From Deltaproteobacteria bacterium (GTDB lineage Bacteria > BMS3Abin14): a stretch of DNA of 64,000 nucleotides. The notes beneath the pieces are model-generated. The model searched no databases, was not told the origin of the DNA, and saw only the letters and a program-made list of their open reading frames with translations. The stretch spans positions 1 to 64,000 of the forward strand of contig JAADHJ010000011.1 in NCBI GenBank assembly GCA_013151915.1. The letters are read 5' to 3'. Each line of letters starts with the position of its first letter. Position 1 is the first letter of the stretch. The position numbers and the translations under genes were made by a program. This document shows, one piece after another, positions 1-64,000 of this stretch.

Positions 1-170
1 TGGTGGACCAGGGGTTCATCTCGACAGAGTATAATTTCGGCGATATCCTCTTAGGTGGCGTCAGCTTCGATCTGGAACCGTCCATCAATTTCGGATTTGT
101 GGTGGGGCTTGGGCTGAACGACGGCTCCTCGGACTTCCTGCTGGGCGGCAAGCTGGCCTTCTCGCTCTAA
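1..170 (+). CDS. C-terminal end of a probable outer-membrane beta-barrel protein (partial)
   Basis: An open frame enters from the left edge (first full codon at base 3) and stops with TAA at 168-170, giving 55 residues. The peptide is rich in glycine and alternating hydrophobic residues, such as FGFVVGLGLND and FLLGGKLAFSL, as expected of the last strands of an outer-membrane barrel. Too little is visible to name a family. Repeat R1a begins five bases after the stop. Confidence 0.45.
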   Translation, partial: VDQGFISTEYNFGDILLGGVSFDLEPSINFGFVVGLGLNDGSSDFLLGGKLAFSL

Positions 171-174
171 GGTT

Positions 175-329
175 GATGACTTCGCAATAAGTCATCAATG
201 CGCCCATTAATGGGCGCGCAAATCAATGGTTTGCAGCGCAAGTTGTTGATTTGTAAGGAAAGTGAAAATGACACTTTTCGCTTTCCGTGGAATAAAAAGC
301 CATGAATGGACTTTTTACGACCCTATCAA
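175..329 (+). repeat. R1 element, copy a (full length, 155 bp)
   Basis: R1 runs from GATGACTT to CCCTATCAA and is a chain of hairpins: GATGACTT/AAGTCATC, a GGCGCC-type stem, AAATC/GATTT, GGAAAG/CTTTCC, and GTAAAAAGCCAT/ATGGACTTTTTAC. The two ends carry inverted AAAAAGTC/GACTTTTT tracts. This copy starts just after the stop of the upstream gene. No open frame is conserved between copies. Confidence 0.85.
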
Positions 330-335
330 AATTAA

Positions 336-463
336 TTCACCACAGCGTGACCACTTACAGGTCACACCACAGGGTTGTTGCACAGGGAAAAACCTTTAAA
401 GATTAGTATTTTTTACTTTAAAACCCTGTGGAGCAGCCTGTAAGCCGGCTGCGCTGTGGTAAA
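336..463 (+). repeat. R2 palindromic element, copy a
   Basis: Large imperfect inverted repeat. The outer arms are CCACAG at 340-345 and CTGTGG at 454-459; the inner arms are CCACAGGGTT and AAACCCTGTGG. The left arm holds a GTGACC/GGTCAC hairpin and the right arm a GCAGCC/GGCTGC hairpin, with an AT-rich centre. The copy at 29921-30066 resembles its reverse complement. R1a and R2a together fill the gap before the aminotransferase gene. Confidence 0.75.
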
Positions 464-528
464 ATAAAATGATTCATCATTTGGTTTTTCGGGTGAAACA
501 TACACATTTTCGCGGGAGGTAGATGCTG

Positions 529-1673
529 ATGATCAAGAAGAGGATATATTCGCCAGGTCCGGTGGACGTATCTCCATATCTCCATACACTGCGCTGGAGA
601 TGGCTCAGCCGATTATCCACCACAGGGCACCGGAGTTCATAACCGTCCTGAAGGAGGTTTTCGATGGTCTGAAGTTCATCTTCCAGACCAGAGGTGATGT
701 GCTGCTGTTCACCTCGTCCGGGACCGGGGCCATGGAAGGCGCCGTTGCCAACATCCTGAACCCGGGTGAAAAGGCCATCTGCGTAAACGGCGGAAAATTT
801 GGCGAGCGATGGGCCCAGCTCGTGTCTACCTATGGCGGCATCCCCGTGGTAATTGATGTTCCCTGGGGCCAGGCGGTTGACCCGGCGGTCATCGCCGAGA
901 AGTTGGAAGACGACCCCGGGATCAGGGCGGTCTACGTTCAGGCCAGCGAGACGTCCACCGGGGTGTCCCATCCGGTTAAGGCCATCGCTGAGATCGTCAA
1001 CCGCTACGAGGACAAGCTCATCATTGTTGACGGCATCACCGCGGTAGGGGTTATGAACCTGCCCTTTGACGAGTGGGGACTGGACGTGGTCGTGGGGGGA
1101 TCCCAGAAGGCATGGCGGCTTCCTCCCGGCCTGTCCTTCGCCGCCGTCAGCGACAAGGCCTGGGCGGCTGTGGCTAAGTGTACACAGCCCAGATACTACT
1201 TCGACTGGGCCAAGGAGAGGAAGAACGCCGCCAAACCGAGCACGGCCTACACCCCGGCCGTTTCCCTCATCCTTGGGCTCAGGCAGGTGATACGCGAGAT
1301 CAGGAAAGAGGGCCTTGAGGACATGTTCGCAAGGTGCGCTTCCTACGCCGAGGCTACCCGTGAGGCCATGAAGGCCATAGGGCTGAGGCTTTTCGCGCCC
1401 GACTCTCCGTCCGATTCCATAACCGCCGTTCTTGCCCCCGAGGGGATGGACGCCCAGGCCATTGTCAAGAATCTGAGCGTAAAATATGGGATCACAGTGG
1501 CCGGTGGTCAGGACAACGCCAAGGGAAAGATCTTCCGTCTTTCCCACATGGGCTACCTGGACGGCCTGGATATGGTAACCGCCATCGCCGCCGTGGAGAT
1601 GACTCTCAGGGATTTGGGGCACAAGGTTGAACTCGGCGCGGGCGTCCGCAGGGCCGAAGAGATACTCGTCTGA
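529..1673 (+). CDS. Class V aminotransferase (SerC/alanine-glyoxylate type), frameshifted near the N-terminus
   Basis: PLP-dependent class V aminotransferase. The fold-defining stretch SSGTGAMEGAVAN, the VDGITAVG segment and the PLP lysine in GGSQKAW (codon 1107-1109) are intact. The expected start is ATG 529, nine bases after GGGAGG (514-519), giving MIKKRIYSPGPVDVSP. An 8-bp tandem duplication at 570-585 then throws the frame out; removing one copy joins it to ALEMAQPIIHHR at the family's usual length. As written, only a product starting at ATG 600 (357 aa), without the PGP segment, is possible. serA follows after 13 bases, so a role as phosphoserine or serine/glyoxylate transaminase is likely but not proven. 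The shift may be a real mutation or an assembly error. Confidence 0.75.
570..585 (+). repeat. 8-bp tandem duplication causing a frameshift
   Basis: ATCTCCAT occurs twice in direct succession. Deleting one unit restores a continuous frame from the RBS-supported ATG at 529 through the PGP motif into the conserved MAQPIIHHR segment that starts at base 600. Confidence 0.8.
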
Positions 1674-1686
1674 AAGGGGGGCGGTG

Positions 1687-3273
1687 ATGAAGGTACTTGT
1701 AAGCGACAAGTTGTCCCCGGCCGGGGTGGAGATACTTGAAAGGACCCCCGGCCTCTCGGTGGACGTGAACACCGGCCTGAAACCGGAGGAACTCAAGGAG
1801 ATTATCGGACAGTACGACGGCCTGGTGATCCGCAGCGCCACAAAGGTCACCGGGGAAATCATCCAGGCGGCCTCCCGCCTCAAGGTCGTCGGCCGGGCCG
1901 GTATCGGGGTGGACAATGTCGACATCCCGGAGGCCACGAAAAGGGGGATCGTGGTCATGAACACCCCCGGCGGAAATACGGTGACCACCGCCGAACACGC
2001 CATCTCCATGATGTGTTCCCTGGCCAGGAATATCCCGCAGGCCGACGCGGGCATGAAGGCCGGCCGGTGGGACAAGAAACTCTACATGGGCGTTGAGCTC
2101 ATGAACAAGACGCTGGGCATCATCGGAGTCGGTAATGTCGGCTCCATTGTGGCTAACAGGGCCCAGGGGCTCAGGATGAACGTCATCGCCTACGATCCGT
2201 ATATCAGCGAAAAGGCCGCCGAGAAGATGGGCGTGGAGTTGGTTGATCTTGAAGAGTTATACAGGCGGTCCGATTTTATCAGCATCCATGTTCCCAAGAC
2301 CGATGAGACGAAGAACCTGATCGACATCGAGGTGTTCAAGAAGATGAAGAAGGGGGTCCGGATCATCAACTGCGCCCGTGGGGGTATTGTGAACGAGGCC
2401 GACATGGCGGATGCCTTGAAGAAGGGGCTTGTGGCCGGAGCTGCATTCGATGTCTTCTCGAGTGAGCCGCCGGACAAGGACAACCCCCTGCTGGGGCTGG
2501 ATAACGTCATCCTCACCCCCCATCTGGGCGCCTCCACCGGGGAGGCCCAGGTGAACGTGGCCATTGCGGTGGCAAACCAGATCGCTGATTACCTCGTCAA
2601 CGGGACCATCACCAACGCGCTTAACGTGCCGTCCGTGAGCGGAGACCTTCTCCCGAAGGTCCGGCCCTACCTCGATCTGGCCGACAAACTGGGAAGCCTA
2701 ACGGCCCAGCTCGTGGAATTTGCCCCCAAATCCGTGGAGGTCCGCTACGCCGGGTCTGTGCGTGATCTGCCCCTCGAGCCCATTACCATAAGCGTCCTGA
2801 AGGGAATACTGGAACCGGTGCTTGGCGTTGGCGCGGTAAACTTCGTGAACGCCACTGTTCTGGCTACCGACAGAGGCCTGAAGGTCAACGAGGTGAAGAG
2901 TTCGGAACCCGGGAACTACAGCAATCTCATCGAGGTTACCCTGTCCTCGGGTAACGATAAGATGGTGGCTGAGGGGTATATCTTCGAGGGTAGGGAACCG
3001 AGGATCGTCAGCATCGACGGATTCTCCATGGAGGCTATTCCCGAGGGTCACGTGCTGGTCCTCCGCAATGATGACCGTCCGGGCGTCATCGGCAACCTCG
3101 GCAAGACGCTGGGCAGTCACGGCATCAATATCGCCAGTATGCAGATAGGCCGCGACGAGCCGGGCGGGGAAGCTCTTTCTTTCATCCAGGTCGACTCGGA
3201 GCCCGGCGACAATGTCATCGATGCCCTCATGAAGCTGCCGCACATCAAGACCGTAACCAGGGTGAATTTCTAG
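1687..3273 (+). CDS. serA: D-3-phosphoglycerate dehydrogenase SerA
   Basis: First step of serine synthesis: oxidises 3-phosphoglycerate to phosphohydroxypyruvate with NAD. The 528-aa length fits the long form: split substrate domain, Rossmann domain with GVGNVG at 147-152, an allosteric substrate-binding domain, and a C-terminal ACT domain beginning near VLVLRNDDRPGVIG. Catalytic Arg231 (CARGG), Glu260 (SSEPP) and His279 (TPHLG) are present. ATG 1687 follows a G-rich RBS just after the aminotransferase stop; an in-frame upstream start would overlap that gene. The ACT domain suggests serine feedback control (family knowledge). The pair probably forms one serine operon. Confidence 0.96.
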   Translation: MKVLVSDKLSPAGVEILERTPGLSVDVNTGLKPEELKEIIGQYDGLVIRSATKVTGEIIQAASRLKVVGRAGIGVDNVDIPEATKRGIVVMNTPGGNTVTTAEHAISMMCSLARNIPQADAGMKAGRWDKKLYMGVELMNKTLGIIGVGNVGSIVANRAQGLRMNVIAYDPYISEKAAEKMGVELVDLEELYRRSDFISIHVPKTDETKNLIDIEVFKKMKKGVRIINCARGGIVNEADMADALKKGLVAGAAFDVFSSEPPDKDNPLLGLDNVILTPHLGASTGEAQVNVAIAVANQIADYLVNGTITNALNVPSVSGDLLPKVRPYLDLADKLGSLTAQLVEFAPKSVEVRYAGSVRDLPLEPITISVLKGILEPVLGVGAVNFVNATVLATDRGLKVNEVKSSEPGNYSNLIEVTLSSGNDKMVAEGYIFEGREPRIVSIDGFSMEAIPEGHVLVLRNDDRPGVIGNLGKTLGSHGINIASMQIGRDEPGGEALSFIQVDSEPGDNVIDALMKLPHIKTVTRVNF

Positions 3274-3345
3274 GGTTTTCGGGGCGCGGGTCGGCGGTAA
3301 TCCGGCCTGCGCCTTATTGCGTCCGGAAAAAACGAGGCTTTTCCC

Positions 3346-4596
3346 ATGAAGAAACCAGAAGGTTCCTGGCTGCTGCCCACCGGTGTTTTCGAGATGCCCC
3401 CCGCCAGGGCGGCGTTTATAAGAAGGGTGGAAGGGCAGATCATGGATGCTTTCCGGCTGTGGGGGTACCGGGAGGTTCGCACCCCGGCCATGGAGTACCT
3501 GGAGACCATGGCCCAGGGACTTGAGGCGGCCGAATTGGATATGGCCTTCAAGCTGGTGGACCGGGCCACGGGCAGGGTGATGGTCCTGCGGTCCGATATG
3601 ACGCCCCAGGTCGCGCGTATGGCGGCCCTGGCCCTTCAGGATGTTCCATATCCCCTGCGGCTGTGCTATGTCTCGGATGTCTACCGTTATCCCAGGGACC
3701 CCAGTCATCCCAGGCGGGAGCTGATCCAGGCGGGGGCCGAACTTCTGGGTCCGGGCGACCCACAGGCCGACGCGGAGGTGATCGCTCTTGCCGTGGAGTC
3801 CCTGAAAAGGATGGGATTTTCAGGGATCAGGATCTCCTTGGGGCAGGTCAGCTACGCCAGGGGTTTGTTGAAGGAGTGCGGTCTGTCCAGGGAAACGGAG
3901 GATCTCCTCATCGGAGCCGCGGACAGGAAGGACGTTGGGGAGGTCGGACGAATCCTTGACCGGACGAACGTACAACCATCCCTGAGGCAGTCGGTCCTCT
4001 CCCTGGCCGAGCTGCGCGGCGGCCTCGAGGTAATAAGGAAAGCCGGGAAGGGTGCCCCAAACGGCGAGTGTTCGGACGCCCTTTCCAACCTTATGGAGGT
4101 TCTTGACCTTGCTGTTTCCCACGGCGTCGATGCCCATCTCATCGAGGTGGACCTGGGAGAGCTGTCCTCGTTCAGATATCATACGGGAATCGTCTTCTCC
4201 GGTTTCGTTTCGGGCGCGGGCAGGGCGATTCTGAAGGGCGGAAGATACGATGATCTGGTTGGGAAGTTCGGTCGTCCCGCCCCGGCCACCGGTTTTGCCA
4301 TTGATATCCTGGAATTAGTTGAGATCGTGTCGAGGACCGAAGTCAGGCACGGGGGTGTTGATTACCTCTTTGTGAACAGGTCCGGAGACCAGGCGAGAGG
4401 GCTGTCCGCCGCCATGGAACTGAGACGTAAGGGCCGGGGAGTATTTTGTCTTATCCAGGACCTGGGCGATGAGGATCTTCCGGCCTTCGCCGGGGCCCAC
4501 GGGATCAAGACGATAATTGTTCTGGAAGACGGGGGGTTGAGGAGATGGGACAGCAAGGCCGGCAGATCCACCCCGTGTGATATTGATGCTCTATAA
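3346..4596 (+). CDS. hisZ: ATP phosphoribosyltransferase regulatory subunit HisZ
   Basis: 416-aa HisS paralogue. It keeps the class II aminoacyl-tRNA synthetase-like core (LRSDMTPQVAR, RLCYVSDVYRY, GGRYDDLVGKFG, PATGFAIDI). Its early sequence LLPTGVFEMPPARAA and its short C-terminal region point to HisZ rather than histidyl-tRNA synthetase. HisZ pairs with short-form HisG to allow catalysis and histidine feedback in the first step of histidine synthesis; HisG is not in this window. It lies 72 bases after serA, and hisZ next to purA is an arrangement I recall from Geobacter relatives. Confidence 0.88.
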   Translation: MKKPEGSWLLPTGVFEMPPARAAFIRRVEGQIMDAFRLWGYREVRTPAMEYLETMAQGLEAAELDMAFKLVDRATGRVMVLRSDMTPQVARMAALALQDVPYPLRLCYVSDVYRYPRDPSHPRRELIQAGAELLGPGDPQADAEVIALAVESLKRMGFSGIRISLGQVSYARGLLKECGLSRETEDLLIGAADRKDVGEVGRILDRTNVQPSLRQSVLSLAELRGGLEVIRKAGKGAPNGECSDALSNLMEVLDLAVSHGVDAHLIEVDLGELSSFRYHTGIVFSGFVSGAGRAILKGGRYDDLVGKFGRPAPATGFAIDILELVEIVSRTEVRHGGVDYLFVNRSGDQARGLSAAMELRRKGRGVFCLIQDLGDEDLPAFAGAHGIKTIIVLEDGGLRRWDSKAGRSTPCDIDAL

Positions 4597-4602
4597 TAAA
4601 TA

Positions 4603-4727
4603 GGGTCGTCCTGGAAATGAGTACCTGAAGGATGGCCAGATTTTGTGAAAAGCTAATTTAACACAGGGTGCACAGAGTTTCACCAGCCGTCGCTGAAGCT
4701 ATGGCTGGCAGGCAGGGTTAAATCAAA
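4603..4727 (+). repeat. R3 block, copy a (about 125 bp)
   Basis: Begins GTCGTCCTGGAAATGAG and runs through a CCAGCC/GGCTGG hairpin to CAGGCAGGGTT. The reverse complement of 8341-8466 matches it nearly base for base over about 110 bp, and 26706-26792 shares its first 85 bp or so. Confidence 0.85.
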
Positions 4728-4737
4728 AAAATATTCC

Positions 4738-4960
4738 CCTCACCTGACTTCTTTGCGTAACTCTGCGGTATGTGCGGCCTACCATCGAGCCGCCTTTGCG
4801 TAACTCTGCGTTACAGCTCTAAAGCACAGGTTTTATCGCAGAGGGCCGCCCTTCGACAGGCTCAGGACAGGCGCGGAGGGCGCCACTCTCAGGCGCTGCC
4901 GCAAAGGGCCGCAAAGTAAAATAATGAGGTACGCATTATTGTGATGAACCATAATTTATT
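4738..4960. other. Repeat debris between hisZ and purA
   Basis: No gene is visible. CTTTGCGTAACTCTGCG occurs twice, near 4751 and 4796. A CCCTTCGACAGGCTCAGGAC segment sits near 4851 and recurs in a similar form near 30034. A short R4-like GGTACGCATTA motif near 4926 precedes the purA ribosome-binding site. Confidence 0.5.
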
Positions 4961-4975
4961 TCCGGAGGACAGGTA

Positions 4976-6265
4976 ATGCCCAATGTTGTGGTTATCGGTG
5001 CCCAGTGGGGCGACGAGGGTAAGGGAAAAATCGTTGACGTCTATACCGAGCGGGCCGATGTGGTGGTGCGTTGCCAGGGGGGGCACAATGCGGGGCACAC
5101 CGTTGTCGTAGGGGGGGAGACGACCATTCTCCACCTCATCCCTTCCGGCATCCTGCATTCCGGAAAACGGTGCCTTATTGGAAACGGGGTGGTGGTGGCT
5201 CCCGACGCGTTGGTAGCTGAAATGGACTCCGTTGCCGCTAAGGGGGTCGAGTTGGATGGGAGGCTTTTCATAAGCGAGAGGGCCCACGTCATCATGCCCT
5301 ACCATGTCGCCCTGGACCAGGCGAGGGAGGAGAGGAGAGGGGTCAAGGCCATCGGAACAACGGGCAGGGGAATCGGGCCTGCCTACGAGGACAAGGTGGC
5401 CCGTACCGGGATACGGATCGGTGACATACTTAACCCTCCTGTTTTCCGCGAGAAGCTCGAGGCGGCCCTCGAATTCAAGAACTTCATCCTCGCCAGGTTC
5501 TTCGGCAAAGAGACATTCGATGAGTTGGAGGTTTTCGAATCCACCATGCTCCTGGCTGAGCGTATCCGGGGGTACGTCGCCGATACCACAGATCTGCTGC
5601 AGCAGGGGATTGCCGATGGGAAAAACGTCCTGTTCGAAGGGGCGCAGGGAAGCCATCTTGACATCGACCACGGTACCTATCCCTTCGTAACCTCGTCCTC
5701 CACCACGGCCGGAGGCGCCTGTACCGGTTCGGGAGTGGGACCCGGTTCCATCGACGAGGTGATCGGTATCTCCAAGGCGTATACCACGAGGGTGGGCGGG
5801 GGACCGTTTCCCACGGAACTGGGAGGATCGCCGGGTGAACGCATCAGGGATGCGGGAGATGAGTACGGGGCCACCACGGGAAGGCCAAGGCGGTGTGGAT
5901 GGTTCGACGCCGTTGTGCTGGGCCAGAGCGCGATGGTTAATGGACTGACCGGGCTTGTGGTCACAAAGCTCGATGTTCTGGACGGGATCGATCCCGTCCG
6001 GATCTGTACAGGATATTCCTGCGGCGATCTCAGGTTTGACCATGTTCCGGCGGACCTGGACCAGTTGACCCTGTGCAAGCCCATTTACGAGGATCATCCG
6101 GGTTGGAAAGGGACAACAAGGGGTTTGAGAGAGTGGAAGGCCCTTCCCAAAGAGGCTCAGGCCTACATAAGGAGGCTCGGGGAGTTGACCGGGATTCCCA
6201 TCGCCCTGGTTTCCACAGGGCCCGAGAGGGACGATTATGTGGAGCTGATCGATCCGTGGAGCTGA
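4976..6265 (+). CDS. purA: Adenylosuccinate synthetase PurA
   Basis: Converts IMP and aspartate to adenylosuccinate with GTP, the first committed step to AMP. The 429-aa length is typical. The N-terminal GDEGKGK loop (12-18) includes catalytic Asp13, and His41 sits in GGHNAGHT. TTGRGIGPAYEDK and the C-terminal TGPERDD region are conserved. ATG 4976 follows GGAGGACAG. PurB, the next enzyme of the branch, is at the far end of the window, so the two are not in one operon. Confidence 0.97.
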   Translation: MPNVVVIGAQWGDEGKGKIVDVYTERADVVVRCQGGHNAGHTVVVGGETTILHLIPSGILHSGKRCLIGNGVVVAPDALVAEMDSVAAKGVELDGRLFISERAHVIMPYHVALDQAREERRGVKAIGTTGRGIGPAYEDKVARTGIRIGDILNPPVFREKLEAALEFKNFILARFFGKETFDELEVFESTMLLAERIRGYVADTTDLLQQGIADGKNVLFEGAQGSHLDIDHGTYPFVTSSSTTAGGACTGSGVGPGSIDEVIGISKAYTTRVGGGPFPTELGGSPGERIRDAGDEYGATTGRPRRCGWFDAVVLGQSAMVNGLTGLVVTKLDVLDGIDPVRICTGYSCGDLRFDHVPADLDQLTLCKPIYEDHPGWKGTTRGLREWKALPKEAQAYIRRLGELTGIPIALVSTGPERDDYVELIDPWS

Positions 6266-6393
6266 TGAGCCCGCGGTTGGAAAAAAATATTCGTATGTAA
6301 GAAATAGACGACAATGTGCGAGGGAAACTTTATTCATGAAATATCGTGGGTGTGAGCCCATGGTATTGAATGGGATGGTATTGTACGAGACGG

Positions 6394-6422
6394 TTGACAA
6401 TAAAGACAGTAAGTATTAGATA
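6394..6422 (+). promoter_or_regulatory. Putative sigma-70 promoter for the tRNA pair
   Basis: A perfect -35 TTGACA at 6394-6399 is followed after 17 bases by a weak -10, TAGATA (6417-6422), a dozen bases upstream of tRNA-Lys. Confidence 0.5.
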
Positions 6423-6433
6423 GTGACCCTCCG

Positions 6434-6510
6434 GAGCCCGTAGCTCAGTCCGGTAGAGCAGCGGACTTTTAATCCGTCGGTCGAAGGTTCGAATCCTTCC
6501 GGGCTCACCA
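6434..6510 (+). tRNA. tRNA-Lys (UUU)
   Basis: 77 bases with an encoded CCA. The acceptor stem GAGCCCG pairs with CGGGCTC. The anticodon stem GCGGA/TCCGT encloses the loop CTTTTAA, with anticodon TTT. The T-arm GGTTCGAATCC is standard. Confidence 0.96.
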
Positions 6511-6519
6511 ATAAATATG

Positions 6520-6597
<78 letters not shown>

Positions 6598-6607
6598 AAA
6601 AGCAATG

Positions 6608-6636
6608 GCCCCGGACTTTACTCCGGGGCTTTTTTT
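6608..6636 (+). terminator. Rho-independent terminator after the tRNAs
   Basis: Stem GCCCCGGA/TCCGGGGC with a six-base loop, followed by seven T residues, eleven bases after tRNA-Glu. Confidence 0.9.
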
Positions 6637-6785
6637 CGCGGTCAACCCCCGGTGTCAGAGACCTGACGGTCCACAACCATTTTCACGCATTGCGCTAACC
6701 GTTGCAATTCAGGTAATATAAAATATAGGCTGGGTCGGCGCATTTCCGGGGGGATGCTCCGGTTATATTTCAAGGAGGTATGACA

Positions 6786-7349
6786 ATGCCTTATTCTTCA
6801 CGATTTACGGTTTTCCTGCTCGGTTTCGTAGTTCTTTTTTCATTAACGGTTGCATCCAGCCCGGTATCGGCGGCGTCGGCGGCCAAGATCGATAAAAGGG
6901 TGAACGAGGCCCTTCGCACCTTCCACGAAGAGGTCAGCTCCGGCGATGAACTAATGGCCCAGGCAAAGGGGGTCCTGATATTCCCTAAAGTGTACAAGGC
7001 GGGTATCGGGATCGGAGGGGAATATGGTGAAGGCGTCCTGAGGATCAAGGGGAAGACCGTCGGCTATTACTCAACAGCCGCCGCCTCCATCGGGTTTCAA
7101 CTGGGGGCCCAGTCCAAGATCGTTATTATCATGTTCATGTCGAATGATGCTTTGAACGGATTTCGCCGAAGCAACGGATGGGAAGTTGGTATTGACGGGT
7201 CGGTTGCGCTTGTGGACGTCGGTGCCGGTGGATCAATTGACACCACAAATATCAAGAAACCAGTCATTGGATTCATCATCGGCCAAAAGGGACTTATGTA
7301 TAATTTGACCTTGGAGGGGTCGAAGATCACGAAACTTGACAAGAAATAA
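6786..7349 (+). CDS. SYLF/Ysc84-family secreted lipid-binding protein
   Basis: 187 aa with an N-terminal signal peptide (hydrophobic FTVFLLGFVVLFSLTVASS, likely cut after VSAASA). The SYLF domain follows: AKGVLIFPKVYKAG, GGEYGEGVL, YYSTAAASIGFQLGAQ and a C-terminal KGLMYNLTLEGSKIT. The domain binds phosphoinositides in eukaryotic Ysc84; bacterial members are periplasmic and of unclear role. ATG 6786 is preferred over ATG 6780, which lies one base from the AAGGAGG at 6772-6778. Confidence 0.85.
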   Translation: MPYSSRFTVFLLGFVVLFSLTVASSPVSAASAAKIDKRVNEALRTFHEEVSSGDELMAQAKGVLIFPKVYKAGIGIGGEYGEGVLRIKGKTVGYYSTAAASIGFQLGAQSKIVIIMFMSNDALNGFRRSNGWEVGIDGSVALVDVGAGGSIDTTNIKKPVIGFIIGQKGLMYNLTLEGSKITKLDKK

Positions 7350-7376
7350 AAGACCACGAACCCAAATTCGGTTACG

Positions 7377-7417
7377 CGAGACGGGGAGGCTCCCCATCTC
7401 GTATTTTGCTTGTTTTT
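7377..7417 (+). terminator. Probable terminator after the SYLF gene
   Basis: Stem CGAGACGGGGA/TCCCCATCTCG with one mismatch and a three-base loop, followed by a T-rich tract at 7402-7417. It could instead belong to the cold-shock gene leader. Confidence 0.6.
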
Positions 7418-7507
7418 CCCATGGGTTTGCTGTAAAAATGGTTTGCCCGGGGGAGGTGGAACCCGGATGAGTCTGTTTGTTCTTTTCAGTGAGAAGGGGG
7501 TCACAGA

Positions 7508-7711
7508 ATGGCAGAAGGTACGGTGAAATGGTTCGATGAGAAGAAGGGATTCGGATTTATCGCTCAGGAGGAAGGACCGGATGTTTTCGTCCACTATTCG
7601 GCGATCGGAGGGGAAGGCTTCAAGACCCTCCAGGAGGGCCAGCGTGTGACCTTTGAAATTACGGAGGGAACCAAGGGTCCCCAGGCGACCAACGTTCTTC
7701 CCGCCGAATAG
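7508..7711 (+). CDS. Cold-shock protein, CspA family
   Basis: A 67-aa single cold-shock domain that binds single-stranded RNA/DNA and acts as an RNA chaperone. RNP1 KGFGFI is at 13-18 and RNP2 VFVHY at 26-30; the start [14 protein letters not shown] is characteristic. ATG 7508 follows a GAAGGGGG ribosome-binding region. It is monocistronic, with its own terminator. A leader of about 100 bases after the upstream terminator is compatible with the 5'-UTR control seen in csp genes, but I see no specific thermosensor. Confidence 0.95.
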
Positions 7712-7730
7712 AAAAGATATCATACCACCA

Positions 7731-7760
7731 AAAAGGCCCCTGTATTGGGGCCTTTTTTTT
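7731..7760 (+). terminator. Terminator of the cold-shock gene
   Basis: Stem AAGGCCCC/GGGGCCTT with a short loop, ending in eight T residues. Confidence 0.9.
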
Positions 7761-7761
7761 A

Positions 7762-7966
7762 GTTCATCCGGCTGGCTAATGCGTACCTTAACCCGGTGTC
7801 CAACGTTCAATGTTGATAGGGTCGCAAAAAGTCCATTTATGGCTTTTTGCTCTACGGAAAGCGAAAAGTGTCATTTTCACTTTCCTTACAAATCAACAAC
7901 TTGTTTGGGCGCCCATCAGTGGGCGTAATGATGACTTTTTGCGAAGTCATCATTGTTCAACGGCGG
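7762..7966 (+). repeat. R4 block, copy a (interrupted by R1b)
   Basis: GTTCATCCGGCTGGCTAATG leads through GCGTACCTTAACCCGG to CAACGTTCAATGTT, breaks off at R1b, and resumes with TGTTCAACGGCGGGATTC. The uninterrupted version is at 26490-26549. Confidence 0.85.
7813..7953 (-). mobile_element. R1 element, copy b, inserted into R4
   Basis: About 140 bp, minus orientation. The ends carry a perfect 12-bp inverted pair, TCGCAAAAAGTC (7822-7833) and GACTTTTTGCGA (7933-7944). TGTT is found on both sides (7811-7814 and 7954-7957) but only once at the empty site (26536-26539), consistent with a short target duplication. The exact boundaries are uncertain by two or three bases. Confidence 0.85.
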
Positions 7967-7970
7967 GATT

Positions 7971-8212
7971 CAAGATCCAGAGTCCAGAGTAGAAAAGGGG
8001 ACGCGGCAATCCCGGGCGACTTGTCACGGCGAAGTTCGAAAAACGAAGACGGAAGCTGAAAAAGCCGTCGCGGCGCCCTCCGGGCGCTACGGGATCGCTT
8101 CACTCGGATACGGTTCGCGATGACCAGCGAAGTCATTGCGAGGAGCATCGAGGGAGACGAGAGTGACGCGGCAATCTCATGCGGAGTTGAAAAGGTAGAC
8201 GGAAGCAATCCC
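7971..8212 (+). repeat. R5 and R7 repeat blocks
   Basis: A short CCAGAGTCCAGAGTA tract (R5) is followed by GAAAAGGGGACGCGG and two degenerate R7 units containing CATTGCGAGGAGCATCGAGG and GACGCGGCAATCTCATG. 26590-26700 carries the same succession. No gene is seen. Confidence 0.7.
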
Positions 8213-8231
8213 TAAAGTCAAAAGCTGATTT

Positions 8232-8346
8232 ATCACAGTCACGCCGATGGCGTGACCTGGAGGTCACTTCACAGGGTTTAAAAAGAGGGTTGCACAGATT
8301 TTAAACTTCGCGAAACTTTGTTAACTTGTTTTAAATAAACCCTGTG
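8232..8346 (+). repeat. R2 palindromic element, copy b (degenerate)
   Basis: CACAGTCACGCC with a GGCGTGACC hairpin, CACAGGGTTTAAAA, an AT-rich centre and AAACCCTGTG reproduce the R2 plan. It abuts R3b. Confidence 0.65.
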
Positions 8347-8466
8347 CCACCCTGCCTGCCAGCCATAGCTTCAGCGACGGCTGGTGAAACTCTGTGCACC
8401 CTGTGTTAAGTTAGCTTTCCACAAAATCTGGTCATCCTTCAGGTACCCATTTCCGGGATGAACCAG
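8341..8466 (-). repeat. R3 block, copy b
   Basis: Near-identical reverse complement of 4603-4727, including the CCAGCC/GGCTGG hairpin and the ACCTGAAGGATGACCAGATT segment. It lies just downstream of the ArnT-like gene. Confidence 0.85.
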
Positions 8467-8479
8467 TTTTTATTCGTTT

Positions 8480-9994
8480 TCAGCGTTTACCTGAAAACCC
8501 GTAGCATTTTACAAGGGTAAGAGGGAGGGAGTTCTGGTCCAGGGATGCATCCAGGACCAGAACCACACGCTTGAACCGTTGCAGCAAAAACTTCCTCTCG
8601 TGGGCGAAGTCCCTATAGCTGACGAAAAGGGCATTCTCTCCCGTGTGGGCGGAGGGATCAAACCATGAGAAGTGGCTCCTTCCGTGGACGCTTCCGGGTC
8701 CCAGGACGGTAACTTCCGGGTTGCCGGGGGTATAGAAGGCGGCGAGGGAGGAAAGAGCGTAGGACCTGGTGAAAACAAAGGTTGCCCCCTCCTTCTCCAT
8801 TTCCTTCAGGTTGGCGGCTATCTCGGCGCCCTTTCCCGAGGGGGAGGCGGTGAGGAGCTTCAGATCCGAGATCTTTATCTTGTCGGGCCTGATGGGAGAT
8901 TTCCAGCCCTCTGGAAAGGTAAGAGGCAAAATAGGAATAAGGAAGATCAGCAGGGAAATTGTCCAGGCGGTGGCGGCGGCTCCGATATAGTATCCGCCGG
9001 CCTTTTCCCCACGAAGAAGAAACCCGGCCACCGCAATCGCCAAAAAAGGGACCCCTATGCCGGTCCATTGAGGGTCGACTTTGGTCAGAACGCTGATGGC
9101 CAGAAAGCCTCCAAGGGGAACAAGGGCCAGGAAAGCCGGGATCTCCCAACGGGCCGTCACGGCGTTTCGTCCGGGCGGGAAACAGACGGCCAGAGCGGGG
9201 AAGGCCAGAAGGAAAACCACAGGGCTAAGGGCAAGAGCCTGTCCGGCCAGGTAATCGGCGAGGTGGGTCAACCCGAGAGCGAGGGGGGCCTGACGGGAGG
9301 AGAAGTTAAAGACAAAGGTGGCCCAGTTGTGGGATGCGTTCCAGATGAGAATGGGGACCAAACCAAGTGCTCCAATGCCCAGGGCGATGTAGGGCCCCGA
9401 TTTCCTCAGGTAAAAACGGTATTTTGGTGAGAGAAGCAAGTATCCGAAACAGGCCGCGATGAGACCCACGCCCAGAAACTTGCTGAGGATGGCTGCGGCA
9501 AAGCAAACACCCAGGCCCCACCATGCGTATTTTCGATTCCTGACCACCGCCTGATAGAAGAGGTATCCTCCCATTGTTCCTGCCAGCACGAGAGGGGTAT
9601 CGGTGGTGTATATCAGACCGCCGACTTCAAGAAGAGGTATCCCCATGGCAAGGATTCCCGTCAGGTTTGCGGTCTTCGTTGAACCCGAGATGAGAAGTGT
9701 CAGGCGGCGCGTTATCAGTATGACGAGTGGAATACCGATAATGGCGCCCATCCGGACAGCGAGTTGAGTATTCCCGAACAGTTTAATCAGGGGCCACATG
9801 ACCCAGGCCGCCATGGGGGGATGGTCGTAATATGAGAGGGCGGGATGCCTGGCCCATTCCCAGAAATAGGCCTCATCCCCTGTAAGCGGCAGAACGACAG
9901 CGTAGACCAACCGGATTCCCGTGCTAATAACCAGGAGCGACCAGAAAAGCACTGCAAACCGACTCCCGGTTTTGTCCCCATTTTGAATCATCAT
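8480..9994 (-). CDS. GT39/ArnT-like integral membrane glycosyltransferase
   Basis: 504-aa polytopic membrane protein of the dolichyl-phosphate mannosyltransferase/ArnT superfamily, which uses polyprenyl-phosphate sugars. The first periplasmic loop has the family's acidic signature, TGDEAYFWEWARHPALSYYD, followed by HPPMAAW; the Asp of GDE is the expected catalytic acid. Around ten hydrophobic segments follow, then a soluble C-terminal part. The acceptor (lipid A, glycan or protein) cannot be told. ATG 9994 has a GAAGGA ribosome-binding site. It is flanked by repeats on both sides and stands alone. Confidence 0.8.
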   Translation of the reverse strand: MMIQNGDKTGSRFAVLFWSLLVISTGIRLVYAVVLPLTGDEAYFWEWARHPALSYYDHPPMAAWVMWPLIKLFGNTQLAVRMGAIIGIPLVILITRRLTLLISGSTKTANLTGILAMGIPLLEVGGLIYTTDTPLVLAGTMGGYLFYQAVVRNRKYAWWGLGVCFAAAILSKFLGVGLIAACFGYLLLSPKYRFYLRKSGPYIALGIGALGLVPILIWNASHNWATFVFNFSSRQAPLALGLTHLADYLAGQALALSPVVFLLAFPALAVCFPPGRNAVTARWEIPAFLALVPLGGFLAISVLTKVDPQWTGIGVPFLAIAVAGFLLRGEKAGGYYIGAAATAWTISLLIFLIPILPLTFPEGWKSPIRPDKIKISDLKLLTASPSGKGAEIAANLKEMEKEGATFVFTRSYALSSLAAFYTPGNPEVTVLGPGSVHGRSHFSWFDPSAHTGENALFVSYRDFAHERKFLLQRFKRVVLVLDASLDQNSLPLTLVKCYGFSGKR

Positions 9995-10016
9995 TACGGT
10001 TTCCTTCAGCCAGGCA

Positions 10017-10061
10017 CCGTTGAGTAAAAAGCCATTGAAGGACTTTTTACGACCCTACCAA
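10017..10061 (+). repeat. R1 element, 3' fragment
   Basis: Only the last hairpin and terminus (GTAAAAAGCCATTG to CCCTACCAA) are present, directly before full copy c. The two could be a tandem pair or a nested insertion remnant. Confidence 0.75.
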
Positions 10062-10065
10062 GGTT

Positions 10066-10199
10066 GATGACTTTATAAGAGGTCATCACCGCGCCCTCTT
10101 TAGGGCGCTCAAATCGAAGATTTGTGAGGAAAGTGAAAATGACATTTTTCGCTTTCCGTTGAGTAAAAAGCCATGAATGGACTTTTTACGACCCTACCA
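10066..10199 (+). repeat. R1 element, copy c (full)
   Basis: GATGACTTTATAAGAGGTC through the complete hairpin chain to GACCCTACCAT. Its right end overlaps the last codons and the stop of the minus-strand AEC transporter gene. Confidence 0.85.
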
Positions 10200-11106
10200 T
10201 AGTCGAGATCCAGAATGTGTAAGTAATGATCGAAAGGGCGGTGCTTGCCGTTACCGCTGCCGCCGCCAGGTCCTTGTCCCCGCCCATTTCCGCAGCCATG
10301 ACGTAGGAGATGGTTGCCGATGGGCTTGCCAGGAAGATGATGGCCGCTCCCGCCGCACCCGGCTCCAGGTGAATAAGACGAAAGATGTAAAATCCAATCA
10401 TGGGAAGGATTGCCAGCTTTAATGCGGCTGAGAGGGCAACAAGACGAACACGACGGGTTGAGAAAGGTTTCAGCGATCCCCCGATGATAAGCAGGGCCAG
10501 GGGAAGGGCCATTTCGGCGACTATCCTGAATGTATGCGCCAGGAACCCCGGTACCTTTATCCCTCCCGCGGAGAAGATAAGCCCAAGCAGGGTAGCCAGA
10601 ATTATGGGATTGCCTAAAAATTTCCAGACCGTGTTGAGGGAAAGCCTTTCCCCCCCCCGGGCGAGCAGGGTAAAGAGCGAAATGGAGAGAAAATTCTGAA
10701 ACAGCATGAGAAACCCGGCCAGGACGCTTGCGGCAGCCCTTCCTTCGGTTCCAAGAACGTAGAACACCACCGCCAGTCCAACGTAGCCCAGGTTTCCGTG
10801 AAAGGAGGTCTGGGAGAAGGTAGCCCTTCCGTTGGGAGATAGCCGCATTGCCCCCCCTGCGACCAGTGATAGGGCGAATATACCGGCCACAGCCAGAAAG
10901 GTCCCTCCGATCTGGCCCGGGTTGAAGCTTTCAGCGAAGTTTCCCCGGGAAATTTCGCTGAAAATCAGGATGGGAATGGCAATGTAGTAGACCAGGCGGT
11001 TGGCTGGTTGTATGAATGAATCCGGCAGGAATCCCAGTTTCCGGGAAAGGTATCCAAGTCCAATCACCAGGAAAACAGGGGATATGTTCTCAAGAATGGT
11101 CAGCAT
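10186..11106 (-). CDS. AEC (auxin efflux carrier) family transporter
   Basis: 306 aa, about ten membrane segments in two halves, with the family's NRLVYYIAIPILIF, GNLGYVGLAV, GNPIILATLLG and LPLALLIIGGSL motifs. Bacterial members export small organic acids or amino acids; the substrate is not predictable here. ATG 11106 (MLTILENISPVF) matches the family start; an upstream in-frame start would run into the divergent hsp20 promoter. No clear ribosome-binding site is visible. The final codons and the TAA stop come from repeat R1c, so the native C-terminus may have been altered. Confidence 0.85.
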   Translation of the reverse strand: MLTILENISPVFLVIGLGYLSRKLGFLPDSFIQPANRLVYYIAIPILIFSEISRGNFAESFNPGQIGGTFLAVAGIFALSLVAGGAMRLSPNGRATFSQTSFHGNLGYVGLAVVFYVLGTEGRAAASVLAGFLMLFQNFLSISLFTLLARGGERLSLNTVWKFLGNPIILATLLGLIFSAGGIKVPGFLAHTFRIVAEMALPLALLIIGGSLKPFSTRRVRLVALSAALKLAILPMIGFYIFRLIHLEPGAAGAAIIFLASPSATISYVMAAEMGGDKDLAAAAVTASTALSIITYTFWISTMVGS

Positions 11107-11158
11107 GGCACGGCGACTATAGCGGATGACATGTCTGCGGGCAAGAGCACTGTCAGCC

Positions 11159-11186
11159 TTGACAAGGGCCTGGCCGGAGCTAAATT
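11159..11186 (+). promoter_or_regulatory. Putative sigma-70 promoter for hsp20
   Basis: TTGACA (11159-11164), a 16-base spacer and TAAATT (11181-11186), about 90 bases before the hsp20 start. No CIRCE inverted repeat is seen. Confidence 0.55.
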
Positions 11187-11277
11187 CAGGGTATACAGAG
11201 GCATGGCGCCGACGGTTATTGACTCCTCGCCGGGATGGGGAGTCAACGGCGGCAAAGAAAGAAAGGAGGAAAATAAA

Positions 11278-11739
11278 ATGGCGATTGCACGGATCAGAAG
11301 TCAAAGGCCTGTACTCTGGGGACCGTTTTTCGGCATGGGCGGCATTCAGAATGAGATGAACCGGCTACTCTCCGATTATTTCGGTGAGCCCGCCGAAACC
11401 GCCATAGCCGGTCTTAGTCCCGCCGTGGACCTCGTGGATACGGGGGAAAACATCCAGGTCAAGGTCGAGTTGCCCGGAATCGACAGGAAGGATGTGGAGA
11501 TCTTACTGAAGGACGACACCCTTACCATAAAGGGCGAGAAGAAGGAGGAGAAGGAGGAAAAGGGAGAGAACAGGTACTACATCGAGCGGAAATTCGGTAA
11601 ATTCTCCCGAACTCTGACCCTGCCTTCCAGGATAAAGGGCGACAAGGCCGCGGCGAAATTTGTTAATGGCGTCCTGCACGTCACCCTTCCCAAGGTCGAT
11701 GAGGAAAAGACCCGGGAGACCAGGGTCGAAGTCAAGTAA
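11278..11739 (+). CDS. Small heat-shock protein, Hsp20/alpha-crystallin family
   Basis: 153-aa ATP-independent holdase chaperone. The alpha-crystallin domain runs from about residue 45 (SPAVDLVDTGENIQVKVELPG) to LPKVDEEK. The conserved GVLHVTLPK is present, and VEV near the C-terminus resembles the IxI oligomerisation motif. ATG 11278 sits behind AAAGGAGG; an in-frame upstream start would include promoter DNA. It is monocistronic, with a strong terminator. Confidence 0.95.
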   Translation: MAIARIRSQRPVLWGPFFGMGGIQNEMNRLLSDYFGEPAETAIAGLSPAVDLVDTGENIQVKVELPGIDRKDVEILLKDDTLTIKGEKKEEKEEKGENRYYIERKFGKFSRTLTLPSRIKGDKAAAKFVNGVLHVTLPKVDEEKTRETRVEVK

Positions 11740-11770
11740 ACGGACTGTGTCCACCTGAGCGCAAGCCGGA

Positions 11771-11800
11771 AAGGCCGCCCCTTTGGCGGCCTTTTCCTTT
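11771..11800 (+). terminator. Terminator of hsp20
   Basis: Stem AAGGCCGCC/GGCGGCCTT with a five-base loop, followed by a T-rich tail. Confidence 0.88.
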
Positions 11801-11873
11801 CCCCTAGATGGCTCTTTGTCCCTCAATGGGCTATGATGCTTCCAATTCTAAAGAATGCCTGACGGATATGAAA

Positions 11874-11984
11874 GATGATGGACTCGCAAAAAGTCCATCA
11901 TCGCGCCCGGGGAGGAAAGTGAAAATGACACTTTTCGCTTTTCGTGGAGTAAAAAGCCACGAATGGACTTTTTACAACCCAATC
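11874..11984 (+). repeat. R1 element, copy d (111 bp, lacks central stems)
   Basis: GATGATGGACTCGC through GTCCATCATC, then straight to GGAAAGTGAAAATGACAC and the terminal hairpin, ending CAACCCAATCA. The central GGCGCC and AAATC stems are missing. The ribosome-binding site of the helicase gene begins four bases later. Confidence 0.8.
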
Positions 11985-12010
11985 ATGAAAGGAGCTTGAA
12001 AGACGTTGCT

Positions 12011-14536
12011 ATGAAAGGGCCGGGAGGTAAGGGCGAGGAGCGATTTTCCCCGGAAACACAGATATTCGTCCGGGATGAGATCGCCGATTGTGGTGGAAAT
12101 GAAGTCTTCTTCATCGGGCGGACCGATGGGGAGGGTCTCGTTGTGGACATTTTGCCCATGGCCAGGGGCGACCGCGAGGCGGTTCCGGCCATCACGGAGA
12201 ATACAGGGCCCGGGGATGTGGTGATCCACAACCATCCGACGGGTATTCTGGCCCCATCGAAAGCCGATCTTTCCATTGCTTCCAAGGTGGGTGGTGACGG
12301 GGTCGGTTTTTACATCGTGGACAATGAGGTCAGGCGGGTCTATGCCGTCGTGGAACCTCAGCAGGCCAGGGGGACCGTTGAACCGCTCAATCCGGAAGAA
12401 ATATCCGCTCTTCTGGGTCCCAATGGGCCCTTGGCCGCCGTTCATCCCCACTATGAGTCACGTCTTTCACAGTGCCGTATGGCTGCTGACGTGGCGCGTA
12501 TTCTTGACAGCCGGGCGGTGGGCGTCCTCGAGGCGGGAACCGGTACGGGGAAAAGCCTCGCCTATCTGATCCCGGCCGTCCTTTGGGCGTTGAAGGGGAA
12601 GCGCCGGGTTGTGGTTTCCACCCGAACGATCAACCTCCAGGAGCAGCACCTTCGACAGGATCTGCCTCTTGTGCAGAAGGCTTTGGGGGAACCTTTCAAA
12701 GCTGTCCTTATCAAAGGGCGTGGGAACTACCTGTGTCTTCGTAAAAGGGATCTGTTGGATAATGATTCAGGAGAATTGCTGCTCGATTTCGATGACGTCC
12801 TGGAGGTCAGGGAACTCATCGAATGGAGCCGGATGACATCCGACGGGACCCTTTCGGACCTGTCCTTTGTACCCGGTGACGCCAACTGGAACCTTTTGAA
12901 AGCCGAGTCCGATTCCTGCCTGCGGGCCAGGTGCCCTCACTTTTCCGACTGTTTCTTCTACCGCTCCAGGATGGATGCAGCATCGGCCCAGATCCTTCTT
13001 GTCAACCATCATATCCTTTTCGCCGACTTGGCAGTCCGCAGCGCCGGGCATGAAGCCGCCGCGGTCATGCCCCGCTACGATGCCGTGGTACTTGATGAGG
13101 CGCACAACCTGGAAAGTGTGGCCCTATCCTACTTCGAGGGCAGTGTGGGGAAATGGGGCCTGATGGGGCAACTGGGCCGTCTGGTCAGCAGGAAAAAACA
13201 GGACAGGGGCCTTGTCCCCTTTCTTACGAGACGGATCAGCGGGATGCGTTTCTTGAATGTCGGGAAAAGGAATAAACTCGATGAACTTGCCGGCTCAATA
13301 ACATCCGGCGTCACGGAGGCGAGGGGTCGTATGGATCGTATATTCGACGATCTCGCAGGTGTGATGATTCCATGGCTGGGAGGCGCCCGGGGAACGGGCT
13401 CCAAGTGGCGCGTCCCCCCGGCCCTGAGGAACGAAGCCGAATGGAAAAAGGTTGAACAACTCCTCGATGAACTTGGCGCCGCCCTTTCGGTTCCCTTGGC
13501 CCCCTTAAGGAAACTCAACCGGGTTCTGAGGGGTCTGGTTGATGACGGTTTTGATGATCTTACCGGGTTCTGGGGGGATATCGGGGCGGTAGCCTCCCGC
13601 CTGGATGCGAGCCTGGATTTCATCACACGGGTCCGGGAAGGTGAGGAAGACGGTGAGGTCTGCTGGGTGGACGTACGCCTCAGGAAAGGACGTTCATCCG
13701 TCAGCTTTCACCTGACCCCCCTGGATGCGGCCCAAATCATGGAGCAGACCCTTTTTTCCCTGGATGGGCCGGTGGTGATGACTTCCGCTACCCTGACAGT
13801 TGAAGGGACGTTCGATTTTTTAAACGAGAAGCTTGGCATCAGGTCTCTCCAGGACCGTGATGTGGTGGAGGAGGTCTACCCATCACCCTTTGATATGGCC
13901 GCCCAGATGCGCCTGGCCGTGCTCGACGATGTTGCGGAACCGGGGAGAGAAGGGTATGTGCGTGAACTGACCCACGCTGTGTTGGATCTCGTGAAAGCTT
14001 CGGGTGGTGGGGCACTGGTGTTGTTTACATCCTACAGGACAATGGACGCGGTTTTCGAGGGGTGTGGGGAGGAATTTTCCCGGCGGGGGATTCAGGCCCT
14101 CCGCCAGGGGGAATCCCCCAGAACGGTTCTTCTGGACAGGTTTCGTTCAGATCCGGATCTGACCCTCTTTGCAACCGACAGTTTCTGGGAGGGGATCGAT
14201 GTTGTGGGGGATTCCTTGCGGAGCGTAATTATCACGAGGCTTCCTTTCCCCGTGCCCACGGACCCTGTGATGGAGGCGAGAAGCGAGGCCCTGGTGAGGG
14301 AGGGACGGGATCCATTCATGGAGGATTCGGTGCCCCGCGCCGTCATCCGGTTGAGACAGGGGGTCGGCAGGCTCATCCGGCACAAAGATGACCGCGGATT
14401 CGCGGTCATTTGCGATACGAGGTTGCTAAAGCGATCTTATGGGAGAATCTTCCTGAACTCTTTCCCGGGAACCGAGGCGGAGGGGGGCACCGTGGCCGGC
14501 ACCGCGGCCGATATCAGGACCTTTCTGGATATTTGA
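12011..14536 (+). CDS. dinG: DinG/XPD-type helicase with N-terminal JAMM-like domain
   Basis: 841-aa superfamily 2 helicase of the DinG/Rad3 group (5'-3' DNA unwinding). Walker A GTGTGKS is at 176-182, the DEAH box at 362-365, and the late motif QGVGRLIRHKDD is present. Four cysteines (242, 303, 308, 314) are placed as in the XPD iron-sulfur cluster. Residues 1 to about 120 are extra: HNHPTGILAPSKAD (73-86) fits the JAMM zinc motif H-x-H-x7-S-x2-D, suggesting an MPN/JAB-like metallopeptidase or isopeptidase fold. ATG 12011 is the first in-frame ATG outside repeat R1d, but AAAGGAG at 11988-11994 is rather far, so TTG 11996 cannot be excluded. Confidence 0.9.
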   Translation: MKGPGGKGEERFSPETQIFVRDEIADCGGNEVFFIGRTDGEGLVVDILPMARGDREAVPAITENTGPGDVVIHNHPTGILAPSKADLSIASKVGGDGVGFYIVDNEVRRVYAVVEPQQARGTVEPLNPEEISALLGPNGPLAAVHPHYESRLSQCRMAADVARILDSRAVGVLEAGTGTGKSLAYLIPAVLWALKGKRRVVVSTRTINLQEQHLRQDLPLVQKALGEPFKAVLIKGRGNYLCLRKRDLLDNDSGELLLDFDDVLEVRELIEWSRMTSDGTLSDLSFVPGDANWNLLKAESDSCLRARCPHFSDCFFYRSRMDAASAQILLVNHHILFADLAVRSAGHEAAAVMPRYDAVVLDEAHNLESVALSYFEGSVGKWGLMGQLGRLVSRKKQDRGLVPFLTRRISGMRFLNVGKRNKLDELAGSITSGVTEARGRMDRIFDDLAGVMIPWLGGARGTGSKWRVPPALRNEAEWKKVEQLLDELGAALSVPLAPLRKLNRVLRGLVDDGFDDLTGFWGDIGAVASRLDASLDFITRVREGEEDGEVCWVDVRLRKGRSSVSFHLTPLDAAQIMEQTLFSLDGPVVMTSATLTVEGTFDFLNEKLGIRSLQDRDVVEEVYPSPFDMAAQMRLAVLDDVAEPGREGYVRELTHAVLDLVKASGGGALVLFTSYRTMDAVFEGCGEEFSRRGIQALRQGESPRTVLLDRFRSDPDLTLFATDSFWEGIDVVGDSLRSVIITRLPFPVPTDPVMEARSEALVREGRDPFMEDSVPRAVIRLRQGVGRLIRHKDDRGFAVICDTRLLKRSYGRIFLNSFPGTEAEGGTVAGTAADIRTFLDI

Positions 14537-14605
14537 GGCCGTAGAGTTCAACCCGGATGGACTCTTGTTGACTTTTTCCCACCGGCAATGTATTAATTGA
14601 CTTAT

Positions 14606-14634
14606 TCCACCCGTTGTGCGGGTGGATTCTTTTT
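14606..14634 (+). terminator. Terminator after the helicase gene
   Basis: Perfect stem TCCACCCG/CGGGTGGA with a five-base loop, followed by TTCTTTTT. Confidence 0.85.
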
Positions 14635-14682
14635 CGGGATAATTCAATGCCTTCTCCAGCGGGGGCATTTTTTGGTTCATTT

Positions 14683-14817
14683 TTGACAGGGTCGTAAAAA
14701 GTCCATCAATGACTTTTTACTCCACGGAAAGCGAAAGGTGTCATTTTCACTTTCCTCACAAATCTTCGATTTGCGTGCTCTGAAGGGGGCGCGATGATGA
14801 CTTCGCAAGAAGTCATC
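14683..14817 (-). repeat. R1 element, copy e (full)
   Basis: TTGACAGGGTCGTAAAAAGTC through to GACTTCGCAAGAAGTCATC, minus orientation, 21 bases before greA. Confidence 0.85.
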
Positions 14818-14838
14818 ATTTTTGGAGGGTAAAATCCC

Positions 14839-15324
14839 ATGACAAAATATCCCATGACTCCCGGGGGGCTGGAGAAATTGAAAAGTGAATTGAAAAGGCT
14901 GAAGGCCGAAGAGCGCCCCAAGGTAATCGAGGCCATCGCCGTTGCCAGGGAGCACGGTGATATTTCCGAAAACGCCGAATATGACGTGGCCAAAGAGCAG
15001 CAGGCGTTTCTTGAGAGCCGAATCCGGGGAATCGAGAATCGGATCGCAAACGCCCAGGTTGTGGATCCTGCGGGAGTCGGCACCGACAAGGTGGTTTTCG
15101 GCGTCCTCGTGAAAGTCCAGGACCTGGAGTCCGGGGAGGAACTGGGCTACCAGATTGTAGGCGAGGACGAAGCGGATGTTTCCGCCGGGAAGATCAATGT
15201 GACATCCCCTGTGGCCAGGTCGCTTATTGGCAAGCAGGTGGGTGACGTGGTACAGGTGCAGATCCCAAGGGGTCTGAGGGAACTGGAGATCCTTGATATA
15301 TCCATCCCCGCTAATACTGCCTGA
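14839..15324 (+). CDS. greA: Transcription elongation factor GreA
   Basis: 161 aa, the usual length. The N-terminal coiled coil carries the acidic finger tip GDISENAEYD, which reaches the RNA polymerase active site and triggers cleavage of backtracked RNA. The C-terminal FKBP-like domain contains GKINVTSPVARSLIGKQVGD. ATG 14839 follows TTGGAGGG. The gene stands alone between repeat R1e and its own terminator. Confidence 0.97.
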   Translation: MTKYPMTPGGLEKLKSELKRLKAEERPKVIEAIAVAREHGDISENAEYDVAKEQQAFLESRIRGIENRIANAQVVDPAGVGTDKVVFGVLVKVQDLESGEELGYQIVGEDEADVSAGKINVTSPVARSLIGKQVGDVVQVQIPRGLRELEILDISIPANTA

Positions 15325-15368
15325 AAATGTGGCATACTGGAGATAGGTTGATGGAACAATGTGCAGTC

Positions 15369-15392
15369 AGCCGGATTCTTCCGGTTTTCTTT
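15369..15392 (+). terminator. Probable greA terminator
   Basis: AGCCGGA/TCCGGTT stem with a four-base loop, followed by TTTTCTTTC. Confidence 0.55.
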
Positions 15393-15448
15393 CCCAAAAA
15401 TATTCAGAATTATTAAGTGGTTACGACCGTATATTTAGTTTAGGATCC

Positions 15449-15465
15449 TTGGTATGAGTGTTGCT
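15449..15465 (+). promoter_or_regulatory. Putative sigma-54 promoter of glnB-glnA
   Basis: TTGGTATGAGTGTTGCT has GG (15451-15452) and GC (15463-15464) exactly ten bases apart and a perfect TTGC -12 box; the -24 box TGGTATG matches five of seven consensus positions. It lies 90 bases before glnB. No clear NtrC site was recognised. Confidence 0.6.
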
Positions 15466-15473
15466 TTAACTTT

Positions 15474-15893
<420 letters not shown>

Positions 15894-15921
15894 GCAGTCG
15901 TTTTTTAAGGTTTTCAACGGA

Positions 15922-16055
15922 GATGACTTTGTAAAAAGTCATCGAGGCGCCCGCTTGGGGCGCTCAAATCGGAGATTTGTGAGGAAAGTGGAAATGACAT
16001 TTTTCGCTTTCCGTTGAGTAAAAAGCCGTGAATGGACTTTTTACGACCCTATCAA
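15922..16055 (+). repeat. R1 element, copy f (full), between glnB and glnA
   Basis: GATGACTTTGTAAAAAGTCATC through the GGCGCCC/GGGGCGC stem to GACCCTATCAA. It occupies most of the glnB-glnA spacer and would be part of a glnBA transcript as a chain of hairpins. Confidence 0.87.
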
Positions 16056-16077
16056 TAGAAGATCGGAGGGTGCAGGT

Positions 16078-17493
16078 ATGACACCGAAAGAGGTTCTTGA
16101 GTTTGCGGAGAAAAACGGGGTCAAGATGGTTGATCTCAAGTTCATGGATCTACCCGGGACGTGGCAGCATTTCGGAGTACCCATCAGCCAGCTTGAAGAG
16201 AGCAGCTTTGAGGAGGGTTTCGGGTTTGACGGTTCCAGCATCAGGGGTTGGCAGCCCATCCATGCCAGCGATATGTTGGTCGTGCCTGATTCGGACACGG
16301 CCCAGATCGATCCTTTCTCTACGCGGGTGCCTACCCTTTCCCTTATCTGCGATATAGTGGATCCCATTACAAAGGAGTCCTATTCCAGGGATCCGAGAAA
16401 CGTGGCGCGCAAGGCGGAAAATTACCTCAAGTCCACGGGTATCGGCGACACGATCTACTTCGGACCGGAGGCCGAGTTCTTCATCCTCGACGACATCCGT
16501 TTCGGACAGAACCCCCAGTCAGGATTTTACTTCCTGGACTCGAGCGAGGGGTGGTGGAACACGGGCCGGGAAGAGGAACCCAACCTTGGTTATAAACCAC
16601 GGCACAAGGAGGGGTATTTTCCCTGTCCCCCCACCGACGCCACCGATGAAATACGCGTGGAGATGGTTCAGGTGCTCGAGAGCCTGGGGATCGAGATCGA
16701 GGCGCAGCACCACGAGGTGGCCACCGCCGGTCAGGCGGAAATCGACATGAAGTTTGCTCCGCTGCTTCAGGCCGCCGACAACCTCATGAGATTCAAGTAC
16801 GTCGTCAAGAACGTTGCCAAGCAATTCGGCAAGACGGCCACCTTCATGCCAAAACCGATATTCGAGGACAACGGCTCCGGCATGCACGTGCACCAGAGTA
16901 TCTGGAAGGATGGCAAGCCCTTGTTCGCGGGGGACCGGTACGGCGGCGTGAGCGAGTTGACCATGTTCTACATCGGGGGCATTATCAAACACGGGGCGGC
17001 GCTGTGTGCCCTGACCAACCCCACGACCAACTCCTATCGCAGGCTGGTTCCAGGTTACGAGGCGCCTATCAACCTGGTCTACTCCTCAAGGAACCGGAGC
17101 GCCGCCATCCGGATTCCCATGTACTCGGCAAACCCCAAGACGAAGAGGGTGGAGTTCAGGACCCCCGATCCTACGTGCAACGGCTATCTGGCCTTTGCCG
17201 CCATGCTCATGGCCGGTCTGGACGGCATCGAAAATCGAATCCATCCCGGGGAACCCCTCGACAAGAACATCTATGGTCTGCCTCCCGAGGAACTGGCCCA
17301 GATTCCCTCCGTGCCGGGCTCCCTGAGCGAAGCCCTCGATGCCATGGAAGCGGATCACGATTTCCTGCTGAAGGGTGATGTCTTTACCCCCGACCTCATC
17401 GAGATGTGGTTGACATACAAAAGGCAGAACGAGGTGGACGCCATCAATCTCAGGCCCCATCCCTGGGAGTTCGCGCTCTACTTCGATATTTAA
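16078..17493 (+). CDS. glnA: Glutamine synthetase type I, GlnA
   Basis: 471-aa dodecameric glutamine synthetase making glutamine from glutamate, ammonia and ATP. The substrate loop [11 protein letters not shown], metal ligands in GPEAEFF and [10 protein letters not shown], and NRSAAIRIP are conserved. The adenylylation tyrosine is Tyr399 in NIYGLPPEE, so the beta subtype controlled by GlnE is likely. ATG 16078 follows GATCGGAGGG. A strong terminator closes the unit. Confidence 0.98.
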
Positions 17494-17512
17494 ACACCTT
17501 CCCGCTTATCAG

Positions 17513-17549
17513 TAAAAAAAGGGGGTTCGCGTTTGCGAACCCCCTTTTT
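17513..17549. terminator. Bidirectional terminator between glnA and lgt
   Basis: Perfect stem GGGGGTTCGC/GCGAACCCCC with loop GTTT, flanked by AAAAAAA on the left and TTTTT on the right. It can stop transcription from both glnA (+) and lgt (-). Confidence 0.92.
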
Positions 17550-17550
17550 C

Positions 17551-17592
17551 ACTCTGGACTCTGGACTCTGGACTCAGCGACTCTGGACTCCT
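17551..17592. repeat. R5 tandem repeat (CTCTGGA units)
   Basis: Several direct CTCTGGA units, partly interrupted by AGCGA. The end touches the lgt stop codon. Confidence 0.8.
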
Positions 17593-18370
17593 AATCCCTT
17601 TCCCCCGCCTGTGACCGCAGGAAATAGAACAACAGGCCCAGGGGCAGGAGCACAAGACTCACGATCTGGCTCGTGGACAGAAAGAATCCCATGATTTCAG
17701 CCCCACCTCTGGGATCTCCCCTGAGGAACTCCACGCCGAAGCGAAAGATGCAGTAAATTATTATGTACAGGGCTGCTATCTGACCGTCGAAGCGCCTCCG
17801 CGGGGTTTTCCAGACCAGGAAAACGGTCAGGATCAGGAGGGCCAGAGAGGAGTATAGCTGGGTCGGATGAACCGGGATGCCAAGCACGCCCGTGGCCAGG
17901 CTGCGGGGGTCGGTGAAGATCACCGCCCAGGGCAGGTCCGTGGGCCTGCCGTAGCCGCAGCCGGCGGAAAAGCACCCGATCCGCCCAAGGGCGTGGCCCA
18001 GGGTAAGTCCCGGCGCGGCAATGTCCAGGGTTCTCCAGAGGGGCATCCGGTAGATCAGAATGGCGACCAGCAGCCCAATGAGCCCTCCGATAAGCCCTCC
18101 GAAGAAGACCAATCCACCTTTCCAGACCATAACCATCTCCAGCGGATGGCTCTGGTAGTAGGAGAGGTTGATGATGATGAAGAGAGTCCTGGCGCCAAGG
18201 AGTCCGGAAAGGATGACGATGAGCGACAGATCGACAATGCGGCCCGGCTCTCCACCCTGTTTTCTGTTCAGGTACTCGGCGAGGGTAATGCCGGCGAGCA
18301 TACCCAGGGCGACCATGAGGCCGTAGGTGTGGAGCGTGAGCGGTCCTATATGAAGAAGTTCCGGGAACAT
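17591..18370 (-). CDS. lgt: Prolipoprotein diacylglyceryl transferase Lgt
   Basis: 259-aa inner-membrane enzyme moving diacylglycerol from phosphatidylglycerol to the lipobox cysteine, the first lipoprotein maturation step. About seven membrane segments; the start LTLHTYGLMVALGMLAG and the signature HALGRIGCFSAGCGYG with conserved Arg are present, and WAVIFTDP and HPTQLYSSL are conserved. Start 18370 (MFPELLHIG) follows CAGGGAGACAGG; a longer frame would begin inside R1g. It is last in the minus-strand ileS-lspA-lgt run, so lipoprotein steps 1 and 2 are adjacent. Confidence 0.95.
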   Translation of the reverse strand: MFPELLHIGPLTLHTYGLMVALGMLAGITLAEYLNRKQGGEPGRIVDLSLIVILSGLLGARTLFIIINLSYYQSHPLEMVMVWKGGLVFFGGLIGGLIGLLVAILIYRMPLWRTLDIAAPGLTLGHALGRIGCFSAGCGYGRPTDLPWAVIFTDPRSLATGVLGIPVHPTQLYSSLALLILTVFLVWKTPRRRFDGQIAALYIIIYCIFRFGVEFLRGDPRGGAEIMGFFLSTSQIVSLVLLPLGLLFYFLRSQAGERD

Positions 18371-18388
18371 CCTGTCTCCCTGTATCTG

Positions 18389-18545
18389 TTGATAGAGTCG
18401 CAAAAAGTCCGACCCGGGACTTTTTGCACAACGGAAAGCGAAAAGCGTCGTTTTCGTTTTCCTCACAAATCAATGACTTATGTAGCAAGTCGTTGATTTG
18501 GGCGCCCCACGCGGGGCGCGTTGATGACTTCCTATGAAGCCATCA
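18389..18545 (-). repeat. R1 element, copy g (full), between lspA and lgt
   Basis: TTGATAGAGTCGCAAAAAGTC through to GATGACTTCCTATGAAGC. Read on the minus strand, its first bases (TTGATGGC) contain the TGA stop of lspA at 18543-18545. Confidence 0.83.
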
Positions 18546-19022
18546 ACTATTCATCGAGTCCATGTGGCCCCTCAGAAAGAGGAAGCCCAAGTAAATGGCT
18601 CCGACGGTGATTGCCGAATCGGCCACGTTAAAGGCAGGCCAGTGGTATGGTCCCACAAACACATCCAGAAAGTCCACAACCTTTCCCGTGACGGTTCTGT
18701 CGTAAAGATTTCCCACGGCGCCTGCGGCGATGGCTGTAATAGCCAGACGGACCTGCGTAGAAGAGCTGCGTTGAGCCTCCCTGTAAAGATAAAGCAGGAG
18801 AAGCAGAGCGCACAGGGGCACCAGGATAAAGAAGACCCGCCTGAAGGGGCTGTCCCAGCCGGCCAGGATGCTGAATGCCCCGCCGGTGTTCCTCACGTAG
18901 GTCAGGTGAAAAAAAGAGGGGATCACCGGTGTCGACTGGTACAGGTCCATCAGGTTGACCACCATGATCTTCGACACCCGGTCCGCCGTCAGGATACCCA
19001 CGAAGAGAAGAAAATCTACCAT
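18543..19022 (-). CDS. lspA: Lipoprotein signal peptidase LspA
   Basis: 159-aa membrane aspartyl protease (signal peptidase II) that removes the signal peptide from diacylglyceryl-prolipoproteins. The catalytic aspartates are Asp108 (NLYDR) and Asp135 (FNVADS); the upstream signature TYVRNTGGAFS is also present. Four membrane segments are visible. ATG 19022 lies three bases after the ileS stop on the minus strand, indicating co-translation. The stop codon is formed at the junction with repeat R1g. Confidence 0.96.
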   Translation of the reverse strand: MVDFLLFVGILTADRVSKIMVVNLMDLYQSTPVIPSFFHLTYVRNTGGAFSILAGWDSPFRRVFFILVPLCALLLLLYLYREAQRSSSTQVRLAITAIAAGAVGNLYDRTVTGKVVDFLDVFVGPYHWPAFNVADSAITVGAIYLGFLFLRGHMDSMNS

Positions 19023-19025
19023 GAC

Positions 19026-21833
19026 CTATCCCTCGATAACGCTCTGACACCGGGCGCAGATCCCGGAATCTTTACCGTCGGCCCCGACTTCAGGGGCAAA
19101 TTTCCAGCATCTTTCACACTTGCCGCCTTCCGCCTTCCCGACCGTTACTCCGAATCCGGGAAATCCCTCATGGGTAAAGGCGTCTTCAGGCAACTCCCCG
19201 TGGGATTCGATTGCAGCCGATGAGACGATAAAAAGGTCAGGCAGACCCTTTCCAAAGCTTTCGAGAAATTCCGCGGCTGCCCGATCCGTTACGTGAAGCG
19301 TCACCGCCGCCTCGAGGGAGTTGCCGATCTTTTTAAGCCGGCGGTCCTCCTCGAGGGCCTTCGTAACGACATCTCTGATGGCCACCAGTTTTTCGTAGCG
19401 GTTTTCCAGATCATGGTCTGCCCATCCGGCGTCCGGTCTCGGAAACTCGGTCAGAAAAACGCTTTCGGCCCTTGATCCCGGCAGGTTCTCCCACACCTCC
19501 TCGGAGGTGAATGAAAGGATGGGCGCCATCAGGCGGACGATTCCGTCAGCCAGGGCCAGGAACGCGGTCTGCCCGGACTGTCTCAGAGGACTGTTTGCCT
19601 CGGAGGCATACATCCGGTCCTTTAAGATGTCGAGGTAGAAGTTCGACAGATCCACCACGCAGAAGTTGTGGAGCGTGTGGAAGACATTGTGGTACTGGAA
19701 GGTGTCATAGGCTTCAACTATCCGGCCTGTCACCCGGGATAGCCTGAGCAGCGCCCAACGGTCCAGTTCATCCATCTCATCGTAGGGGACACTGTCCTTC
19801 TCCGGGTCGAAGTCGGAAAGGTTGCCCAGCAGGTATCGGCATGTGTTACGGATACGGCGATATGCCTCCGTCAGGCGCAAAAGGATCTCATCGGAAATAC
19901 GGATGTCGTCCCGGTAGTCGGTAGCGGAAACCCAGAGGCGTATGATTTCGGCCCCGTATTTATCGATGATCTTCTGCGGGGCGATGACGTTGCCCAGGGA
20001 TTTGGACATCTTCCTTCCGTTGCCGTCGACAACGTAGCCATGGGTGAGGACCTCTCTGTAAGGCGGCTCGCCCCTGGTTCCCACCGATTCGAGAAGGCTG
20101 CTGTGAAACCATCCCCGGTGCTGATCGGATCCCTCGAGGTACATGTCGCAGGGCCATTCGAGATCGTCCCTGTCCTGGAGAACCGCGGCGTAGCTTGCAC
20201 CGGAGTCGAACCATACGTCCAGGATGTTCATGTCTTTTTTAAAGGAGACTCCGCCGCACGCCCGGCATTTCGTTCCTTCCGGCAGAAGTTCCCCGGCCAA
20301 AGCAGTGAACCAGACATCGGCCCCCTTCTCCTCCATCTGGTCGGCCACATGATTGCAGATATCCCCGCTCATGAGGGCTTCTCCGCACTCCTCACAGTAG
20401 AAGATGGTAATCGGCGATCCCCAGGACCGCTGACGGGATATGCACCAGTCCGGCCGGTTCTCGATCATCTGGTAGATCCGCTGCCGGCCCCATGAGGGGA
20501 TCCAGCGGACTTTGTTGATTGCCTCAAGCGCCTTGGAACGGAGGCCGTTGTGTTCCATGGAGATAAACCACTGTTCGGTTGCTCTGAATATGATGGGTGA
20601 ATCACACCTCCAGCAGTGCGGGTAGGTGTGTTCAATGGGGGTTTCGGCGAGAAGAGCGCCAATTTCTTCCAGTTTTTCAATGATATTCCTGTTGGCCTTG
20701 AATACATGCGTGCCCGCGAAAAAACCTACGTCGGAGGTAAATTTACCTTCGTCATCCACCGGGGCATAAACGTCCAGACCGTATCTCAATCCTGTCTCGT
20801 AGTCATCCTGTCCGTGCCCGGGAGCGGTATGGACACATCCTGTCCCGGCGTCCAGGGTCACGTAATCCGCGAGGACGACGATTGACTCCCTGTCGTACAG
20901 GGGGTGCCTTGTTTTCAGCCCTTCAATCAGCTTCCCCGGGAAGCGGGCTATGATCTCCGGTTCTCCCGCACCTATGGTGGAGGCGAGATGAGAGGCCAGA
21001 TCCTCCGCGGCTATGAGGGCCTCTCCATTAACGAGGAATGCCACGTAGGAGAAATCGGGGTGAAGGGCTATCGCCAGGTTCGCCGGGATCGTCCACGGGG
21101 TGGTTGTCCAGATAGCCACCGCTGAGGGTATGCCCTTCAACTCCGGAATCTTTTTCGCGGGGTCGTCCATGAAAGTAAATTTTACGTAGATGGACGGTGA
21201 AGTATGATCGTGATATTCCACCTCAGCCTCGGCCAGGGCTGTGCCGCATGAGGAGCACCAGTACACCGGTTTTCTTCTCTTGTAGACGGAGCCCTGTTGG
21301 ACGAAAGCGCCGAATTCCCTCGTTATTCTCGCTTCGTAAGGGTATGCCATGGTCAAATAGGGATGATCCCAGTCCCCGAAAACCCCCAGCCGGCGGAACT
21401 CCGTTCGCTGGATATCGATAAAGTGGTTGGCGTAATCACGACAGGCCCGACGGATCTCAATGGCCGAAATCCCGGTTTCCCGGGCCTTTAACTCCGTGTC
21501 AACCTTGTGCTCGATGGGAAGGCCGTGGCAATCCCAGCCTGGAACATAGTGAGAGTATTTACCGGCCATCCATTTGGACTTTACGACGAAGTCCTTGAGG
21601 ATCTTGTTTAAGGCCGTCCCCATGTGTATGTTTCCGTTTGCGTATGGGGGGCCATCGTGAAGAATGTAGGTCTCCTTCCCCGCCCTCGCCTCCAGAATTT
21701 TTCTGTAGATATCCTGATCCGCCCACTTTTGAAGGCGCTCCGGCTCCTTTCTGGGGAGACTCGCCCTCATGGGGAAGTCAGTTTTAGGGAGATTCAGGGT
21801 ATCTTTGTAGCCTTTGGGATTTTCAGCAGCCAT
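19026..21833 (-). CDS. ileS: Isoleucyl-tRNA synthetase IleS
   Basis: 935-aa class I synthetase with an editing domain that hydrolyses Val-tRNA-Ile. The HIGH-type motif appears as NIHMGTALNK, the KMSKS loop as GRKMSKSLGN, and the editing domain includes WTTTPWTIPANLAI and DAGTGCVHTAPGHG. The C-terminal zinc finger CERCW...CARCQ is complete, as in the bacterial zinc-containing type. ATG 21833 (MAAENPKGYK) is chosen over a longer in-frame start at 21872 because it has GAGGGCGA upstream and fits the family. It lies 77 bases downstream of the DUF445 gene. Confidence 0.97.
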   Translation of the reverse strand: MAAENPKGYKDTLNLPKTDFPMRASLPRKEPERLQKWADQDIYRKILEARAGKETYILHDGPPYANGNIHMGTALNKILKDFVVKSKWMAGKYSHYVPGWDCHGLPIEHKVDTELKARETGISAIEIRRACRDYANHFIDIQRTEFRRLGVFGDWDHPYLTMAYPYEARITREFGAFVQQGSVYKRRKPVYWCSSCGTALAEAEVEYHDHTSPSIYVKFTFMDDPAKKIPELKGIPSAVAIWTTTPWTIPANLAIALHPDFSYVAFLVNGEALIAAEDLASHLASTIGAGEPEIIARFPGKLIEGLKTRHPLYDRESIVVLADYVTLDAGTGCVHTAPGHGQDDYETGLRYGLDVYAPVDDEGKFTSDVGFFAGTHVFKANRNIIEKLEEIGALLAETPIEHTYPHCWRCDSPIIFRATEQWFISMEHNGLRSKALEAINKVRWIPSWGRQRIYQMIENRPDWCISRQRSWGSPITIFYCEECGEALMSGDICNHVADQMEEKGADVWFTALAGELLPEGTKCRACGGVSFKKDMNILDVWFDSGASYAAVLQDRDDLEWPCDMYLEGSDQHRGWFHSSLLESVGTRGEPPYREVLTHGYVVDGNGRKMSKSLGNVIAPQKIIDKYGAEIIRLWVSATDYRDDIRISDEILLRLTEAYRRIRNTCRYLLGNLSDFDPEKDSVPYDEMDELDRWALLRLSRVTGRIVEAYDTFQYHNVFHTLHNFCVVDLSNFYLDILKDRMYASEANSPLRQSGQTAFLALADGIVRLMAPILSFTSEEVWENLPGSRAESVFLTEFPRPDAGWADHDLENRYEKLVAIRDVVTKALEEDRRLKKIGNSLEAAVTLHVTDRAAAEFLESFGKGLPDLFIVSSAAIESHGELPEDAFTHEGFPGFGVTVGKAEGGKCERCWKFAPEVGADGKDSGICARCQSVIEG

Positions 21834-21910
21834 CGTTGTTCGCCCTCGTTCCCGTAAAGTAGTCGGTAACAATATGTCTCACAGCCACATCTGTCAAGAC
21901 AGGGGGGTTC

Positions 21911-22522
21911 CTATCCGGCAATGAGCACGATCAGGCCCTGGATTGCGCCGATGAGGGCGCCGGTGAGGGCGCCGACCCACTCGATATGCTTGAACTCCCG
22001 GCTGGCCAGAGCGAATATCAGGGTCTCCAGGGTCTGTATCTCGAACTGCTCGATCCGGTCGGCCACGATTTGTCTGATATCCACGGAGTTCCGCAGTTTT
22101 CTGACGAAGGAGTCCCGGTATCGGGCGATGAGCCTGTTGATCTCCGGAGCCAGGAGGTCAATGATCTGCGGAAGGATCAGAGCTTCCCACGCCTTGGCTA
22201 TCCCCGGGATCTTTCCGATGAACATTCCCGGCCCCTTTGTGTGGAGGATGGATGTCAGGGTGGAACGGACCTCATCCTCCCACTGGACCCCGCTCATGGC
22301 CTCATCCAGATCCTCGACGGTCAGCAGCTCCTGCTCGACGGTCTCGGCGATCCTCTGGGCGATTTGGTGCTGGCGCTGTGGAATTAGTCCCTGGATACGG
22401 AATCCCAGGAAACTGATGGGTTTCCGGGGTCTGAACAGCATGATGATGGCGATCCGGTTGGTGATCCAACCCACCAGGGCGCCAACCACGGGGAAGATAG
22501 CAAAATAGACTATTTTAGGCAT
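21911..22522 (-). CDS. DUF445-family membrane protein
   Basis: 203 aa. The N-terminal hydrophobic segment with GALVGWITNRIAIIMLFRP and the C-terminal membrane segment VGALTGALIGAIQGLIVLI are typical of DUF445. Between them is a helical, charged region of about 130 residues. Function unknown in the family; a role at the cell envelope is only inferred. It heads the minus-strand DUF445-ileS-lspA-lgt group and diverges from xseB across about 200 bases in which I see no confident promoter. Confidence 0.85.
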   Translation of the reverse strand: MPKIVYFAIFPVVGALVGWITNRIAIIMLFRPRKPISFLGFRIQGLIPQRQHQIAQRIAETVEQELLTVEDLDEAMSGVQWEDEVRSTLTSILHTKGPGMFIGKIPGIAKAWEALILPQIIDLLAPEINRLIARYRDSFVRKLRNSVDIRQIVADRIEQFEIQTLETLIFALASREFKHIEWVGALTGALIGAIQGLIVLIAG

Positions 22523-22726
22523 GGTGCGGATTCTACCCGTATGGCGCCGGTTGTGTCAACGCAGGTGAGGCGGCGCTGCACAATTTCCATTTTTGCGTTG
22601 GCGTTTCCGTTTGCGTGGTTTTTTTTTCATGGTATTGTGCTTAGTTAATTAAGGATCATTTCCAGGATGAACCTAAGTGTAAAACAGCACGGACATATGC
22701 CGCCGGTGTTTTACGGGAGGAGAAAA

Positions 22727-22978
22727 TTGGCAAAATCCACAAAGAAAGACGAGGGTTTCGAGGAAGGCCTAGCCGAGTTGGAGGCAATCGTCGCGCAGCT
22801 CGAAGGGGGCGACATATCCCTTGAAAAATCCCTCGAGCTCTTTGAGAAGGGCACCGTCAAGTTGAAAAAACTGGCCGGGATACTCGACGAGGCGGAAAAG
22901 AAAGTCGAGATCCTTACCCGGGACATATCCGGCGAGGTGAAGGCCGTTCCCTTTGACGAAGAGGAAACTGAGGACTGA
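22727..22978 (+). CDS. xseB: Exodeoxyribonuclease VII small subunit XseB
   Basis: 83-aa helical subunit that binds XseA to degrade single-stranded DNA. GFEEGLAELEAIVAQLEGGDISLEKSLELFEKG contains the signature, here best recognised by VAQLEGGDISLEKSLELF. TTG 22727 is chosen because GGGAGGAG stands at 22715-22722 and the length fits; an in-frame ATG at 22697 lacks a ribosome-binding site. The stop overlaps the ispA start (TGATG). xseA is not in the window; xseB-ispA-dxs is a common bacterial order. Confidence 0.92.
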   Translation: MAKSTKKDEGFEEGLAELEAIVAQLEGGDISLEKSLELFEKGTVKLKKLAGILDEAEKKVEILTRDISGEVKAVPFDEEETED

Positions 22979-23859
22979 TGGCAGGATTTCTGGAGGAGGA
23001 CAAGGCACAGGTTGACCGAGCTCTGGAGGGAGTTATGCCGCCCAAGGGCACCTACCCTTCCCGGCTTGTCGATGCGATGCGCTACAGCCTTTTCGCCGGT
23101 GGAAAACGGATCCGGCCCATCCTGGTTCTCTCCTCGGCCAGGGCAGCCGGGGGGGACCCCGAGAACGCCATGGCCGCGGCGTGCGCCGTGGAACTCGTCC
23201 ACACCTATTCCCTGATCCACGATGACCTTCCGGCAATGGACGACGATGATTACCGAAGGGGGAAACCGACCTGCCATCGGGCTTTCGATGAGGGCACCGC
23301 CATTCTCGCCGGGGACGCCCTTTTGACAATGGCGTTTGAACTTCTCTGTGACCCTGAGCTCCTGCAATCCGTCCAGCCTGTTGACAGGTTGAGGATGATT
23401 CGGAAGCTTGGCGCCGCTGCCGGATGGAAGGGCATGGTGGGAGGCCAGCAGGTCGATCTCGACAGCGAGGGAAAACCCCCGTCCCAACCTGTCCTGGAGT
23501 ACATCCATACCCATAAAACCGGCGCCATGATCCGTTGTTCCGTCCTACTGGGGGCTCTCGCGGCCGGGGCTGGAGATGCCGTATCAAGAGCCCTTGGACA
23601 ATACGGTGAAAATCTGGGTCTCGCCTTTCAGGTCGTTGATGACATCCTTGATGTTACCGCGTCCACGAACGAGATGGGAAAGGACCACGGCAGCGACGCT
23701 GCAAGCGGAAAGGTTACCTATCCCGCCCTTTTCGGGCTTGAGGGTGCAAAGGACCGAGCGAGGGGCCTCATCGCCGAGGCAAAGAGCCATTTGGAGGGGA
23801 TGGCGGATGACGGGCACCTTGCTGAAATTGCAGATTTTGTACTTTTAAGGAGGTTGTAG
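22978..23859 (+). CDS. ispA: Polyprenyl (farnesyl/geranylgeranyl) diphosphate synthase IspA
   Basis: 293-aa trans-isoprenyl diphosphate synthase condensing IPP with allylic diphosphates. The first aspartate-rich motif spans residues 82-90 (HDDLPAMDDD) and the second is D221, D222, D225 (VVDDILD); GGKRIRPILV and GDALLTMAFE are also conserved. The bulky residues before the first motif suit C15 product, but chain length is not certain. It overlaps xseB by one base and is followed by dxs. Confidence 0.94.
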   Translation: MAGFLEEDKAQVDRALEGVMPPKGTYPSRLVDAMRYSLFAGGKRIRPILVLSSARAAGGDPENAMAAACAVELVHTYSLIHDDLPAMDDDDYRRGKPTCHRAFDEGTAILAGDALLTMAFELLCDPELLQSVQPVDRLRMIRKLGAAAGWKGMVGGQQVDLDSEGKPPSQPVLEYIHTHKTGAMIRCSVLLGALAAGAGDAVSRALGQYGENLGLAFQVVDDILDVTASTNEMGKDHGSDAASGKVTYPALFGLEGAKDRARGLIAEAKSHLEGMADDGHLAEIADFVLLRRL

Positions 23860-23863
23860 CATA

Positions 23864-25762
23864 TTGAGTGAATCCGACCCTGGAAAGGCTTCAATCCTCG
23901 ACGGGATCAACTCGCCCGCCGACCTTTGGGATCTGAAGATCCCGGATCTGGAACGGCTTGCTGGAGAGGTCCGGGAGGTTATCCTCGATGTGGTTTCCAG
24001 AAACGGGGGGCATTTGGCATCCAACCTGGGAGTGGTGGAGTTGACCATTGCCCTGCATTATGTGTTCCGGGCTCCAGAGGACCGGATCGTCTGGGATGTC
24101 GGGCATCAGGCCTATACCCACAAACTGTTGACCGGACGAAGGGACCTGTTTTCCACCCTTAGGCGAAAAGGCGGAATCAGCGGTTTTCCAAAAAGGAAAG
24201 AGAGCCCCTACGATAGTTTCGACGTTGGTCACAGCGGTACATCTCTTTCGGCCGCTCTTGGCATCGCCGAGGCGCTTGAACGGTTGGACAAGCCCGGCAA
24301 GGTCGTTGCGGTGATCGGGGACGGAAGCATGACAGCGGGCCTTGCCCTCGAGGGCCTCAACCAGGCCGGGGAACACGGAAAACGCCTCGTGGTGATCCTT
24401 AACGACAATGAGATGTCCATCGCCCCCAATGTCGGTGCAATGTCCTCTTACCTGTCGAGATTACTTACCGGCAGCATTGTCAACAGGGTTAAAAGGGAGA
24501 CCGAAAACTTCCTGAAGAACATCCCCAAGGTCGGCGAGCCTTTCCTCCAGGTTGCCAGGAAGGCGGAGGAATCGTTCAAGGCCCTGATCTACCCTGGAAT
24601 GCTGTTCGAGGAACTGGGCTACGAATACATCGGCCCCATAAAGGGGCACCGTCTGGATCGCCTTGTCGCGACCTTTCGGAATGCGCGCAGGATTGAAGGC
24701 CCGGTGCTCATCCATGTCGGGACGGAGAAGGGAAAGGGGTACGGGCCCGCCGAGAAGAACCCGGCAAGGTTCCACGGGGTCGGACCTTTCGACCGGGAGA
24801 CGGGAAAGCCGATCAGGAAGACATCCGTTCCATCATATACGAGTGTATTTTCCGATGCTCTCATCGAGGCGGCGAGGAAGGACGATCGCATTGTCGCAAT
24901 AACCGCCGCCATGCCGGAAGGTACGGGGTTAGACAGGTTTGCAGATGAATACCCTGACCGTTTTTTCGATGTGGGGATTGCCGAACAGCACGCCGTAACC
25001 TTCGCGGCGGGGCTGGCAACACAGGGGTTTCGCCCGGTGGTGGCCATCTACAGCACTTTCCTTCAGAGGGCTTACGATCAGATAATCCACGATGTCTGCC
25101 TCCAGGGCCTGCCGGTTGTCTTCGCCATTGACCGGGGAGGGCTGGTGGGTGAGGATGGCCCGACCCATAATGGGGTCTTTGATTTTTCCTACCTCCGTCC
25201 GATACCCAATATCACCATTATGGCGCCGGGGGATGAATCGGCGTTAAGGGACTCCCTCGCCACTGCCCTGACCATGGATGGTCCCTGTTCCTTCCGGTAT
25301 CCCAGGGGAACGGGCGTGGGTGTTTCTCTCGGTGAACCCAAGATCTGGGAGGTAGGCAAGGGCAAGCTCCTCAGGGAAGGGACTGACGTAACTCTGGCCG
25401 CTGCCGGATCGAGCCTCCATCCTGTGCTTGATGCAGCTATGAAGCTGAAGGATGATGGAATCGACGCCGCGGTTATTGATGCCCGGTTTATCAAACCCCT
25501 TGACAGCGAGTTGATCTTCAAGTGGGGGCGGCAAAGCGGGAATATCATTACCATAGAGGAAAACGCGCTTATGGGCGGGTTCGGGTCAGCGGTTCTGGAG
25601 GCAGCCTCGGATAGGGGGGAGAGTTGCAGGATTCACAGACTGGGGCTCCCGGATGTTTTTATACAACAGGCTACCCAGGCGGAGCTCAGGGCAGACCTGA
25701 GTATCGATATGGACGGAATCATTCGTGCCGTTCGAGAGGTTCTCGGGGATGCCGGCCCGTGA
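23864..25762 (+). CDS. dxs: 1-deoxy-D-xylulose-5-phosphate synthase Dxs
   Basis: 632-aa thiamine-diphosphate enzyme joining pyruvate and glyceraldehyde-3-phosphate, the entry step of the MEP isoprenoid pathway. The TPP/Mg site GDGSMTAGLALEGLN and NDNEMSIAPNVGAMS, VWDVGHQAYTHK, and the catalytic glutamate in VGIAEQHAVTFAAG are present. TTG 23864 is supported by AAGGAGG at 23847-23853 with ten-base spacing; no ATG alternative fits. Other pathway enzymes, Dxr and IspG, are in the 43-47 kb operon. Confidence 0.97.
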   Translation: MSESDPGKASILDGINSPADLWDLKIPDLERLAGEVREVILDVVSRNGGHLASNLGVVELTIALHYVFRAPEDRIVWDVGHQAYTHKLLTGRRDLFSTLRRKGGISGFPKRKESPYDSFDVGHSGTSLSAALGIAEALERLDKPGKVVAVIGDGSMTAGLALEGLNQAGEHGKRLVVILNDNEMSIAPNVGAMSSYLSRLLTGSIVNRVKRETENFLKNIPKVGEPFLQVARKAEESFKALIYPGMLFEELGYEYIGPIKGHRLDRLVATFRNARRIEGPVLIHVGTEKGKGYGPAEKNPARFHGVGPFDRETGKPIRKTSVPSYTSVFSDALIEAARKDDRIVAITAAMPEGTGLDRFADEYPDRFFDVGIAEQHAVTFAAGLATQGFRPVVAIYSTFLQRAYDQIIHDVCLQGLPVVFAIDRGGLVGEDGPTHNGVFDFSYLRPIPNITIMAPGDESALRDSLATALTMDGPCSFRYPRGTGVGVSLGEPKIWEVGKGKLLREGTDVTLAAAGSSLHPVLDAAMKLKDDGIDAAVIDARFIKPLDSELIFKWGRQSGNIITIEENALMGGFGSAVLEAASDRGESCRIHRLGLPDVFIQQATQAELRADLSIDMDGIIRAVREVLGDAGP

Positions 25763-26504
25763 GAGAGTGGATCTGCTGCTCGTAGCCAGGGGCCTCGCGC
25801 CGAGCAGGGAGAAAGCTCAGGCGCTGATCCTCGCCGGCCGGGTCTACTCCGGCGACAGGAGAGTGGATAAAGCCGGGCACCGCCTGCCGGTGGACGTTTC
25901 GCTCCAGGTCCGGGAAGGGCTGCCCTACGTGGGGCGCGGAGGGCTGAAGCTTGAAGCCGCCCTGGACCGGTTCGGTGTCGACCCTGCGGGGAAACGGTGT
26001 CTTGATGTGGGGGCATCAACCGGAGGTTTTACGGATTGTCTTCTTCAGAGGGATGCGGCCCATGTTTTCGCGGTGGATGTCGGGTATGGCCAGCTGGCAT
26101 GGAAGCTGCGGTCCGACGTCCGGGTAACTGTCCTTGAAAGGACCAATTTTCGGACCATCTCCGACGATGTCCTGCCCCATGATCTTGAATTGGCGGTGGT
26201 GGATGTGTCCTTTATTTCACTGAGGCTCATACTTCCCCGCCTGCGGGTGTTTCTTCGAAACGGTGCGGACGCGGTTGTCCTGGTGAAGCCCCAGTTTGAA
26301 GCTGGAAGGAAAAATGTCGGGAAAGGCGGGATAGTCAGGGACCTCAGGGTTCGTCGGGAAGCCCTGGCCGGCATCCTTGCGGCGGCGGCGGAGGAGGGGT
26401 TCGGGATTCGGGGATCCATGGAGTGCCCTGTTCCCGGAGCGGACGGCAACGTGGAGTTCCTGGCGCATTTAACTAAGGTGTTATCGGATGGTTCATCCGG
26501 TTAA
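25749..26504 (+). CDS. tlyA: TlyA-family rRNA 2'-O-methyltransferase / putative hemolysin
   Basis: 251 aa. The N-terminal S4 RNA-binding domain (RVDLLLVARGLAPSREKAQ) is followed by an FtsJ-like Rossmann methyltransferase with SAM motif CLDVGASTGGFTDCLL and late motifs VVDVSFISLRLILP and VLVKPQFEAGR. Characterised TlyA methylates 16S and 23S rRNA ribose; hemolysin labels are historical. ATG 25749 overlaps the dxs end by 14 bases. xseB-ispA-dxs-tlyA is a recurrent neighbourhood. Confidence 0.92.
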   Translation: MPARERVDLLLVARGLAPSREKAQALILAGRVYSGDRRVDKAGHRLPVDVSLQVREGLPYVGRGGLKLEAALDRFGVDPAGKRCLDVGASTGGFTDCLLQRDAAHVFAVDVGYGQLAWKLRSDVRVTVLERTNFRTISDDVLPHDLELAVVDVSFISLRLILPRLRVFLRNGADAVVLVKPQFEAGRKNVGKGGIVRDLRVRREALAGILAAAAEEGFGIRGSMECPVPGADGNVEFLAHLTKVLSDGSSG

Positions 26505-26549
26505 CGCGTACCTTAACCCGGTGTCCAACGTTCAATGTTCAACGGCGGG
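26490..26549 (+). repeat. R4 block, copy b (uninterrupted empty site)
   Basis: GGTTCATCCGG, GCGTACCTTAACCCGG and CAACGTTCAATGTTC, then AACGGCGGGATTC, continuous at the point where the 7762-7966 copy is split by R1b. It overlaps the last codons of tlyA. Confidence 0.85.
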
Positions 26550-26552
26550 ATT

Positions 26553-26600
26553 CAGGGTCCAGGGTCCAGGGTCCAGAGTCCAGAGTCCAGGGTCCAGAGT
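26553..26600. repeat. R5 tandem repeat
   Basis: Six to seven direct GGTCCAG/AGTCCAG units in a row, the reverse-complement orientation of the CTCTGGA tracts elsewhere. Confidence 0.85.
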
Positions 26601-26604
26601 AGAA

Positions 26605-26700
26605 AAGGGGACGCGGGGAACAGAGAGCTGTCATTGCGAGGAGCATCGAGGGAGACGAGAGTAACGCGGCAATCCCGGGCGGAGCTGAAAAAGTCAAGAG
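26605..26700 (+). repeat. R7 block
   Basis: GAAAAGGGGACGCGG, then CATTGCGAGGAGCATCGAGG and AACGCGGCAATCCCG. It matches 8133-8212 in order and orientation. Confidence 0.75.
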
Positions 26701-26705
26701 CTGTT

Positions 26706-26792
26706 ACCCTGTGAAACTCTGTGCACCCTGTGTTAAATTAGCTTTTCACAAAATCTGGTCATCCTTCAGGTACTTATTTTCAGGATGATCCT
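26706..26792 (-). repeat. R3 block, copy c (shortened)
   Basis: CTGTGCACCCTGTGTTAAAT, CACAAAATCTGGTCATCC and TTCAGGATGATCC match the first 85 bases or so of the 4603-4727 copy in reverse orientation. It ends 18 bases before nadK. Confidence 0.85.
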
Positions 26793-26810
26793 CGAATATA
26801 AGGAAATACC

Positions 26811-27677
26811 ATGAACGAGGTCAAGCGAATAGGGATTATTGCCAAGACCACCAGCCCCCATGCCCGGGAGGTAATGGTGAAACTGGTTCCGTGGCTCATG
26901 GGCAGGAATGTGGAAATCACCGTGCAGGAGGAGTACGAGGGACTGAGCGGGACATTGGCGAAGGCCGTACCGAGAAACGAGGTCCCAACCGGGGTTGACA
27001 TCATGCTGGTTCTTGGGGGGGACGGCACCCTTCTGTCTGTAGCACGTCTCGTGGAGGGCACCGACATTCCCCTTTTGGGGATTAACCTCGGATCCATGGG
27101 ATTTCTTACGGAACTTGGATTGGAAGAGCTTTTCCCCGCGCTTGAGCGGGTCCTGACCGGGAAGTACGGGATTGAGGAAAGGATGAGATTGAAGGTTCAC
27201 CTTTACCGGGAGGGTGACGAGATCCGCGAGTTCAAGGTCTTTAACGACGTGGTTATAAACAAAGGCGCTCTCGCCCGCATCTTCGACCTGAAGGCCTTTG
27301 TGAATGGACACGAGGTGACAACCTACAAGGCCGATGGACTAATCGTCAGTACGCCCACGGGATCCACCGCCTACAGCCTGTCCGCCGGGGGGCCGATCGT
27401 TGAGCCGACCCTGGACGTTATTCTGATCTCTCCCATATGTTCCCATACCCTGACAAACAGGCCGCTTGTGGTGCCGGGTAGTTCCCTTGTGGAGCTACAC
27501 CTGACCGGGGATCCTGGAAAGGTCTATCTGACCCTGGATGGGCAGGAAGGAATGAGCCTGTCAGGTGGGGACAGGGTCCAGGTGAAAGCCTCGTCCGGCC
27601 GGGTCAAACTGATCAGGACCGGGTCGAAAACCTTCTACGATGTCCTCGGGGCCAAGCTTCACTGGGGAAGGCGGTAG
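26811..27677 (+). CDS. nadK: NAD kinase NadK
   Basis: 288-aa kinase making NADP from NAD. The diagnostic GGDGTLL lies near residue 70, followed by NLGSMGFLTE, and TPTGSTAYSLSAGGP marks the NAD-binding core. ATG 26811 follows TATAAGGAAATACC. It is close to the usual 290 residues. nadK-recN adjacency is common in bacteria; here the two are separated by the R6b repeat. Confidence 0.96.
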   Translation: MNEVKRIGIIAKTTSPHAREVMVKLVPWLMGRNVEITVQEEYEGLSGTLAKAVPRNEVPTGVDIMLVLGGDGTLLSVARLVEGTDIPLLGINLGSMGFLTELGLEELFPALERVLTGKYGIEERMRLKVHLYREGDEIREFKVFNDVVINKGALARIFDLKAFVNGHEVTTYKADGLIVSTPTGSTAYSLSAGGPIVEPTLDVILISPICSHTLTNRPLVVPGSSLVELHLTGDPGKVYLTLDGQEGMSLSGGDRVQVKASSGRVKLIRTGSKTFYDVLGAKLHWGRR

Positions 27678-27682
27678 GACCT

Positions 27683-27713
27683 GAGAGACTTTTTACGAGG
27701 TTGTCAAAGCTGG
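27683..27713 (+). repeat. R6 start-proximal repeat, copy b (before recN)
   Basis: GAGAGACTTTTTACGAGG followed by TTGTCAAAGCTGGA. Shares its sequence with the glnB and pyrH upstream regions and part of the R1 terminus (GACTTTTTACGA). Confidence 0.7.
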
Positions 27714-27730
27714 AACGCGGAACTGAATTC

Positions 27731-29377
27731 ATGCTGAAGCGACTCGACATCAAAGGGTTCGCCCTGATTGATGAACTCTCCCTCCCCTTTGGCGCGGGGC
27801 TGACGGTCCTTACCGGTGAGACGGGCGCCGGCAAGTCGATCATTGTGGATGCCCTTCAGGCCGTTCTTGGTGAAAAGACGGATACTGCCGTCATCCGGTC
27901 GGGGGAGAACTCAGCCATTATTGACGGCGTCTTCCGGGTCCCGGAGGCCATGTATGATCTGGTCGAACCCGGATCAGACGGGGAACTGTCGGTCCACCGG
28001 GAAATACCGGTGGAGGGAAGAAGCCGGGCTTTCGTCAACGGCTCATCCATGCCCCTGTCCAGGCTCAGGACATTGGGGGACGGCCTCGTGGACCTTCACG
28101 GCCAACATGAGCACCAGACCCTCCTCAAGGTAGCCGCCCATCTACAGGCTCTCGATGCTTTCGCCGGCCTGGAGGAAAAGAGGGCTCAGCACGAAGAGAC
28201 CTTCCGGCGAAAGGCGGAGATCAGCAGAAAAATCCGTCATATCGAGGAGAAGGGGAGGGAGAACCTGGCACGGACAGACTATCTGAATTTCGTGGTACAT
28301 GAACTCGAGGCTGCCTCTATCGACGCTGATGAGGAGGATGCGCTCAGGGGAGAGGAAAAGGTTCTCGCTTCGGCCGGGAAACTCCAATCCGCGGCCGCCA
28401 ACGTCCTGGAGGCTGTATATCAGTCGGACGGTTCCCTTGCCGATGGGGTCGGTGGGGCGGCTTCCAGTCTGCGGGGTCTTCTGAATGTCGACGCGAGGCT
28501 GGGAGAAATTGTTGACCTTCTGGACAATTCCCGGGCGCAGATCGAGGAGGCGGCGCACCTTCTGAGGAAATATGCCGGGATGGTTCAGGCAGACCCCCAG
28601 CGGCTGGACATGATTTCCGGAAGGTTGGCCCTCATCGAGGATATGAAAAGGAAATATGGCCCAACGGTGAAAGATGTCCTTGCCTTCTATCATGGGGCTA
28701 TACGGGAACTGGATGAGATGGAAACGGGCCAGGAGAGCGAGGACGCACTCAGGGCCGAGGAAAACAGGCTGGGTGAAATCCTGGTGAAATCAGCCCGGGA
28801 TCTGAGCGCCGGAAGACGGGCCGCCGCCTCCAGGCTTGAGAAAAGGGTTCTGGCCGAACTGGCCGACCTGGCAATGGAACGGATCAGGTTCAAGGTCGAC
28901 TTTGAGGATGTCCCTCATTTCGAGAAGGGCACGGACCTCGTGGAATTTCTTATTTCCACCAACCCGGGAGAGCCCCTTATGCCCCTGCGGAAGATAGCCT
29001 CGGGCGGGGAGCTTTCCAGGGTGATGCTGGCTCTCAAAACGATCCTGGCCCACACGGATGGGGTTCCCACACTGGTTTTTGACGAGGTTGATTCGGGCAT
29101 CGGGGGACGCACCTCCGGCATACTCGGCAGGAAACTCAAGGAAATATCCGGCCACCACCAGGTCCTGTGCATTACCCACCTTGCTCCAGTTGCCGCCTGC
29201 GCGGATCGTCACATCATGGTCGAGAAGGTGGAGCATGGGGGACGAGCCGTCATCCGGGCAAGGTTTCTTGATGGGGATGAGAGGGTAGGGGAACTGGCAC
29301 GGATGATCGGTGGTATGGAACTGACCGCGGCCATTGTGAGTTCGGCGAGGGAAATGCTGGAGGAATTCAATGGGTAA
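27731..29377 (+). CDS. recN: DNA repair protein RecN
   Basis: 548-aa SMC-like ATPase acting in double-strand break repair. It opens MLKRLDIKGFALIDELSLPF; Walker A GETGAGKS lies at about 35-42. A long central coiled coil is visible, followed by the ABC signature LRKIASGGELSRVMLALK and Walker B VLVFDEVDSGIGG-like segment (TLVFDEVDSGIGG). ATG 27731 matches the family start although its ribosome-binding site is weak; an in-frame TTG at 27701 lies in repeat R6b. Its end overlaps the next gene by eight bases. Confidence 0.96.
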   Translation: MLKRLDIKGFALIDELSLPFGAGLTVLTGETGAGKSIIVDALQAVLGEKTDTAVIRSGENSAIIDGVFRVPEAMYDLVEPGSDGELSVHREIPVEGRSRAFVNGSSMPLSRLRTLGDGLVDLHGQHEHQTLLKVAAHLQALDAFAGLEEKRAQHEETFRRKAEISRKIRHIEEKGRENLARTDYLNFVVHELEAASIDADEEDALRGEEKVLASAGKLQSAAANVLEAVYQSDGSLADGVGGAASSLRGLLNVDARLGEIVDLLDNSRAQIEEAAHLLRKYAGMVQADPQRLDMISGRLALIEDMKRKYGPTVKDVLAFYHGAIRELDEMETGQESEDALRAEENRLGEILVKSARDLSAGRRAAASRLEKRVLAELADLAMERIRFKVDFEDVPHFEKGTDLVEFLISTNPGEPLMPLRKIASGGELSRVMLALKTILAHTDGVPTLVFDEVDSGIGGRTSGILGRKLKEISGHHQVLCITHLAPVAACADRHIMVEKVEHGGRAVIRARFLDGDERVGELARMIGGMELTAAIVSSAREMLEEFNG

Positions 29378-29840
29378 CTCCGGCTGGAATATAAGGAAAG
29401 CTCGAATCGGCGATGCCTCGGCCATCCATCGGCTTGTCAACGGATACGCATCCGCGGGAGAGATGCTTGGACGATCCAGGAGCGAGATCTACGAGGGGAT
29501 AAGGGATTTTTTTGTTGCCGAGATGGATGACCGAATCGTCGGGTGTTCAGCTCTGCATGTGAATTGGGAGGATCTGGCGGAAGTAAGGTCCCTTGCCGTG
29601 GAGGAGGATTACCAGGGACATGGGGTGGGCGGCGGCCTGGTTGCATCCTGTCTCAAGGAGGCTGTGGAGATTGGGATCTCCAGGGTCTATGCCTTGACCT
29701 ATAGGCCGGAGTTTTTCGAGAAACTGGGCTTTACCAGGGTTCCGAAGGAATCTCTTCCCCAGAAAATATGGGCGGACTGTCTCAAGTGCCCTCAATTCCC
29801 CAACTGTGACGAACATGCCGTTATTAAGGAATTGAATTGA
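29370..29840 (+). CDS. Short GNAT-type N-acetylglutamate synthase (ArgA-like)
   Basis: 156-aa single GNAT domain. The acetyl-CoA loop is in LAVEEDYQGHGVGGGL. The C-terminal KIWADCLKCPQFPNCDEHA, with three cysteines, resembles short stand-alone N-acetylglutamate synthases of deltaproteobacteria (recalled, not searched). The product would feed arginine synthesis. ArgJ at 37559 can also form N-acetylglutamate by transacetylation, so this enzyme may be anaplerotic. It is translationally coupled to recN. Another GNAT substrate cannot be excluded. Confidence 0.78.
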   Translation: MGNSGWNIRKARIGDASAIHRLVNGYASAGEMLGRSRSEIYEGIRDFFVAEMDDRIVGCSALHVNWEDLAEVRSLAVEEDYQGHGVGGGLVASCLKEAVEIGISRVYALTYRPEFFEKLGFTRVPKESLPQKIWADCLKCPQFPNCDEHAVIKELN

Positions 29841-29920
29841 ACCTGCATCCTGACGGCGTGGTCGAAGGGCGATAAGGTTTGTGGTTAAGGAGCGGCGCAC
29901 CGCGACAGGACACGTTGTTC

Positions 29921-30066
29921 CACCACAGTACAGCCGCTTGCAGGCTGTACCACAGGGTTTTAAAGTAAAACAAATACTACTTTTTGGTTTACCCCGTTTA
30001 GTAACCCTGTGGTGTGACCTGGGAGTGGTCACGCCCTTCGACAAGCTCAGGACAGGCTGTGGTAAA
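29921..30066 (-). repeat. R2 palindromic element, copy c (inverted relative to copy a)
   Basis: The left arm has CAGCC/GGCTG, the right arm GTGACC/GGTCAC, the opposite order to copy a, and the centre reads CACAGGGTTTTAAAGTAAAA, matching copy a's reverse complement. A CCCTTCGACAAGCTCAGGAC segment splits the right arm. With the R3-like tail to about 30138 it fills the gap before pmbA. Confidence 0.78.
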
Positions 30067-30145
30067 TTAGCTTTGGAAGTGTCTGTTATTTTACCATGGT
30101 TTCACATCCAGGCACTCATTTTTGTAATGATCCTTAGAGGTAAAC

Positions 30146-31483
30146 ATGCAACACAAGCTGCAAATTCTGGCTGAAAGGATAAGAGAGGTAGCCCTTACCT
30201 CGGGCGCGGAGGATGCGGAGGCCATTGTGCGGTTCATCGATTCCTCCCGCATCGAGGTGAAGGATGGAACCATAGAGGGCTCACGCCGCAACCGCGAGAC
30301 CTCTACGGCTGTCCGTGTATTGGTGGGAAACAGGCCCGGGTTCGCCTACGTGACCGACCCTGATGACGGGGCTATAAAGGGGATGGCGGAGGACGCCGTA
30401 GAGGGGGCTAAACTCGTACCTTCGGGAGATGAGAACCGTTTTTCCACCGCGACCGAAGAAGGAACCGTCGGGAACATTTTCCATTGCGCCGGGTTTGAGG
30501 CGCCTTTGAACCGGAAGATTGATATGGCATGCTCCATGGAAGCCTCAGCCATGGCCGCCCACCCGGCGATAACGACGGTCTACAAGCCATCATATACCGA
30601 GCAATATCGGGTTACGGCAATTTCGTCGGGGGGGATGGTGTGGTCCTACGAGGACACTCTGTTCTCCGTGGGGGTCCAGGCCGTAGCCGAGAGCGATTCC
30701 GGCTCCCAGACCGGTTACGATTACCAGGTCTGCCGGAACTCGTCGGACCTGGAGCCTGATGCCGTCGGGTCGAGGGCCGGATTGGAGGCCGGCGGCCTTC
30801 TTGGCGGCGGCCCTCCGGAAACAGGTGAATATCCTGCGCTTATTCCCGCAAAGGTCACGGTGGGCCTGCTTGAGGTGCTGGCATCATCCTTCTCCGCCGA
30901 CGAGATACAGAAAGGCCGATCCGGTCTGACGGGCAAAATGGGACGGCAGATCTTCTCGCCCATGATCAGTCTCGCCGATAAGGGGCTGTTGCCGGGGGGA
31001 GTGGGAAGTGTTCCCTTCGATGACGAGAGGGTCTGCCCGATATCCAGGTTGCTGGTGGATGGTGGAGTGATGGCCGGGTGTTTCCATACCATCAGGACAG
31101 GAGGCAAGGAGGGGAAAGAGTCCACCGGAAACGGTTTCAGGGGGTCCTTGTCGTCGGTTCCATCTCCGGGGGCCACGAACCTGATCCTGGGATCCGGGGA
31201 AAGTCCCGCAGAAAAGTCCCTTCCCCCGGGCGTAGCTCTTCAGATCGAGGATCTGATGGGTCTGCACACCGTTGACCGGGTATCGGGGGATTTCTCCCTC
31301 GGTGCTTCGGGATACATCATCAGGGGTGGAGAAAGGATGGAACCGTTCAGAAACGCGGTTGTAAGCGGCAACCTTTTTCAGCTCTTTTCCAGGGTCCTTG
31401 CCGTTGGAAACGATCTCAAATTTTACGGATCTACGGGCGCTCCTACGCTTTTAGTGGAATCGATTATCGTATCCGGAAGGTGA
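30146..31483 (+). CDS. pmbA: TldD/PmbA-family protein, PmbA-like
   Basis: 445 aa. The PmbA/TldD fold is indicated by AEAIVRFIDSSRIEVKDG, SRRNRETSTAVRVLVG and, near the C-terminus, GDFSLGASGYIIRGGE. In E. coli, TldD and PmbA (TldE) form a heterodimeric metallopeptidase that processes microcin B17 precursor and CcdA. The HExxxH zinc motif of TldD is absent, as expected of the PmbA partner. No tldD is in the window. ATG 30146 follows TTAGAGGTAAAC. The gene stands alone. Confidence 0.88.
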   Translation: MQHKLQILAERIREVALTSGAEDAEAIVRFIDSSRIEVKDGTIEGSRRNRETSTAVRVLVGNRPGFAYVTDPDDGAIKGMAEDAVEGAKLVPSGDENRFSTATEEGTVGNIFHCAGFEAPLNRKIDMACSMEASAMAAHPAITTVYKPSYTEQYRVTAISSGGMVWSYEDTLFSVGVQAVAESDSGSQTGYDYQVCRNSSDLEPDAVGSRAGLEAGGLLGGGPPETGEYPALIPAKVTVGLLEVLASSFSADEIQKGRSGLTGKMGRQIFSPMISLADKGLLPGGVGSVPFDDERVCPISRLLVDGGVMAGCFHTIRTGGKEGKESTGNGFRGSLSSVPSPGATNLILGSGESPAEKSLPPGVALQIEDLMGLHTVDRVSGDFSLGASGYIIRGGERMEPFRNAVVSGNLFQLFSRVLAVGNDLKFYGSTGAPTLLVESIIVSGR

Positions 31484-31583
31484 TCACTCCACTTGCAATT
31501 CCATGATTTGTATGTTAATTTTTCCGAAATTTTGAAACCAAAACCCAGGTTGCATACAAGCTTCCGAGGGGAGAGTTTGCGGC

Positions 31584-32495
31584 GTGACGAAGAAGAAGTA
31601 TACCATCATGGTAGTGCCGGACGAGACCACCAGGGTCCGCCGGTACCAGATCCCTAAACTGTTTGTACGCGGCGTTCTGTTCTTTTCCCTTATCGTTATG
31701 GCCGGGCTGGCGTATCTTTTGACGGATTACTATAGCGTCAAGAAGATGGTCTCGGATGTTGACCGCCTCCGCCTTGAAACCAGGCAGCAGAAGAAACAGC
31801 TGCTGACCTTTGCCAAGGACATCGACGATATCCGGACTGAGATGAACCGTCTTCGCCATTTTGACACTAAGCTGCGTGTCATGGCCAACCTGGATTCGGT
31901 GGTCTATCCCGAGCAGATCATGGGGATCGGCGGCGAAAATCCGGAGCCGTTCAATCCCATGGATTCGGAGGTGACCTTCCAGGACCAGGCGCTTCTCAAG
32001 GGCATGACGAATGAGCTTTCCCGTGTCAAGGCCGAAGCCGATATACAGGAACGAAGCTTCCAGGAATTGATGGAATATCTTGAAGATCAGAAATCGCTCC
32101 TGGCCTCCACGCCGTCCATATGGCCCGTTAGAGGATGGACAACCTCCGGTTTTGGGTACAGGACATCCCCGTTTACAGGAAGGCGGGAGATGCACAGGGG
32201 GGTCGATGTGGCGACCCGTACGGGAACGCCGATTATTGCACCCGCGGACGGGGTTGTGGTCTTTGCAGGTCGGGAAGGGGGCTTCGGCAACCTTGTTGTT
32301 CTCGATCATGGTTATGGGATCGCGACCAGGTATGGCCACTGCTCCAAGCTTAACGTCAAGATCGGCCAGAAGGTCAAACGTGGCGATGTCGTGGGGTTTG
32401 TCGGAAACACCGGAAGAAGCACCGGGCCGCACCTTCATTACGAGGTCGCGGTTAACGGGGTGGCCGTTAATCCTATGAGGTATATACTTAATTAG
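31584..32495 (+). CDS. M23-family (LytM/NlpD-like) peptidoglycan endopeptidase
   Basis: 303 aa. One N-terminal transmembrane segment (LFVRGVLFFSLIVMAGLAYLL is the core), then a coiled coil of about 60 residues and a C-terminal M23 domain. The zinc ligands are complete: His204 and Asp208 (HRGVD) and His285 in GPHLHYE, so it is probably an active endopeptidase cutting peptide cross-links rather than a degenerate activator. GTG 31584 is about ten bases after GAGGGGAG. The layout matches membrane-anchored cell-division or elongation hydrolases. Confidence 0.88.
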   Translation: MTKKKYTIMVVPDETTRVRRYQIPKLFVRGVLFFSLIVMAGLAYLLTDYYSVKKMVSDVDRLRLETRQQKKQLLTFAKDIDDIRTEMNRLRHFDTKLRVMANLDSVVYPEQIMGIGGENPEPFNPMDSEVTFQDQALLKGMTNELSRVKAEADIQERSFQELMEYLEDQKSLLASTPSIWPVRGWTTSGFGYRTSPFTGRREMHRGVDVATRTGTPIIAPADGVVVFAGREGGFGNLVVLDHGYGIATRYGHCSKLNVKIGQKVKRGDVVGFVGNTGRSTGPHLHYEVAVNGVAVNPMRYILN

Positions 32496-32540
32496 GATCA
32501 TCCTGTAAATGGGTACCTGGATGAGGACCATACCCCGCCG

Positions 32541-32668
32541 TCTGTCATCGCGAGCTGCAACTTATGCGAAGCGATCCCGTGGGCGACCGGAGGTCGCCGC
32601 GACGATCTTTTCAGCTCCGCATGAGATTGCCACGCCTATGGTTTCACTCGGGCTCGCAATGACAGCAA
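32541..32668 (-). repeat. R7 block with nearby R4 fragment
   Basis: GTCATCGCGAGCTGCAAC, GATCCCGTGGGCGACC, GCATGAGATTGCCACGCC and GGCTCGCAATGACAG form an imperfect palindrome of the widespread ATTGCGAG/CTCGCAAT type. A reversed R4 fragment (GGTACGCATTAGCCGGATG) follows at 32678-32700. No gene is seen in 32496-33189. Confidence 0.65.
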
Positions 32669-32702
32669 AATAATAAAGGTACGCATTAGCCGGATGAACC
32701 AA

Positions 32703-32751
32703 AAATCTTCGATTTGCGCGTCCCTTAAGTAGGCGCGTTTATGACTTCGCA
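32703..32751 (-). repeat. R1 element, partial copy h
   Basis: AAATCTTCGATTTGCGCG, a GGCGCG segment and TATGACTTCGCAG reproduce the GATGACTT-side half of R1 in minus orientation; the other half is missing. Confidence 0.6.
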
Positions 32752-32780
32752 GTTCAAGCCTCCATGTTGTCCTGAATTTC

Positions 32781-32815
32781 AAACCCCGGGAGTGAGACTT
32801 CCGGGGTTGTTTTTA
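32781..32815 (+). terminator. Terminator-like hairpin
   Basis: AACCCCGGGA/TTCCGGGGTT stem followed by GTTTTTAT. It lies about 290 bases after the M23 gene, amid repeats, so its partner gene is unclear. Confidence 0.6.
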
Positions 32816-32931
32816 TCCTGAATGGATATTTTCGGCTCCCATGATCCGGCTTGAGGTGCTAATCTATAAAGTTGCATGGAAGTATCGAGGTGCCGAAGTA
32901 TCGAAGAACCTCAAACCTCAAACTGCATTAT

Positions 32932-32993
32932 TTCACCACAGTGCAGCCGGCTTGAAGGCTGCATCACAGGGTTTTAGAAGGGTGGTAAATTAG
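32932..32993 (+). repeat. R2 palindromic element, half copy d
   Basis: TTCACCACAGTGCAGCCGG, GGCTGCATCACAGGGTTTTA and then GGTGGTAAATTAGC: one arm plus the outer end, as if the centre and second arm were deleted. A further CCACAGAGCCACAGAGG scrap follows near 33013. Confidence 0.65.
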
Positions 32994-33130
32994 CTTTGGA
33001 AGTGTTTATTAATTCACCACAGAGCCACAGAGGTTGTTGCGTACGCGGAGAAGGACAATAAACCAAACGTCAGGGTTAGGGAAAACTGGAATTTTAAACG
33101 CATGCCACCGTAGCCTCCGGCGAAGGTTAA

Positions 33131-33163
33131 TGGACCCTGGACTCTGGACCCTGAACTCTGGTT
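33131..33163. repeat. R5 tandem repeat before secA
   Basis: TGGACCCTGGACTCTGGACC units run up to about 27 bases before the secA start. Confidence 0.8.
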
Positions 33164-33189
33164 ATCAATAGAGAGGACTCCGATATAGA

Positions 33190-35817
33190 ATGCTCAGCGC
33201 CATAGGAAAAAAGATATTTGGGAGCAGGAACGAAAGGGAGCTGAAAAGGGTTGCGGCCATCGTTGATCGGGTCAACAGCCTGGAAAATTCCATCAGGACC
33301 CTGGACGACGACGCGCTCCGCTCAAAGACCGGACAGTTCAAGGAGAGGGTCGAAAAGGGTGAGTCCCTGGATGACCTTCTTCCCGAGGCCTTTGCGGTGG
33401 TCCGTGAGACCGCGCACAGGACACTGAACATGAGACATTTCGATGTCCAGATCATCGGGGGTGTTTTCCTGCATGAGGGCACTATCACGGAGATGAAGAC
33501 CGGTGAGGGGAAGACCCTGGTCGCTACCCTGGCTGTCTATCTTAATTCTCTGACCGGTCATGGAGTCCACGTCGTGACTGTCAACGATTACCTTGCCACC
33601 CGGGATAGTGAGTGGATGGGTAATATATACAGCTTCCTGGGGTTGACCGTGGGGATTATACGGCATGATATGGGCGATGTCGGGAGAAAGGCCGCCTATG
33701 CCGCGGATGTAACCTACGGAACGAACAATGAGTTCGGTTTCGACTATCTCCGGGACAACATGAAATTCAGCCTCGAGGACTACGTCCAGAGGGAGTTGAA
33801 TTTCGCCATCGTCGACGAGGTCGACAGTATCCTTGTTGACGAAGCCAGGACTCCTCTCATCATCTCCGGTCCTGCCGAGGAATCCACCGACAAGTACTAC
33901 ACTGTTGACAAAATAATCCCGCGACTGAGGCCGGAGGTGCATTACACGATCGACGAAAAGGCCAGAAGCGTGATGCTCACCGAGGATGGCGTGGCGAACA
34001 CGGAGAGACTCCTGGGGGTGGAGAACCTCTACGAACCGGGAAACATCGAGATCAACCACCACGTCCAACAGGCCTTAAAGGCCCATGTTCTTTTCAAAAG
34101 GGACGTGGATTATGTTGTAAAGGATGGACAGGTCATTATCGTGGATGAATTCACGGGGCGCCTCATGGAGGGGCGGCGATACAGCGATGGTCTGCATCAG
34201 GCCCTGGAGGCCAAAGAGGGGGTGAAAATCGAGAGTGAGAACCAGACCCTCGCATCCATCACTTTCCAGAACTATTTCAGGATGTACAATAAACTTTCGG
34301 GAATGACGGGCACCGCCGATACCGAGGCCGCCGAATTCAAGAAGATCTACAATCTCGACGTGCTGGTGATGCCCACCCATCTGCCGATGATCAGGCAGGA
34401 CAACCCCGACGTCATATTCCGGACGAGAAAAGAGCTCAACGAAGCCGTGGGGGAGGAAATCGCGGACCTTCACCGTCGGGGTCAACCTGTCCTGGTGGGT
34501 ACCGCCTCCATCGAAAATTCCGAACTCCTTTCCAGGATGCTCAAACGGGCGGGGGTCCCCCATCACGTTCTTAACGCCAAGCACCATGAGAGAGAGGCCG
34601 AGATCGTGGCTCAGGCCGGCCGGCTGGGTGCGGTTACCATTGCCACAAACATGGCCGGGAGGGGGACGGATATCGTCCTCGGGGGAAACCCCGAATCCCT
34701 TGCCAGGAACAAATCCGGCGGCGACACGGAAGGGGAGGAGTATCAGCGGCTGCTCGAGGAGTTCAAATCCATCTGCGAGGATGAAAGGCAGAGGGTTCTG
34801 GAGGCCGGGGGGCTCCATATCCTGGGCACGGAACGGCACGAGAGCAGGCGGATCGATAACCAGCTCAGGGGACGGTCCGGGCGTCAGGGCGACCCGGGAA
34901 GCTCGCGTTTCTATATCAGCCTGGAGGACGATCTCATGAGGATCTTCGGGTCTGAAAGGATCTCCGGTCTGATGGAGAGGCTGGGGATGACCGAAGGGCA
35001 GCCCATTGAAAACAGCATGGTCACCAAGGCCATCGAGAATGCCCAGCGGAAGGTCGAGGGGCATAACTTTGATATCCGCGAGCATCTGCTCGAGTATGAC
35101 GATGTAATGAACCAGCAGCGGGAGGTGGTTTACGGCCAGAGGCGCAACATCCTGGGATCCGAGGACCTCTCCGACTGGGTCATGGAGATGGCGGACGAGA
35201 TCATCGAAGAGGCAATGGATATTTACGTTGATCCCAAGGACTATATCGAAGATTGGGACCTCGACGGGCTTGGTGACCGCATCTTATCTATCTTCGGTTT
35301 CCGGCCCGATATGGAGGAGGCGAAGAACGGGAGGGATGCTCTCGGGGAATCCATCGTTAAGACCGCTCACGCCAGGTACGAGGAGAGAGAGTCGGAGTTC
35401 GGGAGCGAACTCATGCGCCGGCTGGAAAAGATATTCCTCCTCCAGGTCCTGGATGCCCAATGGAAGGACCACCTTTACAATATGGACCAGCTCAGGGAGG
35501 GGATAGGGCTACGGGGCTATGGACAGAGGGACCCCCTTTCGGAATACAAGATCGAGGGGTATGAAATGTTCGAGACGATGATGACCCGTGCCAGGGACGA
35601 GACCGTCACGACACTCTACATGGTCCAGGTTACCAGCGAGGAGGAGGATCTTCCTCAAAGGAAGAAACAGAGGATTCAGCTTGGCCGAGGTGAATCGGGC
35701 GGGGAGAGAGCCAAGCCCGGTACGGTGAGAAGAAAAGAGGCAAAAATCGGCCGCAATGCCCCGTGCCCGTGCGGATCCGGAAAGAAATATAAAAAATGCT
35801 GTGGTTCAGTGGCCTAG
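33190..35817 (+). CDS. secA: Preprotein translocase motor ATPase SecA
   Basis: 875-aa ATPase that drives proteins through SecYEG. Walker A MKTGEGKT with Lys108, Walker B-type [38 protein letters not shown] and [12 protein letters not shown] are all conserved. The C-terminal zinc-binding SEC-C tail [13 protein letters not shown], which contacts SecB or phospholipid, is intact. ATG 33190 follows AGAGGACTCC. The stop codon overlaps the ribosome-binding site of the sensor kinase gene downstream. Confidence 0.98.
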
Positions 35818-35827
35818 GAGGAAGCAT

Positions 35828-37555
35828 TTGTCGGTAACCCCATTGCCTGATAAACCAAGAGTCCTGGTGGTGGACAATGACCGCGTGACTCTCGAGATAG
35901 TCCTTGAAATCCTGCGTTCCGACGGCATGGATACAAAGGGGGCGACCGGGGGCGCGGAGGCCCTGGAGATCTTTGGGGAAGGGGCCTGGGACATTGTGAT
36001 TACAGGTGTCGTTATGGATGGCCTGACAGGCATCGGTTTGCTTCGCAGGGTTAAGGCCGGCAACAGGCTCCTTCCCGTTATCTGTATGAGCGGATACAGA
36101 TCTTTTGATGACGCGGTCGAGATGATCAGGGGCGGTGCCTTTGATTTTCTCTATAAGCCCATCAATCGGGACAGGCTGCTGAATGTGGTCGAAAGTGCAT
36201 TTTCAGATTACCGGCGGTCCATCGAGAACGAGCATATCATCGTCCGGTCGCAGTCCTGGGCCAGGGAACTGCTTACCCTCAGGCAGCTTGGCGAGTCCTC
36301 CAGCCGGGATATGCTGCAGGTCCTCTTCCAGAAGACGGTTGAAGCCGTGGCCGAAACCCTTCAGATCGAGACAGCCTCACTGATGATCATTGAAGGGGAT
36401 CATCTCACCATCGCTGCGGCCATGGGGCTGCCGAAGGAGATTGTCGGGAAGGCGCAGATGCCTCTTGGCTCCGGAATATCCGGATATGTGGCCCAGACCG
36501 GAGAACCGGTCCTTATCAATGACATCAGTAAGGATGATCGGTTCAAACCGTCCAAATTCAGAAAACAGTATTCCACCCAGTCCGCCCTGTGTGTCCCGCT
36601 CATGCACGGCGACAATGTGCTGGGCGTCATCAATGCCAATAATAAGACCAACGGAGAGGCCTTTACCAGGTCCGATCTGGACCTTCTGGTAACCATCGCG
36701 GCCCAGGTCGCCATGGCGGTTGACAACACGAGGCTCTTTAAAGGTCTGGAGGAAAAGGCCCAGGCGTTAGAGAAGGCCCACCAGGAACTCGTTCGGCTGG
36801 ACAAGGATAAAACCGAACTGATTCTCAATATCTCTCACGAACTGAAGACCCCATTGACCTCGATTATGGGGTTTGCGAACCTGCTGTACGGGCTGGATGT
36901 GCAGGGGAAATCGGAGGACCTGGCCGATTACGCCGGGCGCATCGAGACGTCCGCCGGCCTGTTGAACCATCTGATTGACAGGATGCTGGAGCTGTTTCGT
37001 CTGGAGGCCGGGCGAAGTGGGATGAACCGGGGTTTTATTCCCCTTCAATCCGCCGTCTCCCAGGCGGTGGCTGCCCTCGAAGGCACCTTGCATGAACGCG
37101 ATGTCAGGGAGGATCATTCCGGGTTCCGGGGAGCCCGTGTTTATACCGATCGTACTCTTTTCACCCGTGCCCTCGGCCTTATTCTGGAGAACTCCGTGAA
37201 ATTCTCCCCTGAGGATACACCCATAGCAATCTCAGGCTGCTGGCACGATGATTTGCCCACCGTTCCGGTCTATGCAGCCTACGCCGACCTGGGAAAAACC
37301 AAAGACATTGCCGACGGATGGGTGGAGGTCATGGTCTCCGACCTGGGTGAAGGGATGTCGGCGGAGGAGATTCCTGTTATCTTCGAGAAGTTCCGGCAGC
37401 TTGGAGATATCATGACGACCAAACCCACGGGAATCGGCCTGGGGCTGCCCATAGCCAGGACCATCCTGGAGCTCCAGGATGGGGCACTGTGGGCAGAGAG
37501 CAGTAAGGGAGAAGGAAGCACATTCCACATTCTTCTCCCCGGAAAGAAAGAATAG
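35828..37555 (+). CDS. Receiver-GAF-histidine kinase hybrid with a degenerate receiver
   Basis: 575-aa cytoplasmic sensor kinase without membrane segments. Order: receiver domain (about 10-125), GAF domain (about 175-320), HisKA with His337 in ISHELKTPLTS, and HATPase with ENSVKFSP, VSDLGEGMS and GIGLGLPIA. In the receiver the residue aligned with the phosphoacceptor Asp is Gly60 (VITGVVMDG), and the acidic pair reads VDND. The lysine in YKPI remains. The receiver is thus likely not phosphorylated and may serve as a docking or regulatory module. TTG 35828 stands six bases after AGGAGG. Output regulator unknown. Confidence 0.88.
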   Translation: MSVTPLPDKPRVLVVDNDRVTLEIVLEILRSDGMDTKGATGGAEALEIFGEGAWDIVITGVVMDGLTGIGLLRRVKAGNRLLPVICMSGYRSFDDAVEMIRGGAFDFLYKPINRDRLLNVVESAFSDYRRSIENEHIIVRSQSWARELLTLRQLGESSSRDMLQVLFQKTVEAVAETLQIETASLMIIEGDHLTIAAAMGLPKEIVGKAQMPLGSGISGYVAQTGEPVLINDISKDDRFKPSKFRKQYSTQSALCVPLMHGDNVLGVINANNKTNGEAFTRSDLDLLVTIAAQVAMAVDNTRLFKGLEEKAQALEKAHQELVRLDKDKTELILNISHELKTPLTSIMGFANLLYGLDVQGKSEDLADYAGRIETSAGLLNHLIDRMLELFRLEAGRSGMNRGFIPLQSAVSQAVAALEGTLHERDVREDHSGFRGARVYTDRTLFTRALGLILENSVKFSPEDTPIAISGCWHDDLPTVPVYAAYADLGKTKDIADGWVEVMVSDLGEGMSAEEIPVIFEKFRQLGDIMTTKPTGIGLGLPIARTILELQDGALWAESSKGEGSTFHILLPGKKE

Positions 37556-37558
37556 ACG

Positions 37559-38755
37559 ATGGGACCTGTAAGAAATTTCAAGGTTGCGGGGTTTTCCGCC
37601 TCCGCCGTATCCGGTGATATTCGTAAAAAGGGAGATGGACGCCTGGATATGGGGCTGATCTTTTGTTCAACCGATGCGTCGGCCGCGGGAGTCTTTACCG
37701 GCAACAGCATGGCCGCCGCACCTGTGGTCCTGTGCCGGGAGAGGCTGGAAATAGGCACCGCGAGGGCGGTTCTTGTCAACAGTGGAAACGCCAACTGCAT
37801 GACAGGACAGGCGGGGATGGAAAACGCCCGGAAGCTCTGTCGGGATGTGGGCCGGCTCCTGGGAATTTCCGAAGAATCGGTTCTGAACAGTTCCACCGGG
37901 GTTGTCGGGGTTCCCCTGCCCATTAAAGATATGGGTGCTGCCCTTGATCCCCTTGTCATGGGGCTTTCCGAGGATGGGATGGAGATATTCTCAAGGGCCA
38001 TCCTGACCTCGGACACGCGCAGCAAGACGTCCGCTGTGGATCTGGACCTTTCAAGCGGTCCTGTCAGGGTCCTGGGTGTCGCCAAAGGGGCAGGGATGAT
38101 TGCCCCGAATATGGCAACCATGCTCGCCTTCATTCTTACGGACGCGGCCGTTCCCCCCGGAGAACTTCATGGGACCCTGTACGATGCCGTGGAGGGGAGC
38201 TTTAATGCCGTAACGGTTGACGGTGACACAAGCACAAACGACACCGTCCTGATGCTGGCTTCCGGCATGGGACCCGCGCTTGGCAGCGATAGGGACAGAC
38301 ATCTTTTCAGAGATGGAGTCGGCGAGGTTTGTCGGGCATTGGCAAGACAGGTCGTTGCGGACGGCGAAGGGGCCGACAGGGTCGTGGAAGTGCTGGTGGT
38401 CGGAGCCGATGATAACTCCCAGGCAAAACTCGTCGCCCGTGCCGTAGCCCAAAGCCTGCTGGTGAAGACCGCCCTTGCCGCCGCCGACCCCAATTGGGGC
38501 AGGATTGCCGTCGCAGTGGGGTATTCCGGCGCCGGGGTTCACCCCGAGGACCTTTCCCTGTCCATAGGGGACGTAGCCGTATTGCGGGGAGGTGAACCTG
38601 TGTCAGGATACCGGGAGGAGGATGCGGCTAAGATCATGGTTCGGGACAGTTATACCATCAGGATCTCCCTGGGTTCCGGCACGGGCGCGGCATCCATGCT
38701 TACAACCGACCTTACGGAGGAGTATGTCAGGATCAACTGCGAATATCGAAGTTGA
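37559..38755 (+). CDS. argJ: Bifunctional ornithine acetyltransferase/N-acetylglutamate synthase ArgJ
   Basis: 398-aa Ntn-type self-cleaving enzyme recycling the acetyl group in arginine synthesis. The precursor cleaves before Thr113 in NSSTGVVG, which becomes the nucleophile; NSGNANCMTG, GMIAPNMATML, TVDGDTSTND and DPNWGRIAVAVGYSG are conserved. ATG 37559 is three bases after the kinase stop, so secA, the kinase and argJ likely share a transcript. secA-argJ proximity is something I recall from Geobacter-like genomes. Confidence 0.96.
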   Translation: MGPVRNFKVAGFSASAVSGDIRKKGDGRLDMGLIFCSTDASAAGVFTGNSMAAAPVVLCRERLEIGTARAVLVNSGNANCMTGQAGMENARKLCRDVGRLLGISEESVLNSSTGVVGVPLPIKDMGAALDPLVMGLSEDGMEIFSRAILTSDTRSKTSAVDLDLSSGPVRVLGVAKGAGMIAPNMATMLAFILTDAAVPPGELHGTLYDAVEGSFNAVTVDGDTSTNDTVLMLASGMGPALGSDRDRHLFRDGVGEVCRALARQVVADGEGADRVVEVLVVGADDNSQAKLVARAVAQSLLVKTALAAADPNWGRIAVAVGYSGAGVHPEDLSLSIGDVAVLRGGEPVSGYREEDAAKIMVRDSYTIRISLGSGTGAASMLTTDLTEEYVRINCEYRS

Positions 38756-38813
38756 TGCAGCACGCCTGTGAGACCTGTCGTTTCCCATTGCGGCCTTGAC
38801 TGATTTCTGATAC

Positions 38814-38843
38814 TTAAAACTGTTTGATGACTTCATTTATAAT
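38814..38843 (+). promoter_or_regulatory. Putative sigma-70 promoter of the rpsB operon
   Basis: Perfect -10 TATAAT at 38838-38843, with TTAAAA 18 bases upstream (38814-38819). The leader to rpsB would be about 155 bases, long enough for S2 autoregulation, but I could not recognise a specific structure. Confidence 0.5.
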
Positions 38844-39005
38844 GACGCACGCCCTGGACCTTGCGAGTGGTGCCCGCCGTTGCCCTGAAACCCTTGGCCG
38901 AAATGCTCGATGCGCGGAGCTTTCGTCCGGGCTGGAAGGGTCTGGTGTGGTTCTCGATGGGGATGAACGGGCGGTGGAAAAAACCGAACGGAACAGGAGG
39001 AAGTA

Positions 39006-39830
39006 ATGGCGATTATTACAATGAAGCAGCTTCTTGAAGCGGGGGTGCATTTCGGCCATCAGACCCGCCGGTGGAACCCGAAGATGGCGAAATATATTTT
39101 CGGTGATCGCAACGGGATCTACATTATAGATCTGCAGAAGACCCTGCGGTGTTTCAAAGAGGCCTACAGATTCGTCCGTGAGCTGTCCTCGGAGGGAGGG
39201 GTTATCCTTTTCGTGGGGACGAAGAAACAGGCACAGGACTCTATTGTCGAGGAATCAGGGCGTTGCCAGATGCCCTATGTAAATCACCGGTGGCTCGGTG
39301 GGCTTCTCACCAATTTTGCCACCATAAAGAAGAGCGTTGCCCGCCTGAAAATGATTCAGGCCATGGATAAGGAACAGGATTGGGGCGGCATTACCAAAAA
39401 GGAGATCCTGGGTCTGCAGAAAGAGAAGGACAAACTGGCCCGCAACCTTGAGGGCGTTAAAGACATGGGCAAACTTCCCGACGCGGTCTTTATCGTGGAT
39501 CCTAAGAGAGAGGAAATCGCGGTAAAAGAGGTTCGCAAGCTCGGTATCCCTCTCATCGCCGTGGTTGACACAAACTGTGATCCGGACCTGGTGGACTACG
39601 TCATCCCCGGCAACGACGATGCCATACGGTCCATTCGGCTTTTCGCTTCAAAGATAGCCGACGCAGTGATCGAGGGACAACAGCTTGTAGGGGCTGACGA
39701 TCTGGGTATGGTCACCGGCGCCGATGCCCCGGACGATAAACCGGTACCAGACGTGAATGAAGAGGCCGATGCCGCGGTCGGTGAGCCGGCCGTTGAAGAA
39801 CCGGAGACAGCCGGTGAGGAGGAAAAGTGA
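39006..39830 (+). CDS. rpsB: 30S ribosomal protein S2
   Basis: 274 aa. [20 protein letters not shown] is the S2 signature; [18 protein letters not shown] and [17 protein letters not shown] are conserved. The last 35 or so residues form an acidic alanine/glutamate-rich tail beyond the core, a common lineage-specific extension. ATG 39006 follows AGGAGGAAGTA. It heads the rpsB-tsf-pyrH-frr-uppS-cdsA-dxr-rseP-ispG-proS superoperon. Confidence 0.98.
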
Positions 39831-40447
39831 TGGGGATCAGTGCATCAATGGTTAAGGAACTCAGGGAAAAAACCGGGGCCGGTTTTATGGATTGCAAGAC
39901 GGCCCTCGTGGAGTCCGATGGGGATGCCGAGAAGGCCGTCGCCTTCCTTCGCAAGAAGGGTCTGTCAGCAGCGGGGAAGAGGGCCGGTAAACAGGCCAGC
40001 GAGGGAGTTGTTGGATCCTACATCCACATGGGCGGCAAGATCGGGGTTCTCATCGAGGTAAATTGCGAGACCGATTTCGTGGCCAGAACCGATGATTTCA
40101 AGGACCTTGTCTCAGACTTGGCAATGCAGGTGGCCGCGGCCAATCCGCTGTACCTGCGGGCCGATGAGGTTCCGGAGGACCTCTTGAACAAGGAACGCGA
40201 GATTTACAGGGCTCAGGCCACAGAATCGGGCAAACCCGAGAAGATTGTCGACAAGATCGTTGACGGGAAAATTGACAAATACCTTCAGGAAATCTGCCTG
40301 GAGGATCAGGAATTCATAAGGGAGAAAGGAACCAAGGTCCTGGATTATGTCAAATCAGTAGCCGGAAAGTTGGGTGAGAACGTTCAGATACGGCGTTTCG
40401 CCCGTTTTGAAATCGGTGAAGGACAGGAAAAAACGGCTGCCTGTTAG
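39830..40447 (+). CDS. tsf: Elongation factor Ts
   Basis: 205-aa guanine nucleotide exchange factor for EF-Tu. The N-terminal UBA-like segment VKELREKTGAGFMDCKTAL and the core IEVNCETDFVARTD are diagnostic. It is the short form with a single core domain half, rather than the 280-residue E. coli form. ATG 39830 overlaps the rpsB stop by one base and is seven bases after GAGGAGG. Confidence 0.97.
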   Translation: MGISASMVKELREKTGAGFMDCKTALVESDGDAEKAVAFLRKKGLSAAGKRAGKQASEGVVGSYIHMGGKIGVLIEVNCETDFVARTDDFKDLVSDLAMQVAAANPLYLRADEVPEDLLNKEREIYRAQATESGKPEKIVDKIVDGKIDKYLQEICLEDQEFIREKGTKVLDYVKSVAGKLGENVQIRRFARFEIGEGQEKTAAC

Positions 40448-40460
40448 CTAGCCCGCGAGG

Positions 40461-40535
40461 TAGGGGAAGGAAGCCATTCCCCACCGAAGGAAAAAGAATC
40501 GAAGAGACTTGTTGCGAGGTTGTCAAAATTGAGCA
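40461..40535 (+). repeat. R6 start-proximal repeat, copy c (before pyrH)
   Basis: GGAAGCCATTCCCC, then ATCGAAGAGACTTGTTGCGAGG and TTGTCAAAATTG, aligned with the glnB copy over about 70 bases. Its GAGG (40516-40519) and TTG (40529-40531) look like the actual ribosome-binding site and start codon of pyrH. Confidence 0.7.
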
Positions 40536-41260
40536 AAGCCAGGTCAAAATATAAGCGGGTTATCCTGAAGTTAAGCGGAGAGGCGCTCCTCGGGTCGCGA
40601 CAGGCCGGGCTTGATTTTTCGGAGGTTGAGATCATCGCCAGGGAGGTTGCGGAGGTCCACAGTATGGGAGTGGACGTTGCCGTGGTTATCGGCGGTGGGA
40701 ATATTTTCAGAGGCGCCGCCGACAGTGGTTCGGTCATTGGACGTACAACCGGGGATTACATGGGGATGATCGCAACGGTGATCAACGCCCTCGCCTTTCA
40801 GAGCACCCTTGAAAACCTTGGGGTTCCAACGAGGATTCAGTCCGCAATCGGGATGAGCCAGGTCGCCGAAGCCTACATACGGCGAAAGGCCATCAGGCAT
40901 CTGGAGAAGGGAAGGGTAGTCATCTTCGCCGCCGGAACGGGCAACCCGTTTTTTACAACCGATACGGCCGCCGCCCTTCGCGCCATGGAGATCGGTGCGG
41001 ATATACTCATGAAGGCTACGAAGGTGGATGGGGTGTATTCCCAGGATCCCATGACTCACCCCCAGGCCGAAAAGTTCGACAGGTTGACCTTTAAGGATGT
41101 TCTGAACAGAGGGTTGATGGTCATGGATGCCACCGCCATTGCCCTGTGCATGGACAACCATATGCCTATCGTGGTATTCAATCTGAAGGAACGCGGGAAC
41201 ATGATAAAGGCGGTGTTGGGGGAACCTGTCGGGACAATGGTGACAGGGGAGGAAGAGTGA
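40529..41260 (+). CDS. pyrH: Uridylate kinase PyrH
   Basis: 243-aa hexameric UMP kinase. [13 protein letters not shown] opens the amino-acid-kinase fold; [28 protein letters not shown] and [12 protein letters not shown] are conserved. There is no ATG near the family start; TTG 40529 lies nine bases after GAGG, while TTG 40520 directly abuts it. Start and ribosome-binding site both fall in repeat R6c. The stop overlaps frr (TGATG). Confidence 0.95.
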
Positions 41261-41817
41261 TGCTCAAGGAACTCTACCAGGATGCGGAAAACAATATGGG
41301 CAGATCCATTGAATCCCTTGGAAGGGAGCTGGCGACCCTCCGCACCGGAAGGGCTTCCCTTGCCATCCTTGACGGTATCACCGTCGATTATTACGATTCA
41401 CCAACCCCTCTCAACCAGGTGGCCACCCTCTCCATCCCGGAAAGCCGTCTGATCGTTATCCAGCCCTGGGATCCGTCCCTGATCAAGGATATCGAGAAGA
41501 GCATCATGCGTTCGGACCTGGGTCTGACACCTTCGAATGACGGGAAGGTCATACGGATTCCCATACCCGCTCTAACCGAGGAGAGGCGTGTTCAGCTCGT
41601 AAAAGTGGCCAAACGCTACGGCGAGGATTGCAAGGTCGCCATCCGGAACCTCCGAAGGGACTCCATCGCTGAGGCCAAGAATTATGAAAAGGAAAAGATG
41701 ATCTCCGAGGACGATCTTCGGCGGGCCCAGGATGAGATACAGAAGATAACGGATCGGTTCATTGCGAAGGTGGACAATGCTTTCCGAAACAAGGAAAAAG
41801 AGATCCTCGAGGTCTAA
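41260..41817 (+). CDS. frr: Ribosome recycling factor
   Basis: 185-aa tRNA-mimic that, with EF-G, splits post-termination ribosomes. LATLRTGRASLAILDGITVDYY and ESRLIVIQPWDPSLIKDIEKSI segments are diagnostic (seen in GRASLAILDGI and IQPWDPSLI), and the C-terminal helix DEIQKITDRFIAKVD is typical. ATG 41260 overlaps the pyrH stop by one base; an in-frame start upstream would lie wholly inside pyrH. Confidence 0.97.
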   Translation: MLKELYQDAENNMGRSIESLGRELATLRTGRASLAILDGITVDYYDSPTPLNQVATLSIPESRLIVIQPWDPSLIKDIEKSIMRSDLGLTPSNDGKVIRIPIPALTEERRVQLVKVAKRYGEDCKVAIRNLRRDSIAEAKNYEKEKMISEDDLRRAQDEIQKITDRFIAKVDNAFRNKEKEILEV

Positions 41818-41865
41818 GGTCTCGCCGGCCCAACATCCCCCCGAACCAGCAGGTTCCTATATCCC

Positions 41866-42594
41866 GTGAGTGTTAAGATACCCGGCCATATCGCCATTAT
41901 CATGGATGGCAACGGAAGGTGGGCCGAGGCCCGCGGGCTTCCCCGGATCGCCGGCCATCGGGCGGGAGTCCAGGCCGTTCGGACCGTGGTCGAGGAATGC
42001 GCGAGGCAGGGCGTGAAGTACCTGACCCTCTTCGCCTTCTCCCGGGAGAATTGGAGAAGGCCTCACGATGAGGTGGGGGGCCTTATGACCCTTCTCGACC
42101 AGTTCCTCAAAAGAGAGCTTAAAACCTTCATGAGGAATAACATCCGGCTGATGACCATCGGCAGGACTGCCGACATCCCCGAAAATGTGAAAAAAACACT
42201 CGACAAGGTTGTGGACGATTCAGCGGGCAACGATGGAACCACTCTTATTCTCGCCCTGAGCTACAGCGGACGTCAGGACATCCTGGATGCCGCCAGACGT
42301 TTCGCCGAGGAGGTCCTGAGATCGGGGGGCGATATGGACGCCCTCGATGAGGATGCCTTCGGCGCCTGCCTGGCCACTTCCGGGATTCCGGATCCCGACC
42401 TTCTCATAAGGACAAGCGGGGAGATGAGAATCAGCAACTTCCTCCTGTGGCAGATCGCCTACGCCGAGCTGTACATAACCGATAAGCTCTGGCCGGATTT
42501 TTCCAGGGAGGACCTTCAGCTTGCGTTAGAGGAGTACAGCCGGCGGGAACGGCGTTTCGGCATGACGTCCGGACAGGTGAGGAACCTGAAATGA
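41866..42594 (+). CDS. uppS: Undecaprenyl diphosphate synthase UppS
   Basis: 242-aa cis-prenyltransferase making the C55 lipid carrier for peptidoglycan and O-antigen. Catalytic Asp14 lies in IIMDGNGRWAEARG; LTLFAFSRENWRRP and the C-terminal DLLIRTSGEMRISNFLLWQ are signatures. GTG 41866 is used; its ribosome-binding site is only AGCAGG. It overlaps cdsA by four bases (ATGA). Confidence 0.96.
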   Translation: MSVKIPGHIAIIMDGNGRWAEARGLPRIAGHRAGVQAVRTVVEECARQGVKYLTLFAFSRENWRRPHDEVGGLMTLLDQFLKRELKTFMRNNIRLMTIGRTADIPENVKKTLDKVVDDSAGNDGTTLILALSYSGRQDILDAARRFAEEVLRSGGDMDALDEDAFGACLATSGIPDPDLLIRTSGEMRISNFLLWQIAYAELYITDKLWPDFSREDLQLALEEYSRRERRFGMTSGQVRNLK

Positions 42595-43385
42595 AACGTG
42601 TCCTGTCGGCATTGGTCCTGGGTCCGGCCGTCCTCCTGATCCTTCTGGCTGCTCCCCCCCTCGTTGGTGTCATCCTGGTGGCCGCCATTAACGTCATCGC
42701 CGTAGTGGAGATGAGGAAATTGGTCGCCCCCGGGGAATCCTTCCCGACGGGTATGGCAATCCTTGGGGCTTTCATTATGCCCGCATGTGCCTGGAAGGGC
42801 GGGGAAACCGGACTGGCATCCGGTTTGGCCGCCTCGGTCCTGATCCTTATGATCGCCGGTCTTGTCGGGTATCGGGCCAAGGGTGCGGCTCGGGGCATTG
42901 CGAACGGTGTTTTCGTCCTCGTTTTTCCCGTATGGGCACTCACCCACGCGGTCCTTTTCCTGGGAGGCTCCCAGGGTCCGATAGCCCTGTTTTATCTCCT
43001 CCTCGTTATCTGGACGTGTGATACCTCCGCCTATCTTTTCGGGAGCGCCTTCGGCAAGAGGAAGCTGGCGCCCACCGTCAGCCCCAATAAATCAGTGGAG
43101 GGTTTTCTGGCCGGCCTGGTTTCCTCCCTGCCGGTTTCGGTGGCCTTCTATTACCTGTCTTCCCTCAACTGGAGCCTGAGTTTTATTATGGCAGCCGGCC
43201 TGATAATCGCTTTTGCCGGGCAGTTGGGGGATCTGGTGGAATCGGCCATTAAGAGGGGTGCCTCCGTGAAGGACTCAGGCTCCCTCATCCCGGGGCACGG
43301 AGGTATACTGGATCGGATTGACTCTCTTCTGTTCGCTGTTCCCGTTTTCTATTACCTCGTCCAACTTTCCCGGAGCGGGTTTTGA
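42591..43385 (+). CDS. cdsA: Phosphatidate cytidylyltransferase CdsA
   Basis: 264-aa polytopic membrane enzyme making CDP-diacylglycerol, the precursor of membrane phospholipids. About eight hydrophobic segments. The C-terminal signature KRGASVKDSGSLIPGHGG with DRIDS is complete, and SPNKSVEGFLAGL precedes it. Coupled to uppS by ATGA and to dxr by TGATG. Confidence 0.95.
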   Translation: MKRVLSALVLGPAVLLILLAAPPLVGVILVAAINVIAVVEMRKLVAPGESFPTGMAILGAFIMPACAWKGGETGLASGLAASVLILMIAGLVGYRAKGAARGIANGVFVLVFPVWALTHAVLFLGGSQGPIALFYLLLVIWTCDTSAYLFGSAFGKRKLAPTVSPNKSVEGFLAGLVSSLPVSVAFYYLSSLNWSLSFIMAAGLIIAFAGQLGDLVESAIKRGASVKDSGSLIPGHGGILDRIDSLLFAVPVFYYLVQLSRSGF

Positions 43386-44551
43386 TGAGGCGGTTATCGC
43401 TCATCGGTTCAACGGGATCCATCGGCAGAAACACCCTTGACGTTGCCGGGCGTATTCCACAGAATATCAAGGTTGTAGCGCTGGCTTCCAACTCCGATTT
43501 CGAGGGGATAGTCGGACAGGCGAGGCGGTTTCACCCGCTTCTTGTGTCCCTTTTTAATGAGGAATCGGCGGCACGTGCGGAAGAGATGCTTGTTGGAACC
43601 GGGATAACCGTTCTCTCGGGGCTCGATGGAATCCTTGAGGCCGCGACGCTCCGGGAAGCGGATATTGTGGTCTCCTCCGCCGTAGGGGCTGCCGGTATAA
43701 TGCCGACCTTCGCCGCGGTTAGCGCCGGCAAGGTCGTAGCGTTGGCCAACAAGGAGGCCCTGGTGGCGGCGGGAGCCGCCATTACCATGGAGGCGGAACG
43801 GCATGGAGCGCGTCTCCTTCCTGTGGACAGCGAACACTCCGCTATCTTCCAGGTCCTCCTTGGACAGGACCGAAAGGGTGTCCGCAAGCTGATCCTGACC
43901 GCGTCGGGGGGGCCCTTCTTTGGAAAGGACTCAAGATTTCTTGATGGGGTAACCCCGGAAATGGCCCTGGATCACCCTCGCTGGAAGATGGGCCCCAAAG
44001 TCACGGTTGACTCGGCGACCATGATGAACAAAGGGTTTGAGATTATTGAGGCAAGCTGGTTATTCGGGCTTAACGGGGAATCCATTGACACCTTGATTCA
44101 TCCCCAGAGCGTCGTTCACAGCATGGTGGAGTTTGTGGATGGCTCGACCCTTGCCCAGATGGGGATAACCGATATGCGTATTCCCATTTCCTTCGCTCTT
44201 TCCTATCCCGACAGGATGCCTTTGCCGTTCAAATCACTGGATCTCGCGGCGGTAAGAAACCTCGAATTTTTCAGGCCGGATGCACAGCAGTTTCCGTGTC
44301 TCAAGCTGGCCTATGATGCCTTGACGGCCGGCGGAGGCGTGCCGGCGGCCATGAACGCCGCTAACGAGGTGGCTGTTGAGTCTTTCCTGGATGGGAAGCT
44401 TCCGTTCAGAAAAATACAGGTCGTTGTCCGGAAGGTCATGGATCAGACCCCGCCTGCCGATGAATCAAAACTGACCGAGATCCTCCACTGCGACCGTTGG
44501 GCCAGGAAGGCCGCACGGTCCATTATCAGGGAGTTGAAATTTAAACCATGA
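43385..44551 (+). CDS. dxr: 1-deoxy-D-xylulose-5-phosphate reductoisomerase Dxr
   Basis: 388-aa NADPH enzyme, second step of the MEP pathway and target of fosmidomycin. The nucleotide loop GSTGSIGRNTLDV, ANKEALVAAG, LLPVDSEHSAIFQ (metal and substrate ligands) and LTASGGPFFG are conserved. ATG 43385 overlaps the cdsA stop by one base. It sits between cdsA and rseP as in many proteobacteria. Confidence 0.97.
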   Translation: MRRLSLIGSTGSIGRNTLDVAGRIPQNIKVVALASNSDFEGIVGQARRFHPLLVSLFNEESAARAEEMLVGTGITVLSGLDGILEAATLREADIVVSSAVGAAGIMPTFAAVSAGKVVALANKEALVAAGAAITMEAERHGARLLPVDSEHSAIFQVLLGQDRKGVRKLILTASGGPFFGKDSRFLDGVTPEMALDHPRWKMGPKVTVDSATMMNKGFEIIEASWLFGLNGESIDTLIHPQSVVHSMVEFVDGSTLAQMGITDMRIPISFALSYPDRMPLPFKSLDLAAVRNLEFFRPDAQQFPCLKLAYDALTAGGGVPAAMNAANEVAVESFLDGKLPFRKIQVVVRKVMDQTPPADESKLTEILHCDRWARKAARSIIRELKFKP

Positions 44552-45849
44552 CTACCATCCTTTCTTTTATAGCAGTCCTTGGCATCCTTGTTCTCGTTCA
44601 TGAGTCAGGCCATTTCCTGGTGGCAAAAGCCATGGGGGTTGGAGTTGACAGGTTCTCCTTAGGTTTTCCCCCGAAGATGTTCGGGGTAAAAAAAGGAGAC
44701 ACGGAATACTGCGTCTCGTGGATTCCCCTTGGAGGCTACGTCAAACTGCGGGGGGAGGACCCTGATGAGGTCGCAGATCCGCAGGATCCAAAGATGTACA
44801 GTACCCGTTCCCCGGGACAGCGGGCTGGAATCGTCGCGGCGGGACCTGTCATGAACCTCATCCTCGCTTTCATCCTGATGCCCATGATGTTCATGATCGG
44901 GATCAACATCCCGGCCTTCTTTGAGCGGCCCGTTGAAGTGGGTTGGGTTGCCCCCGATAGTCCTGCGGAGGCGGCCGGGCTCCGGCCCGGGGACCTTGTG
45001 GTCAGGTTTAACGGAGAGAAGACCGGCGACTGGGAGGCCCTTTTCAAGGCCGTATCCGCAGCCGCCGGTGAGACGGCCACCGTTGACCTGGTCAGGGACA
45101 ACCGTACGCTTTCCATCGTCGTGGCGGGAAAGGACCTTAAAGGGAACAGCGGGCTCGGTGTTTTCCCCCCCATGGCTCCTGTTGTCGGTTCCCTCGCGCC
45201 CGGATATCCCGCTGAGAAGTCCGGGATAAAGGAGGGAGACCTGATTCTGGCTGTTGGAGGGCTGCCCGTTACCCACTGGAACGAAATGGCCCAGGTCATT
45301 CACGGAAGCCCCGATAAAACCATCACCGTCGTGGTGAAAAGGGGCAGCGAGAAACTGCAGGTTCAGGTGACCCCCCGTCTGGACGAAAAAACCGGACGGG
45401 GTTTTATCGGTATTTCACCCAAGAGTGAAACAATCACCCGGCGGTTCGGGTTCATGGAGTCCATTTCCAGGGGGTTTAAGCGAAACATTGAGCTGCTGAA
45501 ACTGACCTTCGGCTTCCTATGGGACATGATCACCCTCCACGCCTCCATAAAATTTCTGGGCGGTCCAATCATGATCTTCCAGGTGACCGGCCAGGCGGCC
45601 CGGGCCGGCCTTTCCGAGTTTATCGCGTTTATGGCGTTTTTAAGCCTGCAGCTTGGAATTCTCAATCTACTGCCTGTCCCGGTACTCGACGGCGGGCACC
45701 TTTTCTTCCTGGGATTGGAAAAGATCAAGGGAAGGCCCCTTACTCCTCATGTTCGTGAGACCGCCCAGCGGATAGGGTTCGCTCTTCTTATCCTTCTCAT
45801 TGTCGTCGTTTCCTACAATGATATACTGCGGCTTTTTTCGGGCAGATGA
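44548..45849 (+). CDS. rseP: Site-2 intramembrane metalloprotease RseP
   Basis: 433-aa inner-membrane protease that cuts anti-sigma factors or signal peptide remnants within the membrane. The zinc site HESGH is at 18-22 in the first segment; LPVPVLDGGHLFF supplies the third ligand. Two PDZ domains lie between them (near PDSPAEAAGLRPGD and GYPAEKSGIKEGD). Starts and ends with ATGA overlaps to dxr and ispG. Confidence 0.95.
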   Translation: MTTILSFIAVLGILVLVHESGHFLVAKAMGVGVDRFSLGFPPKMFGVKKGDTEYCVSWIPLGGYVKLRGEDPDEVADPQDPKMYSTRSPGQRAGIVAAGPVMNLILAFILMPMMFMIGINIPAFFERPVEVGWVAPDSPAEAAGLRPGDLVVRFNGEKTGDWEALFKAVSAAAGETATVDLVRDNRTLSIVVAGKDLKGNSGLGVFPPMAPVVGSLAPGYPAEKSGIKEGDLILAVGGLPVTHWNEMAQVIHGSPDKTITVVVKRGSEKLQVQVTPRLDEKTGRGFIGISPKSETITRRFGFMESISRGFKRNIELLKLTFGFLWDMITLHASIKFLGGPIMIFQVTGQAARAGLSEFIAFMAFLSLQLGILNLLPVPVLDGGHLFFLGLEKIKGRPLTPHVRETAQRIGFALLILLIVVVSYNDILRLFSGR

Positions 45850-46955
45850 CCTTGCCGGCAAACAGTGTGACGGCCCCCCGGAGGCTTACCCGGAGTATTG
45901 AGGTTGGGCGCGTTGCGGTGGGGGGAGAGGCCCCGGTCTCCGTTCAGTCCATGACGAATACGCCCACCGCGGATGTGGATGGAACACTGGCCCAGGTGCA
46001 GGCCCTCGCCCAGGCGGGATGTGATATCATTCGAATTTCCGTCCCCGACATCCCTTCCCTCGAAGGTTTTGCCCGGCTGAGGGCCAACGTGAGGGTTCCC
46101 CTGGTCGCCGATATCCATTTTGACTACCGTCTTGCCGTCGGGGCCCTTGACGCCGGGGCCGACGGCGTGAGAATAAATCCGGGCAACATCGGGTCGGTAA
46201 AAAAAGTCGGGGAAGTGATCAGGGCCGCCGCGGATAAGGGAGCTTCCGTCAGGATCGGTGTCAACGCCGGATCCCTCGAGAGGGATATCCTCAAGTCATA
46301 TGGGCACCCAACCCCCGGGGCGCTGGTGGAAAGCTGTCTGCGCTCCGTGGACCTGGTGGAGGGGATGGGGTTTCACGAACTCAAACTCTCCGTCAAGGCG
46401 TCCGGCCCCATGGAAACGGTGGAAGCCTATCGCCTCCTGTCCGAGGAGGTCGATTATCCGCTCCATATCGGTGTTACTGAGGCAGGTACCGCCCTTTGCG
46501 GCTCGGTGAGGACTTCTGTGGCTCTGGGGCTTCTTCTTTCAGAGGGAATAGGCGACACGCTCAGGGTTTCCCTGTCGGGGGACCCGGTTCCCGAGGTCCG
46601 AGCCGGCATCGAGATCCTTCAGTCCCTGGGAATGAGGGGCGGTCCATGGGTTGTGGCCTGCCCAACCTGCGCCCGAACCGAGGTGGACGTGGCGGGTCTG
46701 GCCGCCGAGGTGGAAAAGCGGTTGAGGGACATATCCGCTCCGCTGAAGGTGGCCGTAATGGGATGTCCCGTAAATGGGCCGGGAGAGGCCCGGGAATCCG
46801 ACGCGGGCATCGCAGGGGGGAAAGGCGTCGCCATCCTTTTCGTGGAGGGGAAGGTTAAAGGGAAGGTGGGACTCCACGAGGCCGTGGATGCTTTGATGGA
46901 TGAGGTGAGAAGACTGGAGCAGAAGTGGACGAAGGCACAGGGGGTAGAGAAGTAA
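45846..46955 (+). CDS. ispG: 4-hydroxy-3-methylbut-2-enyl diphosphate synthase IspG
   Basis: 369-aa iron-sulfur enzyme of the MEP pathway. SVQSMTNTPTADVDGTLAQV opens the TIM barrel; the [4Fe-4S] cysteines lie in VACPTCART and MGCPVNGPGEARE. Short form without the extra domain of plant enzymes. Overlaps rseP by four bases. With dxr it puts two MEP steps in the same operon as uppS. Confidence 0.96.
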   Translation: MTLPANSVTAPRRLTRSIEVGRVAVGGEAPVSVQSMTNTPTADVDGTLAQVQALAQAGCDIIRISVPDIPSLEGFARLRANVRVPLVADIHFDYRLAVGALDAGADGVRINPGNIGSVKKVGEVIRAAADKGASVRIGVNAGSLERDILKSYGHPTPGALVESCLRSVDLVEGMGFHELKLSVKASGPMETVEAYRLLSEEVDYPLHIGVTEAGTALCGSVRTSVALGLLLSEGIGDTLRVSLSGDPVPEVRAGIEILQSLGMRGGPWVVACPTCARTEVDVAGLAAEVEKRLRDISAPLKVAVMGCPVNGPGEARESDAGIAGGKGVAILFVEGKVKGKVGLHEAVDALMDEVRRLEQKWTKAQGVEK

Positions 46956-47004
46956 GGGACTCTGGACTCTGGACACTGGACTCTGGACACTGGACTCTGG
47001 ACCA
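46956..47004. repeat. R5 tandem repeat between ispG and proS
   Basis: Six CTCTGGA/CACTGGA units in direct order, starting immediately after the ispG stop and ending about 30 bases before proS. Confidence 0.85.
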
Positions 47005-47033
47005 GGGATTAACAACCCGATACGGGAGAATTC

Positions 47034-48812
47034 ATGAAATATTCGAAATATTTCCTTCCAACGCTTCGTGAGGTGCCCGCGGACGCTGAAATCGTCAGTC
47101 ATCAGCTCATGTTGAGGGCCGGGATGATACGCCGAGTCGCCGCCGGGATTTACGATATCCTGCCCATGGGACTCAGGGTCATCCGGAAGGTGGAGGGTAT
47201 CATCAGGGAGGAGATGGACCGCGCCGGGGGCATTGAGGTTATTCTCCCGAGCATTCAGCCTGCCGAACTCTGGGGAGAAACGGGCCGCTGGGACTTCTAC
47301 GGAAAGGAGCTGCTTCGCATAAAAGACCGCCATGGCCGTGAATTCTGCTACGGCCCTACCCACGAGGAGATCGTGACCGACCTTGTAAGGCGGGAGATCC
47401 GTTCCTACAGACAGTTGCCCGTTACGCTCTATCAGATCCAGACAAAATTCCGGGACGAGATCAGGCCGCGTTTCGGCCTCATGAGGGGGCGTGAGTTCAC
47501 TATGAAGGACGCCTATTCCTTCGACAGGGACAAGGACGGGGCGGAGGCCAGCTACAGGGCGATGTACGATGCCTACACGGCCATCTTCTCACGCTGTGGT
47601 CTTGAGTTCAGGGCTGTTGAGGCCGATACGGGAAAGATCGGTGGAAGCCTGTCCCATGAATTCATGGTATTGGCGGATACGGGGGAGGACCGGGTGGTAA
47701 GCTGTGATTCATGTGATTACGCCGCCAACCTTGAGATGGCGGATGTTGCCTCCTCCACCGGTGATCCAGTCGTGGAAGCTATGGGGGAGAGCAAGTCCGG
47801 GGGCTCTGCGGCGCCCGGTACCGGCGGGAAGGGGACTCGGAAAGTTAAAACCCCGGGGCGGCGGACCGTGGACGAAGTCACGGCGTTTCTCGGTCTGGAA
47901 CCTACCGATCTTGTCAAGACGATTATCCTGTCGGGAGAGAAAAAGGCCGTGGCCGTACTCGTGCGCGGGGACCACGAGGTCAATCCGGTCAAGGTACGTC
48001 GGATGTTGGGCGATGAGACCATGGACCTGGCTGACCCCGAAGTGGTGGAAAGGGTCACCGGTGCCCCCACAGGTTTTGCCGGTCCTCTGGGAATCGATCT
48101 TCCGGTATATGCCGACAACGCCGTTGCCTTCATGTCGAACTTCGTCACGGGCGGCAATGAGAAGGACGTCCATGTGGTAGGTGTTGACCTTTCCCTGTTT
48201 GAGGTGACGGCTTTTGCCGACCTGAGAGAGGCCCGGGAGGGGGATCCATGTCCCCGGTGCGGGGGAAAGTTGTCTTTCCTCCGGGGGATCGAGGTGGGGC
48301 ACATATTCTACCTCGGCAAAAAATACAGTGAGGCCATGAAAGCCGTCTTTCTGGATGAGACAGGCCAGGAGAGGACTATCGAGATGGGCTGCTTTGGAAT
48401 CGGGGTTGGAAGGACCGTTGCAGCTTCCATAGAACAGAATTATGATGAAAGGGGTATTATCTGGCCTCTCCCCATTGCGCCGTTCGCCGCAAGCCTCCTC
48501 TGCCTGAACATCACCGATCCCGAGGTACACGAGGCCGCGGACAGGATCTATGCCGCCCTGTGCGATGGGGGTGTGGAAGTCCTGTACGATGATCGGGATG
48601 AGCGTCCCGGCGTCAAGTTCAACGATGCGGACCTGACAGGGATTCCCATCAGGGTGACGGTTGGTAAGAAGGGCCTGAAGGAGGGAAACGTGGAGCTGCG
48701 TCACCGGGCGACCGGGGAGGAAAGCAAGGTTCCCGTGGAGGGTGTTGTCCGGGCGGTCAGAGAACTCATCCGGGGCGCGAGGCAGGCGTCATTCAGCGAT
48801 CACAACGAATAA
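47034..48812 (+). CDS. proS: Prolyl-tRNA synthetase ProS (bacterial type with editing domain)
   Basis: 592-aa class II synthetase. The core has GRWDFYGKELLRIKDRHGRE-type motif 1-2 elements, CYGPTHEEIVTDLVRR, FRDEIRPRFGLMRGREFTM and a C-terminal anticodon domain with DDRDERPGVKF. The large INS insertion (about 225-410) that clears Ala-tRNA-Pro is present, with KTIILSGEKKAVAVLVRGDHE. ATG 47034 follows ACGGGAGAATTC. R5 repeats separate it from ispG, but it likely stays on the same transcript. Confidence 0.96.
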   Translation: MKYSKYFLPTLREVPADAEIVSHQLMLRAGMIRRVAAGIYDILPMGLRVIRKVEGIIREEMDRAGGIEVILPSIQPAELWGETGRWDFYGKELLRIKDRHGREFCYGPTHEEIVTDLVRREIRSYRQLPVTLYQIQTKFRDEIRPRFGLMRGREFTMKDAYSFDRDKDGAEASYRAMYDAYTAIFSRCGLEFRAVEADTGKIGGSLSHEFMVLADTGEDRVVSCDSCDYAANLEMADVASSTGDPVVEAMGESKSGGSAAPGTGGKGTRKVKTPGRRTVDEVTAFLGLEPTDLVKTIILSGEKKAVAVLVRGDHEVNPVKVRRMLGDETMDLADPEVVERVTGAPTGFAGPLGIDLPVYADNAVAFMSNFVTGGNEKDVHVVGVDLSLFEVTAFADLREAREGDPCPRCGGKLSFLRGIEVGHIFYLGKKYSEAMKAVFLDETGQERTIEMGCFGIGVGRTVAASIEQNYDERGIIWPLPIAPFAASLLCLNITDPEVHEAADRIYAALCDGGVEVLYDDRDERPGVKFNDADLTGIPIRVTVGKKGLKEGNVELRHRATGEESKVPVEGVVRAVRELIRGARQASFSDHNE

Positions 48813-48874
48813 AAGACAGTTTTTTTCATCTGACATCCACGCTGACGGACAGATTCCCACGGTTCGGCGCGCGG

Positions 48875-50200
48875 TTGCTGGATCTTCTTCTGTCCAATTC
48901 ACCCATAAACAGAATCCTTTTGGAATCCGCCCTGAAGGCCGGCAGGAAAAGGTTGAGCCGTGCACTCAAAAATGGATTTCGCCGTATATTGGTGGTGGGC
49001 GATCTGAACATTGGAGATGCGGTTAACCTGCAGGTGGCCGTCTGTGCCCTGAAGCGGTTTTTCCCGGATGCGCGGATCGACTATGTCGTCAACCGTAATG
49101 CAGAGCCGTTGATTCAGGGCAATCCGCATATATCGGTCCTTCTTCCTGTTTTCAGCGGTTCCCCCGTACCGGATGACGGCGATATCGAGGCTTTGAGGGA
49201 TGCTGTACAAAAGGAAGATTACGATGTCATATTCAATTTCTGTCCGTTTTTTGATGCTTCGGTTTTCAGCGGAAGCGCCGGGGGCCCGATTGTAATCGGC
49301 CCTGATGCGATGGTCTATATGCTTCTGTACGGGGACCATGAGAAAAACCGGATAAACAATATCCTGTATCAGGCGGATCAGTTCATTTACGCGCTCCTTT
49401 CGGATATAACAGGTCTGGAAAGGAAGAGAACCTTCAGGGGGACGACCGTCTATCTTTCAGATGACGCCCTGGTGAAGGCAGAGGAGTTTCTGGTCCATGA
49501 AGGAATTTTTCACGGAGGGCCCATACTGCTTTACAATCCCGATACGACTTCCCCGTTTACACGGATTCCCCTGGATTATCAGGCGGACCTGTTGAAAAGA
49601 CTCCTGAGATCGGCTGGGGGCGTTACTATCCTGATGGGCGCCGGGCATGTAAAGAAGGGCATTGAACAGGCCCTCCTGGAAATGCTCCCGGCGGATATGC
49701 GGGGGAAAATACATATCGTACCTGAATCAATTCCCCTGGATTGCTATGTCGCACTGATTGATCTCTCAGACGTTTACATTACGGGTGATACGGGCCCTCT
49801 CCATCTGGCATCGGCCTTGAAAGTTTCAAAATCCGGCAGGTCTGTTTTCAGGAACCGGACCGCCGTATTCTCAATATTCGGCGCCACATCTTCGAGGATC
49901 TATGGGTACGATTCCAATTTGAAAGGTTATCTTCCCTCGCATCAGAATGCGTCTTCGAATGTTTATGTCTCGAAAAGCCCATGCCGAAACATTACATGTG
50001 TAAACAAAAGGGCAAAAACGTGCCGGAAGGTTCGCTGCTTTGATTACCTGGACACGGAGAAGATCGCGGGGGACGTGACAGACTACCTGAAACGCGGAAC
50101 GCGTTTCAGAGTCCAGAGTCCGGAGTCCGGAGTCCAGAGTCCAGAGAGGGGAAAGGCGGATGCGGGGATGCCCCTCGACGAGACTCGGGGCAGGCGGTGA
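48875..50200 (+). CDS. GT9-like (ADP-heptose/LPS heptosyltransferase family) glycosyltransferase
   Basis: 441 aa. RRILVVGDLNIGDAVNLQVAV resembles the GT9 opening (core ILVVGDLNIGDAV), and VYITGDTGPLHLASAL the nucleotide-sugar site. AVFSIFGATSS also fits the family. A lipopolysaccharide or cell-surface glycan role is inferred. The start is uncertain: TTG 48875 has no good ribosome-binding site, and no ATG or GTG lies between the proS stop and it in frame. The last 35 or so residues (from about RGTRFRVQSPESG) are translated R5 repeat and are unlikely to be ancestral sequence. Confidence 0.72.
   Translation: MLDLLLSNSPINRILLESALKAGRKRLSRALKNGFRRILVVGDLNIGDAVNLQVAVCALKRFFPDARIDYVVNRNAEPLIQGNPHISVLLPVFSGSPVPDDGDIEALRDAVQKEDYDVIFNFCPFFDASVFSGSAGGPIVIGPDAMVYMLLYGDHEKNRINNILYQADQFIYALLSDITGLERKRTFRGTTVYLSDDALVKAEEFLVHEGIFHGGPILLYNPDTTSPFTRIPLDYQADLLKRLLRSAGGVTILMGAGHVKKGIEQALLEMLPADMRGKIHIVPESIPLDCYVALIDLSDVYITGDTGPLHLASALKVSKSGRSVFRNRTAVFSIFGATSSRIYGYDSNLKGYLPSHQNASSNVYVSKSPCRNITCVNKRAKTCRKVRCFDYLDTEKIAGDVTDYLKRGTRFRVQSPESGVQSPERGKADAGMPLDETRGRR
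50106..50147. repeat. R5 tandem repeat inside the 3' end of the GT9 gene
   Basis: GAGTCCAGAGTCCGGAGTCC-type units are read in frame as RVQSPESGVQSPERG. Confidence 0.8.
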
Positions 50201-50326
50201 CGAGGAGGTACATGAGTGCTTGGGAGCATGGGCGAATGGAAGAGTGGCCACGGAGACACGGGGGTATGGGGGTATGGGTGTATGGAAGTTTGGCTATCGA
50301 GGTGTCGAGGTATCGAAGTTACTGAA

Positions 50327-50360
50327 ACTCTGGACACTGGACTCTGGACCTTGGACTCTT
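50327..50360. repeat. R5 tandem repeat before the LysE-type gene
   Basis: CTCTGGACACTGGACTCTGG and CCTTGGACTC. Preceded by TATCGAGGTGTCGAGGTATC, a motif also present near 32882. Confidence 0.8.
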
Positions 50361-50379
50361 TTTTTAGAGGTTCTATGAA

Positions 50380-51021
50380 TTGAAACTCTTATTGCTGATG
50401 CCCCTGGTTTACGTGATGGGATTCCTCACAGCCATTCCCATCGGGGCCACCCAAATAGAAATTGCAAAGCGTTCCCTGAACGGTTATGTGCCCCAGGCGA
50501 TGATGGTCGTGCTGGGTTCTGTAATATCGGATGTGATGTATGGTTTTATAGCCATGTTCGGTTTCGCGCCGTTTCTGCACAACAGAAAGGTCGAGGCGAT
50601 CTTCTGGCTAGCGGGGGCGGGGATCCTGGCGATATTGGGTATTTTTACGATTACCCGGCACGGGAGCCGGAAAGAGATAAAGGTTAAGGATGTATTGCTT
50701 GAAGATTACGGCCTGTCTCTCTTTGTGGGGTTTTCCCTGGCCGTCATCAATCCGCCCATGATGCTCTGGTGGCTGGTATGCGCCTCCTTTGTCAAGAGCC
50801 TGGGGCTGGTTCAAAGCTACAACGCGGTATCTTCATCCCTGTTTCTTCTGGCGGGTGGATTGGGGATCGCCTCCTATCTGACTGTTTTGGCCCTGGCGTT
50901 GAAAAAGGCCGGCAGGTTCATCACCCCAAAACTTGAGCATAGGATCACGGTATTTTTAGGGGCTGTTCTCCTGCTCCTGTCGATCTATTTCCTGGTCCGC
51001 TTCATAATGGTGTTTGTGTAA
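50380..51021 (+). CDS. LysE/RhtB-type amino-acid exporter family protein
   Basis: 213 aa, six hydrophobic segments. The N-terminal VMGFLTAIPIGATQIEIAKRS matches the LysE superfamily opening (PxGP-type loop as IPIGAT), and LAVINPPMMLWWL the central half repeat. Substrate unknown. TTG 50380 is about ten bases after AGAGG; ATG 50375 is out of frame and ends at once. The gene is isolated between repeat tracts. Confidence 0.75.
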   Translation: MKLLLLMPLVYVMGFLTAIPIGATQIEIAKRSLNGYVPQAMMVVLGSVISDVMYGFIAMFGFAPFLHNRKVEAIFWLAGAGILAILGIFTITRHGSRKEIKVKDVLLEDYGLSLFVGFSLAVINPPMMLWWLVCASFVKSLGLVQSYNAVSSSLFLLAGGLGIASYLTVLALALKKAGRFITPKLEHRITVFLGAVLLLLSIYFLVRFIMVFV

Positions 51022-51150
51022 AGACAGTTCCTGGTTCCTAGTGCTTAGTGCCTGGTTAAATTCAAGTTCAAACCGCGCATTTCCTGAAACACCAGGAACT
51101 AGGTACCAGGAACTGCTCTTCCATGCTCCGTGTCCCCGCGTCTGCTTTTT

Positions 51151-51180
51151 CTCTGGACTCTGGACCCTGGACTCTGGACT
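51151..51180. repeat. R5 tandem repeat
   Basis: Four CTCTGGA/CCCTGGA units. The preceding 51022-51110 has ACCAGGAACTAGGTACCAGG-type short repeats and no gene. Confidence 0.8.
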
Positions 51181-51292
51181 TCCTGTCACGCCGGCCTGTC
51201 ACGTCGTAGTTCAGGGAACGAAGGCGGATGAACCCTGGACTATCCCTGCTCCACTCCGGGTATTGCATTGCCCATGGGGTTATGCTAAATAC

Positions 51293-51420
51293 TACCCGGT
51301 TATCGCTTCTTTAACGGTGGATTTATTGCGAGTCCACCCAGAAGGCTCTGAGCAGTGTGCGTGGTCTTGAGAACACCGGGTTATCTTCGTTTAAGAGCGG
51401 CAAGTCCCGCTCTTTTGTAT
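51293..51420 (+). ncRNA. Candidate structured RNA ending in a terminator
   Basis: ACCCGGT (51294-51300) can pair with ACCGGGT (near 51375-51381), enclosing a GGTGGA/TCCACC hairpin (near 51317-51338). An intrinsic terminator follows: AAGAGCGG/CCGCTCTT (51393-51414) then TTTTGTATTTTA. It matches no RNA family I can name. It could be a small RNA, a leader, or only a terminator in unrelated sequence. Confidence 0.3.
51393..51420 (+). terminator. Rho-independent terminator upstream of rimP
   Basis: Eight-base stem AAGAGCGG/CCGCTCTT, loop CAAGTC, then TTTTGTATTT. Confidence 0.7.
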
Positions 51421-51437
51421 TTTATGGGTCGAATTTT

Positions 51438-51530
51438 GATGACTTTGCAAAAAGTCATCAAAGCGCCCGCTTAGGGGCGCTCAAATCGAAGATTTGTGAG
51501 GAAAGTGAAAATGACACTTTTCGCTTTTCT
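51438..51530 (+). repeat. R1 element, copy i (3'-truncated, 93 bp)
   Basis: GATGACTTTGCAAAAAGTCATC through AAATCGAAGATTTGTGAGG to CACTTTTCGC. The final GTAAAAAGCC hairpin and CCCTATCAA end are absent. It lies 33 bases before rimP. Confidence 0.83.
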
Positions 51531-51563
51531 TCGCTGTTTACGGTCTGATATCGAGGCACGGCC

Positions 51564-52028
51564 ATGGACACCCACGGCATAGTAGACTATATCACCCGGA
51601 TTGTGGAGCCTATTACCGGACGGCTTGGCCTTGAGTTGGTGGATGTGGCCTTCAGGAGCGAGGATGGACGGTGGGTCCTGAGGGTGACCATTGATCATGA
51701 AGATGGGGTGAAGGTGGCTCACTGCACGGCGGTAAGCAAGGAATTGGGCGTTCACCTTGAGGTGGAAGATCCGATTTCCGTTCGGTATCACCTTGAGGTC
51801 TCATCTCCGGGTCTTGACAGACCGCTGAAGAATGAGGGGGATTTTGAACGCTTTGCGGGGCGTCAGATCCTTATCAGAACCCATCGATCGGTTGCAGGAA
51901 GAAAGAAGATCCGAGGGATTCTGGAGGGCGTCGAAAACGGGATGGCGCAGGTGCGGATGGCCGATGGGACCCTGGTGGAAGTGCCCATGGAAGATATGTC
52001 CTCCGCAAGGCTTGATTTCAGCCTTTGA
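51564..52028 (+). CDS. rimP: Ribosome maturation factor RimP
   Basis: 154 aa, needed for 30S maturation. VDYITRIVEPITGRLGLELVD opens the family (core EPITGRLGLELVDV); YHLEVSSPGLDRPLK is the strongest signature and the C-terminal SH3-like domain ends VPMEDMSSARL. ATG 51564 has only a weak GAGGCACGG site. It heads rimP-nusA-ylxR-infB. The stop TGA (52026-52028) overlaps the first bases of R1j. Confidence 0.95.
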   Translation: MDTHGIVDYITRIVEPITGRLGLELVDVAFRSEDGRWVLRVTIDHEDGVKVAHCTAVSKELGVHLEVEDPISVRYHLEVSSPGLDRPLKNEGDFERFAGRQILIRTHRSVAGRKKIRGILEGVENGMAQVRMADGTLVEVPMEDMSSARLDFSL

Positions 52029-52073
52029 TGACTTCGTAAAAAGTCATAAATGGACTTTTTACGGCCCTATCAA
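52027..52073 (+). repeat. R1 element, copy j (47-bp minimal derivative)
   Basis: GATGACTTCGTAAAAAGTCAT joins directly to AAATGGACTTTTTACGGCC and CTATCAA: both R1 termini without the interior. Lies between rimP and nusA. Confidence 0.82.
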
Positions 52074-52145
52074 TCTTTAGAAATGGAAAGAGGCCCGCAT
52101 CGCAATTGTGCCGGATGGGGGCGTTAAGAAGAGGGGTAATGGAGA

Positions 52146-53414
52146 ATGACCGTTAACCAGGAACTAATGATTATCTTTGCTCAGCTGGAGCGGGAAAAGG
52201 GAATCGACCAGGAATCCCTCGTCGAGGCCATCGAGGCGGCCCTCGTGACCGCTGCCAGAAAGGTATATGGATCGGGTACGGATATGTTTGCCCGAATGGA
52301 TCGCCAGACGGGGAGGATTGAAATTTACCAGCGTAAGGAGGTGGCTCTCCAGGTCGGGGATCCTTCCATGGAGATATCCCTTCTTGATGCGAGACAGCTT
52401 GACCCCCATGTCATGCCGGGTGACGAGGTGGAGATAGAGATAGATGCCAACGAGTTCGGCCGTATTGCCGCGCAGACCGCCAAACAGGTCATTGTGCAGA
52501 AACTGCGGGAGGCTGAAAGGGAGATGATCTTCAAGAATTACTCGGGACGTGTCGGGGAGATTATCAACGGCATCGTCCACGGGTTTTCGAGGGGGGCGAT
52601 CATCGTTGACCTTGGAAAAACCGAGGCGGAGATTCCCGCCAAGGAACAGGTTCCAAGGGAGCGATATAAGCAGGGCGACCGGATAAAGGCATACATCCTT
52701 GAGGTTAAGCAGGTCGCCAAAGGCCCTCAGGTTGTCCTGTCCAGGTCTTCCCTTAATTTTCTCCTGAAACTGTTCGATCTGGAGGTCCCGGAGGTTGCCG
52801 AGGGCATCGTCGAGATCCGAAGCGCGGCCAGGGAACCCGGCGCCCGTTCTAAAATCGCCGTTGTCAGCCACGATCCCAACGTTGATCCCGTTGGGGCCTG
52901 TGTCGGCGTCAAGGGGTCCAGGGTGCAGGCCGTGGTCAATGAACTGCGGGGCGAACGGATAGATATTATCCCGTGGGTCTCGGATCCCGCGCTCTTTGTC
53001 AGCAGTTCTCTCAGCCCTGCCCAGGTGACGAGAGTGATTATCAACGAGGCGGACAAGAGCATGGGAGTCATCGTCGCCGATGAGGAACTTTCCCTGGCCA
53101 TTGGGAGGAATGGGCAGAACGTCCGTCTTGCAGCCCGCCTTACCAATTGGAACATTACCATCAAGAGCGAATCGCAGGCAGAGGCCGAGAAGTTGGAGAA
53201 AGAGCAGGGGAAAGAAGGCCCGGAGGATGAGAACCTTTTTTCCGGCATATCAGCCAAAATCGTGGATTCCCTCAAGGAATCCGGTTTCGGGGACGCGGAA
53301 GCCATACGCAACGCATCGGACAAAGATCTCCTGCGTATTCCCGGCCTCGGCCCCAAGACCTTGGAAAGGCTTCGGGAGAGGGCTGAAGGACCCGAAGGGG
53401 ATCCCGGGAACTGA
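52146..53414 (+). CDS. nusA: Transcription termination/antitermination factor NusA
   Basis: 422 aa. The N-terminal RNA polymerase-binding domain contains AQLEREKGIDQESLVEAIE; then an S1 domain (GEIINGIVHGFSRGAIIVDLG), two KH domains (DPVGACVGVKGSRVQAVV, LAIGRNGQNVRLAARL) and a C-terminal helix-hairpin-helix (LLRIPGLGPKTLERL). ATG 52146 is near GAGGGG and GGAG. ylxR follows after three bases. Confidence 0.96.
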   Translation: MTVNQELMIIFAQLEREKGIDQESLVEAIEAALVTAARKVYGSGTDMFARMDRQTGRIEIYQRKEVALQVGDPSMEISLLDARQLDPHVMPGDEVEIEIDANEFGRIAAQTAKQVIVQKLREAEREMIFKNYSGRVGEIINGIVHGFSRGAIIVDLGKTEAEIPAKEQVPRERYKQGDRIKAYILEVKQVAKGPQVVLSRSSLNFLLKLFDLEVPEVAEGIVEIRSAAREPGARSKIAVVSHDPNVDPVGACVGVKGSRVQAVVNELRGERIDIIPWVSDPALFVSSSLSPAQVTRVIINEADKSMGVIVADEELSLAIGRNGQNVRLAARLTNWNITIKSESQAEAEKLEKEQGKEGPEDENLFSGISAKIVDSLKESGFGDAEAIRNASDKDLLRIPGLGPKTLERLRERAEGPEGDPGN

Positions 53415-53417
53415 ACA

Positions 53418-54008
53418 ATGCCTCCTCGTTCCGAGCCTGTCAGGACATGTACCGGCTGTGGAAAAAGACATCCCAAGGGGGAGATGATACGCATTGTAGC
53501 GGACCCGGTCACCGGCAAGGTCCTGATCGACCTGAAGGGAAAGGTTCCCGCAAGGGGGGCTTACGTCTGCCCGGCCAGGGGGTGTGTTGAGGCTGCGTGC
53601 AAGGGACGGCTGGCAAGGGCGCTGAAAAGTGACCCGATTTCCGTTGGCGGCCCGGAGGAACTTTCCGGTTCCATCGCCTCGGTTTTGAAGGGAAGGATTC
53701 TGTTACTGCTGGGACTGGCGCAAAGGGGTGGAAGAGTTGTTTCAGGGACCAACCTCGTGGTCAGAGAAATCCGAAGAGGATGCAATACACGTTGGCTTGC
53801 CATCGTTGCCGAAGACGCCTCAGACGGTATTGCCGTGAAACTTGTGCGGCGTTTAATGGCCGGGGGAGTACCGGTCCATAAGGTCCTTGGCAGGGCTGAA
53901 TTGGGCGCTGCGGTTGGAAAGGGTCTCCGTAGTGTTCTGCTTGTCAGGGACGCCGGGCTGGCGGCATCTATTGAAGTGGCGATCATCCGCTATCTTGCGG
54001 TGAGGTAA
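53418..54008 (+). CDS. YlxR-L7Ae (YlxQ-like) fusion RNA-binding protein
   Basis: 196 aa. Residues 1 to about 75 are YlxR/DUF448: RTCTGCGKRHPKGEMIRI and the GRGAYVCP-like ARGAYVCPARGCVEAA. Residues about 90-190 resemble the L7Ae/L30e fold: LLLLGLAQRGGRVVSGTN, WLAIVAEDASDGIA and ELGAAVGKG. In Bacillus these are two genes, ylxR and ylxQ, between nusA and infB; here one gene encodes both. Probably RNA-binding; exact role unknown. Confidence 0.88.
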   Translation: MPPRSEPVRTCTGCGKRHPKGEMIRIVADPVTGKVLIDLKGKVPARGAYVCPARGCVEAACKGRLARALKSDPISVGGPEELSGSIASVLKGRILLLLGLAQRGGRVVSGTNLVVREIRRGCNTRWLAIVAEDASDGIAVKLVRRLMAGGVPVHKVLGRAELGAAVGKGLRSVLLVRDAGLAASIEVAIIRYLAVR

Positions 54009-54039
54009 TAGGTCAGGGTTGATAGGGAGGAAAAAAAGC

Positions 54040-56688
54040 ATGAGTATGGTTCGGGTTGAAGATCTTGCCACCGAACTGGGATTGGATCCGGAAGATCTGT
54101 TCTCGCAGCTGAAGGCCATGGGTTTTGACGTGGTAAACGTCACAAGCAATGTTGATCTGAGCCTCGTAGAAATGGTCAAAGACATGCTTGTCGGTAAGCC
54201 CGTGGAGAGGGACACCGGTACGCGCAGGATCGTTTCAGTGCGAAAGGGTGCGAAGGAAGCCGAGGTGGAAGTCCGTCTGGAGGAGGCCTCGGCAGGGGAG
54301 GAAGGCCCGGCAGAGGAGGAAGCTGTTTTGTCCGGGGATGTTCCGGACGAAAAAGGTTCCCAGGGCAAGGAGGAGGAAATGCCTCCGGCTGATGAGGCGG
54401 GTGGATTGGCCGATGGCGTTACGGAGGCTGGTGAGACTCCGGAGGTCGAAGCGCCGACGAAGGAAAGTGAACCCTCCAGGACAGGATCGAATTCCCTCCC
54501 CATTACCGCGCTTGAGATTGAAAAAAATCTCGGTTCTGTTGGCTCGGCTATTCCCACCGCCAAGGTCGTTACTCATGCGGCACCGGAAGTGGAATCCAAG
54601 GTTGACACTCCGAGCGAATCGAAGGGTGAAAGGGATGCCCCGGCTAAAAAAATCAAAGTTGAACCGGAGGCAAATGAAAGACCGGGCAAACGCCCCGTAG
54701 CCAAAAAAGGCAGGAAACCCTCCAGAAAAGAGCTGCTAAAAGAGGTGGATGAACTTGAAATGACCGGGGACCTTCCCCTTGAGGAGGCCGAACAGGAGCC
54801 GACACTGAAAGTGGTTGAGATCAAACAGGCCGCCGGGGCGGCCAGGCAGGGGAGGAGGCGTGAGCCGCCCAAGAGAAGGCTCAGGGGGGCTAAAAAGAAG
54901 AAAAAGGACGTCGAGGCCACGGTGGAGACGTCAAAGGCACCATCAAAAATCATCCGGATAACACCAGGGCTCACAGTGGGGGGCCTGGCCGGAATTACCG
55001 GGACGAAAGCGTCGGAGATTATCAAGATCCTTCTTCAGTTGGGCATCATGGCGACCATCAACCAGACGATAGAACCTGAAACCGCATCCCTGGTGGCCAG
55101 TGAACTGGGATTTGAGGTTGAGATGCGAGGTGATACCCTGGAGAGTCTTCTTAAGGGTGAACAGGTTGTTCCTGAAAACATGGTTCCCCGACCGCCGGTT
55201 GTAACCGTCATGGGGCATGTGGATCATGGTAAAACGTCGCTTCTCGACGTTCTCAGGGAGACTGACGTCGTCTCAGGGGAGGCGGGAGGGATAACTCAGC
55301 ATATCGGCGCCTACGTTGTCTCCCACACCAAGGGAAAGCTGGTTTTTCTGGACACTCCAGGGCATGAGGCCTTTACCGCAATGCGATCCAGGGGGGCACA
55401 GGTTACCGATCTGGTGGTGCTGGTGGTTGCGGCGGACGACGGTGTTAAACCACAGACTGTGGAGGCCATAAATCATGCCAAAGCAGCCGATGTCCCCATC
55501 GTAATTGCCATTAACAAGGTTGACAAACCTGATGCCGAGCCCGACCGGGTTCTGCGGGAGTTGTCCGAACATGGAGTCGTGGTCGAAGAGTGGGGTGGAG
55601 ATGTCCTCTATACAAAGGTTTCGGCCAAGAGGAAAACCGGCATAGAGGATCTGCTGGATATGATCCTTCTTCAGACGGAGATGCTTGAGCTAAGGGCCGA
55701 TCCGACCAGTGCGGCTCGCGGAACCGTTATCGAGTCAAGGCTGGATAAAGGGCGTGGTCCCATTGCCACGGTTCTGATCAAGACCGGTACCCTCAGGAGG
55801 GGGGATCTTGTTGTGGCCGGCCCTTATATCGGCCGCGTCCGTGTGTTGATGGATGATAAGGGGATGAAGGTTGAGGATGCCGGACCCGGGACTCCGGTGG
55901 AGGTTGTGGGACTTCCCAATGTTCCGCAGGCAGGGGAGGCGCTTATCGTTTTTGCCGACGAAATAAAGGCGAAGCGGGTAGCTCAGATGCGTCAGGATAC
56001 GATCCAGGCCAACCGCGGCCTGCACAAGAAGGTCTCCCTAGAGGATATCTTCAACCAGATCCAGAATGGCGAAGTACAGGAACTCAACATTGTTCTGAAA
56101 GCGGACGTTCAGGGGTCGGTAGAGGCCATCAGGGAGGCGCTGGAGAAACAGTCCACGGAGGCGGTCCGCGTGCATATTATCCACGAGGGGGCAGGAGGGA
56201 TCAACGAAGGTGACGTGGTGCTGGCCGCCGCTTCCAATGCCATTATTATCGGGTTCAACGTGCGGCCTGACAACAAGGCCCTGGATATTGCCCGCAAGGA
56301 AAATGTGGATGTCCGATTTTACCGGGTGATCTATGATGTGGTCAAGGAGATCAGGGATGCAATGAAGGGCCTGCTGGCACCTGTATATCGAGAGGATATA
56401 CTTGGCCGCGCCGAGGTTCGCCAGACCTTCGTTGTACCTAAGATTGGTACCATCGCCGGAAGCTATGTGACCGATGGGGTTATCAAGCGAAATGCACTGG
56501 TCCGTGTCATCCGGGACGGGATCGTGATTAAAGAGGAGGCGGTAGATTCGCTGAAGCGCTTTAAGGACGACGCCCGTGAGGTTGCCGCCGGATTCGAGTG
56601 TGGAATCGGCATCAGTAATTTTAACGATCTTAAACCGGGAGATATCCTCGAGAACTTCCAACTGGTGGAGGAAGAGGCGACACTCTGA
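54040..56688 (+). CDS. infB: Translation initiation factor IF-2
   Basis: 882 aa. A long, charged N-terminal region (about 60-330) precedes the IF2-N segment ([18 protein letters not shown]), the GTPase domain with G1 GHVDHGKT (392-399), G3 [10 protein letters not shown]4 NKVD, and the C-terminal fMet-tRNA-binding domain. ATG 54040 is nine bases after GGAGG. The N-terminal region is glutamate/lysine-rich and probably disordered. Confidence 0.97.
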
Positions 56689-56720
56689 CGGCCTGGGCGG
56701 TCCAGGATGGAAGGCATCGG

Positions 56721-57002
56721 GTGGCTGTCGGTATTCTGAGATTAACCCTGTACCTGCCGGAGAGCAGATCCCTTAAGGATAAGCGTCGTGTGCTGCGCAG
56801 CGTCAAGGACCGTCTGAGGGGGCAGTTTAATGTCTCCGTCGCTGAGGTTGATCACCTTGATCTCTGGCAGAAGGCCACCGTTGCGGTGGCGCTGGTTTCG
56901 AAAGATGCCCGACACGCCGACAGGTTGCTTCAGAAAGTTCTCGACCGTGTGGAATCGTACAGGCTTGCGGATATCATCGATGTGAAAACGGAAATCCTGT
57001 GA
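56721..57002 (+). CDS. DUF503/YlxP-like protein
   Basis: 93 aa. VGILRLTLYLPESRSLKDKR is the family opening (core LYLPESRSLKDKRRVL), with FNVSVAEVDHLDLWQKA in the middle. YlxP sits in the rimP-rbfA cluster of many bacteria and is thought to aid ribosome assembly; mechanism unproven. GTG 56721 follows GGAAGG. It lies between infB and rbfA as in Bacillus. Confidence 0.9.
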   Translation: MAVGILRLTLYLPESRSLKDKRRVLRSVKDRLRGQFNVSVAEVDHLDLWQKATVAVALVSKDARHADRLLQKVLDRVESYRLADIIDVKTEIL

Positions 57003-57038
57003 CTGCCGTTTTCCCTGTTGTTCCGGACCTTATTTTTG

Positions 57039-57060
57039 GGTTCATCCGGCTAATGCGTAC
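57039..57060 (+). repeat. R4 fragment before rbfA
   Basis: GGTTCATCCGGCTAATGCG followed by TAC, as in copies at 7762 and 26490, then straight into the rbfA start region, which lacks a visible ribosome-binding site. Confidence 0.7.
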
Positions 57061-57069
57061 ATCGATATC

Positions 57070-57432
57070 ATGAGACGTTCCCAGAATTATAAAAGAGCAG
57101 ACCGCGTAGGTGAATTGATCCGGCACGAGGTGGCGGACATCCTCCTTAAGGAGATCAAGGACCCCAGGATCGGGTCCGTCACCCTCACCAGAGTCAAGAT
57201 TACGGATGATCTGCGGTCTGCACGGGTCTATTTTGGAGTCCTGGACAGGACCACTCATGTTGAGGAAATAGAAAAGGGGCTGGAGGCGGCCGGCAGCTAC
57301 GTCCACCGTCTCCTGGTAAAGAGGCTTAGGCTCAAGACGGTGCCGCGCCTTAGCTTCCACTTTGATCGAAACCTGGATTACAGTTTCTATATCTCCGGAA
57401 TCCTGAAGAATCTTGATGAGGGGGGCGACTAG
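57070..57432 (+). CDS. rbfA: Ribosome-binding factor A
   Basis: 120-aa KH-fold factor for 16S rRNA 5' end maturation and cold adaptation. RADRVGELIRHEVADILLKE opens the family (core LIRHEVADIL); VTLTRVKITDDLRSARVYF and LSFHFDRNLDYS are typical. ATG 57070 follows an R4 repeat fragment and no Shine-Dalgarno is seen. truB follows directly; the DHH phosphoesterase (nrnA) often found between them in related bacteria is not there. Confidence 0.93.
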   Translation: MRRSQNYKRADRVGELIRHEVADILLKEIKDPRIGSVTLTRVKITDDLRSARVYFGVLDRTTHVEEIEKGLEAAGSYVHRLLVKRLRLKTVPRLSFHFDRNLDYSFYISGILKNLDEGGD

Positions 57433-57461
57433 CTGAAGCCTTTTTTAAAGGAAGGAGGACC

Positions 57462-58385
57462 ATGAGAAACAGCCGCAGGGGTCCCCAGGGGATCCTGGTG
57501 GTGGACAAGGAAGTCGGTATTACATCGCATGACGTTGTCCAGCGGGTCCGAAGAATTTTCAGGATGCGCCAGGTCGGTCATTCCGGGACCCTTGATCCCA
57601 TCGCTTCAGGTGTACTTGTGGTGCTTGTGGGGTCCGCGACACGTGTTGCCCAGTACCTCCAGGAGAATGACAAGGAGTACCATCTTACCCTTCTCCTGGG
57701 TATTGAGACCGACACCCAGGATGTCACGGGCCGGACCGTGTCCAGGATAGATCCTTCCCATGTAACGAGGGAGGCCCTGGAGGCCGCCGTAAACAGATAC
57801 AGGGGGGGGTTTCTCCAGACGCCTCCCTCTTATTCGGCCATAAAGCACAATGGCCAGCCTCTCTACAAACTCGCCAGGAGAGGGGTTGCGGTCACGGTTG
57901 ATCCAAGAAAGGTGACGGTATATCAGGTCAAAATCAGCGGATGGGAGCCGCCAAGAGCTTCTCTTGAAGTTGTATGCTCCAAGGGCACCTACATGAGAAC
58001 CCTGTGCCACGATATCGGTAAAGACCTTGGTGTAGGGGGATGTATGGAGTCACTCGTACGGGTGCGGAGCGGGAATTTTACCCTTGAGGATGCCGTTAAA
58101 CTGGATTCACTTCCCGGGGATGCCGCCGCACTCCGGCCACTTCTCCAGAGCCCCGCGTCAGGACTTCCCTTCGCACGCTACGAGCTGGAGGATGATATGC
58201 TCGCGCAGATTCTGATGGGAAGGACCGTCCTTTGGCCGGGCAGGGAAAAGGACGGCATGATATCGGTGGTTTCCGGCCGCCGTTTGGTGGCCCTGGGTGA
58301 GATCACCAGAAAAAACGAAAAAACGGTGTTAATACCGAAGCGGATTTTAGAACCCATCGAAAAAACTTCCCAAATAAAAAGATAA
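57462..58385 (+). CDS. truB: tRNA pseudouridine-55 synthase TruB
   Basis: 307 aa. Catalytic Asp45 lies in GHSGTLDPIASGVL; ILVVDKEVGITSHDVV, YSAIKHNGQPLYKLARRG and CSKGTYMRTLCHDIG are conserved. The C-terminal PUA domain is present (about 250-300). ATG 57462 has GGAAGGAGG. rpsO follows after 53 bases. Confidence 0.96.
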   Translation: MRNSRRGPQGILVVDKEVGITSHDVVQRVRRIFRMRQVGHSGTLDPIASGVLVVLVGSATRVAQYLQENDKEYHLTLLLGIETDTQDVTGRTVSRIDPSHVTREALEAAVNRYRGGFLQTPPSYSAIKHNGQPLYKLARRGVAVTVDPRKVTVYQVKISGWEPPRASLEVVCSKGTYMRTLCHDIGKDLGVGGCMESLVRVRSGNFTLEDAVKLDSLPGDAAALRPLLQSPASGLPFARYELEDDMLAQILMGRTVLWPGREKDGMISVVSGRRLVALGEITRKNEKTVLIPKRILEPIEKTSQIKR

Positions 58386-58438
58386 ATGATACCTTTAAAA
58401 GTTGAAAATAAGAGGTCTAGGAAGGAGGAACAATCGTC

Positions 58439-58708
58439 ATGCCGCTCAACAATGAAGTAAAGCGGGAAATCATTGAACTAAACAGGATGCACGGCAGCGA
58501 CACCGGTTCATCGGAGGTGCAGATCGCCCTTCTTACCAAGAGAATCGAGGAGCTTACCGAGCATTTCAAAACCCACAAGAAGGACCACCATTCGCGGGTG
58601 GGTCTGCTCAAGCTTGTCGGTCAGCGTCGCCGGTTGCTTGACTACCTTAAAGCCAAGGACCTGGAGAGATACCAGGGTATCCTCAAGAAGCTGGGGCTCC
58701 GCAGATAA
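58439..58708 (+). CDS. rpsO: 30S ribosomal protein S15
   Basis: 89 aa, the standard length. [19 protein letters not shown] and [20 protein letters not shown] (signature) are intact; it binds 16S rRNA early in 30S assembly. ATG 58439 follows AGGAAGGAGG. pnp is 39 bases downstream, as in most proteobacteria. Confidence 0.98.
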
Positions 58709-58747
58709 TCACAGCCTGCTACATAAATCCTCACCGGGAGTAAATCA

Positions 58748-60868
58748 ATGAAGCATCAGACTCAACTTGAGTGGGGCGGCAGGGCTCTGGTCCTTGAGAC
58801 CGGCGCTGTTGCGCGTCAGGCCAGCGGGGCCGTGCTCGCTCGTTATGCCGATACCGTGGTTCTTGCGACGGCGGTGTCCATGCCCGAGCCCAGGGAAGGG
58901 GTAGACTTTCTCCCCCTGACCGTAAACTACCAGGAGAAGACCTCCGCGGCCGGCAAGATTCCAGGCGGTTTTTTCAAGAGGGAAGGACGGCCGACCGAGA
59001 AGGATGTCCTTACCAGCCGCATTATCGACCGTTCCGTAAGGCCCCTTTTCCCAAAGGGGTTCGCCCACGAAACCCAGATTATAATCACCATCCTTTCGGC
59101 GGACCGCGAGAATGATCCGGATGTTGTTTCCCTCATCGCCTCTTCGGCCGCATTGGCCGTTTCCGACATCCCCTTTAACGTTTTCGTCGGTGCTGTCAGG
59201 GTGGGGCTGATTGAAGGGCGGTATGTTCTCAACCCCACATTCGCCCAACTGGAAACAAGTAGAATGGACCTTTTTGTGGCGGGTACACGGGATGCCGTCA
59301 CGATGGTGGAAGGGGAGGCGAAAGAGGTATCCGAGGAGGAGATGATCGAGGCGCTGGACTTCGCCCGCGGGGAAATCGACAAGGTCATTCAGATACAGGA
59401 GAAACTTGCTTCCATCGCGGGGAAGGAGAAATGGGATTATCGGCCGCCTCCTCGAAATGAGGAACTCGCCGCCACTATCAGGGAGTTCTGCGGCGTTGAG
59501 ATGGCCGAGGCCCTTCGGATCTCCGACAAGAAGGAGAGGAAAGAGCGCTTCAAGGAGATACGCGAACAGGCGGTTGCGGAATACGGCGAAGGACCAGGCG
59601 GGGAATCCTGGGCCGGGGAGGTTGAGGGTCTTTTGCGGGAGATGGAAAAGGATCTCATGCGTGCCAGGGTGTTGGAGGATGATGTCCGCATCGATGGCCG
59701 GAATCACAGGGAGATCCGTCCCATTTCCTGTGAGGTTGGAATCCTTCCACGGACCCATGGATCGGCGCTTTTTACCCGGGGAGAAACCCAGGCCCTGGTG
59801 ATGACCACACTTGGCACCCATGACGATGAGCAGATCGTTGATGCCCTGGAGGCGGATTACCGGCGCAGGTTCATGCTGCACTACAATTTTCCTCCTTTCA
59901 GCACGGGCGAGGCCCGTTTTCTGAGAGGGCCTGCCAGGAGGGAAATCGGCCATGGAAACCTGGCTGCCAGGAGTCTGAAGGGGGTCATTCCGGCAAAGGA
60001 TGATTTCCCCTACACGATCCGTGTGGTGAGCGAGATTCTGGAGTCCAATGGTTCCTCCTCCATGGCCACCGTCTGCGGAGGGAGCCTGTCCCTGATGGAC
60101 GCGGGTGTTCCCATTCGCAAGCAGGTTGCCGGGATCGCCATGGGCCTCATATACACCCCTGAAAAGGCGGTTGTCCTTTCGGACATTCTGGGCGCCGAGG
60201 ATCATCTTGGGGACATGGATTTCAAAGTCACCGGTACCAGCGACGGGATAACAGCATTCCAGATGGATCTTAAAATTTCCGGGGTCAGCCGCGAACTGAT
60301 GGGCCGCGCACTCAAACAGGCCGCGGAAGGCAGACTGTTTATCCTCGGTGAAATGAACAAGGTTCTTTCAGCCCCGCGGTCAGAGCTCTCCCCGCACGCC
60401 CCAAGACTTATCACCATCAGGATCAATCCCGACAAGATCAGGGATGTCATTGGCCCGGGCGGCAAGATCATTCGTGGCATTACCGAGGAGACGGGGGTCA
60501 AGATGGAGGTGTCGGACGACGGTACCATTGTTATCGCCTCTGTGGACGAGGATGCCGCCAATCGGGCCCGTGAGATAATCGAGGGTATCGTTGAAGAGGC
60601 CCAGATCGGGAAAATCTACCGTGGTACCGTCAAAAAGATCATGGATTTCGGGGCCTTCGTCGAGATAATCCCGGGAACCGACGGCCTGGTCCACATCTCG
60701 CAGCTTGCCGATCGGCGGGTCAACAAGGTCGAGGATGTGGTACACGTGGGGGACGTCATCAAGGTGAAGGTCCTTGATGTAGACAGGGAAGGCAAAATCC
60801 GTCTCAGCCTGAAGGAGGCAGAGAAGGAACTGGGGCAAAAGAACCCGGACGATACGTCTCGTTCCTGA
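58748..60868 (+). CDS. pnp: Polyribonucleotide nucleotidyltransferase (PNPase)
   Basis: 706-aa trimeric 3'-5' phosphorolytic exoribonuclease. Two RNase PH domains (KTSAAGKIPGGFFKREGRP in the first, RTHGSALFTRGETQALV-type in the second), then KH (NPDKIRDVIGPGGKIIRGIT) and S1 (GTVKKIMDFGAFVEIIPG) domains. ATG 58748 follows GGGAGTAAATC. In many bacteria pnp mRNA is autoregulated; nothing specific is seen here. Confidence 0.97.
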   Translation: MKHQTQLEWGGRALVLETGAVARQASGAVLARYADTVVLATAVSMPEPREGVDFLPLTVNYQEKTSAAGKIPGGFFKREGRPTEKDVLTSRIIDRSVRPLFPKGFAHETQIIITILSADRENDPDVVSLIASSAALAVSDIPFNVFVGAVRVGLIEGRYVLNPTFAQLETSRMDLFVAGTRDAVTMVEGEAKEVSEEEMIEALDFARGEIDKVIQIQEKLASIAGKEKWDYRPPPRNEELAATIREFCGVEMAEALRISDKKERKERFKEIREQAVAEYGEGPGGESWAGEVEGLLREMEKDLMRARVLEDDVRIDGRNHREIRPISCEVGILPRTHGSALFTRGETQALVMTTLGTHDDEQIVDALEADYRRRFMLHYNFPPFSTGEARFLRGPARREIGHGNLAARSLKGVIPAKDDFPYTIRVVSEILESNGSSSMATVCGGSLSLMDAGVPIRKQVAGIAMGLIYTPEKAVVLSDILGAEDHLGDMDFKVTGTSDGITAFQMDLKISGVSRELMGRALKQAAEGRLFILGEMNKVLSAPRSELSPHAPRLITIRINPDKIRDVIGPGGKIIRGITEETGVKMEVSDDGTIVIASVDEDAANRAREIIEGIVEEAQIGKIYRGTVKKIMDFGAFVEIIPGTDGLVHISQLADRRVNKVEDVVHVGDVIKVKVLDVDREGKIRLSLKEAEKELGQKNPDDTSRS

Positions 60869-60878
60869 TCCTTTCTCC

Positions 60879-62147
60879 ATGACCGCGCTGCCATCCGGCG
60901 TCATCACAGAGGTATTACCCAGCGGGATAAAGGTTCTCTTCGAGCCTCTGCGGGATTTTTCGTCGGTAAGCGTCGGGATCTGGGTCCTGACGGGTTCCCG
61001 TGATGAGCATCCGGCGAAGGCGGGAATCAGTCATTTTATCGAACATCTTGTCTTCAAAGGAACCCCATTGAGGACCGCAAAGGAAATCGCTCTTGGTATT
61101 GATTCCCTTGGCGGTTCCATCAACGCCTTTACCAGCAAGGAATATACATCCTTTTTCGCCCGGATCCTGGGTGAATCCCTCGGTGAGGCCATGGACATTC
61201 TGGGCGATATCACCCTCAACCCGCTGTTTCAGGAGATCGATCTGGAAAGGGAGAGGGATGTTATTATCCAGGAGATCTCCATGGTGGAGGACACCCCCGA
61301 TGATTTTGTACACGATCTTCATGTCCAGGAGTTCTGGGGAGGGCATGAACTGGGCCGCCCGATCCTTGGAACCCGTCAGTCCCTCGAGAATATGGAAAGG
61401 GAGGATATTCAGGCTTTCCACCATGAGCGGTACCGCGCAGGGTCGATAATTCTTACTGCCGCCGGGGCGGTGGATCCCCATACCATGATGGAAGAAGCGA
61501 ACCGGGTTTTCGGCAATATTTCATCGGGTAACTACCCCCTTCGCCGCTCGGCTCCGGTGCCGACGCCGCACCTTCGCGTCTGGAACCGTGACTCCGAACA
61601 GGTGCACTTCTGTGTCGGATTGGAGGGGATACCTGTGGACGATGAAAGACGATATTCCCTTTTTCTCCTGAACACCATCCTCGGCGGCGGGATGAGTTCA
61701 CGTCTTTTCCAGAAAATCCGGGAGGAACGCGGGCTTGCCTACTCGGTCTACAGTTATCATTCCGCTTTTCAGGACACGGGGATGCTTTCCGTCTACTGTG
61801 GAACTTCAGCCCAAAACTTCATCACCGCGCTGGACCTGATCCGCGAGGAGATCCTTACCCTCGCGGAAAACCACGTTCCCAAGAGAGAGCTGGCCATTGC
61901 CAAAAGACAGGTTACGGGGAATATGCTCCTTGGCCTCGAGAGTACCGGGAACAGGATGACCCAGCTTGCCCGTAATGAGATCTACTTTCAAAGGCAGGTC
62001 ACCCCGGCGGAGATTGAGGAAAGGATCCAATCGGTATCGCCCTCGGAGATCCTGGAGGTGGCCGAGTCCCTTCTAAAACCCGGGTGCAGGGCCCTGACGG
62101 TCATAGGCCCCGTCAGGGAGGAAACCCTTGAAGGTCACTGGGACTGA
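60879..62147 (+). CDS. M16-family zinc peptidase (processing-peptidase-like)
   Basis: 422 aa. The inverted zinc motif HFIEH is at 52-56, with the downstream glutamate region [28 protein letters not shown] and [13 protein letters not shown] (substrate-binding half) are typical of bacterial PqqL/MPP-beta-like proteins commonly found after pnp. Substrate unknown. ATG 60879 is ten bases after the pnp stop. Confidence 0.92.
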
Positions 62148-62598
62148 AATGGGGAAGCTTGATGTGATGTTCACCTTTCTTCCGCATGGGGAGGGATTGT
62201 CGGCGCCGTCCTATGCAACGGCGCTTTCCGCCGGTCTGGACCTCGTTGCGGCGATAACAGGGGAAACGGTTATCCAACCTGGCGGCCGGTGCCTGATTCC
62301 CACCGGGATCAGGTTGGCGATCCCCGAGGGCTACGAGGCCCAGGTCAGGCCGCGAAGCGGTTTGGCCCTGAAAAACGGTATTCTCCTTGCCAACTCTCCC
62401 GGGACCATAGATGCCGACTACAGGGGCGAGGTAAAGGTTATCCTTCTTAATCTGGGTGAGGAGCCGTTTGCGGTGACAAGGGGTATGAGGATTGCCCAGA
62501 TGATTGTCGCCCCCGTTGCAAGGGTGAGTCTCGTCCCTGCCGGGGAACTTCCCGAAACCGGGCGCGGCAGCGGCGGCTTCGGCCATACGGGGAATTAA
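62128..62598 (+). CDS. dut: Deoxyuridine 5'-triphosphate nucleotidohydrolase (dUTPase)
   Basis: 156-aa trimeric dUTPase keeping uracil out of DNA. Motifs: SAGLDLVA (1), PRSGLALK (2), [17 protein letters not shown] (3), [10 protein letters not shown] (4) and [11 protein letters not shown] (5), all intact. TTG 62128 has GGAGG at 62117-62121 but overlaps the peptidase gene by 20 bases; ATG 62149 (149 aa) is the alternative, with a poor ribosome-binding site. I favour TTG slightly. Confidence 0.94.
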
Positions 62599-63371
62599 TG
62601 GTCCGTATCGGGATCAGTGTCCTGGCCAGCGGCAGCAGGGGGAATTCCATCTATATGGAGGGGCCCGAAGGCGGGATCATAGTGGACGCGGGCCTCAGCG
62701 CCAGGGAAACCTTGAAGAGATTGGAGACGGTGGGAGCCGGGCCGGCGGGGATCAGGGCTATTCTCCTGACCCACGAGCACTCGGACCATGTCGGGGGGCT
62801 CAGACCCCTTGCAAGAAAGCTGAAAGTTCCAGTCTGCGCTACCCGCGACACCCTTGAGGCGGCCGGCCTTCCGAAAGACGTGGCTGTCGAGGAACTCTGT
62901 GCCGGAGTGAAATTCCAAAGGGCCGGTTTTGAGATTCTTCCCTTTTCCATACCCCACGATGCTATTGATCCGGTGGGATTTATTGTGGGTTTTGGTGGGT
63001 TGAAGATCGGTATAGCGACCGATCTGGGCTACGGCACCGCCCTGGTTAAGGAGCGCCTGAAATCGTGCGCCGCCGTGGTTCTCGAATCCAATCACGATGA
63101 ACAGATGCTCATGGAGGGGCCCTATCCGTGGTATCTCAAACAGCGTGTGAGGGGACGCCAGGGCCACCTGTCCAACGACTCGTCTGCCGGAATGATCGCC
63201 GGCCTTGCCCATTCCGATCTGCAGTTGGTTGTTCTCGCTCACCTTTCCGAGATCAACAATGCGCCCGATCTTGCGTTTGGAACGGCCAGTGAAGCTATGA
63301 TAGGATACGGTGCGGACCTTGAGGTCGCTTCAGCCCACGTTCCCACGAGGATGATATATCTGGATGAGTAG
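62598..63371 (+). CDS. Metallo-beta-lactamase-fold hydrolase (YycJ/WalJ-like)
   Basis: 257 aa. The zinc-binding motif THEHSDHVGG (His59, His61, Asp63, His64) and the later IATDLGYG are typical. The opening SVLASGSRGNSIYME and VVLESNHDEQML match the YycJ/WalJ family of putative single- or double-strand exonucleases linked to DNA repair and cell-wall control. Starts one base into the dut stop. Specific activity is inferred only. Confidence 0.88.
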   Translation: MVRIGISVLASGSRGNSIYMEGPEGGIIVDAGLSARETLKRLETVGAGPAGIRAILLTHEHSDHVGGLRPLARKLKVPVCATRDTLEAAGLPKDVAVEELCAGVKFQRAGFEILPFSIPHDAIDPVGFIVGFGGLKIGIATDLGYGTALVKERLKSCAAVVLESNHDEQMLMEGPYPWYLKQRVRGRQGHLSNDSSAGMIAGLAHSDLQLVVLAHLSEINNAPDLAFGTASEAMIGYGADLEVASAHVPTRMIYLDE

Positions 63372-63384
63372 CTGCCCTGGAACG

Positions 63385-63520
63385 TTGAATCTGTTCCAGG
63401 GTTCAACGTTCAATGGGATAAAAAAGGTTTAACGTTCAACGTGGAAAAGTAGACACAAGACCCAAGACACCATATTCTGGATTTTGAACCTTGAACGTGG
63501 AACTTTGAACCATTTTAAAC
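63385..63520. repeat. GTTCAACGTTCAA-type short repeats before purB
   Basis: GGGTTCAACGTTCAATGG, GGTTTAACGTTCAACGTGG and GAACCTTGAACGTGGAAC lie close together, resembling the CAACGTTCAATGTTCAAC part of R4. No gene is seen. Confidence 0.6.
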
Positions 63521-63536
63521 CGCCGGGAGGGGAACG

Positions 63537-64000
63537 ATGATACCGCGCTACACACGCCCCGAAATGGCCGCCATCTGGGAACCCGAGAACCGTTTCAATA
63601 TCTGGCTCGATGTTGAGGTCGCGGCCTGCGAGGCGTGGAACAGCCTGGGAAGAATCCCGGATGACGCACTTGCCGAGATCAAAGCCAAAGCAGCTTTCGA
63701 TATTGGTCGGATCGATGAGATCGAGGTTGAGGTAAAGCACGATGTAATCGCCTTTCTGACCTCGGTGGCCGAAAAGGTAGGACCTTCCTCACGCTTCATA
63801 CATCTCGGCATGACCAGTTCCGATGTGCTCGATACCTCCCTGGCCGTCCAGATGGTCCAGGCAGCTGACCTGATCCTGAAGGGGCTCGAAGATGCGAGGG
63901 AGGCTGTCCGTGAAAGAGCGTTGGAACACAGAGACACGGTGATGATGGGGCGGTCCCACGGGATGCACGCCGAACCTGTCACCTTCGGTTTGAAGATGGC
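63537..64000 (+). CDS. purB: Adenylosuccinate lyase PurB (N-terminal part, cut by window end)
   Basis: 154 residues before the edge. Opens MIPRYTRPEMAAIWEPENRF, and contains FIHLGMTSSDVLDTSLAVQM and GRSHGMHAEPVTFG with the conserved histidines. Cleaves adenylosuccinate and SAICAR in purine synthesis. ATG 63537 follows GGGAGGGGAACG. The signature loop with the catalytic serine lies beyond the window. Confidence 0.96.
   Translation, partial: MIPRYTRPEMAAIWEPENRFNIWLDVEVAACEAWNSLGRIPDDALAEIKAKAAFDIGRIDEIEVEVKHDVIAFLTSVAEKVGPSSRFIHLGMTSSDVLDTSLAVQMVQAADLILKGLEDAREAVRERALEHRDTVMMGRSHGMHAEPVTFGLKM

Follow-up and report, generated by a model that had tools for sequence, protein, structure and literature searches.

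R1 copies in the window and across the family

The window, that is, the entire 64-kb stretch of DNA analyzed here, harbors copies of R1, a short, dispersed repeat, at eleven places listed in an initial annotation; all eleven proved real, with the boundaries moved by 1-2 bases (Table 1). The intergenic placement of R1 claimed in that annotation holds broadly, except that the copies at 11876-11985 and 18390-18545 touch heuristic ORF starts. The density that had been perceived as high does not stand: the window contains 8 R1 cores vs the ~5 expected from the genome average of one per ~13 kb and is, thus, only slightly rich.

Table 1. Repeats and related sites in the window (G001, sister species of the same genus)
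Feature	Position	Strand	Remarks
R1, full length, long third hairpin, 155 bp	174..328	+	CM 178.5 bits; orthologous G001 site without a copy
R1, full length	7814..7952	-	CM 147 bits; 4-bp duplication ACAA/ACAT at flanks
R1, 3'-end fragment	10017..10060	+	4 bp upstream of the copy 10065..10199
R1, full length, 135 bp	10065..10199	+	CM 155.4 bits
R1, hairpins 2-3 mostly deleted	11876..11985	+	left end of the TGATGGACTCG type; 97.7 bits
R1, full length	14684..14818	-	duplication AAAA; G001 orthologous site with a degraded different element
R1, full length	15921..16054	+	CM match; G001 without a copy
R1, full length, divergent	18390..18545	-	159.8 bits; G001 without a copy
R1, probable 5' fragment, part of hairpins 1-3	32701..32751	-	HMM 19.9 bits, weak
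R1 without hairpin 5 and right end	51437..51530	+	CM match
Minimal R1, left terminal repeat facing the right one	52026..52072	+	same type at L070:220-266 and L093:1071
Paralogous empty site of R1 copy 7814-7952	26499..26572	+	54 bp, 96%, no gap, single 4-bp target
R2 end TGACAACCTCGCAAAAAGCC	15517..15536	-	
R2 end TGACAACCTCGTAAAAAGTC	27687..27706	-	
R2 end TGACAACCTCGCAACAAGTC	40506..40525	-	
Repeated block	8132-8196		same as 26630-26694
Repeated block	8384-8464, 4602-4683		same as 26711-26791
Repeated block	7774-7814		same as 26499-26539

The exact ends of R1 are 5'-TGATGACTTCG...CGACCCTATCA-3'. That the copies share their ends was recognized at the outset, with a slight misplacement: the true ends are TGATGACTTC...CCCTATCA, and the originally assigned 'CCCTATCAA' is one A too long, this last A usually being the first base of a 4-bp target duplication. 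The termini form imperfect inverted repeats of ~20 bp, TGAnnnnnTCGYAAAAAGTC (TGATGACTTCGCAAAAAGTC / TGATAGGGTCGTAAAAAGTC). Full-length copies fall into classes of 135, 155, and 176 bp, of which the 155-bp class is separated from the 135-bp one by a longer third hairpin; all lie under the ~500-bp size limit of MITEs and are far too short to encode a transposase, and R1 contains no transposase gene.

A search of the genome and its relatives, as proposed in the initial annotation, recovered about 170 R1 cores in the genome of the window, as well as matches in 11 of the 12 sampled genomes of the family. Specifically, a 30-base core (hairpin 4) has 170 matches in this 2.27-Mb genome vs 0 for the reversed-pattern control, and a 16-base core yields 181 vs 5 with the reversed control. 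Across the family, the 30-base core occurs 1 to 231 times per genome (170, 25, 1, 2, 143, 231, 88, 115, 21, 20, 68, and 42 in G000, the genome of the window, through G011), where the count of 1 in G002 is a single match with 3 mismatches that may be due to chance, and all copy counts are lower bounds given that R1 arrays break assemblies. Contigs start or end in or beside R1 in both G000 (C22, C30, C39, C43, and C59) and G005 (C4, C5, C9, C26, and C49). In the 29 genomes searched outside the family, the 30-base core is absent; the left-end hairpin has three matches in 2 of 181 other genomes, and no R1 was found in viruses, phages, or plasmids.

Target duplications, empty sites, and arrays

Multiple lines of evidence indicate that R1 is a non-autonomous mobile repeat, as originally surmised: 4-bp duplications, an exact empty paralogous site, and empty sites in a sister species. 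In the genome of the window, exact 4-bp duplications flank 10 of the 51 non-tandem copies vs 1.4 in shuffled pairs (maximum of 5 in 500), with the signal located directly outside TGAT/ATCA and stopping sharply on either side of the four positions. The duplications are also found at 12 of 18 copies in G004, where R1 appears recent (median 97% identity to the consensus), and at 4 of 7 copies in G005, that is, at 16 of 25 copies in these two genomes combined vs 2.3 shuffled; none of these 25 copies has a duplication of exactly 3 or 5 bp. An early reading of the duplications as 6-8 bp long was dropped because the position-by-position test gave exactly 4 bp. The target consensus is A-ANNT-TGA.

Within the window itself, the flanks of the copy at 7814-7952, when joined with one 4-bp target, match the sequence at 26499-26572. 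In G001, a sister species of the same genus, the genes are collinear with window positions 1-37094 at 80-89% identity, and none of the R1 copies of this region is present at the aligned places (37 kb aligned), although these orthologous sites demonstrate absence of R1 rather than an exact junction because the intergenic flanks have diverged. The possibility that R1 copies are restricted to orthologous sites, which would be at odds with mobility, is contradicted by this lack of shared copies. At the G001 sites (L107, C45) that correspond to window positions 10017-10199 and 14684-14818, there are what seem to be decayed termini of different elements of the TCGCAAAAAGTC type, and these two sites look as if they had been used repeatedly.

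The copies also form arrays. At 29 of 100 full copies, another R1 end lies exactly 4 bp away, only one such end being inverted, and spacers other than 4 bp are rare. Some of the neighbors in these head-to-tail arrays are near twins, which points to local duplication, and others belong to different length classes, which points to independent insertion. Such self-targeting is explicable because an R1 end together with its duplication recreates the target motif.

Terminal repeats and the candidate source transposase

The initial annotation placed the transposase responsible for the movement of R1 elsewhere, and scanning of the transposase loci of the family for the R1 end motif indeed revealed, in another genome (G005, L117 1240-2906), an intact IS1182-like element that encodes a 520-aa transposase and is bounded by terminal repeats of the R1 kind, TGATGGACCCGCAATTAGTC and TGACGGCATCGCAAAAAGTA. 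The best-scoring family for this transposase is NCBIfam IS1182 (NF033551; E 1.6e-33), but the score of 116 bits does not reach the curated cut-off of 270, and therefore, we denote the element IS1182-like, on the basis of the transposase only: it shares the transposase signature of this family, albeit distantly, and carries R1-type ends. The Pfam domains DUF772 (2e-8) and DDE_Tnp_1 (5.7e-5) both score above their cut-offs. The proposed check for a transposase gene sharing the R1 termini thus yielded an intact element in G005 and such ends at broken homologous elements in two more genomes, namely, G008, where the homology stops at the repeat TGATGGCTTCGCAAAAAGTA (18/20 to the R1 end), and G001, where it stops at the repeat TGACGGACTCGCAAAAAGTA. 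The intact element itself lacks a matching duplication (ACCT/ATAT) and has an R1 copy in its left flank, and the R1 interior shows no similarity to the IS1182-like element beyond the ends. In the genome of the window, transposases are few (three rve matches and three Y1), with no DDE_Tnp_1 and no R1 ends at the rve genes, and only a fragment of the IS1182-like element remains, located right at a terminus of contig C23. Judging from the shared ends, the IS1182-like transposase is the most likely mover of R1, which in the genome of the window is probably dormant or reliant on a transposase that was lost or is unassembled.

Some observations could point to a different DDE transposase as the mover. 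R1 in G004 is recent, and yet that genome yielded no relative of the G005 transposase, so that the mover there may be another, more diverged transposase; furthermore, TCGYAAAAAGTC ends occur also outside the family. However, R1 ends bound none of the other PF01609 or PF00665 genes found in eleven genomes of the family, whereas the IS1182-like element bears R1-type ends in three genomes, which makes a different DDE enzyme improbable.

Still less probable, to the point of being nearly negligible, is that R1 is a REP/BIME or IS200/IS605-type repeat moved in single-stranded form by a Y1 transposase (RAYT), with the hairpins serving as recognition elements. RAYT-linked REPs are common in bacteria, the genome of the window encodes two intact Y1 transposases, and R1, similarly to REP/BIME, consists of dispersed, clustered, intergenic hairpins. 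Y1 elements, however, make no target duplication, whereas R1 has exact 4-bp ones, and a DDE-type insertion sequence has the same kind of inverted ends. Unrelated sequence surrounds the complete Y1 genes, one of which has GGGACGTAGTTAAGTTG repeats of its own, and none of the three Y1 loci that were read is bounded by R1, leaving no linked Y1 partner. One Y1 transposase gene, a 333-aa frame at L068 1388-2480 (G000 C37), is bounded by inverted GGGACGTAGTTAAGTTGTTAAGTTG; in L149, an R1 copy is flanked by sequence resembling this one.

For IS1272, a well-described member of the IS1182 family, replacement of stem-loops with no duplication of the target was reported (PMC5678879). In R1, unlike IS1272, there are 4-bp duplications and no copy-specific stem-loop at the sites; we considered IS1272-like stem-loop targets and rejected them given that the flank complementarity equals that of shuffled pairs and the duplications are present.

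Ends of the same kind are found in other repeats. One of these, R2, with the ends TGACAACCTCGYAAAAAGTC ... TGATGGACTTTTTGCGAGTCCATCA and a different interior, occurs in the window as well as in L073, L079, L083, and L096, and probably represents a further MITE that relies on the transposase of R1. In two distant genomes, there are MITE-like elements with R1-type ends and unrelated interiors (L207 1500-1635 in G053 and L206 1500-1660 in G103); the L207 element terminates on the right in GACTTTTTACGAGTTCATCA and shows a perfect duplication, CCAT. Because this element combines R1-type ends with a different interior, such ends are distributed more widely than R1 itself. The intergenic regions of the window additionally contain blocks of other dispersed repeats, GTCATTGCGAGGAGCATCGAGG, GGTACNCATT..GATGAACC, and GTCCAACGTTCAATGTTCAACG, whose order recurs at two or three sites, and a ~7-bp unit, CTCTGGACACTGGA, repeated in short tandem arrays (17544, 26546-26604, 46952-47012, 50086-50146, 50327, and 51150).

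Thus, R1 is very probably a MITE that has ends like those of an IS1182-like insertion sequence and depends on a transposase acting in trans. Under this scenario, the IS1182-like transposase would act in trans, binding the R1 ends, cleaving at their TG...CA tips, and joining these tips to a 4-bp staggered target, A-ANNT-TGA, giving rise to the 4-bp duplications; new copies would land 4 bp from the old ones, producing head-to-tail arrays. Common to all mobile forms are the ends: R1 and R2 have them, as do the minimal R1 copies, which keep nothing else.

The hairpin fold and its possible role in R1 spread

The ordered chain of five hairpins described in the initial annotation is supported by covariation. 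In a fold alignment of 39 sequences from seven genomes, 97.5% of the cells in the five hairpins are paired, and 12 pairs have changes on both sides vs 3.1 in shuffled alignments (none of 500 reaches 12), far above slid controls. Compensatory changes are present in all five hairpins: in hairpin 4, one pair alternates between U-G, C-G, G-C, and U-A, and in hairpin 5, U-A and C-G are swapped in 16 sequences.

Such compensation in each hairpin is what would be expected also of a repeated structured RNA or a cis-regulatory element at fixed host sites, such as a terminator, an mRNA stabilizer, or a riboswitch-like element. The orientation of R1 appears compatible with such a function, with 41 copies oriented along with the flanking genes vs 10 against (22 vs 7 for non-tandem copies), where the count covers sites with both neighbors oriented the same way, relies on simple codon-score gene calls, and includes array copies that are not independent. 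As a lead, this bias could equally stem from insertion polarity or from the loss of copies in an orientation that harms expression. Against a regulatory RNA, no R1 copy is common to the sister species at aligned sites; rare variants, which mostly arose after insertion, are equally frequent at paired and unpaired positions, so that no selection in place is seen; and G-U mismatches are not in asymmetric excess over A-C in the genome of the window (57 vs 49), such that RNA-strand selection, hinted at by the cross-genus alignment, was rejected. Neither is there a match to R1 in Rfam at the gathering score, with only two tRNAs detected in the window, nor did R1 show a consistent signal of terminator function or a general terminator signature. 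Hence a conserved regulatory RNA site at every copy, an alternative raised by the initial annotation, is contradicted, and we consider a regulatory RNA at fixed host sites highly unlikely.

The variants that segregate among the copies of the MITE suggest a different role for the fold. In the genome of the window, rare variants (in 1-2 copies) amount to 0.94 per paired vs 1.18 per unpaired column (p 0.25, leaving out hairpin 4, which was used to find the copies), whereas those common to more than 10 copies are about 17-fold rarer at paired columns, a contrast that subfamily history could exaggerate, since loops differ among subfamilies. From this one genome, we infer that the fold is kept in copies that seed new copies and decays once these are resident. 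The hairpin interior, being kept in the spreading copies, would then probably aid spread or make insertions tolerable, which is how we infer a role for the hairpins. More tentatively, and with somewhat greater doubt than credence, it is conceivable that the five-hairpin interior is selected because one-strand folding, of DNA during replication or of RNA, is needed for spread. If so, R1 would be a structure-dependent non-autonomous transposon rather than passive ends with filler.

Bacterial MITEs that have short duplications, lie between genes, and give rise to folded transcripts are well described (PMC10969869). R1 resembles these in its short, age-decaying duplications, intergenic location, and presence in tens to hundreds of copies, and shares with Correia, ERIC, Nezha, Chunjie (from Geobacter uraniireducens), and QMITE2 the small size, non-coding character, and inverted terminal repeats. 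What sets R1 apart from those MITEs (in the case of Chunjie, by description) is the chain of five distinct hairpins in a fixed order, preserved through compensatory changes in several genera, along with the head-to-tail arrays with the 4-bp spacer. R1 constitutes a new family of MITEs whose ends are IS1182-like, of a kind that is already known rather than a new category, albeit with an unusually well preserved fold.

The R1 case puts on record IS1182-type ends that are accompanied by 4-bp duplications and by self-targeting that yields head-to-tail arrays, and it accounts for several of the assembly breaks. Moreover, with tens to hundreds of copies in several related genomes, it presents a well-resolved natural experiment on why MITE interiors fold, one that also offers 4-bp duplications and a candidate source element. 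The contrast between rare and common variants suggests that the fold matters during the spread of R1 and not once a copy is resident.

Follow-up and report, generated by a model that had tools for sequence, protein, structure and literature searches.

A short non-coding repeat, R1, interrupts an R4 repeat and has the features of a MITE-like mobile element

In the window analysed here (the whole stretch of DNA, 64,000 nucleotides long, whose positions are used throughout), a hairpin-rich repeat, R1b, is nested within an R4 repeat at 7762-7970. Other R4 copies in this genome are uninterrupted, and the short repeat is therefore read as a small mobile element, non-coding, that has jumped into this one. 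The comparison of copies supports R1b as a recent insertion into a pre-existing R4 repeat. R1 as a family is very probably a non-autonomous, MITE-like element that is moved in trans and makes a 4-bp target duplication, with R1b as a recent copy in R4. Small mobile repeats are a known bacterial kind, for which alignments of filled and empty sites are the standard evidence (PMC2229807). The filled site and its empty counterpart comprise the following features:

7762-7813, + strand: left half of the split R4 (89% identity to the sequence from window 26490 on)
7810-7813, + strand: left copy of the target duplication, ATGT; the empty R4 reads CAATGTTCAACGG, with the same ATGT
7814-7952, + strand: R1b, the inserted element, TGATAGGG...GAAGTCATCA, its ends set by the comparison of 63 full copies and the sequence around them
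7953-7956, + strand: right copy of the target duplication, TTGT (one substitution), in the register given by the family-wide flanks
7957-8006, + strand: right half of the interrupted R4, from alignment to the empty copies
26490-26610, + strand: empty R4 copy, with two more at L060 (contig 41) and L061 (contig 59)

In the R4 copy at 26490-26549, CAACGTTCAATGTTCAACGG is continuous, while at 7762-7970 the repeat breaks after ...CAACGTTCAATGTT (7814) and picks up again with TTGTTCAACGGCGGGATTCA (7953 onward); the intervening 139 nt (7814-7952, TGATAGGG...GTCATCA) are R1b. The preliminary description had placed the continuous and the split copy at these positions, and the base-level coordinates agree with it. 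Between the filled site and the copy at 26490, the R4 halves agree on the left at 95% over 41 nt and on the right exactly across TGTTCAACGGCGGGATTCA, both far above chance. A search for R4 across the organism's own genome (2.27 Mb, 60 contigs) gave three empty copies (window 26490, contigs 41 and 59) against one filled, with no second filled R4 in that genome. When R1b and one copy of the flanking repeat were removed from 7762-8006 by script, the filled locus aligned with all three empty copies with an unbroken junction. The polarity of the event is thus that of an insertion. R4 is older than R1b because R1b is nested within it, and nested repeats of this kind give a relative order of age, R4 before R1b. 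R4 is itself a mosaic, in which GGTTCATCCGGTTAATGCGTACCTTA and GTCATTGCGAGGAGCATCGAGG lie near each other at many places without an intervening CAACGTTCAATG/GTCCAGAGTCC block (window 7762-8469, L062-L086). The landing site of R1b lies downstream of a cold-shock gene and its terminator.

The other R1 copies of the window are given below, together with what was seen in a sister species, G001, whose contig 45 is syntenic to the 64-kb window, with flanks that align at 80-88%:

174-327, - strand: R1a, absent from the sister species
10017-10197, - strand: R1 and, in tandem, a partial copy; absent from the sister species
11876-11984, - strand: R1, internally deleted, absent from the sister species
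14685-14818, + strand: R1; sister-species site without R1
15922-16053, - strand: R1; sister-species site without R1
18391-18545, + strand: R1; sister-species site without R1
51437-51532, - strand: R1, 5'-truncated; sister-species site without R1
52026-52072, - strand: mini-R1, 47 nt

All nine window R1 sites are without R1 in G001, although at some of them (e.g., 14685 and 18391) the base-level alignment is unclean, so that R1 is absent and the exact empty site is unreadable. R1 had no match in 100 kb of the syntenic contig. At the R1b locus, alignment at 83-87% covers the cold-shock gene, its terminator and the gene that follows, and in place of window 7761-8469 G001 has 108 bases, with neither R4 nor R1. 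In the reciprocal direction, the unique flanks of one G001 R1 locus matched nothing in the genome analysed here (G000). Could R1b instead be ancestral in R4 and have been precisely deleted from the other copies? Recombination between direct repeats at the ends of an element can recreate an empty site. This reading is nevertheless very improbable given that of the four R4 copies found only this one is filled, that R1 occupies about 250 unrelated sites, that nine of nine window sites are without it in the sister species, and that R1b is young, at 97-98.6% identity to its nearest relatives. An ancestral R4 with R1 inside, which would have turned the insertion into a deletion, was looked for in the sister species and not found; R1 is missing from that species at each locus of the window whose neighbouring genes align. 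The preliminary claims that R1 behaves as an insertion and that R1b is younger than its R4 copy accordingly stand, the latter on the nesting.

Beyond the window, R1 is dispersed through its own genome, with about 250 matches to its 5' end (reversed control, 0), and makes up roughly 1% of it. It is present in 10 of the 11 genomes searched from the same family and in one of 87 outside it, the latter a marginal match, and searches of plasmid, phage and viral collections gave no match. Its presence is lineage-specific, within an uncultured bacterial family, and the evidence for its mobility is direct, with the ends and the target placed exactly. By protein comparison, the closest named relatives are the MAGs SZUA-178 and bin676. 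Repeats reading GACTTTTTGCGAGGTTGTCAAA, which resemble the R1 5' end read outward, lie just upstream of genes at window 15502-15542, 27672-27712 and 40491-40531, one of them upstream of a glnB-like start.

With an HMM built from R1b, 63 full-length copies were retrieved from targeted stretches of the genome. They start with (T)GATAGGGTCGYAAAAAGTC and finish with GAAGTCATCA, and fall into a short type (134-nt core) and a long type (153-154-nt core) that differ in hairpin 3. At 135-155 nt, with a minimal form of 47 nt, R1 is gene-less and too small for a transposase gene. Its terminal inverted repeats are imperfect (5' TGATAGGGTCGYAAAAAGTC against 3' inward TGATGACTTCGYAAAAAGTC, 16/20 by direct reading). 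Folded as DNA, R1b forms a row of hairpins (z = -6.9):

7824-7850, + strand: hairpin 1, which takes in the inner stretch of the 5' end; from the fold and the comparison of all copies
7856-7885, + strand: hairpin 2; from the fold, across copies
7889-7907, + strand: hairpin 3, shortened by an internal deletion; from the fold, across copies
7909-7926, + strand: hairpin 4; from the fold, across copies
7929-7952, + strand: 3'-end hairpin TGATGACTTTTTGCGAAGTCATCA; read as its reverse complement it is similar to the 5' end (an imperfect terminal inverted repeat)

Base pairs are kept across copies beyond all 500 shuffles (1609 against at most 1603, and 801 against at most 799). Compensatory changes are few and, in the short set, not above all shuffles; maintenance of the hairpin structure across copies is suggestive only. 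Rfam models at gathering score gave no match to R1, the only hits in the window being two tRNAs.

R1b is a young copy of the long type that carries a 15-16 nt internal deletion. Its identity to four long copies (L009-L012), whose flanking repeats are exact or nearly so, is 98.6, 97.8, 97.1 and 97.1%, and R1b belongs to a young R1 subfamily. Of 13 long copies, 7 have exact 5-mer flanks, against 2 of 27 short ones (Fisher p = 0.002), and this concentration indicates that recent activity belongs to the long type. Many short-type copies have a flanking repeat that is degraded or absent.

How long is the target duplication? The statistics come from 29 stand-alone copies, with the element read as TGAT...ATCA. 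Within a copy, the left flank correlates with the right one at the four (possibly five) adjoining bases and nowhere else; exact 4-bp flanking repeats are present in 9 of the 29, against 1.1 expected, a count reached in none of 5,000 permutations. In the relatives, exact 4-bp repeats were found in 10 of 22 rows (1.0 expected), one G004 locus being counted twice. A duplication of 5 bp, ANNTT, fits the R1 flanks nearly as well. The fifth base, however, has no clear left-right correlation (p 0.05-0.13), and none at all in mini-R1, and the centre of the target palindrome implies an even length, so the 5-bp version was set aside. Four is also favoured because the initial T of TGAT is constant in mini-R1, whether or not the base before it is T, and because L122 reads CTTT/CTTT, then A on the right. 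A 4-bp duplication is therefore supported, with 5 bp as a possibility. A few copies suggest longer duplications, of 6 bp in L036 and of 7-8 bp at window 11876, where the internally deleted R1 (11876-11984) is flanked by CTTTCAT, a sequence present as a single copy in the sister species.

For R1b, the preliminary description had proposed a 4-bp duplication of TGTT. This motif is present on both sides, at 7811-7814 and 7954-7957, and the length agrees with the family statistics; the register and the perfect repeat do not hold. Since the ends of R1 are fixed by the flanks of the whole family, the duplication at R1b is ATGT/TTGT, one base to the left and identical at three of four positions. Taken alone, this single-copy match is weak.

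Flanks from the whole set have a palindromic consensus, TCA-ANNT-TGA, a mirror image of the TGA...TCA ends of R1 itself, in keeping with tandem R1 arrays that have ANNT spacers. Arrays with units split by one 4-5 nt spacer are found in L017, L018, L020, L022, L026, L028, L029, L035 and L042; that in L018 reads ATCTT-R1-ATCTT-R1-ATCTT, as though R1 inserts beside its own ends. A GTTCAAC-like motif is present in 13 of 40 R1 targets, against a background of 2.5%, and GTTCAAC-type simple repeats are common in the genome, including around several R1 copies. It is conceivable that the filled site arose by recombination or template switching between such repeats, with no transposition at all. As 27 of the 40 copies lie outside such repeats while the duplications, the constant ends and the TCA-ANNT-TGA target persist, this origin is hardly credible.

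The smallest form, mini-R1 (47 nt; TGATAGGGTCGYAAAAAGTCCATTNATGRCTTTTTGCGAAGTCATCA), consists of the R1 5' end and, directly attached, the 3' hairpin, that is, the two ends alone. About 27 copies are present (G000 contigs 6, 11, 16, 22, 23, 58 and others), and 3 of 16 have exact 4-bp flanking repeats, with 0.47 expected. Since mini-R1 has flanking repeats of its own, the ends of R1 alone seem sufficient for movement. Mini-R1 is a candidate for the smallest mobile unit, and makes the mobilising transposase testable.

What moves R1? A short duplication of constant length, ends in inverted repeat and the lack of a gene favour a MITE of the DDE type. In such a scheme a trans-acting DDE-type transposase would move R1, cutting its target with a 4-bp stagger, preferably at palindromes like TCA-ANNT-TGA; the stagger would yield the 4-bp duplication. 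R1b landed in the GTTCAATGTTCAAC stretch of an existing R4. Several observations count against the MITE reading: the hairpins are seemingly maintained, which is not required of a simple DDE-moved MITE, none of the transposase genes examined is bounded by R1 ends, a few copies point to longer duplications, and many of the short type have a degraded repeat or none. Four Pfam families were searched in the organism's own genome. PF01609 (DDE_Tnp_1) gave no match, and PF01797 (Y1_Tnp), PF00665 (rve) and PF00872 (Transposase_mut) genes are present, none with R1-like ends. The rve genes were rejected as mobilisers on this ground, as was an IS256-like gene at the end of contig 23, although the contig stops there. 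The partner may belong to other families, may have been lost, or may lie within the gaps of the 60-contig assembly.

Alternatively, R1 might be REP-like and moved in single-stranded form by a Y1/HUH transposase (RAYT), its flanking repeats then being a target preference instead of a duplication. The strongly folding hairpin string, with its pairs kept beyond any shuffle, would suit this, and the genome has two complete, long Y1_Tnp genes, of which one shows a DnaA-C-like match that is weak and under the cut-off. Both, however, are flanked by inverted repeats of their own (GGGGACGTAGTTAAGTTG; TGGGGTCAAAGCTCAGA), with R1 ends not near, and one of these repeats bounds a separate small element in L131; RAYT was rejected as the mobiliser of R1, as its flanking repeats differ from R1. 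Moreover, flanks of the same copy match better than flanks of different copies, a pattern that Y1 transposition does not give, and movement by RAYT is quite unlikely. The RAYT-like Y1 transposase gene in L054 (1382-2490) is bounded by GGGGACGTAGTTAAGTTGTTAAGTTG inverted repeats, which also bound a short gene-less element directly after an R1 5' end (L131, about 1555-1665). A further, rather unlikely proposal is that R1 and mini-R1, the latter just its two ends folded together, are moved by an undescribed transposase that recognises the fused-end hairpin and inserts at TCA-ANNT-TGA palindromes. If true, it would explain the maintenance of the hairpins, the ANNT-spaced tandem arrays and the missing classical partner.

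Among known systems, a MITE-like element is the closest description of R1, which is short and transposase-free, with terminal inverted repeats, a mainly constant duplication length and filled and empty sites. The Correia/NEMIS, RUP and ERIC/RU-1 elements are likewise non-coding and under 200 bp, with imperfect terminal inverted repeats, target duplications, stable stem-loops and filled and empty sites, and the size variants of Correia differ, as in R1, by an internal block (107/155 bp; PMC2229807, PMC10969869). Their sequences differ from that of R1, and they form one long stem where R1 forms a row of separate hairpins; R1 has a 4-bp ANNT duplication and TG...CA ends, whereas most families reviewed have TA-type ends and targets, and RUP has a parent, IS630-Spn1, while none was found for R1 among the four transposase families searched (PMC2229807, PMC10969869). 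YPAL/RU-2 of Yersinia (about 168 bp, a size comparable to R1) shares dyad-symmetric targets, target duplications, mobility shown by filled and empty sites and the absence of TA ends, but its duplications range from 3 to 26 bp where those of R1 are mainly 4 bp, and its lineage is unrelated (PMC2229807). REP/BIME sequences with RAYT resemble R1 in their high copy number, palindromic character and tandem arrays, and RAYT-like genes occur in the R1 genome; R1 differs in its target duplications and inverted-repeat ends, and the local RAYT-like genes are flanked by other repeats (PMC2817692, PMC3733652). R1, with no Y1 transposase flanked by the same repeat and with a target duplication, falls outside the REP/RAYT class. 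Judged from the searches of this analysis, made without ISfinder, R1 is apparently a new, undescribed family of MITE-like elements.

Follow-up and report, generated by a model that had tools for sequence, protein, structure and literature searches.

In this work, we analyzed a gene in which a RadC-like JAMM domain is joined to a DinG-type helicase. It is located at 12011-14536 on the + strand of the window (the whole 64,000-nucleotide stretch of DNA under analysis) and encodes 841 amino acids plus stop according to the ORF translation. Our preferred reading, to which we assign a probability of about 0.45, is that the product might be a housekeeping DinG/YoaA repair helicase which, by means of an apparently intact JAMM hydrolase, would carry out helicase-fed proteolysis of proteins bound or crosslinked to DNA. 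To judge from the sequences compared, the fusion itself is real and under selection, since the JAMM site is practically invariant across many phyla; the joining of a JAMM domain to a DinG/XPD helicase, observed in the earlier note, was confirmed by the motif, the structural model and the conservation. The architecture is already known, and what is added here is its wide spread, the loss events and the acidic character of the fused domain.

The full-length model of the fusion reached a mean pLDDT of 92.1 and a pTM of 0.90. The start codon is provisional because an in-frame ATG lies at 11963, 16 codons upstream of 12011. A copy of a dispersed palindromic intergenic repeat (11912-11985) stops just ahead of the gene start, and further copies are found in the window at 264, 7849, 10135 and 14719. 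The 30-base core of this repeat is present five times in the window, with none expected, and at least 51 matching pieces were found in the genome (40 of 256 first-look candidates scored); the stretch 11870-11990 folds with a z of -5.2.

The RadC-like JAMM/JAB domain was delimited to residues 12-116 (12044-12358, + strand) by the model, the fold matches and the Pfam RadC family. Residues 73-86 (HNHPTGILAPSKAD) fit H-x-H-x7-S-x2-D exactly, as the earlier note had read them, and comprise the predicted zinc-ligand histidines in H73-N74-H75 (12227-12235, + strand) and the S83 to D86 portion of the motif (12257-12268, + strand). The catalytic-glutamate position is occupied by E31 (12101-12103, + strand), which directly precedes strand 32-38; in JAMM enzymes this glutamate is the catalytic base. 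PMC300881 describes the equivalent glutamate of AfJAMM as forming hydrogen bonds and not coordinating zinc. Conservation was assessed in 73 sequences, namely the window copy and 72 loci less than 90% identical from many phyla, taken from the best 80 of 310 candidates encoding a relative in genome contigs after leaving out two loci cut by the contig end (L081, L082), five lacking the domain (L083, L085, L086, L088, L091) and one near-duplicate (L053). E31 was kept in all 72 rows with a letter at that column, H73 in 72/73, N74, H75, S83 and D86 in 73/73 each, and N105 in 71/73, the sole exception at H73 being an arginine in the Treponema locus L071. This conservation rules out a chance motif.

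The model of residues 1-150, built with 72 relatives, had a mean pLDDT of 95.2 and was aligned by VIA-align to BubCD (Z 10.4, rmsd 2.5, 109 aligned), PfJAMM1 (Z 10.2, rmsd 2.8, 102 aligned) and CsRpn11 (Z 9.9, rmsd 2.8, 108 aligned), while the top Foldseek matches were BubCD and the RadC structure 2QLC (E 6e-4 for the latter). In a profile search against solved structures, 2QLC was the only significant relative (E 2.4e-7; AfJAMM, 0.37). Over 150 amino acids, the window copy scored 20.8 bits against Pfam RadC (PF04002), just under the gathering cut-off of 22.1; several relatives exceed it (33.4 bits, for example), and all 73 fused domains, window included, match the family at E<=0.01. The complete E-Xn-H-x-H-x7-S-x2-D motif is found on an MPN fold, with N and not S/T between the histidines, as in RadC. 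An unrelated fold or unconserved zinc ligands, which the earlier note held to be fatal to its reading, were not what emerged; the fold is that of JAMM proteins, the ligands are near-invariant and the upstream glutamate it considered worth looking for is in place. Taken together, sequence and model indicate that the N-terminal domain is a RadC-clade JAMM and apparently a catalytically intact zinc hydrolase.

The remainder of the protein, residues 145-841 (12443-14533, + strand), is a DinG/YoaA-type XPD-family helicase, as assigned from NF053712 YoaA, Helicase_C_2 (E 7.9e-46) and structure matches. The description of a complete iron-sulfur DinG helicase given at first sight proved accurate: the MD1/MD2 helicase domains, the arch and the Fe-S domain with its CCCC set are all present, and in a 91-row helicase alignment that counts near-duplicates and truncated loci we found intact (i) the Walker A sequence GTGTGKS at residues 176-182 (12536-12556, + strand; K181 in 91/91), (ii) the Fe-S cysteines C242, C303, C308 and C314 (12734-12952, + strand; 91, 87, 91 and 88 of 91 rows), and (iii) the Walker B DEAH box at residues 362-365 (13094-13105, + strand; D and E in 91/91, A in 89, H in 87). 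The full-length model matched E. coli DinG (6FWS, Z 38.5) and S. aureus DinG (8ZEF, Z 37.2). NF053712 YoaA ranked first in NCBIfam with 537.8 bits, below its cut-off of 680, and the DinG equivalogs gave 386.9 bits against 598 and 430.5 against 789; since all scores lie under the equivalog cut-offs, the helicase is, on these profiles, DinG-like yet outside the NCBIfam DinG/YoaA equivalogs. DinG-family enzymes move 5'->3' on single-stranded DNA.

Fusions were found in Planctomycetota, Spirochaetota, Acidobacteriota, Fusobacteriota, Hydrogenedentota, Bacillota and others, so that the deltaproteobacterial fusions mentioned in the earlier note are real and reach far past that group. Within the window's phylum, the fused domain is present in 11/12 genomes; PF13307 (DinG/XPD C-terminal) gave a single match in 11/12, the one in genome G005 being a fragment elsewhere. 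Among the 32 genomes behind the loci, 28 had one PF13307 match over the cut-off and four had two. The fusion is the only DinG-family helicase in 23 of the 27 carrier genomes (the 32 minus five domain-less ones), draft assemblies allowing, and is thus usually the sole DinG-family helicase per genome. A stand-alone RadC co-occurs in 9/12 genomes of the window's phylum and in 29/32 other genomes (two as fragments, counted by frame length), and the fused domain is thus distinct from the RadC of the cell. One RadC-like match of 36.2 bits, in the genome of locus L039, lies within a 2886-aa open frame (G022:C529:398439-398729).

Some relatives keep the helicase and lack the domain (L085, L086, L091 and two Chlamydiota), which means that the JAMM domain is not essential to the helicase. 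A quick IQ-TREE phylogeny built from the helicase portion of 79 rows nests three domain-less Treponema inside domain-bearing Spirochaetota, in a clade with L040, L043 and L071 at 100% SH-aLRT, which makes their lack of the domain a loss; for the Chlamydiota, where the fork is unresolved, loss and ancestral absence both fit. Gene splitting was rejected, as no second frame with H-x-H-x7-S-x2-D was found at five domain-less loci. The L071 fusion mentioned above (3806-4231), with arginine for the first zinc histidine, is sister to domain-less lineages and is possibly a case of domain decay in progress. In a survey of Spirochaetota, a match was obtained in 135/149 genomes, and the matches listed include full-length ones and ones starting only after about query residue 80-139. 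At three Spirochaetota loci (L034, L038 and L051), the open frames around the fusion measure 1171, 1475 and 1258 aa and may be either longer proteins or overlong frames.

The setting looks like one of chromosomal housekeeping genes. The upstream neighbour in the window is presumably a small heat-shock protein, and we take the next downstream gene (14839-15324) to encode a GreA-like protein; a GreA-like neighbour is found at four loci including the window, all within the clade of the window's phylum. Neighbour clusters are mainly clade-bound, the widest comprising 16 loci, mostly Planctomycetota, and clustering of the neighbours of the loci yielded no conserved partner across phyla. A mobile or defence element was considered and rejected, because the 150-aa domain had no match among 72,556 plasmid records and the neighbours are housekeeping-like and recur only within clades. 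Taken alone, that domain had no match in PADLOC either; the PADLOC matches of the whole protein are helicases lying outside the JAMM domain, the best being a type IV CRISPR DinG. Matches to the fusion protein (P0001) were obtained in 42 phage records, and the five listed align with the helicase only, from query residue 131-146.

How could such a protein act? The helicase would run 5'->3' along single-stranded DNA until it met a bound or crosslinked protein, which it would unfold, and the JAMM domain might then cut the exposed chain; a ubiquitin-like tag would be unnecessary. Several lines of evidence make us favor this helicase-fed proteolysis. First, the JAMM fold carries the complete motif, and those of its structural neighbours whose activity is known act as (iso)peptidases. 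In addition, the fused domain bears a net negative charge and lacks any column of conserved K/R, and the context is a housekeeping one without conserved partner. Besides, there is a precedent in the eukaryotic sister family: PMC12279946 describes how FANCJ runs into a crosslinked protein while translocating, and how the unfolding that follows lets SPRTN cut. Likewise, according to PMC12345164, S. aureus DinG is needed for resistance to mitomycin C and formaldehyde, and both its N-terminal exonuclease and its helicase are required. From FANCJ/SPRTN and S. aureus DinG we infer by analogy what a JAMM-DinG might do. The link to protein removal and DNA-protein adducts proposed in the earlier note is plausible. 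More doubtfully, it is tempting to speculate that the fusion may be a one-polypeptide counterpart of FANCJ plus SPRTN, that is, a JAMM protease which needs no ubiquitin, is fed by the helicase and clears DNA-protein crosslinks across numerous bacterial phyla, with a DNA motor presenting the substrate to the JAMM enzyme. Helicase-fed proteolysis as such is weakened by the existence of relatives lacking the JAMM domain, by that of acidic nucleases, and by the fact that the closest solved sequence relative is RadC, which may act on nucleic acid according to PMC5512222.

Both peptidase and nuclease roles have been proposed for RadC-clade JAMM domains, and the main competitor of helicase-fed proteolysis, which we regard as possible with clearly lower probability, is that the domain works as a metal-dependent nuclease, or processes nucleotides, at the position where other DinGs have their exonuclease. 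RadC is its closest relative by sequence, and the ExoDinG exonuclease is positionally equivalent (S. aureus DinG aligns from its own residue 234, opposite model residue 129), the N-terminal nuclease of S. aureus DinG being active according to PMC12345164. A nuclease role was preferred in the 2017 paper PMC5512222, which draws the argument from RadC-DinG fusions and contends that RadC has no groove for a ubiquitin tail, and the idea was repeated for RadC in PMC3482391. Against it, the Foldseek and VIA lists are led by JAMM/MPN proteins (the absence of nucleases from them is not counted as proof), and the fused domain is strongly acidic: its net charge is negative in 72/72 rows, with a mean of -7.4 over 105 aa, compared with -0.6 in a set of 30 RadC domains drawn from the same or related genomes (Mann-Whitney p 9e-15, only a guide since the rows are related), and its acidity exceeds that of the helicase to which it is joined in 82/82 rows, near-duplicates counted. 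No column with >=80% K/R was found in residues 12-150 of the 73-row alignment, and the P-R pair of RadC (P in 32/32, R in 24/32) is not among the conserved columns of the fused domain. Acidity and the lack of a conserved basic residue would thus favor a protein substrate. They only lean that way because, among the nuclease controls, the DnaQ exonuclease domain of E. coli and RNase T are themselves acidic (-3.8 and -4.2 per 100 aa; ExoX 0.0, RNase HI +1.3), which weakened charge as proof against a nuclease.

Considerably less probable is a regulatory or structural role, in which the domain would bind a partner (SSB or a clamp-loader protein, for instance) or sense zinc or redox state, the metal being kept for folding. 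The loss of the domain in at least one lineage fits this, as does the report, in section 3.8 of PMC11981726, that RadC-like DinG genomes are without HolC, so that another recruiter would be needed; nevertheless, a metal site with a structural role alone would have no use for E31, which is kept in 72/72 rows. A deubiquitinase-like isopeptidase removing a ubiquitin-like tag from repair proteins is very improbable despite the fold neighbours Rpn11, PfJAMM1 and BubCD, as no neighbour is conserved across phyla and neither Pup ligase (0/12) nor Prok-JAB above the cut-off (0/12) was detected in the genomes of the window's phylum. From the interpretation first offered, the JAMM fold and the helicase fusion were confirmed, together with the glutamate it considered worth looking for; the survey for Pup ligase and Prok-JAB lent no support to a ubiquitin- or Pup-like partner.

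The group has a name in a 2025 review, "RadC-like DinG" (PMC11981726), which notes the resemblance to metalloproteases, reports that DALI finds metalloproteases and no nucleases, and states that no research has been done on it. Our search, mostly outside subscription journals and preprints, retrieved mentions of the fusion in PMC11981726 and PMC5512222 and neither a measured activity nor an experimental paper. The fusion ties a RadC-clade domain to a helicase of known substrate type, and point mutations in one protein can be used to probe it; should it be a protease, bacteria would possess a dedicated, tag-free DNA-protein-crosslink protease.

Within the known systems, the window copy differs in nothing essential from RadC-like DinG such as that of Desulfuromonas soudanensis, with which it shares the architecture, the E, H, H and D residues, the YoaA-like helicase and the metalloprotease-like fold, its score lying just under the Pfam RadC cut-off. 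RadC (PF04002; 2QLC; E. coli YicR) has the same fold and an HNHP-type motif in which N likewise separates the two histidines; however, it is stand-alone, near neutral in net charge and conserves P-R, whereas N105 marks the fused group. The ExoDinG proteins of S. aureus and B. subtilis likewise place an enzymatic N-terminal domain at the same position ahead of the helicase, but this is an exonuclease where the fusion has JAMM, and the Pfam scan of the window protein at E<=1 gave no exonuclease family. The SPRTN protease fold (SprT) is unrelated to JAMM. FANCJ plus SPRTN resembles the fusion in that an XPD-family Fe-S helicase works with a zinc metalloprotease, although these are two proteins, and eukaryotic ones, which makes the analogy one of function only.
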